The notes under the pieces were generated by a model. The model worked only from the letters and a program-made list of their open reading frames with translations, was not told the origin of the DNA and made no database searches. From Haematococcus lacustris (Eukaryota; Chlorophyta; Chlorophyceae; Chlamydomonadales; Haematococcaceae), in contig JASKMD010000029.1 of assembly GCA_030144725.1 (NCBI GenBank), forward strand, positions 15,519,135 through 15,583,134: a DNA stretch of 64,000 nucleotides, in the 5' to 3' direction. Position numbers and translations under genes: made by a program. Shown here piece after piece: positions 1 through 64,000 of this stretch (positions within the stretch are counted from its first letter, which is position 1; every line of letters starts with the position of its first letter).

Positions 1-292
1 ACCACACCACACCACACCACACCACACCACACCACACCACACCACACCACACCACACCACACCACACCACACCACACCACACCACACCACACCACACCAC
101 ACCACACCACACCACACCACACCACACCACACCACACCACACCACACCACACCACACCACACCACACCACACCACACCACACCACACCACACCACACCAC
201 ACCACACCACACCACACCACACCACACCACACCACACCACACCACACCACACCACACCACACCACACCACACCACACCACACCACACCACAC
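1..292. repeat. (ACCAC)n pentanucleotide array
   Basis: Almost perfect ACCAC tandem repeats run from the first base to about 292 and continue beyond the window. No coding meaning is assigned. It may be a local minisatellite or the edge of a subtelomeric or satellite block. Confidence 0.97.
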
Positions 293-519
293 GTACCACA
301 AACCTGTGCTTGTGTGCATGTGCAGGCTCCATAATGTAACCCATGCATTGCGCATCCCTGGGCTGCCCTACTCAGCAGTGGTGGGTGCCCACCAAAGCCT
401 GCTGTTGGCAACCGCGCCCCCTCCCCCTCAGCCCAGGCCTGCGCAGCAAGCTCAATCCAACCCAAAACAGCCACCGCCCTCCAGCTCTTCTTACCTGCCA
501 CCACCTCCCCTGCATGGGG

Positions 520-1165
520 GCACAGCCAGTGGGTTGGCTGTGAGGGCCTGGGGGAGGTCACTGACGGAGTACTTCACCGCATGGGACATGCCTATGGATC
601 TGTGGGTCTCCTACGCTGCTGGTCGTCTCACTGGGGGTGCAGAGGTGTGGTGGAGCCACCAGGTTTTCAACAACACCCCCGCTGCCCGTGCTGGATGGCC
701 TTTGTGGGAGGACTGTGTGAGCATTACACCCCCGCTAAAGAGCGCGCATGGCAGAGAGAGGGGTGGGTGGGCAAGATGGACATGAGGCAGCTGTGTTTGT
801 GGTCAGATGGTTGTGCATCACAGTTCAAGGGGGCCAAGGCCATCAGGTTGCATTGGCATCTAGCCAATAGGTTTGGGGTGCCCGTGCAATGGTCATATGG
901 TGCCCATGTTTCAAGACACTGTGAAGGAGGTGAGGGAAGACGAAGAGTGTTATGCATTGTTGATGTTGTATCATTCCGATTTGCTGCATGATGAGGTGTG
1001 CTTTGGCAAACTGACCAACAAACACTGTGAACGATATCGCATGCACATGGGGTGGAAGAGGGAAGAGGGACGTCGGGAATTGCGTCGTTGGGTGCTGAGA
1101 GAGTTGCAAAGTGAGCAGCTGGAGGCTGAATATGAGGCGGACAATGGATATGGTTGGGTGTAAAG
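520..1165 (+). mobile_element. Degenerate retroelement/transposase relic
   Basis: Two short plus-strand stretches in different frames look like mobile-element protein. At about 520-720 the translation has the pattern YFTAWDMP..LWVSYAA..LTGGAEVWW, which resembles the core of retrotransposon gag domains. At about 780-905 the translation WSDGCASQFKG..IRLHWHLANRFGVPVQW resembles the second acidic block of a DDE-like domain seen in many eukaryotic element proteins. A third stretch at 873-1163 is charged and unrecognised. Stops and frame changes separate the pieces, so I read this as a decayed relic. The family assignment is by eye only. Confidence 0.4.
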
Positions 1166-2042
1166 TGCATGGGGGTCTACTTTGGAGCATCACAAACGGC
1201 CCACACATGAACACAACGCGCTAGTTTCCTGATTACACGATACAAGCCCACACAAAGAGCCGCACAGAACATACAGTCCATCTCTTGCCATCCTAGTTGG
1301 ACAGAAATCCGGCCGGAAAAGTTGCCCATTTCATGGGAATTTGACATTGTCTTACGTGACACGCGTCGCACGCTTGTTGTCGCACGTTGTGTTGCAGGGA
1401 CAGCCCACAAGCCACACCAGCACTCTCAAGCACATTATCAGCACTACCACTAGCACTTTTACACATGTCGGGGGGGTCCTGGTCACCCCTCCCATTGAAC
1501 CACCAACCCCCCTAACGATAAGGGACAACGGCTTTTCCGGACTCATCTCTGCACGGGTTTACACGCGAATTGAAGCGTCGGAATGCGGCCGCGCTGAGGC
1601 ACGCGCCGAGCTGGTCGGGCATGTTGCCGGGTATCCGACCCTACCGAGCCTGCGGACTTGATGTACGCTGACCCAGTATCTGTGAGTCCCCCATTGACGC
1701 GATGAATAGTGCGCGATGTGCGAGGAGCCCGACCCCATGTCCAACATCGTGACCAACATGCGCTGGCTCAGGGGCTCTGAAACTTGGAGGAGACCACAGT
1801 AGGAGTACAGCAGTGGCAGCTGCATCAATCCCTTGTGGATTAGGCTCCAAAAGGTGGGGAAACACTCCTCCATGCTGCCCACTCTGTTGATGCCAATATG
1901 GCGACCAACGGACGCAAACGAATGCCCCAGCCCTGCGTCACTGGCTAGGGAACCTATCTGTGGACCCCCTGCCAAGGTCTCAACTCTTGCTGAGATTTGC
2001 AAATAGGGGTTTTAGAAGCTGGCGTGTGCACATGCCTGCAGC

Positions 2043-2603
2043 ATGCCGACATCCAAGTATCACCCCTACAAGGGGAAGGGCGGGCATGCAGCCCGCTGTG
2101 CGCTGTGTGTGAAGACGACACCAGCTGGTCTTGCTGGCTGGGTGGAGATTCATGTGGAGGGGGAGGCAGCCTCCTACCGCTCCGGGCAGAGTGTACGAGC
2201 CATCGGCCAGGTCACAACCCAGATGGCTGAAATCATCAAGGCCTGCGACAACTTGGTGCCCGCACTGATTCCATTAGCCCACAGGACTTGCGCTGAGTCT
2301 GCTGCAGCTGCGCATGCTGTGTGCCAGCGGTTGCGGGGGCAGGAGTCAGCCAGTCAGCTCCAGCCCATGCCCCGTCTCAGCTCCACACCCACGCAAGCAC
2401 CTGCACAGCCTGGGCCAGCCCATGCGCCCTGCCCCCACCATCTCCCAGACCAACCACCCTCGCACCCATCACAGGTGCAGGGGTCCAGCCAGCACCACCC
2501 GGCCCTGCCGGCACTGCTGCACCTACCGGGGCTCTCCATCCTCACTAGGCCTGCCACCAACCCTGTGACCTCACCTGCCGTGGAGCAACAGCCCATCATG
2601 TGA
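2043..2603 (+). CDS. Hypothetical protein inside the TIR element
   Basis: A 186-codon plus-strand reading frame lies within the 2.57-kb transposon. The first ~110 residues are mixed and plausible. They start MPTSKYHPYKGKGGHAARCALC, with a CxxC that could be part of a zinc-binding motif. The rest is a Pro/Ala/His/Gln-rich tail typical of low-complexity algal linkers. Further open pieces follow at about 2744-2800 and 3270-3643, which may be exons of the same element gene. I recognise no domain, so this could be the element's transposase N-terminus or an accessory protein. Confidence 0.3.
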   Translation: MPTSKYHPYKGKGGHAARCALCVKTTPAGLAGWVEIHVEGEAASYRSGQSVRAIGQVTTQMAEIIKACDNLVPALIPLAHRTCAESAAAAHAVCQRLRGQESASQLQPMPRLSSTPTQAPAQPGPAHAPCPHHLPDQPPSHPSQVQGSSQHHPALPALLHLPGLSILTRPATNPVTSPAVEQQPIM

Positions 2604-3268
2604 GTGCCCCTGCTGGATGATGGGCTGACATGGCAAGCCAGCTGAACAACATCAGTTTCACACTCAGGTTGCTGCCTGTTTCCACCCATTCCACCTAGCA
2701 CCATTGTGAACCACACACCACTGAGGAGCAGGACGAGCAGACCATGCCCCCAAGCGTGCTCAAGCAACAGCAGGACTGGGCCACCGCAAGGTGCGCCTTT
2801 CACTCCTTAGCCCTGACCTGCACCAGCCCTGCCTTGCACCAGCCTTGCCCTGGCTATGGCCATAGCCTGACCTTCGCTGAACTGCCTTGCCCTTCTTTGC
2901 TCCTTTGGTCCTTTGGCTGCAGGTCAATTGCTGCTGAAGTTCTCCAGCAGATACAGCATGTACCCACTCTGTTGCGCCTTCTGCGGTCACAGCCTGATAG
3001 CAAGGTGAACACTGCAAGATGTTGAGGTACAACTTGGCCGACTGGAGTTTGCGCTACAGTACATCATGCAACCCAGGTAGCAAGGGAGGGAGAAGCGGGG
3101 CGAAGGGCAGGGGCAAGGGGTGGGGCTGGGAGTGGTGACGATGCTACCTGCCCTGCCATGCTACCATGCTACCATGCTACCAGGCTACCTGCCCTGCCAT
3201 GATGTGCTGCAGGCCCTTCTCGACATCCCAGTTGGCAGCACTACCTGGGGAGCAGGGTCCTGGCAAGT

Positions 3269-3643
3269 GTGGGTCATCGGTGGTGCTTGGAGCTGAGCAC
3301 ACAGGAGGTAGAGCTTTGCAGTGCTCCACAGCGGGATGCACATGCCTTTGCATCATCCATCCCCGGCTCTATGAGCATGCACAGCTGCTTCTTCCCTGCT
3401 GCAGGGATCCACGTTGAGTGGTCAGAGACTGCATGTGCATGTGCCCAATGCATGGCCCCCGCACCAAGGGGTGTGTGCATGAGGCCCTTAATCACAAAGC
3501 CCTTTGTGGCCATGCCCATGTTCGATCAGAAGAGGGATGACAAGCACTGGGACGATGAGTGCCTCACCCTTCTGTGCTCATTTGCACCAGATAGCGTGAA
3601 GCAGCTGTGCACCTTGGGCAAGAAGCTGAGCGTGAAATGTTAA
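3269..3643 (+). CDS. Hypothetical open stretch near the 3' end of the TIR element
   Basis: A plus-strand frame ends at 3643. Its last ~60 residues look more protein-like than its start: MRPLITKPFVAMPMFDQKR, then DDKHWDDECLTLLCSFAPD, then a stop after LGKKLSVKC. It sits 400 bp inside the right TIR of the 1481-4052 element and could be its last exon. No homologue is recognised. Confidence 0.2.
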   Translation: MGHRWCLELSTQEVELCSAPQRDAHAFASSIPGSMSMHSCFFPAAGIHVEWSETACACAQCMAPAPRGVCMRPLITKPFVAMPMFDQKRDDKHWDDECLTLLCSFAPDSVKQLCTLGKKLSVKC

Positions 3644-4307
3644 ACGAGTATTGCAAGGCAGTGGGGTTGTATGTGCCAGCCAACACCTTGCGTGCTGACC
3701 TACGGTACATGGTACTGGAGCATCTCAATGGGCAGGCAGAGTGTGATTGAGCTGGCTATGTAAGGTGACGTTGAGAAAATTGGGCTCCATGCGTAAAGTG
3801 TACCGCAGCGGAGAACTCTGCATCCCGCGTTGTGGGTGTTGTTAGGCAGCACTTGAAAGGCCCATCGCGCACAGCGGAACCGTTCGCGTGCCTGGCAGAC
3901 TGCCGGTCACCGTAGGTGCCAGCAGCTCGGGCGCGCAGGCGCAAGCGCGGCGCAGAAATAAGGCATCCGCGTTAAAATGACAACTCAACTCCCACCAGGC
4001 ATGCCGCAAAGTCAAATGTCCCTTACGTGGTGGTTCAATGGGAGGGGTGACCTCCTGCGCCCGACAAGAAATTCAAAATTTTGAAAAGCTGGGCCGCTGA
4101 GCGCGATAGTTGTTCGCTGATCACAGACCCACTAAGCAGGGCATTCCCGGCACAACGCGACCAAGATTCTCAACACCCCCGCCCGCCCCGGCACAGGTGC
4201 ACATCAGCCCGAGCAGCCCGCTAGCTTCGCTTTGATGAGCTGCACCGCCCTGCGCAACAATCGCTGTAAAACTCTTAAAGACCGGTCGGAGGTTATCAGG
4301 GGTGCAG

Positions 4308-4325
4308 CCAATGGCGGGGGTGACC
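4308..4325. repeat. Lone terminal repeat of the GGTCACCCC family
   Basis: CCAATGGCGGGGGTGACC matches the outer end of the inverted repeats of the MITE at 53455-53537 and is close to the end of the 1481-4052 element. I find no partner end nearby, so this is probably a relic of a broken family member. Confidence 0.5.
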
Positions 4326-4348
4326 TAGTGTTGTACGCATCGTCAGCG

Positions 4349-4380
4349 CCAAATGAAACTTGGGCTGTAGTTTCATTTGG
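4349..4380. repeat. Perfect 12-bp stem palindrome
   Basis: CCAAATGAAACT at 4349-4360 is the exact reverse complement of 4369-4380, with an 8-nt loop. It lies 24 bp from the lone terminal repeat. It could be a transposon hairpin or a small regulatory stem-loop; nothing nearby decides between these. Confidence 0.6.
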
Positions 4381-4399
4381 GTGCAAGCAGGCCACTAGC

Positions 4400-7071
4400 T
4401 AAGTGGCATACCATTTCATTAGTAAACATGGCTGTGGCATGGCTGGGCGTGCCATGGGCTTGTTGTGAAGTTGTCACTCACACCTCAGTTGCATGTTGCA
4501 GCAACCTTACCTGTTGTGTAGATGGGTTTGCCACGGACACATGTGTGTGCCAACGGTCGCGGATGGAGCCCTTGCTAGTGCCTGGCGCCAGTCAGAGAAA
4601 CACTGAATTCTGGTCAGTCAAGGCATGGGGCATGTCGCGTTTGTTGGTGTCGCGTTTATTGGTGTTAGTAGGACTATAGATGCACCTCCGGCTCCTGTTG
4701 CGCTCGACTGGACAGTCACGTGATTTTGTAACGCGGCGCTGGAACAATTTGTGCGATGCCCAGTGATAGAGACCACTATTATAAGCTCATCCGCGAGGGA
4801 ACATGTTCGCCCACCACAATCGCAGCCGTACTAGAGGCCAGCGACACAGACACGGCTTGAGCTATAGAGCGGGATGGTGCAAACGCGATGTCCTGGGGTG
4901 GCCTGTGTGACCCAAACTGACCCATGCGAACATTTTATCAGGCGTGTCACAGCTGAGCGTAGTTCTTGTTTTTCTACCTGAGCGATGCTTTGAAGTAAGG
5001 TCGAGCTATCAAATCAGGGGTATGAACCTATGCCATGTCATTTTGAGCTATAGATCATGCATCCGGGCGAAACGAAAGAAAACACTGGTTAGCACCCCTG
5101 GCGCAAGCTGTGCATGGCTGCATGGGTCATGGGTCGGCAGAGCATGGAGAAGAATGGCGCACTATCATGCTGAACAAATGGGTGCACGCCAACCTGTGCA
5201 CCTGCTCGCAAGCGTACGGTAATCAAGCCTACGGAACCGCTCCCTAACTTAGGGCCTCCCAACCCCCTTGAAAAGGGGGTGTGTCCGTTTCACGCGGTTT
5301 ATTTCTCGTACAGTTTGCGGATTGATCAACGAAGCACATCAGTATGTAGAGGGCTCGCTTGGCTACACGCTACGGCTGTCCTGAGCGTCCATGACTATGT
5401 ATATGATGCACTGCTTAGGCGTGAACTTAGGGCCTAAGCATTGTGGCAATTCATGATCACCCTACGATTCACGATCACCCGCGGCAGCCTGGCGATTACA
5501 TATGACAATCTCTCAGGCCTGTAATACACCTACTTGTACGTGGACACATCTACATCCCAGTATCCCTGTCCTCCTGTGGAGCCCCTACACTTCTTCACCG
5601 CAGTGAGAGACCGGTGTGTGTCCCTAACCTAGGAGTCGGGACCTGACCTAAGTGCCCCTAACCCATTCGCTAGAGACCAACTGAGGTGCCACGGTGCGTT
5701 CACTCAGTCAGGGGCCAGGTACCATGACCGTGTTGCAACCCGAGTGCCCAGAGTCCCCCCTCTCCAGCCAGGCTTCGTTCACCACCTCCCCCTGACCCAG
5801 CAAACTTCGCCCCAGCTCTGACACGCATCACTCCGCCACCACCCTCCCTGCACACCTGCCTGGCCTAGCCCCAGCGCTCTCCCTGTCCCCTGGCCTCCGG
5901 GGCAGCAGGGGCAGCGGCAGGGGCAGCGGCAGCGACCTTCTGCACAGCCCAAAGTACACCCTTCTCTACAACGTGTTTCAAAGCTCTCTGGTTTTCTCTC
6001 TAACGGCTGACGGCTTAAGCGGTGTAAGCCACATCATCATCTCTGGTTTTCTCCAGTAACGGCTGGCGTCTTGAGCGGCGTACGCCGTCTTCTTCATCCA
6101 CCACCACCGGACTCAAGCACAACCACTCAGCATGCACATCACCCGCAACACGCAGGATACGGTTAACGACCAAACACTAAAGATCATTTGTTCTGTGTCC
6201 AATGCCACACGCTACACGGAGCTTTGGGTCCCCCTCACCCTGCACACCACACCTGCTTTGCGGCCTAAGCATGCACACAAGGCACACTGACGCTGACATT
6301 GAATACACATATGCATCGGCCTATCATCCTGCTTGCTGTTGCCTACCATACAAGCTGTACAACACATCATGGCTGACCATAACTATGGCTCAGCCCCTGC
6401 TAGCACATTGCTTGCGAGCAGGTGCACAGGTTGGCGTGCACACATTTGTTCAGCATGATAGTGCGCCATTCTTCTTCATGCCCTGCCAACCCATGCCTCC
6501 ATGCAGCCATGCACAGCTTGCGCCAGGGGTGCTAACAGCACCTCCCTCACCAGGCCAACGGGCAACAAGTAGCATGCAGCGGGCAACAAGTAGCACAAGT
6601 GGCAGCAGCAGCAGCAGCCACTAGTGGCAGCAATGGCAGCAGATGGGTGCTGACAGCATATGCCGCGTTGCGTTGCAGCAGCGCCAGCTGCTAGGGTTGG
6701 GGCACATGTGGCCACAGCGATGGGTGGGAAGGGTGGCTTATTGGGCAAGTGCATGTTGAGCTGTACATGAAAGGAGGTGGGGTGTGGGCCACGCCAGGAA
6801 GGGCCACACAATGCATGATGCAGTGCGGTGCAGATTACTACTTGCAGGGGTGCAGACATCACGAGAGTACAGGCAGCAGAAGCAGTAGCAGCAGCAGCAG
6901 TTATAGACAGAGGCTATGCAAAGTAGGTCCCCCATTCTGCCCTCTTCTGTGTTGACATGGTGGCAGCATGTTGACCAGGTGCCTAAAGGAAGGAGCCTCT
7001 GCTCCAGGGGCCACTGGGAGCATCCCAGTGGCTGCTGCTACCACCGCCAGGTCGGGTCAGGTCAGTCCAGG
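4400..7071. other. No convincing gene; short imperfect repeats
   Basis: Open frames here are short and lack domain-like composition. Two imperfect copies of a ~54-bp unit lie in tandem at about 5986-6097, each with CTCTGGTTTTCTC followed by an AACGGCTG block. A 7-bp hairpin (CCCCCTT/AAGGGGG) is at 5261-5277. About 50 nt near 5748-5797 resemble 43725-43780, suggesting a shared dispersed repeat. I see nothing else. Confidence 0.4.
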
Positions 7072-9553
<2,482 letters not shown>

Positions 9554-9559
9554 CTGTGG

Positions 9560-10300
9560 GAGGGGCATGCTTTCAAATGAGCATGAGCAGCTATAAGAAG
9601 CAGGCTGGGAGAGGGTGGGTGTTATGTTTTGGTGTGATAGCCGTTGGGTGCATGGTACTGGAACTCAGACTAGCATAGCCATCCCAGCCAACAGCGACCT
9701 AGGGCACTACAGCAAGGGCCTTCGCCCAATTGCTGTTTCGTAAGTGTCCAGGCTGGTTGTGGTTGGAGGGAAAGGCTTAGAACCTGTCCGGGCAGACCTC
9801 GTTGTAGCGTGACCAATGGCACTCCCTCCTCCTCCACTAGTCGCACCACCTCCAGCAACGCTGACAACTCGCAACTCTGTGGTTGATGCACAATTGCCAC
9901 AACCGTTCATTGCTCCCCACCCTGCCAACGGTCAGCCAGCGCCCTGGGCAACTCACGGCAGCTCTTGCCATAGCAGCTTCCCAGCCCGTTCACAACCCAC
10001 GAATCTGAAGGCCGCGAATCGGCCAGCCGTCCTCTTGATTAGCAGCTGCTACCACTTGGTGTAACATTGGTCTGATGGCCCCAGATACGCGTGAGTAGTC
10101 AATGTTCCCGACAGCCCGACAGCTCCAGACAGTTTGTGGTAAACTAACATAAAGCGACAAGATCGCTCGCTCGTCTAAAGGATTAAATCCCCTTTATGCC
10201 CCGTTACGTCCTGTTCTGAGCGCAGCTCACAATGTTAGCTGTCATTCCGTGCCCTACCTGTCGCTACAACTTTTTGTGCTACACCGATTTTGTAACACTT
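9560..10300. other. Intergenic stretch without a supported gene
   Basis: Short open frames on both strands at 9670-10064 have no recognisable domain. The region separates the GATA gene (reading left) from the direct repeat that borders the first Fanzor element. It may contain the missing GATA first exon and promoter. Confidence 0.4.
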
Positions 10301-10530
10301 TGTCGGCCCCCTCCTCCTGCCTGCCTGCCTGCTTGCTCCCTTCCATCCCTGACTCACCACGCTAAGCTTGTACCTTCTTAAGCTGACCTACCCACAAGGC
10401 GCCCACCACATTCCCTGTTGACACGGTAGCTGCTTGCCTGGAGTGCCAGGCTGCCAGGCACGGTCTACATGTACGTCATTGACGTGGTTCACGACACTGT
10501 CTCAAGACGATTGTCTTTGACCTCTACTCC
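10301..10530. repeat. Direct repeat A flanking Fanzor copy 1
   Basis: This ~230-bp segment matches 14264-14487 in the same orientation at roughly 85-90% by eye. Shared landmarks include CACGCTAAGCTTGTAC, GGCGCCCACCACAT and GGCACGGTCTACATGTACGT. The copies sit immediately outside the two ends of Fanzor copy 1. Confidence 0.85.
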
Positions 10531-10541
10531 TGTCACATTGT

Positions 10542-10779
10542 CAGCCATATTGTCCCTCACTAGGGCCACCATTTGAGCCGGATCAGAAGTACCTACTAGC
10601 AGCCACTATCAGCCACTAGCAGCCACTAACTAGATCCGACTCAAACAGTGTGGCTGTGTGGAGTGTTTAGCCTACCACCTACACTATTGCCTGACCCGTT
10701 AGGGCTATGATGTAGAGTTGGCATGACAAAACATGCACTAATTGTAAGCTGATGACAGCTCAAGAAGGGGGGACACACA
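10542..10779 (-). ncRNA. Candidate Fanzor guide-RNA scaffold region (copy 1)
   Basis: The ~240 bp between the Fanzor stop and the element end is conserved with copies 2 and 3 and the plus-strand remnant, although it is non-coding. It contains a hairpin with arms at 10572-10584 and 10633-10645 (TTTGAGCCGGATC against GATCCGACTCAAA, one mismatch). The terminal motif reads CCCTAGTGAGGGACAA then GGCTG on the gene strand. In TnpB and characterised Fanzor systems the guide-RNA scaffold lies at this 3' position and reads out into flanking DNA. The RNA role here is inference. Confidence 0.35.
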
Positions 10780-13700
10780 TTACTGTGCCACAGCAGGCTG
10801 CTGCTGCTGCTCCTGGGCCTTGGGGGGCTTGTCTCGCACCCGCTTGTACCCCAGGCTCAGGGTACTCCTTGCCCTTGGCTGGCAGAGCTCCCTGGTCTGG
10901 CCAGCAGCACAGCTCCAGTGGGCGCCACTTGCTCTCCCCAATGCGCTGCATGTTCAGCGCTGCATTGCAGTCCCTGTCCAGCCACCTGCCTGGCTGTGGT
11001 GCTGGCTTGGCTTTGGCAGCCTTGCCCTTGCCCTTGGTGCCCTTGAGTGGGCTCAGCTGCCGGCTTGCTGCGCTTGGCTGGAGGGGGAGTGCTGGGCCCT
11101 GGCTCTGAGGCTGCTGGCTGTGTGGCTGCCTGGCTGCTGCGTGGGGCCTGTGGGGGCTTGCGGGGGGCCACTACTGGGCACCACATCAGGCCCCGCACTG
11201 GCTGGCCACGCTCCTGGCTCCAGGCTGGGCGCAGCAGGCGGGGTTCCACCTGCCCTGCTGGGGGCTTCCAGCCTGCAGGCCTTGTGGGCACTGAGTGTGT
11301 CCAGCTCCTCCTCACAGGGCTGCTGGCCATTCACTGCTGAGCTGACCCGGCTGGTGCGGTGCTCATCCACAAGCACCACCCTGCCCCGCAGCTGGTCTGT
11401 GCCCCTGGGCCTGCACACCACCTTGCGGCAGGCACGCAACACCGCATCAGCACCCCACCCTCCCGCTGTGCCAATGGTAGCTGCTCCAAAGAAGACCACC
11501 AGCTGCTTGGCACGTTCGTGGCGCTTCATGGACAACTGCGCCATCTCTCTCTCCAACTGCAGCCATGCACACAAGGCACACACAGGGTGGCTGACATGGT
11601 GGCACCAGGTTAGGCATGGCACAGTCAACTACTCTTTCGTTTCGTGCCCAACCCACCACCTCTCAGTCCCTTACCCCCCCTCCCTCCCGCCTACCCACCC
11701 ACCCACCCTCACCTTGTTGAAGAACTGCTCCAGCGCCCGGTCCTGGGCTCCGTACAGCCTCAGCCGCTGCCGTGCCCACTTGGGGTCCAGGTACACCTCC
11801 CACACCGCATCCCAGGTGGCCAGGGTGACGGTGATGTGCTTCAGGTTGGCCTCCAGGGAGGTGCCGGCTGAGCTGGCTGCTGCCAGGTGCTGGAGGTGGG
11901 GCTTGATCGGTGCCAGCCACCGCTCAGTGTCACGGCGGGCATTGTTCAGGCCGCTGGCATGCTTCACCTCGCCCTTGGTCAGCTTCCACCGGCGCAGCTG
12001 GTCTGCCATGAGCTGGCCTGTTGCTGGATCCCACACCCCAGAGGCTGCGCTGACTGCCTGGGTGACGCCGGGGTCGATGCCCACCCCAATCTGTGTGTCT
12101 GGGTCAAACACAAACTCACGCATCTCAGCTATGCCCCTGCCTATGTGGGGGAGCCCCACTGCATGAGCCGCTGCTGCCGCTGCACTTGGGCGGCTGCTGG
12201 TGCTGCTGCTGCTGGCATCTGGAGGTGGGGCTGGAGGAGGGGGAAGGGGGCGCGTGTAGTGCACGCACACGCTGACACCGTCAGTGTCCACCAACCTCTC
12301 AAAAGCAAACCCCTGGTTGCCAAGCTTGTTGGTGTTGAACCACCTGGCCCAGTGATGGCTCAGTGCTGGCTGCTGAGGTGAATGCTGCCCGGGGTTCCTT
12401 GGTCAGGCCCAGCTGCTTGCACACCCCATGCAGCACCCTGCTGTCCACCTTGATGAAATGCACCCCCACCTGGCCATGGGGGTGAGGGTGAAGGGGGGTG
12501 GGCAGGTCAGGGTCCGGGGACCAACCCCACGCTTCTTGCCGCGCTTTGGCTGCCCTGGCACGGGGGGGGGGTGGGGCTGCTGCCACCGCTCTAGCCACCG
12601 GCACACATGCACTGCATGGCGCATGCGGCAGGGCAGGGGCAGGGTGTCCTGCAGGGAGCCTTCCTTCTTCATGCCCAGTAGGCGGCGGTGCTGTGGCCTC
12701 CTACAGGTCCGCCACAGGCCCTTGTCCAGTGGGCGGCCCAGCTCTGAGCTCTGGGCGTTGATGCCATACCCGCACGCCATCCTGATGAACAGCTGCGCCT
12801 CCTCCCCGCTCCAGCCTAGCTGGGCCCTGGCAGCCTTGGCGTAGAGCTTGACAATGCGCTCTGCAGGTCAGGTCAGGTCAGGTCAGGTCAGGTACAAGGT
12901 CAGGTAGAAGGTCAGGTTAGGTATAAGGTCAGGTCAGGTCAGGTCAGGTATAAGGTCAGGTCAGGTCAGGTCAGGGCAGGTATAAGGGCAGGTCAGGTAT
13001 AAGGTCAGGTATAAGGTCAGGTACAAGGTCAGGTACAAGGTCAGGTCCAAGTCCCGGGGTCTAGTCACCACCACCACTTGCCTGGGTTGGAGTAATGCTG
13101 CTGCATGGCCACCGCCAGCTGCATGGAGTGTGCGTCGATGGTGTTGGCGTCACCCTTGAGGTTGATGCTGCCCAGCTCATGCAGCTTGGCCACCAGCGCC
13201 TGGTTGCTGGGGTCCTCAAAGGCTGGCATGAGCATGGGGTGGCGGTGCTGAACATGGCGTCGCTGCAGCTGGTTGTAGCATGTCTTGAAGTTTGGGTTGG
13301 CGAAGAACATGCAGAAGTACTTCAGCTGTCTCAGCATCAGGGGGTCCTCACAGTCAAGGGGCAAGGGAGGGCCAGTGGGTGCTGCGGGTGCAAGGGCTGC
13401 CAGGCGGGCGCTGCAGCGCCTTTGAGGGGGCTGCGTGACTGGCTCGGGTTCTGAGTCTGACTCCGAGTCAGACTGTGGCTCTGGCTCAGAGTCACAGTCT
13501 GACTCGGAGTCAGAGTCAGTGTCACACTCCATGCTGGCAGGCTGGGCAGGGGCAGGCTGGGCAGGGCCGGGAGGGGCACGTGGGGGTAGGACGGGTAGGG
13601 GGGGAGCATCAGGGGGTTGGGGGGGCTGCACGGCTGGAGGCTGAGGGGCGCTGAGGTACCCCGGGGAGGGGTAGCCAACCAGGCATGTCAAGAAAATCCG

Positions 13701-14118
13701 CAGCACAAACAGCGACGCAATCACGCGGAGCTGGGAGTGGGTTTCAGCCCGCAGCCGGAGGTGCTCCCGCAGCTTGCGCCGCGTCTTCTTGCAGCCGCGC
13801 AGCACTGCGCCCTCGGGGACCTTGATGACCTGCAGCCAATCAAAGTTGCCATTTTGACAGGCCAAGACAAAGGCGGGGTCAACACAAACAGTGCGGGGAC
13901 ACATAAGGCGGGGACACACGGACCTGACGCCTGCTCGTTGCCCAGCCATCCCGTCGCTCCTGGCGTTGCTTGCCTTGGGCGGAACGAGACGCTGCAATGG
14001 AACCAACAGGAGCGACGGGTTATCACACAGCGCGTAGCCCACAGTAGCCCACAGTCGGCTAGGGTCACGCACCTTTCTGTTTCTTTCCCGGGTCCTTCTT
14101 GTGCTTCTTCTTAGCCAT
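10780..14118 (-). pseudogene. Fanzor (TnpB-like RNA-guided nuclease), frameshifted copy 1
   Basis: Five exons can be traced: 14118-14073, 13991-13924, 13829-13082, 12860-11713 and 11556-10780. The first encodes MAKKKHKKDPGKKQK, a lysine-rich start like a nuclear localisation signal. The third ends with a GC donor (CAG|gcaagt). Exon 3 has an acidic Asp/Ser/Glu linker and then the segment HPMLMPAFEDPSNQALVAKL. Exon 4 has TDGVSV and IGVGIDPGVTQAVSAASG (RuvC-I Asp). Exon 5 has VVLVDEHRTSRVSSAVNG and RDCNAALNMQRIG (RuvC-III Asp). Compared with copy 2 there is a 1-bp loss near 12473 and a 1-bp gain near 12376. Further frame changes lie near 11286, 11060 and 10860. The 5' gene structure seems complete, but the reading frame is broken. 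Confidence 0.8.
12864..13050. repeat. GGTCAGGT(ATAA) minisatellite in a Fanzor intron
   Basis: Irregular repeats of GGTCAGGT with interspersed ATAA or ACAA fill the intron between Fanzor exons 3 and 4 of copy 1. Confidence 0.9.
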
Positions 14119-14229
14119 CACGCGATGCGCAGTGCGACGGGCGGTGGCCTTTTCAAGCAACTTGGGTTTCCCGTGAAAAGTACACGGTTGTGTGAAAATA
14201 AGTGCTGATCACTGGGCACCTCATCAAAA

Positions 14230-14254
14230 GATGTGTCTGGGTCAAACACAAACT
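14230..14254 (-). repeat. 25-nt fragment of the Fanzor coding sequence near the 5' end
   Basis: The 25 nt at 14230-14254 are identical to 12094-12118 inside Fanzor exon 4, where they encode EFVFDPDT just before the RuvC-I motif. Here they lie upstream of the start codon next to the inferred left end. This could be a relic of an older 5'-truncated Fanzor or a copied internal fragment. Confidence 0.7.
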
Positions 14255-14263
14255 CAAACACAT

Positions 14264-14487
14264 TGTCAGCCCCTTCCCCCTGCCTGCCTGCCTGCTCCCT
14301 CCCATCCCTGAAGCATCACGCTAAGCTTGTACTCTCTTAAGCTAACCTACCCACAGGCGCCCACCACATGTTGACATGGTTGCTCCTTGCCTAGAGTGCC
14401 AGCCTGCCAGGCACGGTCTACATGTACGTCATTGACGCGGTTCACAACACTGTCTTAAGACAACTGTCTTCGACCTCTACTTGTGTG
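14264..14487. repeat. Direct repeat B flanking Fanzor copy 1
   Basis: This is the partner of 10301-10530, in the same orientation. It begins directly after the left copy of the 13-nt flank. Beyond 14487 the two copies diverge. A short tandem ATCTGTACAGTCC-AGGC motif follows at about 14507-14545. Confidence 0.85.
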
Positions 14488-14656
14488 GCACGCTTGCTGT
14501 AGCCCCATCTGTACAGTCCGAGGCATCCAATCTGTACAGTCCAAGGCGGAGCACACTCTTACTCCCAAGCGCGTCGAGCGGTCGCGCACAAGACTGCTAG
14601 CTCTATCGTGACTGGAACGACGCTGCTCCCTCGGCACCAGTGTGGGGTTGCAGGGT

Positions 14657-24819
<10,163 letters not shown>

Positions 24820-26889
24820 CTGTGAACACACACCATGCAAGTGGGTGGGGGCAGGACTGGGTTAGGCGGGCACATCAGCACAGTGGGTTATGAGGGCAGC
24901 AATGGGTGGTTGGCCAACCAGCCCATCTATACCTGTCCAACTGCCCACATGCCCTCATCTCTTATTGGTCCGCCATTGCATATGCATACCTGCGACTGAC
25001 CCAAAGCTCGAGTTTCGGGTGCCACCGGTTGCTCCACGAGCTGGCGTGAGAAGTCCCCTCCTTGGGCCAGATGCAGCGCGGGTGCCGCGAGGCTGGCTTG
25101 TAGCAGCGCGCAACGCATCAAGCCTAGAAGTGCGAACCCCAACGCGCAACCGTGCTCCAGCGCCGCAACCTGCTCTGCGCCGAGGGCCGCCCACGGACCT
25201 GCCCCGCCGCTCCCAGCCCCTGCAGGCCCCGCGGCCAATCGAGTGGGACTCGAGTCTCCCAAGCGGGGATGCCGGGGATTGGACGGGCTGACCGCACCCA
25301 GATTAGCAGCCAGCCCTGACCCCAGTCCGCCAGGCTGTGGCACACTGACCGGCGCGGGAGGTGTGCGCTGGCGGCGCAGCGCGCCTCCCACCTCCCTACC
25401 TGCCGCTGAACCAGCGGCCGCTGCTGCCCTGCCGCCGCCATCGCCCGGTGTGTGGGCACCTCGCCCTTGTGTCCCAAGGCCCTCCCCTCCAGCCCCACTC
25501 TGACCGGTTGCTGGCTGGCTGAGCCCCAGAGGTGTGAACACTTTTGCTCCATCCTCCTGTAGCCTGGGTACAGGGGGCCCGGCCAAGGGTGAGGTCAGTC
25601 GGGAGTGGGGGGAGTGGGGGCGCCCCTCGGATGAGGCAAGCACACCCCATGCCAGCACGTCCAGGGGGGGCGGCAACCGCCACATGTGGTCTAGGCGCAG
25701 GCAGCCCTGGACGTCGGGCAGCAGCAGGCCGGGGGGCATGCTGCCAGGCTCGGGGGGGGTCCAGCACATTGGGTCAGGGTCACCGGCTTTGTCCGCCTGT
25801 CGAAAATCGATGTCCTGCGGAAATAGGCAGGCCAGCCCGGGCGAGGCTAGATCAAGACACGCCAGGCAACGGCGAGGTAGGCCAGATAGGGGGCAGTTCA
25901 GGGTGTATTGGGGTGGAGCAGGGCCCGCTACGATGGGCCTGATCAGGCACCGCATCGGAGTTCGGCGTTTGTTTCGTTGGATCGCGCTCTGGTGTTTCAC
26001 TAAGTCACGAGACTAACGCCACCCTGTTGCGGCATTGCTAGTTTCATCGCTGCCGCGCCACCAGAATGTACAACGCAATTAACTGAGGAGTGAGGTGCTG
26101 GAAGTACAGGTAAGCGATGAGTGACTGCGTTGTCATCCAGGCACCGAGGACGCACCTGCCACAACGGGCCAACGTCCTGCAGCAGGCGCATCAGAGCATC
26201 CGCGCCGCCTGCATCGGCGAAGAAGGGGCCGTACTCTGGAGCCGCGCGCTGCGGTAACAGTCGCGGTAACAGTGCGCCATACTTGATCGATTGTAGCCGG
26301 CACGCAGCCAGGACATTCCTAGGTGACGGGGACAGGCGAGCAAGGCATGAGAGCATGAGGGCTTACCAGCTCTCGGCCATCCGATGTAAACTTGAGGCCC
26401 CAGTTGTGACCCTTGCCGCCACTGCAGCCCAGCACTGTCAACGCCAGGCAGCGTGCGATCCCAGCCAGCTGGCAGCGCAGAGCGGGCCCTCGCAGCGCCA
26501 CCAGCAAGCCAGGCAGGTACACCTGGAGTCAGGGCAGGCAGGCTGGCTTTGTTGCTGGTTTTGCATGGCAGAGCACGCTTTGTCTGTCATGGAACCTTCT
26601 GCATAAACTATGAAGCACAGCTTCCACCAGCTTCAAACCAGCCTCTTACAGCCTCCACCTCACCCCTCACCTCCTCCCACGCTTCAAGCCGCACCCAGTC
26701 CTCCTCCTTGCCCCCCACAGCCTGGGCAGTGGACAGCAGGGTGGAACTGCGCCCCAGCAGCGCACCGCTGGCCCGCTGCTGCTCCGCATTGGCCAGCATG
26801 CCAGCCACGAATGCCTTACGCCCACGCCCCCGCAGCTCAAGCTGGAGGGCCGCCAGGTCCAGCCACAAGGGGGACACCTGCAACACATC

Positions 26890-27148
26890 ACCTGGGCACA
26901 GAGGGCTCAGGCTGCTCTCCCGGCAATGCCTGACTCACTGCCACCATCGCCAACCCCCTCCTCCTCAAGCCCTAGATGGAAGGCCAGGGTTCAGCACGAG
27001 TGACACGGAAGGTAACGTAAGCACCTCGGCAACGCATCCCATCGCTCACTACGCCTTGGCATGGCTCTGAGGGTCTCCACTAGCTCATGGCTGGAGCCAT
27101 GAGAGTGGGCAGGACTTGTGGACGTCCACGATGTGCAGACCAGCCACG
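26890..27148. other. Intron, nothing seen
   Basis: The sequence between the exons ending near 27148 and starting near 26877 has no repeat or exon signal that I can support. Confidence 0.3.
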
Positions 27149-29031
27149 CTATAGGAGACAGAGGTCAGACTCACGGATTCAACAAGGCGCCGGCGCGTCA
27201 TCCGCAAGTCTGCCATGCCGCGAGCGTCCAGCAGGTCATGCTTCGACGGCTCGCGAATGCTGGCCGAGGAGCGGTCAGGCGAGGTGGTTGCGCTGCCCGG
27301 CAGGCTGCCGCCCATTGCGTTTCCTCCTGTGTTCTCTGCTCGTGTGTGACCGGCGCGCCTCATATGCATGTACTGCTGGTGCCGCGGCAGCGGCGGGTCG
27401 GCAAGCAGCGGTAGCTGCGCGCTGGTCGGCAGGCGGTTTGTCGGCTGGTACAGCGCGTGGGCGTAATGGCCAGGCGGAGCTCCCACAATCATATCCGTGG
27501 CAGCGCCGTCTGCGGTTCATGCAGTCAGGAGGTGTGCAGCCTGGACAGCAGACACACATCACATTGTGCAGCTGCCCTGCCAGTCGCTTGCACACAGCAG
27601 CACCTCTTTCACAGATGTGGACTCAATAGGCGTGTAGGCAGGCAGGCGGGCCTGCTGTTCCTGCACCCATCAAACATCACCACTCTCCCACCCATACCCC
27701 ACATGAGCTGACCCACATGTATCCCTCCTAACTTTTGCTCTCCCGCTTACACCCTTTGAAGGACTCTCAACCCATGAAGCTGACTAGCCTCCCTGACTCC
27801 ACCCCCCTGCTGTCACCCCACCAGTACCCCAATACCCCTCCCTACACACTCCCCCAACACCCCACTCACCTGCCCTCCCCTCGACTGCTGCAGCGCGCCA
27901 CATGAGCACGCGCCTGCGCCTGTCCAGCTTGCGTGTGACCCAGTCCAGCAGCACCTGGTTGTGCGCCAGCGCTGTCAGAAGCGCTGCGGCTCGCGCAGCC
28001 TGGGCCTGGGCTGCAGCGCGCAGGCAGGCTGGGCCAAGACCGCCTGGGGTCAGCATCCAGTGCAGACCCCCTAAGCTGTGCACCTGGTGAAGGGGTGGGA
28101 GGAGAGGTGAAGGTAACAGGCCAGGGCCAGGGTCAGGGTCAAGGGCAGGGTCAGGCACAAGGTCAGGCACAAGCCCAGCAACACTGTGCATGGAAGAGCT
28201 TGATAAGGGGGGGGCCAGCCCCATGTCTCGTGGACCAGGTGCAGAGGTGGTGGTGTGGGTGGTAGTGGTGTGTGGGGGGGGGGTGAGGGCATGCAGAGGT
28301 GGTGATGTGGGTGGAAGGGGTTGAGGGCCACCAGCGCATCACCTGCAGCAGCTCGGTGGGCGAGGTGGTAAACTCCGCCAGAGCCAAGGGCGGGCAGCGC
28401 CACACAGCCCCCAGGCAGCCAGCACCGCCCACCCCCATCATCAACCCTGCGGCAAGCCCTTGGCGGACACGCCTGGACAGCCTCCCTGCAGCCCCCTGCA
28501 GCCTCCTGTGCCCCCTGCAGACCCCCCTGCAGCCTCCTGCACATCACCCTGCTACACCGTTCATTAGTGTTAGTATCTCGCCCCTCACCCCCCTCCACTG
28601 TCCCTCTCCACCCAAACTGCTTCCTCCTCCCTCCCTTCACCCCCCTCCCTCCCTCCTTCCCTCCCTCCCCCTCGTGCTCTCCTGAATTTCTCCCTCCATA
28701 CACCCCCTCCCTTCCCTCCCTTCCTATCGCCCCCCCTCCCCCACTCTTGCACCCCCTCTTATGCCCCCTCCCCCCATCTCCTTCTCTCACCGCGCCAGGG
28801 CGTAGCCTTTGGCAGCCCCAGGCTCCCTTGAGGGCCTCCTGCCGCCCACCTCCCCGCCGCCCCCACCCCTGATGAAGCCAGTGCCGCTGCCCCTGGTGGC
28901 TCTGAGTCAGAGGGCTCGCAGCCCATGACGCGCTCCTGCAGCAGCTCAGGCTTCTGAGCCTCCCCCTCAGGGGTCAGCCCGCTCCAGTCAATGCCCTGCA
29001 CCAGTGCGTTGACAGTGGGTGGCTGCATGGC

Positions 29032-29440
29032 GGGTTCAGGAGGGGTGGAGGAAAGAAGAGCGGATATCAGAAAAAGGAAGAGGGAGTGGGGTGGGGTGGG
29101 GTGGGGTGGGATGGGGTGGGGTGGGGTGGGGTGGGGTGGGGTGGGGTGGGGTGGGGTGGGGTGGGGTGGGGTGGGGTGGGGTGGGGTGGGGTGGGGTGGG
29201 GTGGGGTGGGGTGGGGTGGGGTGGGGTGGGGTGGGGTGGGGTGGGGTGGGGTGGGGTGGGGGTGGGGTGGGGTGGGGTGGGGTGGGGTGGGGTGGGGTGG
29301 GGTGGGGTGGGGTGGGGTGGGGTGGGGTGGGGTGGGGTGGGGTGGGGAGGGGCAGGGTGGGGTGGGGAGGGGTAGGGTGGGGTGGGGAGGGGCAGGGAGG
29401 GGTGGGGGGGGTGGGGTGGGGCAGGGAGGAGCGGGGAGGG
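29032..29440. repeat. (GGGGT)n array with a conserved leader
   Basis: A ~55-nt non-repetitive leader (gggttcaggaggggtggagg onward) at 29032-29087 is followed by GGGGT pentamers to about 29350 and then degenerate G-rich units. The same leader and array start occur at 36073 onward. It lies in an intron of the large gene. Confidence 0.95.
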
Positions 29441-30446
29441 GCCGGAATGGGCCGGAATGGGCCGGAAGGGGCGGGGAGGAGCGGGAGGGGTGGGAGGAGT
29501 GGCTCTACCCCACCTGCCCTTCTGGCGCCAGGATCCTCTTGCCTAGTGCTGGGCTCTGACAGGCGAGCAGCAGCCAGGCCACCTCACCCAGGTACAGCAG
29601 CCGCACCATGTGCTCCTTCTGCAACACGGCCTGCAGTGCAGGAGCCATGGGCTATGAAAACGCAAGGGGCAGGCGGCAGCGGAGGGTGAAGGGCTGATTG
29701 TTGTAGGAGGGAAGTGTGCAGAGTGCAATGAGGGATTGGTTGGGCATTGTTGGGAGGAAGAAGACATAGAGGGGAGGGATAGAGCGAGGCGAGAGTCAAG
29801 TCTGTCATGGGCAATGGGAAGAGGTGAAAGTGAGGGTGTAGGAGAAAGGAGGCGAGGAAGGGAAGATAAAGATAAAGAGAAGGAGATGGTAGGAAACAGG
29901 TCAGCGGGGAGGAAGAGGGAAACTCAGAGTGGGAACAGTGGGCTTTTCTAAGGAGGGGGGCAGCAGTGAGGTCGGGTATAGTGTCGAAGGCAGCATTGGG
30001 TAGCACGAAACAACAGGAACAGCAGCAGCAGCGGCATATGCAGCTTGCAGCTAAGGGTTCCAGCAGAGAGAAGAGAAGGGCCAACAGGCTGGCCCTGAAA
30101 CAAGGGAAAAGGGTGTGAGAGGGGTGTGCCTGGGTGTGTGCCTGGGTGTCATGGTGATGAGGTGTTGGGGTGTTACGCTGGACCTGCCTGCAACGCCTGG
30201 CGTGCGGGGCACTGCGTGTGCTGCACGGCTGCCAGCAGCAGCAGCGGGTTGTCAGCCACTAGGGAGGGCTCCAGCCAGTTGTGGCGAGCGACCTGAGCGG
30301 TGGTGGTGGCGGCGGTAGTGTTGGCCCCCCGCCCCTGACCTGACCTGCAGGGGAGGAGCAACCGAGAGGGGCATGACACGTGGGGGCGGCAGAGGGCAGG
30401 TGGCAGCAGGTAGCAGAGCAAGAGGAACGCGGAGAGGCCGGAAGGT

Positions 30447-30477
30447 GGTGGTGGTGGTGGTGGTGGTGGTGGTGGCG
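30447..30477. repeat. (GGT)n triplet run
   Basis: Ten GGT triplets in an intron of the large minus-strand gene. Confidence 0.9.
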
Positions 30478-31582
30478 GATAAGAGCGCATTGTCGCGCAG
30501 GGTGGACGAATTGTGCAGACTTGAAGGGGGTGAAGACAGTGGTCTGGAGGCACAAGGGGGAGAGGGCTGGGCAGGAGGCATGTCCTTAGGCTACGAGCCT
30601 CTCGTGGTGAGGTGCGAGGTGTGAGGTGCAGCAAGGGGTGGGAAGGGGTGGCTTACTTGAGTCGCGAGTCCTTGGCCGTCCTGTCAGGCACAGCCAGAGC
30701 CCGCTGCCCCTCCTCTTGCAGCAGCGTGCCCAGCTCCACCCCCGCATGCTGCACCACCTGCCGCCACAGCTCAGCCCGCTCCACATGGTGCCGCACCTGG
30801 GTCAGGGTCAGTGATGGGCGATTCGCCAAAGACGTATTACTCAGAGTAATTAAAGACGTCACAACGTCAAAAAATTGTTTATTACTTTTAATATATAGTT
30901 AATTATTTATTTTTTAATATCTTTATATCGCAAAAATCACCTATATAGTTACAGCATACTCCCTTGTAGCCCTGGATGAAAAAATATTTAACATAGCCCC
31001 ACACCCCAGCATAAGTATGCAACAGGCTGGGCTCTAGCCCAACACCCTAGCCCTAGTGGGTCAGCATGCAACAGGCTGGGCTGTAGCCCTAGCCGCTGTG
31101 CCCTAGGTAACGGCCCCTGGCAGATGCCCCAGATGGATGTGGCTGTGGTGGGCAGCCGCCCGCTTTGGGGTTTGCGGAAGATGGTATACATTGTTGGGGG
31201 ATAAGTAATATGCGGAGTACCAGACGGGCGGTGGAGCTAATACCGAAGTAATAAAGTTCACTCATTTTGAGGACAACTTTTTCGACTTATTACCGTTTTT
31301 GGCGCTGGATTACCGTACTCTCCCTTTTGATTTGCGTCCGCGAACCGTTTTTTGGGCCTCGCGAAGTCGCGAACGAGTAAACAATGTGATTTTTTACCAA
31401 ATCGCGAAGTGGTCAAACAATTATTTGACTAGTAATTTCATTTGATTTGACTAGTAATAATCGTAAAAGATGCTGCGATGGACCGCTTTGTGGTCCGTGG
31501 CATCTGTGCCGGCGACGCAGCCGAAAATCTGGTACGCCAGGTTGACCAACACGATGAAATGCTCCATCAAAGGGCTTTCTAA

Positions 31583-31609
31583 TCATAACCCTAACCCTAA
31601 CAATAACCC
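31583..31609. repeat. Telomere-like CCCTAA units
   Basis: Two adjacent CCCTAA units with related AACAATAACCC lie inside the hAT element. They are too few to be a telomere. Similar short pieces occur at 39306-39322 and 39450-39462. Confidence 0.5.
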
Positions 31610-32040
31610 ATAAACCAAATTAACAAGCCTAAGCCAGCACCAATAGCACAAGCCATGCCCACTCCCACACGCAAGTAGGCACGGTTGGTGTGCATCACTA
31701 GCAGCAGCGCCAACAACTGTAGCGCCAACACCAGCAGCGCCATCAATAGCAGCGGCGACAACGGCAGCAACGACGATAGCGTTGCCAGCAGCGAGGGGTG
31801 AGTAGTTAGCAACTTATCAGCCGGGGTGGCTGGCCGCATCAGGGCAGCTGTTGGGGAGGTCGGCCAGGCTGGGGCAGCAGCGAGGGAGGCTGGCCCCACC
31901 AAGTCAACCATTGGGGTGCTTGTCTTGGCCAAGGCTACGGCATGGGTGACTGCTTGGGCACACATTGAGTGTTCAGAGGAGGATGAAGAGATACGCCGGC
32001 ATTGCAAGCAGCCACAGGAGCATAGAGACCATATATGCAC
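31597..32040 (-). CDS. Hypothetical hydrophobic ORF inside the hAT element
   Basis: A 147-codon frame has a hydrophobic second half (about residues 85-143, Leu/Ala-rich, two possible membrane spans) and a Cys/Ser-rich start. It has no similarity I recognise. It may be cargo or a chance frame in a non-autonomous transposon. Confidence 0.2.
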   Translation of the reverse strand: MHIWSLCSCGCLQCRRISSSSSEHSMCAQAVTHAVALAKTSTPMVDLVGPASLAAAPAWPTSPTAALMRPATPADKLLTTHPSLLATLSSLLPLSPLLLMALLVLALQLLALLLVMHTNRAYLRVGVGMACAIGAGLGLLIWFMGYC

Positions 32041-32875
32041 GGGGGAGGTTTAGTGCCCTATCTAGTGCAATGTCCAGGTGGTAACATGGTACACAGTGAC
32101 AGTGCTCTTGCACAGTGGCTTTGACTTGGTGACCGGGTGCCTTGACTTGGTGACCTGTGCAAGCAGTATGTGAATCACGGAGGATTGACATGTAATATTA
32201 TATATAGTTGTCTAGATTATTCATAAGCACACCCACATCCGCATAACTGTGTTTTGCTGCACTTTTTGCATCGGGAAAAATGCAAACAATCTTTTCGGGG
32301 GGTCGGGAAAGAGTATTTTATTTTATTTTTCGGGGCCTCGCGAGTCAAAAGGGAGAGTACGGTATTACCGACTTATTACATTATTAACCAATCGCCCACC
32401 ACTGGTCAGGGTCAGGGGGAAAGTATTGGCAGGGGGGTGGCAGCACAGCAGGGCAGGGCTGTGTGAGGGAATGGGGTGTAGGGGTAGGGTGGTGTGGGGA
32501 GGGGGGGTGGGGGCAAGCGGCACATGAGGTGGGCTGTGGGGAGGGGGGGAGAGGGTTGGTGCGAGGTAGTGCCAGCCCCTGCAGGGTGTGTTCCATGTCA
32601 CCAGGGAGGGGAGGGGAGGGGGAAGGGGAGAGGGGGTCGGGATGTCCAAGGTGGTGAGGGTGAGGGTGAGAGCCCCTGCAAGGTGTGCTGTGTGTCAGGC
32701 GGGCTGTAGAGGGGGCGGTGGAGGGGGGGAAGGGCATGCGGGGCAATGGAGGTGGGCGGTGTAAGTACAGGAGTACAGCTAGGAAGGGGTGCGGGTTGAG
32801 GGAGCCAGCCTGCCCTCACACCAGGCAATCCTCACGGCTCCTCCCCCCTGCCCGTCCCCCTCTGGCCCCTCTCAC

Positions 32876-35800
32876 CTGATGCAGGTCTGCCAGCTGCTCT
32901 GCCACTGCCCTCAGCACCTGGGGCAGCCGTGCCACCGCTGCACCCACACTGCTCAGCAGAGCCACCTCCTGCAGCAAGCCCCGCGCCCCACAGCCCACCT
33001 CCTCCTCCCCTGTGCCGTGCCCCGGCCCTACCCCCCTGCCAGGCGCCCAGGAACCCCCAGCAGCAGCAGCAGCAGCGCTGGCATGAGGAGGGGGGGGGGC
33101 ACCGCCTGGGCCATGAGGGCTGTTGAGGGGGTCAGAGAGGCTGGCTGGCCAGGGGTCTACCTGGGAGCCGGGAGGGGCAGGGAGGCTCGGCTGCAGCAGC
33201 GCTCCTGCCTCCACACCCACAGGGAGCCCCGGCTGCCACAGCAGCAACTCCTGCCCTCCACCCAGAGTATGGAGGGGCCAGGTCCCTGGGGGCGCTGCTG
33301 GCGCTGCCACAGAGGCCCCTGCTGCCTCCCCACCCACCGCTGCTGACCCCCCTGCTGCTGCCCGGACTGGAGCAGCGGCGCATGGCCCTGCTGCGGCCAT
33401 ACCCCCTGCAGCTGTGGCTGCGGCAGTGGGTGCGCCTGGGTGACCTGCACTACCCGCGGTGGTGGTGATGGCGGCGGTGGCGGCAGTGGCGGCGGTGTGC
33501 AGGCTGGCCAGCTGGCGCCGCTCCTGTGCCGCCACCGCCATGGCCAGGTGGTGTGTCAGGCCTGCCTCGAGGTCCAGGGCCAGACAGGCGCTGATGTGAC
33601 GCCCTACAAAGTAGCCGTCCTCCAGAGCCAGGCTAGGCCGCCTGCAAGGGCAGGGCAGTGGCGGAGGTCAGCTGTGGCGGCTGTGGCACTGATGAGCTGG
33701 GCGGGGGCAGACAGGGGCAGAGGGGTGCTCAGCCGTGTGGCTAGGACAGAGACTTGGGCAGAAAGGGAAGCAGCAGCTGTGGCTGGGGAGGGGGGCTGGG
33801 GAAAGGGGCTTCGTTGCGCAGCAGGGCCCTCAGGGCAGGACTGGTGTTGAAAGGCAGGGTGGAGGTACAACGGCTCGGTGCCCAGCCCCTCTTTCTGCCC
33901 TTGCCACCACCTCCGCCCTGCCCCCAACACATAATGCCGTGCCACAGGCCTAGGCGCAGCACCTGAAGCACACATCCGCCATCTCCCTCCGCAGTTGTTG
34001 CCGGGCGGGCAGCAGCGCCGGCTGCCTGCTGTTTACTGCTTGGCCCTGCCAGGGGTCGGTCCCGGGTGGAGGCGCGGAAGTGCCGGGAAATGGGCGGGGT
34101 GCGTCGGGCAGGGAGCCGCGGTCCAGCCCTGCGAATGCGTCTTCAAAACCATAGTCGGTGGCGTGGCGATAGGCAGCGAACTGCGCGAGCAGCAGCGCGT
34201 GACGTGCGGAAGCGAAGGCCGCCTCGTGGTGCCACAAGTCCTCCAGCACTGCCAGCCTGCGACAGGGCGGGGCAGGAAGGGACTCGCGGGCTAAGGTTGG
34301 GCGAGCGGGGCGGGATGAGCAAGCAGCGGCAGTAAATTCATTGGACTAAATGGCGTACAGGAAGCTTGAGCCTCGCGTTGCTATTTTGCTGAGTATAGAC
34401 GTCTGCTGAACATGCAGATAAGTGCAGTTAGGCAGTTAGGGTGTGGAATGCGCCCCACAGATGGATTGAAGGATCGGAATGGCTGGGACAGTGACAGGAA
34501 TGGGGGGAAGGGGGAGGTGGAAGAGGGGAAAGGGGAAAGGGGGAAGGGAAGAGGGGAAAGGGGGTACAAGGAGGGCGGGTGAAGGAGGGGAGGGAGAGTA
34601 GGTGGCCTCGCCTGTCGAGCTCCTGCACCTCCTCCTCGCGCCCGGCAGCATGCAGCTGGTGCGCGTACGCGTCCAGGTTCCTGGAGGCCAGGCGCAGCAC
34701 CTCCTCCTCCAGCGCGTGGAAGGTGTGCAGAGCGGCACGGTAGACAACGCGCCTGAAGGCGGGATCAGGTGGAGTGGGACGACAAGGGTGGGGTGGGGTG
34801 GGGTGGGGTGGTGAGGTCAGCCGACAACGCTGCTCAAGCCGCGTGTTTGTTTCCATGCACGTCCTGGCACTTGTCCCTGCACTCGTCCCTGCAGTTGTAC
34901 CCTAAGTGGGGTTGGGTGGTGAGATCATGGTAGGGCCGGGCGGGATGGGGCTGGGGAGGGTGGGTGGGGCGGGGCGGGGCGGAGCGGGGCGGAGGATGGC
35001 CTGGCCCTGGGCTGCTGCCTGCTGCCCGCTGCCTGCTGCAAGCCTTATCTCGAGTGCTGGACCCTGGCTGCAGCCTGTTTGAGGTTGAGGGGCAGGCGCC
35101 CCTGGCTGCGGAGGAGCTGTGGCCAGGGGCGCTGCCGGCAGCCTCCCTTCCCGCTCCCTCCCCCCCGACCACCACCACGTCAACGTCTGCTGGGCCCCAC
35201 ACGCAGCAGGCCCCACCCCTGGCAGGTCCTGCTGCATCTCCTGGCAGGTCCTGCTGCATCTCCTGGCAGGTCCTGCTGCAGGTGCGCCCCCTGCCATGGT
35301 CATTCACTATTGTTGTTGTCTTTCACCTCGCACCTGCCCTGGCCATCCATGACGGCGACTGCGGCGTCTGGGTCCGCACACAGCGTGTCGCGCAGCCCCA
35401 CTGCCAGCTCCCCGCCCTCCACGGTGCCCCGGTCAAGGGGTGCGGGACCCTGCCCCTCACCTGCTGCTCCAGCAGCCTGCAGCGGCAGGACCGCCAGGCG
35501 TGAGGCGGGGCAGCAGGCGAGGTGGAGATGTGAGCGTGTCGACTATACAGGTGGAGTGGGATCTGGATGGTCCCCAGCAGTGGTCATTAGAGGTACTGTC
35601 CCCCTCCCCCTCCCCCTGCCTTCGCACCAGGCCACTAAGTCTCATGCCCACCTCCGACCCAGCGATCCCTGACCCAGCAGCTGCTCCAGCCTGGCTGCTG
35701 GCCCCAGCAAAGCTGAGCGGGCAGGTCAGGGGCTTGGCCGCCTGGGGTGTGCAAGGCTCCTGAAGCCCCGCCGCCTGCTCCTGCGCCTCGTCACGCAGCA

Positions 35801-38800
35801 GCGCGACCTGCAGGGGCAGGGCAGGCCAGGGGGGGGGTTCTCATAGGGATGCGATGGGCAGGTGGGCAGGCAGGTATGATGACGGTGAAACACCCTATCA
35901 CCACCTGCCACCCTGGTAGCAGCCCTGAGCCAGGCTCCCCCAGCCCTCTTTGCTGCAGCTGTGCTGTGCTCCACTTGTCGCCCTGTGCCACGCTCCAGCC
36001 TGATCCAACTCTGCAGACTCCGACCCTGGGGTAATCATCCAGGCAGGTCGGTAGGTGGGCAGGTGGGCAGGTGGGTTCAGGAGGGGTGGAGGAAAGAAGA
36101 GCGGATATCAGAAAAAGGAAGAGGGAGTGGGGTGGGGTGGGGTGGGATGGGGTGGGGTGGGGTGGGGTGGGGTGGGATGGGGTGGGGTGGGGTGGGGTGG
36201 GGTGGGGTGGGGTGGGGTGGGGTGGGGTGGGGTGGGGTGGGGTGGGGTGGGGTGGGGTGGGGTGGGGGGGTCGCCTGGCTGACCTGCAGGCTGGTGGCGG
36301 CGTTGATGAGGTGCAGCACGCGCAGCCTGTCCCGCGCAGTCTTCATCCAGCGCAGCAGGTACAGCGCCTCCAGCTCACGCTCCTGCAGGCTAGCAGCAAA
36401 TCAACTGCCATAATGCGCATAGGATTGTGACGATTACTTTTCAAAGCAGGTTGTCAAGCAGTGGGGTGGCGGCAGCCTTTGCCCTGACAAAAGATATGTT
36501 GGCAGCCAGGCTTGGTCCTGTCTGCAGGTCATCAGTGGCCATGCCCCTGCTCTTGACCAGCCAAGCTCTTGTGCTTGAGCTCCACCCCACACCCCCCCAC
36601 ACACATGCACAAGTGGCTGGCCGCCCACCTCCAGCTGCCTCTGCTGCCTTGCACTGTACAAGGTGGAGGTGGACAGCACCCCGCCAGGGTTGAGGCGAGC
36701 AGGCGACAGGGGGCCGGAGCCAGGGCCCGGCGCGGGGGCTGTCCCGGGTCCCTGCTGCTCTCCAACCTCCTCGACGGACCAGCGGGTGGCGTGGGCCGCA
36801 GCCAGGGTGCGCAGCCTGTCCCGCACCTGCACCTCACCCAGTGTGTGTGGCAGCCCCAGGGTTAGGATTAGGCCGCCTGCTCCACCAGCAGACCCTTGCC
36901 CACAGCCGCTGCCCCAGGCTGCCCCAGGCTGCCCCAGGCTGCCCTGCCCCCCAGGCTGTCCCTGACCTGGCACAGTGGCAGCCCCAGGAGCAGCAGCAGG
37001 GGGGCGGCAGTGTGTTGCAAGCGTGCATGAGGGCAGCCCCCCCACCTGATCCCACACCCCTCACTCGTACCCTGTCTAGCCAGAACGCTGACACAAGGGG
37101 GGTCCGGGGGGAAGGCCCCTCTTATTGCCCCCAACCCTGTCTTGGGGTTACGCTGATGAGGGGGGAGGGGGGAGGGGGGGTGGGGTCCCCGTGCAGGCCA
37201 GCCCTGATCACTGGTGCTGAGTAGCAGTTGGGGGCCAAGGGCCAAGCCACGCCACCTCATCTCCCTAGGCAGCATCAATGGTAGGGAACAGCTCCCCTCC
37301 ACACACCCACACACCCACACACCCACACACCCACCCTGCGCTGAGACTCTGCTGGGGAGGGTACCCTCCTCTGCTCCTCCCCCCCCCCGACCTCCACCTT
37401 CCCCTTCCCCCCCCTGCACCCTGGCTCCCTCCCCCTCCCCCCCCCCCTGGCTCTAGCACCGCACCTGGTGCAGGTCCAGGTTGGCCAGGAAGGCGTTCTC
37501 AGCCCTCAGCACGCCATCCACCTGCAGGCCCATGGTCCTCAGGCAGGCGGTGTGCCCCGCACTGAGGTCCCCAGGGCAGGAGGGGGCCAGGGCCTGCAGC
37601 GCGCCTGGGGCAGCAGGCAGGGGGAGGGCAGGGGGCGAGGGGGAGGGCAGGGCTGAGGGGCAGGGCAGGGGCAAGGGTTAGAGCCCAGGGCGGGAGGTGG
37701 GGCTGTGAGGGAGGCAGTAGGGCCAGGTGAAGGCGAGTAGGGAGAGAAGTGATCAGAGCGGGCAAGGCGGTGGATGACTTGGGCTTCCTGGTGGACGGCC
37801 AGGCCATGCCAGGTGAGGTGAGGTGTTACAGTCAGGGCAGGGCAGGGTCCTGCTAGGCGATAGGGGACAACAATTATGAGCTGCCTGGTTGCAGGCCTGG
37901 TAGGTGCAAGCTGCACCTAGCTGCAAGCGGCAGTGTAGGGCCCCAGGGCTGGGTTCCCCTTTCCCTGCCCCATACCCTCCCCCCCTCCTCCGCCCGCGGC
38001 CTTACCCCCTACCTGTGAGGCAGTCCAGTATGACAGGAGGCTTGCAGGCAGCAGCTGTGGTGTGGGCAGCAGCAAGCTCAGCCTGCTCCCCCTGGCCACC
38101 AGCAGACCTGGCCAGCAGCGACACCAGCAGCGGCAGCGGCCGCTGAGAGCCATATCGGCCACCAAAGCAGCCACCAAAGCAGCAGCAGCAGCAGTAGCAG
38201 CAGAGGAGGCAGGGACTACAGGCAGCATCCATCCTGGCAACACCTTCCCACACTACAGCCTACTAGGCCCAGGCCCCCAGCCCCCAGCCCCCACTGCCTG
38301 GGGCGGCAGCAGCAGCCACAGCGTGCTCAAGGCCATGGCCTGGCCTGGCCTGGCTGCAGAGTGTGGTGCTGGAGCCGTGCGGGGGGGGCTGGCAGCAAGG
38401 CCAGGGCACAGCCTAGCAAGGCAAGGGCACAGGCCAAAGCAGGCCAAGCAGGCCAAGCAGGCCAAGCAGGCCAAGCAGGCCAAGCAGGCCAAGCAGGCCA
38501 AGCAAGTCCAAGCAAGGCCAAAGCAAGGCCAGGGCACAGGCTGGAGTGCTGGCGGCAGGGCCTGGGGGCTCCAGAGGGAGGGGGCCACCCACTGGGAGTC
38601 AGCAGGCTCCGGAGGGGCAGCATGAGCCATGGGCCACATGGCCTGCATGCGCTGCACCATGCGGGGCAGCAGCTTGCGGGCGAGGTAGAGGTGGCGCTGC
38701 TGCTGCACTAGGTCCCAGTCCTGCAGGGTGCGGGGCACAAGGCAGCAGGGCAGGGCAGCAGGGGGCAGGGCAGGGCAGCAGGACGTGGGCATACTGCTGC

Positions 38801-39258
38801 AGGCCCTGCCCAGCACTGCCAAGCACTGCACTGCCTAGCCCTGCACTGGCATCAACTCATGCCAGGTTCACAGCACAGCAATGCTGACGGCACAGCAGAC
38901 GTCATCTTGCAATGTGACCTGCAACTGCTGACTTACTGACTGCGATTGCAAAAAGAAGAATGGGAAAGTACTGTCGCGCAGTCATGGCCTGGGCCGCTAA
39001 GTCAATGGGTCAGGGCAAGCGGGGTCGGGTATCTTGTGAAGTCAGCTGTACCTGGGGATCGCATTTCTTTGTATATTGACGTTTATCAGTTGAGGTGGGG
39101 TGTGGCAGGGGCAGGTGAATAGGGAGGTGGGGTGTCAGGGGCCAGCATCAGGGGGGAGGGGCCTGATGCTCACCCACCTGCCCTCCGTCCTGCCGCTCGC
39201 TGCTGCCAGCCTTGCCCAGCAGCTCCCCCACCTCGGGGAAGCTGCCCAGCAGCACCTC
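32876..39258 (-). CDS. Large unidentified protein, upstream exons
   Basis: Well-bounded exons in gene order: 39258-39178, 38720 to about 38570, 37593-37465, 36826-36629, 36382-36284, 34752-34612 (GC donor), 34256-33963 and 33641-32876. Weaker coding lies at 35.8-35.3 kb (VALLRDEAQEQAAG; ELAVGLRDTLCADPDAAVAV). Typical segments are EALYLLRWMKTARDRLRVLH, RVVYRAALHTFHALEEEVLR, LAVLEDLWHHEAAFASARHA and ALEDGYFVGRHISACLALDL. These read as long helical domains. The family is unknown to me; whether these exons belong to the same transcript as the 3' ones is likely but unproven. Confidence 0.5.
36073..36270. repeat. (GGGGT)n array with the same leader as 29032
   Basis: The leader and the first array units, including the variant GGGAT, match 29032 onward almost base for base. 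It lies in an intron just upstream (plus coordinates) of exon 36382-36284. Confidence 0.95.
38436..38512. repeat. (GCCAAGCAG)n minisatellite
   Basis: About eight copies of a 9-nt unit. It is open on the minus strand (Leu-Ala-Cys repeats) and follows the exon at 38720, but it is more likely intronic. Confidence 0.9.
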
Positions 39259-39299
39259 CTGCATACAGGGTACGCAGCACCTCCTGCATACAAGGGTCA

Positions 39300-40034
39300 C
39301 GGTTAGCCCTAACCCTAACCACCTATCCCTGCCACCTACACCTCAGCCACCTGCACAGCTGGTGTGTAGGGTAGGCCTGATTGTGACACATGCGATGCGA
39401 TGCGATGAGATGAGACACTGCGCTTTGCCCGTGACGGTGGCCACGCGTACGGTTAGGGTTAGCGTCACGGGGCGTAACCCTGTTTGGGTCGGCGGTCAAG
39501 GTTGAGCGCTAGTCGACCTGGCGGCCGGAGGACCGCGGCTTACCACCGTCGCGAGCGCTTCGCTGGCGAGGCGGATGACCCGGGGCGGCACTCTCAACCC
39601 ACATGCTGCCATTTGCTGGTCACGCTGCAGTCCGCGCTCGCACACCTGCACCCCAGGCGTTAATGACGGCGCGTGACATCAAAGGATCCAAGTATGTGCC
39701 TCCTTCCGTACCCATCTCTAGCCGCCCAGCCTGGGACAAGCCCTCGGGCGATGCCTACGGTGAGCAGCCTAGGCAGCTTAGGCACCCAGGGCCTGCTAAC
39801 CTGGCTGTGAACCGCCTGGCCCACCCACCCCCCACCCACCAACTCGCACGCCCGTCCGCCTGGCCCGCCGCCTGCCCGCTAGCCTCCCTCCCGGTCGCCC
39901 TGCACCGCTCCCGCCCCTGGCATCATCTGAGGTGTCAGGGCGCCACTAAGACCCCCTTTCCCAATGGTGAGCTGGCTAGAAGCTGCTCCACCCTGCCCGA
40001 CTGTCTCTCCCGCCGGAACAGTCAGCTGTGGTGA
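39300..40034 (+). other. Possible gene boundary or insertion; weak plus-strand ORF
   Basis: No minus-strand exon is seen between 39258 and 40153. The interval has telomere-like pieces (CCCTAACCCTAA at 39306; GGTTAGGGTTAG at 39450) and a GATGC run near 39395. It also has a plus-strand frame at 39603-40034 containing MTARDIKGSKYVPPSVPISS then RPAWDKPSGDAYGE, which is plausible protein but unidentified. It may separate two minus-strand genes or be an insertion in an intron. Confidence 0.3.
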
Positions 40035-40152
40035 GTCCACATTCATGGCTTCCTTAACACCCCACTTCATGCCTGGACCCCAAGCACTAGCTTCCTACTG
40101 CCCGCCATCAGCCTGGCCTGCGGCCTGTGCACCAAGGCATGCAGTCGCCAAC

Positions 40153-42843
40153 CTGCTCGTAGATGGGGAAGCGGTGATGGTGGCTGAGTGGCAGCAGCAG
40201 CAGCCTGTCGAACAAGCGCTGGGCCAGTCGTCCAGGAGGGCCAACGGACACCACATGGCCCACCACAGCCAGCAGGTCGGCCTCCGTTACCGCAGCCTTG
40301 CCCACTGCGCCAAACACCAGCACCACCCTGAGCCTGATGACAGCAGAGCCTGCCATCCCCCTCGCCTGCCCCACCCCCCCCCTGGCCTGCCCACCCCCTG
40401 GCTTGGGCCCCCCCCTCCCCCCCCCTCCCCTCCCAACCCCTCCCTTCTCAACCCACCCACCCCTCCCCACCCACCCCTGGCCTGCCAACCCCCCTCATTC
40501 CTCCCTCTCCTTCCTTCCTCCCTCCCTCTCCCTCCCCTCCCCCTTGTCAGCCCCTCCCCTCCCCTCCTCTCCTCTCTCTCCTTCCCCTCTCCGCCCCCCG
40601 CCCTCCCTCTGCACTGACCTGCAGAGCTGCCGCTAGCGGCCACGGCTCCCAGTCTTGCAGCGCGCTCAGCCACATCCACCTGCGCCCTCTGCAGCGCCTC
40701 CAGGCAGCGCCCTGCTGCTCTGATCTGCATCACCACACAGCCGCTGCTCTGCAACAGCCATGCACCACCCTGGACGGAGGCTGGCAGTGGAAGCGGTATC
40801 AACACCGCCATCACTTAAACAGTTGTGTCACTTTCACAGCTTGCCAGCTGCCTGACCCTTTGCCTGACCTCTACCTGACCACCCGATCTGGCAGTGTCCC
40901 ACCCCGCACCACCCCTAGGGACCACCCCCCCACCCACCCCACCCTACCCAGTATACCTCCCCCCACCCTCCCCACCCAGCTCACCGCCCCAGCGCCCCCC
41001 CCACCCCCCCTTTTTCCCCTTTCCACCTGGGCTTCACACGAGCAGCGGCCAGTGCCTGGGGTAGGCGGTGGGGCGGGGGGCAGCAGCAGCTGGGCCCCAG
41101 CCACAGCCCCAGCCGCCCCGGTCACCCCCTGTGAGGGAAGCCGTGCCCTGTGCCGGGCATCAGCTGCCCGGTGCTGCAGGTGTGTGGCGTGCAGCGCTGC
41201 CAGGTGGCGCTGCAGCTCCTGCTGCTCCACCTCCAGGCAGGCAGCCCGGCCCCTGAAGTGCCACCACAGGCCATGCACCTCTGACATGCCTGCAGCCAGA
41301 CAGGCCGGGCAGCACGCCAGTCGGTGAGGGGTCCAGGGGGGGGGCTGCGGGAGCATAAGGCGGGTGAGCAAGGAAAGGGCAGGCAGGCAGGGCAGGGCGT
41401 CACAGCGTGCCGCCGCTGCTGCTGCTGCTGCCCTGGCTGCCTGGCCCCTGGTCTGAGGCTCATGGGACATCCCTGGGGAGAAAAGCCGGTGGCGATGGCA
41501 AACAGCTGATCAGGCTGGGGGGCTGAGCAGCTCGGGCCAGGCCAATGTGACAGCACACATCACTGGTCCTAGGCACGCCAGCACCAGGGGTGTGTGTGTG
41601 GGCCATCAGCACCGTGACCATCTGGCAATTACTGCACGCCATGGAGCAAAGCGTGATATTCAACGCCACCAACAATGTTGCAGCCGGGCATTTGACCAGA
41701 GAGTTGACCAGGCCATGTGTGCTGTTGGTCTGCTAGCGTGAGCCACAGCTACAAGTCCAGCCCAGCGGGCCCGCCTGGCCCCTCCCTGGGGGCAGCTAGA
41801 CCCCCAATGCGCTGCATCAGCTGTGCCAGCCAAGCACTATGGCTCAAAAGCAGCGCCCCACAACAGGCCCCAACCCTGACCCGGTTGTGGAGGGCTAGAC
41901 TGAGCTGGCCTAGGCTTGGCCCCTAGGGGGTACGGCCTGACGGTCCAGCAGCAGGCAGCTGCAGCCCCCCTGGGTGTGACCAGGGTGTGACCAGGGTGTG
42001 ACCAGGGTGTGAGGGGCTGCAGGAGAGGGTCTGACAGCTAGAAGGTGGCCCTGACCCCCAACCTAGCCCCGCACCACACTGGCTGCCACCCTCATCCTGT
42101 TTCATACCCTTGATCTTAACCCTTGCCCCTTGCAGCCCAGCTCTTCACCCTGAGCCTTGCTGAGCTGCCTGCTGCTGCAGCCTCCAGCTCACGCTGAGCT
42201 CATGGCGCTGCCTGCTCCTGGCCCTGGCGCCCAACCCTATTACCCAACCCTACTACACGTCCCCCCGGCCCTGGCCCTGACCCAGCCCCCTCCCGCTCCC
42301 GCACTTCTCCCTGATCCACCATGACTGCCAGCCTCCCTCCCTACCTGCCAGCCAGGCACTGCCACTACAGCACAGCCTGGCACTGTGTTTAACCCTGAAC
42401 CTCATTTGGCTCTCACTTGACCTTAGCCTGGTCTGCTGTTCGTGCACAGGGGTCAGGTTGCGGGTGTCCAGCTGACTGCTGGGTTGGGCTGGGCTCACTA
42501 AACCTTCCTAAGCGCCTGAACGCACAGCCTACCTGCCAGGGGCGAGGCCACTCGCTGCACTGCATCAGTCAGAGCTGTGGCAGGGGAGATGCTGGCGGCA
42601 GGCGCGCCCACTCCAGCTGCCTGAGGCTGCAGGCACACCTCGTGCTGCAGGGCTGCTCGCTCCCGGTCCACATGGGCAGCGGTGGCTGGGGCCATGAAGA
42701 TATGAGGCGGCAGGCTAGAGCTGCCGCCTGCGTTGAGGGCATGGCACAGAGGCCCGGACTGCAGCTCCCGCCGCTGAGCTAGGAGAGTGAGCAGGTAGTT
42801 GGTGTAGGAGCTCGCCTCAGGGTGGGGAACGTAGGTGGCATGC
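40153..42843 (-). CDS. Unidentified protein exons, possible 5' part of the large gene
   Basis: Exons 42843-42533, 41289-41027, about 40770-40619 and 40333-40153 have good splice borders. They include YVPHPEASSYTNYLLTLLAQ, GMSEVHGLWWHFRGRAACLE with a following helical stretch, and LRVVLVFGAVGKAAVTEADL. A start codon was not located; it may lie near 42.9-43.1 kb. The last exon could end in a stop shortly after 40153 if its donor is not used, which would make this a separate gene. Confidence 0.45.
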
Positions 42844-43389
42844 CTGCAGCAGTCCCTGGAATTTTTTCCCCGAGGATGCGCAGAGATTGACAACGAGACC
42901 AGCAGACATCCCGGAGCTGTACCTTGCAGGTCCTTCAGCTTTCATCGCTAAAGGCGGGCAGCCAGATATTCCGCGGACATGTCAATGCACACAGGGCCGG
43001 TCATTGCTCCGTCGTACCCCTGCTGCATAGTCGTCTTCAGCGGTCGATACTTGCGCCTTCAAACTTTTCGCCTTCACTAACACTTTTGCACATGCAAGCA
43101 GCACCACCCATAGCGCGACTTGAGCGTACAGTAGCGTGCATGATAGCAGCCTGCATGATATCAGCCTGCTGGCGATCGGTCCATCCCGCTGTTGGGGTGG
43201 AGGGATGCGGGTCGGCGGGTTGGCCACCTGCAGCCAACATCAGCCGCATCAACACACTTGCAGTTGTGCAAAGCTATCACCGCCTAGGGAGTGAGGCATA
43301 GCTAAGCTACCACAGGGTTTTGTCAAGCCAGTTGTGGAAGCCACAAGCAATATGTCACAAGAGTTATGCCCCAATCAAGGCAGTAGCTG

Positions 43390-43905
43390 ACCTGAGCACC
43401 CTCACTCTCTCACTGTCCTTGGGCCCGGGCTCGAGTTCGCCATCCCTCATCACCACACCATTCTTGAACTTGGGCAAAGAGGTGACGTCCGCTGGCAGCA
43501 TGCCAGCAGTACGCATCAGGCCATAGATAGCCTGGGTGTCCAGCTTGATGTGGTGCGTCTTGCAGCTGCAGCCGGGCGTCAATGCGAAGGGGAGGGGGGG
43601 CGGTAGGGCCTAGTGTTGCGCTGCCCCCTAGCTGCCTGCCATTCCGCTCACTCCGCCCGCCAACTGACGTGGGCTTCCTCCAGCTTTGTGTTGGTGTCCA
43701 CTGCAAGGCGCAGTAGGCTGCCCCGGGTGACGTCCCTCTCCAGCCAGGCTTCGTCCGCCCCCCCCCCCTGACCCAGCCCCAACAACGTCCGCTGCCTGGC
43801 CACCTCATATCGCATAGCATCAGTAGGCACCACCCCACCCTCACCCTCACCCTCACCCTGACATTGTAGAGAGGTCACCTCCTTCCCCTGCACACTCCGC
43901 GCCAC
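43390..43905 (-). CDS. Unidentified coding fragments
   Basis: Two minus-strand open stretches look protein-like: MRYEVARQRTLLGLGQ..EAWLERDVTRGSLLRLAVDT near 43.83-43.68 kb, and CKTHHIKLDTQAIYGLMRTA then GMLPADVTSLPKFKNGVVMR near 43.56-43.42 kb. They may be exons of a small gene or of a mobile element. Part of the intervening DNA resembles 5748-5797. No family is recognised. Confidence 0.3.
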
Positions 43906-43949
43906 CCAGCTGCGCTGACACTCGGTTCAGGCTGGACTGCCACCCAAGG

Positions 43950-44464
43950 GCAGCCCAAAGCGGTGCCAAAGCCAAGCTAGCACCGCAGCCAGGCAGGTGG
44001 CTGGACAAGGACTGCAATGCAGCCCTGAACATGCAGTGGATTGGGGAGAGCAGGTAGCGCCCACTGGAGCTGTGCTGGTGGTTGAAGCAGACAGCTCTGT
44101 CAGCCAAGGGCAAGGAGTACCCGGGCCAAGGCTACATGCGGCTGCGAGACAAGCCTCCCAAGGCCCATCAGCAGCCCGCTACGGCACAGTAGTGTGTGCC
44201 CCCTTCTTGAGCTGTTGTCAGCTTACATTAGCGCATGTTTTGTCATGCCAACTCTACACCATAGCCCTCGCGGTCAGGCAATAGTGAAGGTGGTAGGCAC
44301 TCATGCACCATGTCCATGTGCATTGGGTATACTCCACACAGCCCATTAACACTAACACCATTTGACTCGGGCCACTAGAGGTCCCTAGTATTCCCGCTCG
44401 TGATCGCTAGTGGCCACTACTGGTCCGGCTAGTTTGGAGGCCCTAGTGAGGGACAAGGGGGCTG
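43950..44464 (+). mobile_element. Fanzor 3' remnant on the plus strand
   Basis: The translation from about 43985 reads WLDKDCNAALNMQWIGES, then a stop, then PLELCWWLKQTALSAKGKEY. This matches the RuvC-III region and C-terminus of the other Fanzor copies. It is followed by the conserved 3' non-coding segment and ends with CCCTAGTGAGGGACAA...GGCTG at 44464. Everything 5' of the RuvC-III region is missing, so it is a dead 5'-truncated copy. Confidence 0.85.
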
Positions 44465-44469
44465 TTCAG

Positions 44470-45054
44470 CATTCACACAAAGTGCATGTACAAAACTCAA
44501 CCCTGAGACAACTCATAGACCTGCCTTCGAAAACTACATTCCCATACTAGAGCCTGAGGTCTGCAACGCATTGTCAAACAATGATGAGATGGAGCACATC
44601 ATCCACATCTGTCTGCCATTGTGCATTATGGTGCATCTCCCTTTGCATTATGGTGCATATACCATTATGGTGCACTTCCTCAGCTCGTTCTCTACCTGCC
44701 CTCCCCTGCTCTACCCGACCCTGCTCAACACCCAAACCATGTTTGCTCAGTCCCATGTTGAGGGGCAGGGCAAGGGTAAGGATCGGGGGGTCGGGCGGGC
44801 GGGCGGTGTAGGGCGGATGATGGGGCGGGAGGGAGGTCTTTAATGGGGCGGGAGGGAGGTCTTTAATGGCCACCCCGTTTAGGATCGCTACAAGATATTC
44901 CTCATGGCACAGTCCATAGCAATATCACCTGCCGGCACACCAGCTGCAGCATGGTAGGACATGACCACGGTCTTTGCAGAAGATGTGTGATGGGTAAACC
45001 GCACGATTAGGATAATTCGCTGCACGCTGCCCGTACAGCTGTGCATCGATCCCA
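44470..45054. other. Upstream region of the TPR-PB1 gene
   Basis: No exon is recognised. Three copies of CATTATGGTGCA lie at about 44625-44680 and a short GGGCGGGAGGGAGGTCTTTA tandem pair at 44824-44866. The promoter of the TPR-PB1 gene presumably lies here, but I cannot assign elements. Confidence 0.4.
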
Positions 45055-52615
<7,561 letters not shown>

Positions 52616-52844
52616 GGTGAATGCCGCCCCCTTGCCTCCATGCACACGCAGCAGGTGGTGTGATGTGGGTGTGACAGGTTCTGGCCTGCAGTCAGCAGTG
52701 GCAAGAGCGTGGTCAGGGCGACTGAGTGGGGCTTGGCTAGGATTTGCACAGCCAGAAGGCACATGAGCTCCTGTTGCAGGATCCCTACTACCCTGATGGT
52801 GGGATCCAAGAGGAGTCTGCAGTGCCTTTCTGGTGTGACCTTGG

Positions 52845-52849
52845 TGTAA
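52845..52849 (+). terminator. Possible polyadenylation signal TGTAA
   Basis: TGTAA is the usual polyadenylation motif of volvocine-type green algae. This copy lies 230 nt after the TPR-PB1 stop codon. It is a 5-mer, so the match alone is weak. Confidence 0.35.
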
Positions 52850-52859
52850 CGACGAGGCT

Positions 52860-54007
52860 CTACTTGTGGCTGGTGTCTGGTGTGGACCTTCCCCTGTCTC
52901 GCTAGGCCCTGTGAAAGGGTGGCGTTGATGTTGAGTTGGCGGGCCAGCGCACCCGCTGTTGCTGTGCCTCGGGCTACTGTGCGGAAGTTCGCCCATCTGC
53001 GAGCACTAGGAGCGGTATCGAGGCTCGTGTCCGATGGTGTCTTATCAATGTTGCGTTTGCTTCAAGATGACGAAGGACTGGGGACTAGGGCACGACCGGA
53101 CGTGTTAATGTTAATGTTAAACCGTTTTGTTAAAGTTGACCGCTTGGTCGTGATACGAGTCATTTTTTGCTGTCGTTCTGGCCGCGACACGGCAATGCAA
53201 CCAGCGACACTATGCAGGCAGAAGTGGCCAGTGACATCAGGATGTTAAATTAACAGGTCGTGCCCTACTGGGGGCCCGGGGCACATCATTAGTGGCACTG
53301 ATCAACGGACTCCGGCATGGTGTCGAGGGTTGGGTCAGGAGCTCCCAACTGCTGAACTCCCAAATGACCCCCTGTAATAGGTTACCAATATCTCTGCAGC
53401 CATCAGGTCAACAATGGCAACAAACACTGCTTGAGACAGACGACACGTACACCTGGTCACCCCCGCCATTGGCCCCGCAATTTACTTGTTGACACCGTCT
53501 TTGATCCGAATTTGCGGGGCCAATGGCGGGGGTGACCACCTACAGAATGGTACGCACAGCAAAACCTGCTTCGCTCCTAGTCAGGTCCCACAAGGTCTGT
53601 TTGACGAAATGTACCGTGAGCCATTTGACCGTGCTTACACAGCCGTGATCACCGAGCCTTTCCGATATGCCTTCTGCATCAAAGGGCCTGCACGGCTTGG
53701 GCGCCCACCAACCCTCGACAAGTGTCCAAAACCTAGGTGTTAGCCTTACTCGTTTGTGCATCAAAGATGGTTACCTCCATGCTAGGCATTAAAGGCACAG
53801 AGGTGAACTCCGGTGAACAAGACGCGGCAGGGTGTTTTAACAAGCATAAATCAATTTGAAAGTAGGTCCTTTGCATGGTCCCATCACCTCATGCCAGAAG
53901 TAGGAGTACGAGTAAGATCATCACGCAACCAGCGCCACGACTCGCTCCGCAAAAGAGGTGTTGAAGCGTAGCAAAGTAAACCCAGTATCAGCAAGGTCGA
54001 ACCCTAA
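52860..54007. other. Intergenic region between the TPR-PB1 and proteasome genes
   Basis: No gene is supported apart from the small MITE at 53455-53537. The sequence is less GC-rich than the exons. The proteasome promoter should lie in the right part. Confidence 0.4.
53455..53537. mobile_element. 83-bp MITE with perfect 26-bp TIRs
   Basis: 53455-53480 and 53512-53537 are perfect 26-nt inverted repeats beginning GGTCACCCCCGCCATTGGCC, around a 31-nt centre. ACCT flanks both sides (53451-53454 and 53538-53541), giving a 4-bp TSD. Ends and TSD length match the 2.57-kb element at 1481-4052, so this is probably a minimal non-autonomous member of that family. Confidence 0.85.
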
Positions 54008-56553
54008 ATGGGGTCCACCGGCGATGGGTTCGACTTTAGCTTGTGCAAGAGGAACCAGATGATGGAGCTCAAGGGTATGCCCCCTCCCAAAGCGTGGAAG
54101 ACTGGGACGACGATTGCAGGCATTATATTCAAGGTGCGTCGCAGCGTCTGCTGTACTGGATACTCTGCGTATCTAACGATCAGTGCTACGATGCAAGCTT
54201 TCAGGATGGTGTTGTGCTGGGAGCCGATACTCGGTCGACGTCCGACACCACAGTCGCGGACAAGAACTGCGAGAAGATTCATTACATCGCGGACAACATC
54301 AGATGTTGCGGTGCAGGGACAGCAGCGGACACAGAAAGCGTCACAAGTAAGTTCACAACCCAGATCATTGCCTCTATGCCCACGTTTATACCTGGATGTC
54401 GGCCTTCCCGTTCGTAGACATGATTGCAGCAGCGCTTGAGCTACATCGATATGGGACGGGGCGGTCATCTCGGGTCATCACAGCCATGACCATGCTTAAG
54501 CAGCATCTATTCAAGTGAGCGCTGCAGATGCCCCTGGTCACTACAGCAACAGTGCTGTGAGTGGTGGTAGCACAGATTGCAACCCCAATGCCCAAGGTGG
54601 CCACCTGAGATTGCCATGCCTAGCAAACGCACATTCAGCTGTTGACCTAGCCAGGAGTGCGAGCACCATGTGGCAGCCAAGGGTGGACATCTCACCGTGC
54701 AGCAGCTGCCCACTAAGTGCAGCAGTTGACCCTGACGCTGCCTTCAGGTACCAAGGCCACATAGGAGCTGCATTAGTCCTGGGTGGAGTGGATGTGAACG
54801 GGCCCCACCTGTTCACGGTGAGCGCTGAGCCAGCACTACACACAGCTCTGCACACAGCCCAGCACCGCTTGGCATACAGCCCAATACACAGCGCAGCTGG
54901 CTGGCAGCCTTGACGGAGGTGGTGCAGGTGAAGGTAGCATGTGGCAGGGAATGACGGGGATCAGGGGTGGCGCAGTTGTCTGGAGGGTCAAGGGTTCAGA
55001 AGGCAGCACATTGTATGCTGACTGTACAGCGTGTGTGTTGGGCATGGTGTCCCTGCCATACTCGTGTCACTAGTTGGCAGTCTGGATGCCAGCTGCTAGC
55101 TGGTCTGGACTGCAGATCTACCCCCATGGCTCCACCGACTCTCTGCCCTTTGCCACCATGGGCAGTGGCAGCCTGAATGCCATGGCTGTGTTTGAGTCGG
55201 GCTACAAGGACGACCTGAGCCAAGAGGAGGCCATGGCCCTGGTGGCTAAGTGAGTGGCCGCTGCTGCCCTGTGCCGCTGCGCTGCATACCTGGTGGCTTC
55301 CGGAGTAATTAGACGGCGGCCAGTGGAAGCAGCTGGGCAAGCAGGGAAGCCAGCACACAGCCTGGGGCAAGGCAGGCAGGAGAGGTGGCACGTACCTGAC
55401 CCCATGGTGTTGCTTCAACAGCTCCAGCAGTCAAAAGCCTCGGCTGGAAGCGCCCCCTGGTTTTCAGTTTGGGTCGCCTGCGGTTCAAAGCGTCCTTCCC
55501 CCTCACTGCTCCCTCCCCTGTTCCGCCCCACCCCTGACCCCCACCCCTGCGTCCTGGCAGGGAAGGCAGCAGCAGTGGAGGCAGGAGGTACAGTGGGTGG
55601 GCGGCTCGCGAGGTGGCAGGCTAACACGGTCTTGTAGCTCAGCGTCTTTCCTGGCTATCTTCAATGTTGCATCTCATCATCCGCCATGCTCAATGGCACT
55701 GCAATGCGCTATCTTGCCATACCTTCGCCCTTTTAGTTACGGAACATACGAATTGCCGCATCCTCATCACCACCATTAACTGAATCGCCACTGCTACCAC
55801 TGTCACCATTGTCAACATTATCGTTCTCACTGCATGGCACACTTCATCGTTGACAGCATGCACTTGCAGGCATTGTCACCGCACAGCAGTCGAGCTCAAA
55901 CCCAAGCCTGGCAGCAGGGAAAGGCAGGCGATGAATTGAGCCCAGCGCCTGTGGGCTGTGTGGTGGCGGGTTGCAGGGCCATCCGCAGCGGCATCTACAA
56001 TGACCTGGGATCGGGCTCTAATGTCGACCTGTGTGTCATCACCAAGGCTGGCGCCACATACCTGCGCAACCATGAGTACCTAATGGACAAGACCTACGTG
56101 CGCAAGTTCCCTGTGGTGTACCCCAGGGGCTCCGCCAGTGAGTTAGGGGCGGCAGGGGCAGCACGGGCGGCAGGGGCGGCAGGGGCGGCAGGGGCGGCAA
56201 GGGCGGCAGGGGCGGCAAGGGCGGCAGGGGCGGCAGGGGTGGCAGGGGTGGCAGGGGCGGCAGGGGCGGCAGGGGCGGCAGGGGCGGCAGGGGCGGCAGG
56301 GGTAGCAGGGGCGGCAGGGGCGGCAGGGGCGGCAGGGGTGGCAGGGGCATTAGTGCAAGGGCTGCTGGGTCTGTCACTGCTTTGCCCCAGTGTGTGCCAG
56401 CTGTGTTTGCCAGCCTTGTTTTGTTCCATGAATCAGTTGCATGCTCTGCGTTTGCTGCATGGCTGCTGCTGCTGCTGCAGCCATTGTGAAGGAGCGAGTG
56501 CACAAGTTGACGTGCAAGTAGTTGAGCAGTCAACGGCTGAGATGGAGACCTGA
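54008..56553 (+). CDS. 20S proteasome subunit beta-2 (PSMB7-like)
   Basis: Seven exons: 54008-54133, 54205-54346, 54418-54514, 54748-54817, 55116-55249, 55977-56137 and from 56481. The product starts with a short propeptide and then KTGTTIAG, so the catalytic N-terminal threonine would be Thr34 after cleavage at the preceding Gly. [71 protein letters not shown] and [18 protein letters not shown] are beta-2 signatures; this subunit gives the proteasome its trypsin-like activity. All joins from exon 1 to exon 6 keep frame. In the last exon the frame stops at 56521, but another frame continues with [15 protein letters not shown] to 56553 and looks like the normal C-terminal tail. Confidence 0.93.
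56149..56347. repeat. (GGCGGCAGG)n minisatellite
   Basis: About 22 copies of a 9-nt unit with GTGGCA, CGGGCG and AAGGGC variants fill the last intron of the proteasome gene. Confidence 0.95.
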
Positions 56554-56652
56554 GTCGGGCCACTGGTGGTTCCTAGTATCCCCGCTAGTGGCTGCTAGTG
56601 GCCACTACTGGTCCGGCTCAAATGGAGGCCCTAGTGAGGGACAAGGGGGCTG
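56550..56652 (+). mobile_element. Lone Fanzor 3' terminus
   Basis: About 100 bp match the outermost part of the Fanzor 3' end, plus orientation: the hairpin arms (GAGTCGGGCC and GGTCCGGCTC), CCCTAGTGAGGGACAA and the final GGCTG at 56648-56652. No Fanzor coding sequence precedes it. It begins at, or overlaps, the end of the proteasome coding region, so it may form part of that 3' UTR. Confidence 0.8.
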
Positions 56653-56750
56653 CCTGATTTTAGTGGCGAGGTCCATATCGCCGAATGTTAAAACTAGTGC
56701 GGCTCACAAGTGAAACTTGCAGCTGTCGCAGCCTGGTGTTCTATACCTGC

Positions 56751-56948
56751 GTAATTGAGTTTTACTCAGTTGTAATCGTTAATAGACCTCGTTTTAAGAA
56801 TCGTTAACTGCAGCGACCTGGTGTATTAACAAAAAGTGCTCCCAACGAACATGTAACAGCCGGCCAGCACCATCGCAGGTGACAAGAAGCATCACATTGC
56901 GCGGCTTCGCCGCGCCAATAGAGCTTCGCCTACGTAAAACTCAATTAC
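56751..56948. mobile_element. Possible small element with 15-bp inverted ends
   Basis: GTAATTGAGTTTTAC at 56751-56765 is the exact reverse complement of 56934-56948. The ~198-bp interval could be a MITE. No TSD is clear. It lies directly next to the foldback element that starts at 56953. Confidence 0.45.
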
Positions 56949-56952
56949 ACTA

Positions 56953-57150
56953 GATAATGGAGTCGCCTGGGTCGTTTCAGGTGGTTGAAAAAGGCTCGGT
57001 CTCGGCCCTGGCGCGGGACAGCTCTCGACCTCAGCCAGCGGCCACGTCGCTACGCTCCGTGTCCGCTGGCTTCGGTTCTCGAGCTGCCCCGCGCCAGGGC
57101 CTCGACCTCGCCTTTTTAAACCACCTAAAACGACCCGCGACACCATTATC
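56953..57150. mobile_element. Foldback MITE with ~90-bp arms, TA-flanked
   Basis: The left half (56953 to about 57046) pairs with the right half (about 57059-57150) over some 90 bp with few mismatches, leaving a short loop near 57047-57058. The ends are GATAATGG and CCATTATC, and TA stands on both sides (56951-56952 and 57151-57152). TA flanks suggest a Tc1/mariner-type target, but the ends are not diagnostic. Confidence 0.75.
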
Positions 57151-57271
57151 TACTACATAACAGCACTCTGGAACCTGGCAAGTGTATGCGAGGAAACCAT
57201 GTTGTGCTGGCACGCGCACAACTGAGGCAGGCTTTGCAGTATTCTGTGCAGTGTGTTTTTTGGAATTCTCG

Positions 57272-57507
57272 CAGCCATTTTGTCCCTCACTAGGGCCACC
57301 ATTTGAGCCGGATCAGAAGTATCTACTAGCAGCTACTATCAGCCACTAGCAGCCACTAACTAGATCCGACTCAAACAGTGTGGCTGTGTGGAGTGTTGAG
57401 CCTACCACCTACACTATTGCCTGACCCGTTAGGGCTATGATGTAGAGTTGGCATGACAAAACATGCACTAATTGTAAGCTGATGACAGCTCAAGAAGGGG
57501 GGGCACA
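57272..57507 (-). ncRNA. Candidate Fanzor guide-RNA scaffold region (copy 2)
   Basis: The non-coding 3' segment is nearly identical to that of copy 1, with hairpin arms at 57302-57314 and 57363-57375. On the gene strand the sequence just past the terminal GGCTG reads CGAGAATTCC, which would be the guide if the TnpB model holds. The RNA role is inferred, not shown. Confidence 0.35.
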
Positions 57508-59207
57508 TTACTGTGCCACAGCAGGCTGCTGCTGCTGCTCCTGGGCCTTGGGGGGCTTGTCTCGCACCCGCTTGTAGCCCAGGGCAGGGTACTCCTTGCC
57601 CTTGGCTGGCAGAGCTCCCTGGTCTGGCCAGTAGCACAGCTCGAGTGGACGCCACCTGCTCTCCCCAATGCGCTGCATGTTCAGCGCTGCATTGCAGTCC
57701 CTGTCCAGCCACCTGCCTGGTTGTGGTGCTGGCTTGGCTTTAGCAGCCTTGCCCTTGCCCTTGGTGGGCTGGGTGGGCTCTGCTGCCTGCTCAGCCTTGG
57801 TGCGCTTGCTGCGCTTGGCTGGAGGGGGAGTGCTGGGCCCTGGCTCTGAGGCTGCTGGCTGTGTGGCTTCCTGGCTGCTGCGTGGGGCCTGTGGGGGCTT
57901 GCGGGGGGCCACTACAGGGCACCACATCATGCCCCGCACTGGCTGGCCACGCTGCTGGCTCCATGCTAGGCGCTGTTCCACCTGCCCTGCTGGGGGCTTC
58001 CAGCCTGCAGGCCTTGTGGCACTGAGTTTGTCCAGCTCCTCCTCACAGGGCTGCTGGCCATTCACAGCTGAGCTGACCCGGCTGGTGCGGTGCTCATCCA
58101 CTAGCACCACCCTGCCCCGCCGCTGGTCTGTCCCCCTGGGCCTGCACACCACCTTGCGGCAGGCACGCAACACCGCATCAGCACCCCACCCTCCCGCTGT
58201 GCCAATGGTAGCTGCTCCAAAGAATACCACCAGCTGCTTGGCACGTCCGTGGCGGTTCAAGGACAACTGCGCCATCTCTCTCTCCAACTGCAGCCATGCA
58301 CACAAGGCACACACAGGGTGGCTGACATTGTGGCACCAGGTTAGGCATGGCACAGTCAACTACTCTTTCGTTTCGTGCCCGACCACCACCTCTCAGTCCC
58401 TTACCCTCCCTCCCCCCCGCCTACCCACCCACCCACCCTCACCTTGTTGAAGAACTGCTCCAGCGCCCGGTCCTGGGCTCCGTACAGCCTCAACCGCTGC
58501 CGTGCCCACTTGGGGTCCAGGTACACCTCCCACACCGCATCCCAGGTGGCCAGGGTGACGGTGATGTGCTTCAGGTTGGCCTCCAGGGAGGTGCCGGCTG
58601 AGCTGGCTGCTGCCAGGTGCTGGAGGTGGGGCTTGATCGGTGCCAGCAACCGCTCAGTGTCACGGCGGGCATTGTTCAGGCCGCTGGCATGCTTCACCTC
58701 GCCCTTGGTCAGCTTCCAACGGCGGAGCTGGTCTGCCATGAGCTGGCCTGTTGCTGAATCCCACACCCCAGAAGCTGCGCTGACTGCCTGGGTGACGCCG
58801 GGGTCGATGCCCACCCCAATCTGTGTGTCTGGGTCAAACACAAACTCACGCATCTCAGCTATGCCCCTGCCTATGTGGGGGAGCCCCACTGCATGAGCCG
58901 CTGCTGCCGCTGCACTTGGGCGGCTGCTGGTGCTGCTGCTGCTGGCATCTGGAGGTGGGGCTGGAGGAGGGGGAAGGGGCCGCGTGTAGTGCACGCACAC
59001 GCTGACACCGTCAGTGTCCACCAACCTCTCAAAAGCAAACCCCTGGTTGCCAAGCTTGTTGGTGTTGAACCACCTGGCCCAGTGATGGCTCAGTGCTGGC
59101 TCTGAGGTGAATGCTGCCCGGGGTTCCTTGGTCAGGCCCAGCTGCTTGCACACCCCATGCAGCACCCTGCTGTCCACCTTGATGAAATGCACCCCCACCC
59201 TGGCCAT
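57508..59207 (-). CDS. Fanzor nuclease, open C-terminal two-exon part
   Basis: Two exons, 59207-58443 and 58291-57508, join in phase (FFNK|LEREMAQL) and stay open to TAA. From the N-terminal side: HFIKVDSRVLHGVCKQLGLT; WFNTNKLGNQGF; TDGVSVCVHYTRP; an Ala/Ser/Pro linker; IGVGIDPGVTQAVSAASG with the RuvC-I Asp; an arginine-rich helical region; LVVFFGAATIGTAGGWGADA; VVLVDEHRTSRVSSAVNG with the likely alternative catalytic Glu; a KRSKRTK basic stretch; and WLDRDCNAALNMQRIG with the RuvC-III Asp. The usual zinc-ribbon CxxC pairs are not seen. The N-terminal half of the protein is absent, so it is unlikely to be active alone. Confidence 0.85.
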
Positions 59208-59280
59208 GGGGGTGAGGGTGAAGGGGGGTGGGCAGGTCAGGGTCCGGGGACCAACCCCACGCCTCTTGCCGCGCTTTGGC

Positions 59281-60591
59281 GGAAGGCATGGAGGTCCGGC
59301 GCCGCTTCAGTGACTTTGATGTGAGGACCCATGCGCCATGCGGCCAAGTAACCATGCACCATGCGACCATGCTGGCTAGGATTAGAAGAAGGAACAACGT
59401 CCAGCCATGCTGCGTGATGATGATCACATAGGTCACATAGGAGCTTCCCTGGGTGCAGGACTGTGCTGCTGCTGCCCTCCCCTCCCCTCCTCCTGCCTCC
59501 ACCCATAACCCCCACCCTCTTGTCGCCAGCACCCCGCCCTTGCTGCTGCCTGCACCCCATCCCTCGCTTCTCCTGCTGCTTCCAGGCCCTGCACAAGTTC
59601 CTGCGAGGTGAATTCAGAGGACTCATCATCCCGCCCTTGCCAGAGAAGAGCTTCCTGCAGGGCAAGATGGCACAGGATGAGTAAGTGCATGGCTGCCCCT
59701 CAGCTGCGCCTCAGCCCGCACTAGCACCAGCACCAGCACCTGCACCTGCAGTCATGCCACCATCTGCCCGCCCACACGTCTGTAGAGGCCCCTCCCGTGA
59801 CCCACCGTCTGTGCTGCTCTCCTGGCCCAGCCAACTATGGACCTGGCCTGCAGTGTCCTTCCGTGGTGTGCTTGCCAGTGCGTTGGCACATGCAATGGTG
59901 GAAGGCACTACAACCTGTTCTGCTTCTCCTGTCTGCCTGCTCCTGCAGGTTCATTCGCTTGCGGCGGGCTGACCTGCAGGTGGGCTGATCAGCTGGCTGG
60001 CTGCCCTGCACAGGGCTACACCGCCCAGGGCCTGTCGAGAGTCACATATGTGCTTCACCATGCAGCTGCCCAGGTCCATGCTGCTGCTCACACGGCTGCC
60101 TGGGCTATCATGACACCGGGCACTGACCTCTGCACGCAATGCCTGAGGCCCAAGAGAGCTGCTAGCCTGGCTGGCCCACAGCAGCTGGGCAACTGGCTGG
60201 TTACTCAAATGCCAGTGGCTTCTCACACATTAGGAGCCAGAGGCCCGCTTGGGTAGAAAGAAAGAAGTAAAGAAGAAAGAAATAAAAGAAGAAAACACAA
60301 AAGAAGAACAAAGAAAAGTGAAGAAAAGGAGAAAGAAATAAAAGTAGACCTTACAGCCATGGGGCCGTCCACCAAGGCTAAGTGTGAGGCCACAGCAGTT
60401 GCCACAACCGCTGCTGCTTCTTCTGCTGCTGTTGACATGGCAGGCATTTCTGAAGGGCCTCACCCGCCATCCTGTGCTGCGCGAAGCCGAGGCCATCAAG
60501 CTGTTCCTGCTGCAGCCGGGGGAGTTGATGCGCAACCCAGCATGGACATACCTGATTCACCCCCCGCCAGGGGCCCGCGCCATGCGCCCAG
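59281..60591 (+). CDS. Sorting-nexin-like PX domain protein, 5' end lost
   Basis: Exons 59281-59320, 59586-59680, 59949-59979 and 60444-60591 join in frame to give MEVRRRFSDFDALHKFLRGE, then PPLPEKSFLQGKMAQDEF, then IRLRRADLQAFLKGLTRHPV and LREAEAIKLFLLQPGEL. This is the core of a PX (phosphoinositide-binding) domain. RRFSDF, the PPLPEK loop and the RR..L..FL..L helix are all present. Such proteins act in endosomal sorting. The first exon is cut at its 5' side by the Fanzor copy, so the beginning of the domain is missing. After 60591 no BAR domain is found. A short possible last exon (60812-60881, ending MKDDVGPKRGH) fits in phase. Confidence 0.8.
60256..60348. repeat. Purine-rich AAGAA tract
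   Basis: An almost pure A/G tract with GAAAGAAAT and AAGAAGAAA units lies in the intron before the last PX exon. It is conspicuous against the GC-rich surroundings. Confidence 0.85.
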
Positions 60592-60879
60592 GTACACACC
60601 AGGTTGGGTGTTTCAGCGCTAAATCTAACACCTAATACTTATTACCTGCTACCTGTTACCAACTACCTATACCGAGCCTACACTAGAAAGTGCCATATCC
60701 TAGAGCTTGCCTTGGGCTATCGAATCCTTGCTTTGCAAACCGCGCTACTGCACATTGCGCTATTACCAGCGATATGTAAACTGAGATTTTGTATGGAATT
60801 CTCGCAGCCCAAGCTCAAGTATCAGCGGCTGCAGCAAATGGCATGAAAGATGATGTTGGTCCAAAGCGTGGTCACTGAA

Positions 60880-61480
60880 GCACATTAGGCAGTAGCCATT
60901 ACAATTACATCAGAAAGCGCCGAGGCATTGCTGGAAATTGCACACCAAATTTGCTACCAAATTGCACACACCAGAATGGCTAAGCTGGAGTGGGCAGTAG
61001 GCACATTAGGCAGTAGCCATTACAATGTTGAGCTTGCAACCTGTGTTTGATTACAAGTCTTGCTACGTAGGAGTAATTACTTTATTTTTTAAATGCGGGG
61101 CTGGCTGAAGCGTGGAGCCTTGCCCTACGCTTCACGATGTTGGCGTGATCGCAGCCTGTTGCGAGAGCAATGCAGACTTCCTTCATCCATTTTGCACGTG
61201 GTGTGGAGGGCTTGAGCCTAACGTGCAACTGTGCAAAGGCTCTGGCTGTGAGCTGGCGCATCATTTCCTCGCAGGTTCCAGCTTTACTCACTTCTGCTGG
61301 TAAGAGAAGTCACCGGCTCACTTGAAACAACAATGTGGACAAAGGGGATGTGTGTGGTTTTGAGCTACTAGGGCTCTCGCAACAGGCACACACTGCCTGT
61401 TGCGAGAAGGCTGAGCTGAAGTGGACATTAGGCAGTAGCCTTTACAATGATGAGCTCGCAGCCTGGTTCAATTCCAACTC
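60880..61480 (+). repeat. Three copies of a SINE-like motif
   Basis: CATTAGGCAGTAGCCATTAC recurs at about 60884 and 61001, and with one change at about 61425. The second and third copies continue with a TGAGCT-GCA-CCTG block. The third copy then has GGTTCAATTCC, which fits a tRNA B-box. This could be a tRNA-derived SINE family or a local tandem repeat. No complete tRNA cloverleaf is claimed. Confidence 0.45.
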
Positions 61481-61854
61481 ATGCTTTATTTTGGTGTAGC
61501 ATGAGGGCTGTGGGGTTCGGGAGTTGGTAAGAGAGAACCACAGTACATTCCATGCATGGTATTGCAGGCAGGGCGTCGCTCGCTTCTGGCGCTGTGGACA
61601 TGGGCCCTGTGCTGCAGCAGCTTGTGCGCAGCAGCACCCAGCCTGGAAAGCAAGGCTCCACCGCTAGTTTGGGTCCCGGCACCAAGGCCAAGGACCTGGT
61701 GCAACCTGGATGCAAGCCAGCTTCTGGCACCAAGCAAAGTGCCTCTGAAGCATCAGACACACAGGAGCCACACAGTAGCATCAGCAGGCCTGACGTTGAT
61801 GGTCTTGTCGGTGCACATGATACTCACCGCCTGCACCTGTTGTCCCTCATGTAG
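61112..61854 (+). CDS. Hypothetical Cys-rich protein, two possible exons
   Basis: The stretch 61152-61300 follows a good acceptor (gatcgcag) and precedes a good donor (gtaagag). It reads CCESNADFLHPFCTWCGG, then LCKGSGCELAHHFLA, suggesting a small zinc-binding domain. A second open stretch at 61552-61854 reads IAGRASLASGAVDMGPVLQQ and a Ser/Gly/Pro-rich tail to a stop. I cannot name it, and the antisense frame is also open, so the coding strand is not certain. Confidence 0.3.
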
Positions 61855-61859
61855 GCGCC

Positions 61860-62756
61860 GAGTTGACCAGCCGAGTTGACCAATCACACAGCTCACGCTG
61901 CCACCCTGTACTATACCGCCATCAAACATGGATGAGATGGGGTGTGGACCCAGTGCTGGCTATTGTAAGAATGGTGCAAGCACGAGCAGCAACGGCATGT
62001 GGACCAGGAACGACTGAATGCATTGTTTGCATGGCAGCACCTCCCTCATCACCACACTCACCATCACTTAATGCCACTCCAGCCCTCAGTCTCCACCACT
62101 GCCTAGCCCAGGCACACGGTTCCAGCTCATGCTCACACCACCTGCAGGACTGCGTGGCCCTATGCCTACCCGCATGCCTCACCTGCCTCACCTGCCTAGC
62201 CTGCCCAGCCACCACAGGTCCAACAGCTCACAGCAGCACCTCCTCATCAGCCCGCAAAGGCAAAAGCAGGTCTCCTCGCTAGGGGTGGTATTTCATCTGT
62301 GTGGAGCTATGTTCCCGTGCACATGGCTATAGCTGGTGACAGCTCAAGGGCTGCTGCGAATGCAGGTGCTGCTGGTGGTGCAGGCAGATGTGGTAGTGGA
62401 GTGCGGCTCCATAGTATGTCTGACAACAGCATGCGGCATTGGTGGCCTTGACTTGTTTACAGGCACTCTAGCAAAGTCCAGGTCACACTGTCGGTGACTG
62501 CAATGCTCATCCCTATGGGCGTTGAGGAATGAGGTGCATCGAATTCCTATCATTGTATGAGTCCACGCCCACTACACCAGCGCAGACTTGCATCCATGAT
62601 GGCATCAACCTCACCATCCATTGCCAATTGACTTCAGACCAAAGCTCAAAAATAGAGCATTGGGGGTATGTCAACCAGCCCACCTCACCTATGGCTTATG
62701 CTGTTCATGTGCACCAATGATCAGGTTGTGCTTGCCTCCGTGGGACTCGGCAGGTG
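61860..62756. other. No supported gene
   Basis: Short open frames on both strands show no domain-like composition or convincing splice sites. The stretch lies between a hypothetical Cys-rich gene and Fanzor copy 3. Confidence 0.35.
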
Positions 62757-64000
62757 CAGCCCCCTTGTCCCTCACTAGGGCCTCTATTTGAGCCGGACCA
62801 CCAGGGACCACTAGTGGCCGCTAGCAGGAATACTAGTGACCACTAGTGGGCAATAGTCGCCCGACTCAAGTGGTGTTAATGGTTGTGTGGAGTATACCCA
62901 GCACGCATGGACATGGTGCATGAGTGCCTACCACCTACATCATTGCCTGATCCCTGAGGGCTATTGTGTAGAGTGGGCATGACAAAACATGCGCTGATTG
63001 TGAGCTGATAACAGCTTAAGTGTGAACACACACCATTGTGCCCCAACAGGCTGTTGTTGCTGCTGTTGCTGTGGGCCATGGGTGGCTTGTCTCGCACCCG
63101 CTTGTAGCCTAGGCCAGGGTACTCCATGCCCTTGGCTGGCAGAGCTGTCTGCCTTGGCCACCAGCACAGCTCCAGCGGGCGCCACCTGCTCTCCCCAATG
63201 CGTTGCATGTTCAGCGCTAAATTGCAGTCGTTGTCCAGCCACCTGCCTGGCTGTGGTGCTGGATTGGCTTTGGCAGCCTTGCCCTTGCTCTTGCCTTCGC
63301 CCTTGCCAGGTTTGGTGAGCTACACTACCTGTTATGCCTGGCTCTGAGGTTGCTGGCTGTGTGGCTGCCTGGCTAGTGCATGGGGCCTGTGTGGGCTTGC
63401 GTGGGGCCACTACTGGGCACCACATCAGGCCCCGCACTAGCAGGTCACGCTGCTGGCTCCATGCTGGGCGCAGTAGGCGTTGTTCCACCTGCCCTGCTGG
63501 GGGCTTCAAGCCTGCATGCCTGGTGGGCTGCTCATGGTCCAGCTCCTCCCTACATGGCTGCTTGCCATTCACTGCCGAGCTGACCCGGGTGGTGCGGTGC
63601 TCATCCACAAGCACCACCCTGCCTCGCCGTTGGCCTGCGCCCTTGGGCCTGCACACCACCTTGCAGCAAGCACGCAACACCGCATCAGCACCCCACCCTC
63701 CCCCAGTGCCACTGCCAGCTACGCCAAAGAAGACCACCAGCTGCTTGGCATGCCCATGGCGCTCCATGGACACCTCCGCCATGTCCTTCTTCAGCTGCAG
63801 TTATGCACACAAGGCACGCACCATCTCCCAGTCCCTTACCCTCCCTCCCATGGACACCTCCCACCACCTTTCAGTCCCTTACCTCCCTCCCACCCACCCA
63901 CCCTCACCTCCTTGAAGAACTGCTCCAGCGCCCGGTCCTGGGCTCCATACAGCTTCAGCCGCTGTTGTGCCCACTTGGGGTCCAGGTACACCTCCCACAC
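62757..64000 (-). mobile_element. Fanzor element, copy 3 (cut by window end)
   Basis: The 3' terminus CAGCC is at 62757-62761. The end is more like the plus-strand remnant than copies 1 and 2, for example CCCCCTTGTCCCTCAC and a longer hairpin segment. The element reaches the last base of the window within exon 4, so its 5' extent is unknown. Confidence 0.85.
63010..64000 (-). pseudogene. Fanzor nuclease, copy 3, partial and frameshifted
   Basis: Coding similarity runs from the window edge (LYGAQDRALEQFF, exon 4 end) through MAEVSMERHGHAKQLVVFFG, VVLVDEHRTTRVSSAVNG and VRGLMWCPVVAPRKP to WLDNDCNLALNMQRIGES and the C-terminus. The Pro/Ser linker near 63330 is shortened and out of frame with the RuvC-III block. 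Within that block RDCNAALN has become NDCNLALN, although the key Asp remains. The copy looks inactive. Confidence 0.75.

Follow-up and report, generated by a model that had tools for sequence, protein, structure and literature searches.

An apparently non-autonomous, 3'-anchored transposon family with a Fanzor1-like gene in the green alga Haematococcus lacustris

Five loci with one 3' end

The window, a 64-kb stretch of the Haematococcus lacustris genome (contig JASKMD010000029.1, GCA_030144725.1), harbors five loci with exactly the same 3' terminus, the 16-mer CCCTAGTGAGGGACAA, and four of the five also carry decayed or truncated Fanzor1-like coding sequence. The features recognised are as follows.

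14259..14271, minus strand: 5' target-site duplication of copy 1, GGCTGACAATGTG
10547..14258, minus strand: copy 1 proper, bounded by the two target-site duplications; besides five exons, a 3' UTR, and terminal hairpins it includes 5' filler and captured flank
14232..14256, minus strand: 5'-junction filler of copy 1, 25 bp, identical to element-internal 12094-12118
14171..14194, minus strand: conserved 5' terminus of copy 1, CACACAACCGTGTA... after TTTT
14073..14118, minus strand: copy 1 exon 1, by homology to intact copies
13924..13991, minus strand: copy 1 exon 2
13082..13829, minus strand: copy 1 exon 3, followed by a GC-AG intron
11713..12860, minus strand: copy 1 exon 4 (TDGVSV, IGVGIDPG), frame broken
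10780..11556, minus strand: copy 1 exon 5 (VDEHRTS, RDCNAALN), frame broken
10542..10676, minus strand: copy 1 3' end (subterminal hairpin, CCCT/AGGG mini-hairpin, ACAA-TAT, GGCTG junction), putative guide-RNA scaffold
10550..10565, minus strand: 16-mer of copy 1
10534..10546, minus strand: 3' target-site duplication of copy 1, GGCTGACAATGTG
43944..44459, plus strand: remnant, C-terminal coding end (DKDCNAALNMQ) and 3' end
44441..44456, plus strand: 16-mer of the remnant
56551..56647, plus strand: lone 3' end, no coding sequence recognised
56629..56644, plus strand: 16-mer of the lone end
57277..59280, minus strand: copy 2, 5'-truncated at 59280, no clear duplication found
58443..59280, minus strand: copy 2 exon 4, partial, open
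57508..58287, minus strand: copy 2 exon 5, open
57280..57295, minus strand: 16-mer of copy 2
62762..64000, minus strand: copy 3, decayed, leaving the window at its edge
62765..62780, minus strand: 16-mer of copy 3

The first-pass annotation had described five loci with a common 3' end, and this is borne out by the exact 16-mer at all five and by a self-BLAST of the window. The recent spread that it proposed fits copies 1 and 2, which match at 96.2% over 2,024 columns; copy 3, the remnant, and the lone end are more diverged (copy 3 to copy 1, 84.3%; copy 3 to the remnant, 81.0%; lone end to the remnant, 87.3%). It had also placed TDGVSV and IGVGIDPG in four loci, but both motifs occur in copies 1 and 2 only; of the late motifs, copy 3 has VDEHRTT and DNDCNLALN before the window edge and the remnant DKDCNAALNMQ alone. 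Nor does the window hold the intact forms that had been reported, since copy 1 is frame-broken in exons 4 and 5 and copy 2, although its two long 3' exons are open, is 5'-truncated. Across the whole genome the 16-mer occurs 2,957 times and the same 16-mer read backwards not once, so that chance sharing is ruled out and the multicopy claim stands. The filler of copy 1 probably arose by a template switch. The 230-bp direct repeats beside this copy (10294-10528 and 14257-14481) were considered as a long duplication and rejected, being too diverged at 86%; the exact pair is the 13-bp duplication instead. An Rfam search of the window returned no match.

A Fanzor1-like protein without the zinc finger

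The only recognised gene of the family encodes a five-exon, ~930-aa Fanzor1-like protein. Elsewhere in the genome, full-length open copies exist at two loci read whole (L032 and L033), where the intact five-exon frames specify 928 and 930 aa; at L003 and L004 the frame is open from exon 2 on. Two protein searches gave 645 matches at E<=0.001 and 630 matches, and the best 120 of each were all from H. lacustris, the best 120 of the 645 being annotated as hypothetical. The abundance of the family explains why the public H. lacustris proteins include hundreds of such models.

Judged by its motifs, the protein is Fanzor1-like. As set out in PMC10711439, the Fanzor signature comprises DPG at RuvC-I, a rearranged glutamate that lies six residues ahead of the zinc finger and is followed by [TS][TS], RD(x)NAA at RuvC-III, and 125-275 residues from the first D to TS. 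Among 155 relatives, RuvC-I reads DPG in 130 of the 131 stretches found and DSG in one, and the longer G.G.DPG is present in 126 of the 155, the others being without the stretch or without a match. The rearranged glutamate, sought as DE..T[ST], appears as 173 stretches in 147 of the 155 proteins (109 TS, 64 TT), most commonly as VDEHRTSRV, then S-S-A-V at the expected place of CxxC. At RuvC-III, RDCN occurs in 156 of 160 stretches and RDCN[AS]A in 138 of the 155 relatives; in protein P0061, 187 residues lie between D356 and T544, inside the range of the signature. The C4 zinc finger itself (DE..T[STA]..C..C) was found in 0 of the 155 relatives, and for this reason the family is filed as a Fanzor1-like variant. 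Bao and Jurka call this finger strictly conserved in Fanzors (PMC3627910), and PMC10711439 describes it for many TnpBs and Fanzors. A Fanzor lacking it would provide a natural test of the zinc-finger domain.

Profile searching, one of the checks proposed earlier, gave a marginal answer: PF07282 falls short of its cut-off in P0061 and in frames translated from the window, exceeds it slightly in P0015, P0122, and P0130, where no individual stretch passes by itself, reaches E<=0.1 in 15 of 47 members (best 0.0029), and had 0 matches at E<=0.001 in a six-frame genome search. The other check, a RuvC fold by structure prediction, is neither supported nor contradicted by two AlphaFold models built from 47 and 79 family sequences, whose pLDDT of 39.6 and 47.1 is too poor for use. 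The PDB gave no match by sequence or by profile, two weak matches of P0130 being judged irrelevant, and NCBIfam and PADLOC gave nothing useful. The single PHROGs match, to a "transposase" and placed at the RuvC-III end, was very weak (E 0.46); three pattern matches in viral contigs were not confirmed, and phages gave no match. The Fanzor identity is thus favored by motif order and register and by the relatives in H. lacustris, and weakened by the missing zinc finger, the marginal profile, and the poor models. That the protein is instead an unrelated algal protein with look-alike motifs would agree with the missing C4 finger, the Pfam scores mostly under cut-off, the PDB without a match, and the want of a usable fold model. 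We nevertheless regard this as very unlikely, because DPG, a glutamate placed exactly six residues ahead of where the first cysteine would be, and RDxNAALN follow one another in the order and register given in PMC10711439, and the genomic setting is that of the CRe Fanzor1 elements.

In exon 4, the median dN/dS was 0.28 (324 pairs among 26 open copies), which indicates purifying selection on the protein among these copies. The five closest copy pairs range from 0.33 to 1.08, and many tips may therefore be drifting.

Ends, target word, and mode of spread

The fixed 3' end consists of a long hairpin, the CCCT/AGGG mini-hairpin, ACAA, and three bases. The 158-nt end of copy 1 folds at -72.4 kcal/mol, as against -46.6 +/- 3.7 for 200 mononucleotide shuffles. 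Because RNAalifold gave a poor consensus on the first alignment, covariation was counted on the named stem structure, which was derived from the same sequences and is hence favored; of the covariation measures, changes on both sides were seen at two stem pairs (5 cells), a number that 49 of 500 shuffles reach. The 5' ends, examined for the Helitron2 arrangement of TTTT ahead of a terminal hairpin, show TTTT then CAC.CA in 25 of the 32 read, and their ACAC/GTGT stem, judged by eye, is only 4 bp long.

The 3' terminus is followed by NNNGGCTG in 2,417 of the 2,957 genome copies, and the same target junction was found in 26 of 30 3' ends read. Target-site duplications of 13-19 bp were present at 9 of the 20 copies with both flanks, and none of at least 12 bp was found at the other 11; mispaired flanks gave one match of at least 12 bp in 378 pairings. 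For this search the 5' window was moved by 16 bp at L020 and by 40 bp at L013 to take in duplications already seen, and fewer than 90 bp of flank were available at L009 and L016. GGCTG is present in the left flank of eight of the nine duplications, the ninth having CTG, and the reading of this word as element sequence only was rejected on that ground; the first-pass annotation had counted it within the element, yet in copy 1 it is part of the target. As GGCTG is inside the duplication, on both sides of each such insertion, the word cannot act as a TAM that insertion removes. No other conserved word was seen by eye ahead of the nine duplications. Copies with a duplication are sharply defined at the 3' side and variable at the 5' side, where copies of the family stop short, run on into captured flank, or are sealed with filler. 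In a young subfamily, the trinucleotide before GGCTG at the 3' junction is hypervariable; an origin by copying from the target was considered and rejected, because these bases do not match the left flank at the duplications read. At the hairpin foot lies an internal CAGCC, complementary to GGCTG. This pairing never varies by compensation, and the complementarity suggests that the target may be chosen by base pairing as in IS608.

Together, these data lead us to favor, with moderate confidence, an apparently non-autonomous, DNA-copied, 3'-anchored transposon family with a Fanzor1-like gene, moved in the following way. Copying would begin at the 3' end and run 5'-wards until it fails, such one-ended copying having been proposed for the CRe elements by Bao and Jurka (PMC3627910). 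Mobilization would occur in trans, through a separate enzyme that is most probably HUH-type (Helitron2-like). A transcript of the 3' hairpin would be the putative guide RNA of the Fanzor, with the flanking target as guide, and the nuclease would cut the empty allele, the occupied allele acting as repair template. The Helitron Rep domain PF14214 has 18 matches in the genome; at 12 of the 18 loci, no transposase with the same ends was found within 1.5-kb flanks, which do not reach the Helitron ends, and 6 kb downstream of one locus there was no family end.

Target-primed reverse transcription, as in SINEs and LINEs, typically leaves 5' truncation, variable duplications, a fixed 3' end, 5' filler, and a fixed target word. 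The 5' truncation, the 13-19-bp duplications, and the copy 1 filler copied from the element interior would suit such a route, and the hypervariable trinucleotide of the young subfamily resembles non-templated addition. However, all 30 loci tested retain the boundary between exon 4 and intron 4, with no spliced form among them, so that copying is most likely at the DNA level, and the 30 ends read have no poly-A or simple-repeat tail; we therefore hold reverse transcription to be unlikely. It is more improbable still that these are dead amplified repeats in which the Fanzor gene is a functionless passenger and host recombination or segmental duplication the spreader. Broken and lone-end copies would be expected of such repeats, and some loci are indeed segmental duplicates (L014 and L020 share the same 3' flank), but distinct flanks with target duplications, purifying selection, and intact frames argue against this account.

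Relation to known systems

In IS608 and the IS200-IS605 group, target choice involves a subterminal hairpin with a short sequence at its foot that is complementary to the target word. The H. lacustris elements likewise have a hairpin foot, CAGCC, complementary to their target word, GGCTG, but no TnpA was found in the family. With non-autonomous Helitron2 elements they share the 3' subterminal hairpin.

The closest descriptions are those of CRe-1, CRe-2, and CRe-3 Fanzor1 of Chlamydomonas reinhardtii (PMC3627910), also a green alga, with a multi-exon Fanzor gene (five exons in CRe-1), 5'-truncated and 3'-overabundant copies, hairpin ends, captured extra 5' sequence in some, and duplications that usually measure 7-19 bp and are found chiefly at truncated copies. 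Whereas CRe duplications are described as lying just after TTTT or a T-rich word, those of H. lacustris start with GGCTG and have no T-rich word ahead; the CRe families comprise 150, 70, and 35 loci, as against 2,957 H. lacustris termini (a count of termini alone); and the C4 finger given for Fanzors in PMC3627910 is not found in H. lacustris, the CRe proteins being compared by description. MCi-2 Fanzor1 of Mucor circinelloides, left unclassified in the same account, resembles our family in a nearly identical 3' part with differing 5' ends and in 11-12-bp duplications starting with a fixed word, ATAATTNNNN(N); it differs in the word itself, in its fungal host, in its 11 loci, and in a partial Crypton gene in one subfamily (PMC3627910). 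SpuFz1 and other DNA-cutting Fanzors (Saito 2023, PMC10432273) share the arrangement of gene then 3' end as putative guide-RNA source, but SpuFz1 is described with a CCCC zinc finger and inverted repeats on the element, and the H. lacustris protein is a putative nuclease.

With ~3,000 ends, intact copies, and readable duplications, H. lacustris offers a larger sample than the 2013 Chlamydomonas and Mucor families for studying the movement of eukaryotic Fanzor elements and the role of the nuclease in it. We think it doubtful, if conceivable, that CRe, MCi-2, and H. lacustris elements form a distinct eukaryotic transposon type, anchored by a 3' hairpin whose CAGCC foot would read GGCTG in the manner of the guide sequences of bacterial IS608, in which the same 3' RNA would guide a zinc-finger-less Fanzor and, in the young subfamily, the three bases before the target would be replaced with almost every insertion. 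On the best reading, the H. lacustris family belongs to the type known from CRe and Helitron2 elements in Chlamydomonas and from MCi-2 in Mucor, with a different target word and a Fanzor without the zinc finger.

Copies in the window and in the genome

Five places with a common 3' end had been proposed in the first-pass annotation, and self-BLAST recovered them all, copies 1 and 2 at 96.2% identity and copy 3 at 84.3% to copy 1, together with the remnant and the lone end.

10547..14258, minus strand: copy 1
57277..59280, minus strand: copy 2, 5'-truncated
62762..64000, minus strand: copy 3, running off the window
43944..44459, plus strand: remnant, C-terminal coding end and 3' end
56551..56647, plus strand: lone end

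The Fanzor coding motifs that it had placed in the window copies were present but unevenly distributed among them. The 16-base 3' terminus CCCTAGTGAGGGACAA matches exactly five times in the window, about eight times the genome mean density, and at 2,957 places in the genome searched (307.9 Mb, 597 contigs; reversed control, 0). In that genome the window occupies positions 15519135-15583134 of contig C166. For H. lacustris, the published assembly totals 316.0 Mb; its longest scaffold measures 21,607.0 kb, and transposable elements make up 50.8% (PMC10400597). At least 131 scored places, out of 6,981 first-look candidates, share 92-100% identity with the copy-2 exon-4 frame, and stops interrupt some of them. 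H. lacustris is the annotated source of every one of the best 120 of 645 protein relatives. No description of the family was found in a largely open-access literature on Fanzors in Haematococcus, Chlamydomonas and Volvox and on Fanzors with Helitrons or target duplications.

An imperfect palindrome of about 200 bp (56951-57152; 81.6% self-inverted; folding energy -101.8 kcal/mol for a 210-nt segment) lies in the stretch that separates the lone end from copy 2. The window also holds a separate dispersed repeat present as a 213-bp direct repeat (29018-29230 and 36062-36270; 96.2% identity) and mutually related short-period tandem repeats (8724-9110, 19256-19681, 22160-22405 and 45809-46050).

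Element ends and target duplications

The 5' end reads TTTT followed by CACACAACCGTGTA... in 25 of 32 ends read, and many copies have in common captured sequence of varying length upstream of it. At locus L032, the 5' end at 1931-2116 appears again, identical in stretches, 4.4 kb downstream at 6326-6500, as either a second copy or a tandem arrangement. At the other end, the copy 1 hairpin folds at -72.4 kcal/mol over 158 nt, compared with -46.6 +/- 3.7 for 200 mononucleotide shuffles, and the remnant takes a different fold (-55.7). Two outer-stem pairs changed on both sides (26 rows; 5 cells); of 500 shuffles, none reached the number of cells and 49 the number of pairs. The hairpin is followed by CCCT/AGGG, ACAA and three bases, and then by GGCTG in 26 of 30 ends read and at 2,417 of the 2,957 places genome-wide; in the ends read, no preference was seen by eye beyond it.

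Duplications of 13-19 bp flank nine of the 20 copies with both flanks, beginning with GGCTG in eight and CTG in one; this count scores L017 as 18 (the preceding G matches too), leaves out 9-10 bp matches at L005, L006 and L029, and includes two search windows shifted to take in duplications already seen, the flanks of L009 and L016 being short. Eight of the 20 had matches shorter than 9-10 bp, and a match of at least 12 bp arose once in 378 mispaired flanks. The 5' junction of copy 1 has 25 bp identical to an element-internal stretch.

The trinucleotide between ACAA and GGCTG is GGG in the older clade and hypervariable in the young subfamily, where sisters differ (L008 GCA and L018 AGG, support 100/99; L004 TAT and L005 GAG, 88/97) and only 2 of 15 nearest neighbours agree (shuffles as high, 0.77), against 11 across all 27 rows (0.05). 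Of the first 100 places in the genome-wide listing, 91 read GGG, so the variability characterises the young subfamily, toward which the sample of copies read is biased. With all labels, the trinucleotide clusters on the tree: it needs 11 changes against a mean of 14.8 in shuffles, only 1 of 200 of which came as low. The clustering is mainly owing to GGG.

The gene and its protein

Gene models, with splice sites set from copy 1 anchors, were tried at 13 loci representing 11 distinct places. Over the sequence read, four have an open frame, namely L032/L010 (one place, 928 aa), L033/L013 (likewise one, 930 aa), and L003 and L004, open from exon 2 onward; three have broken frames (L005, L017, L018) and four no gene model (L009, L019, L026, L027). 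Among 891-base exon-4 segments, of which 26 of 30 were open and used and four dropped, median dN/dS was 0.28 (324 of 325 pairs; median dS 0.079), and 0.33-1.08 in the five closest pairs. The intron 3 donor is GC; in copy 1 this intron (12861-13081) is a minisatellite of CCTGACCT and CCTTATA units. The public models of two relatives of the protein, P0013 and P0034, omit the end of exon 3, perhaps through an unrecognised GC donor, and others (P0005, P0008, P0045, P0054, P0058 and more, all H. lacustris) fuse Fanzor pieces with unrelated domains, either as artificial chimeras of gene prediction or because an element inserted into a host gene.

In the relatives, the motifs run IGVGIDPG, VDEHRT[ST]RVSSAV and RDCNAALN. 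Fanzor marks include, in one account, DPG and a glutamate six residues ahead of the first CxxC (PMC10711439); here, the glutamate is in register, the first CxxC position reads SxxV and the second pair CPVV. The pattern DE..T[STA]..C..C occurs in none of 155 relatives, although 147 have the DE..T[ST] stretch. Matches of the family proteins to Pfam PF07282 were weak, its six-frame genome search gave none, and structure models yielded no usable result. Given the missing CxxC, the weak matches and these models, we name the protein Fanzor1-like, as its motifs suggest. Parts of P0130 (residues 1-110) and P0122 (85-285) belong to more divergent Fanzor-like lineages of the same genome (VTVDEFRTS; MGMGLDPG).

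Target choice and movement

By analogy with SpuFz1, a Fanzor shown to cut DNA (PMC10432273), the 3' RNA would have a putative guide role. GGCTG flanks both sides after insertion and therefore cannot be a target-adjacent motif (TAM) destroyed by insertion; no alternative conserved word was seen by eye upstream of the duplications. The folds predicted for L002, L013 and copy 1 pair GGCTG with an internal CAGCC, a putative means by which targets might be chosen; this pairing shows no compensating change.

Because the exon 4/intron 4 border is retained at all 30 loci, spliced RNA would be an unlikely intermediate. Helitron Rep genes gave 18 matches in the genome, and no end common to their loci and the Fanzor family appeared in the part read. 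The fixed 3' end and fuzzy 5' ends match one-ended copying, which may operate here as proposed for the Chlamydomonas CRe elements (PMC3627910). The Mucor element MCi-2 has the same architecture as the Haematococcus family but a different target word (PMC3627910).
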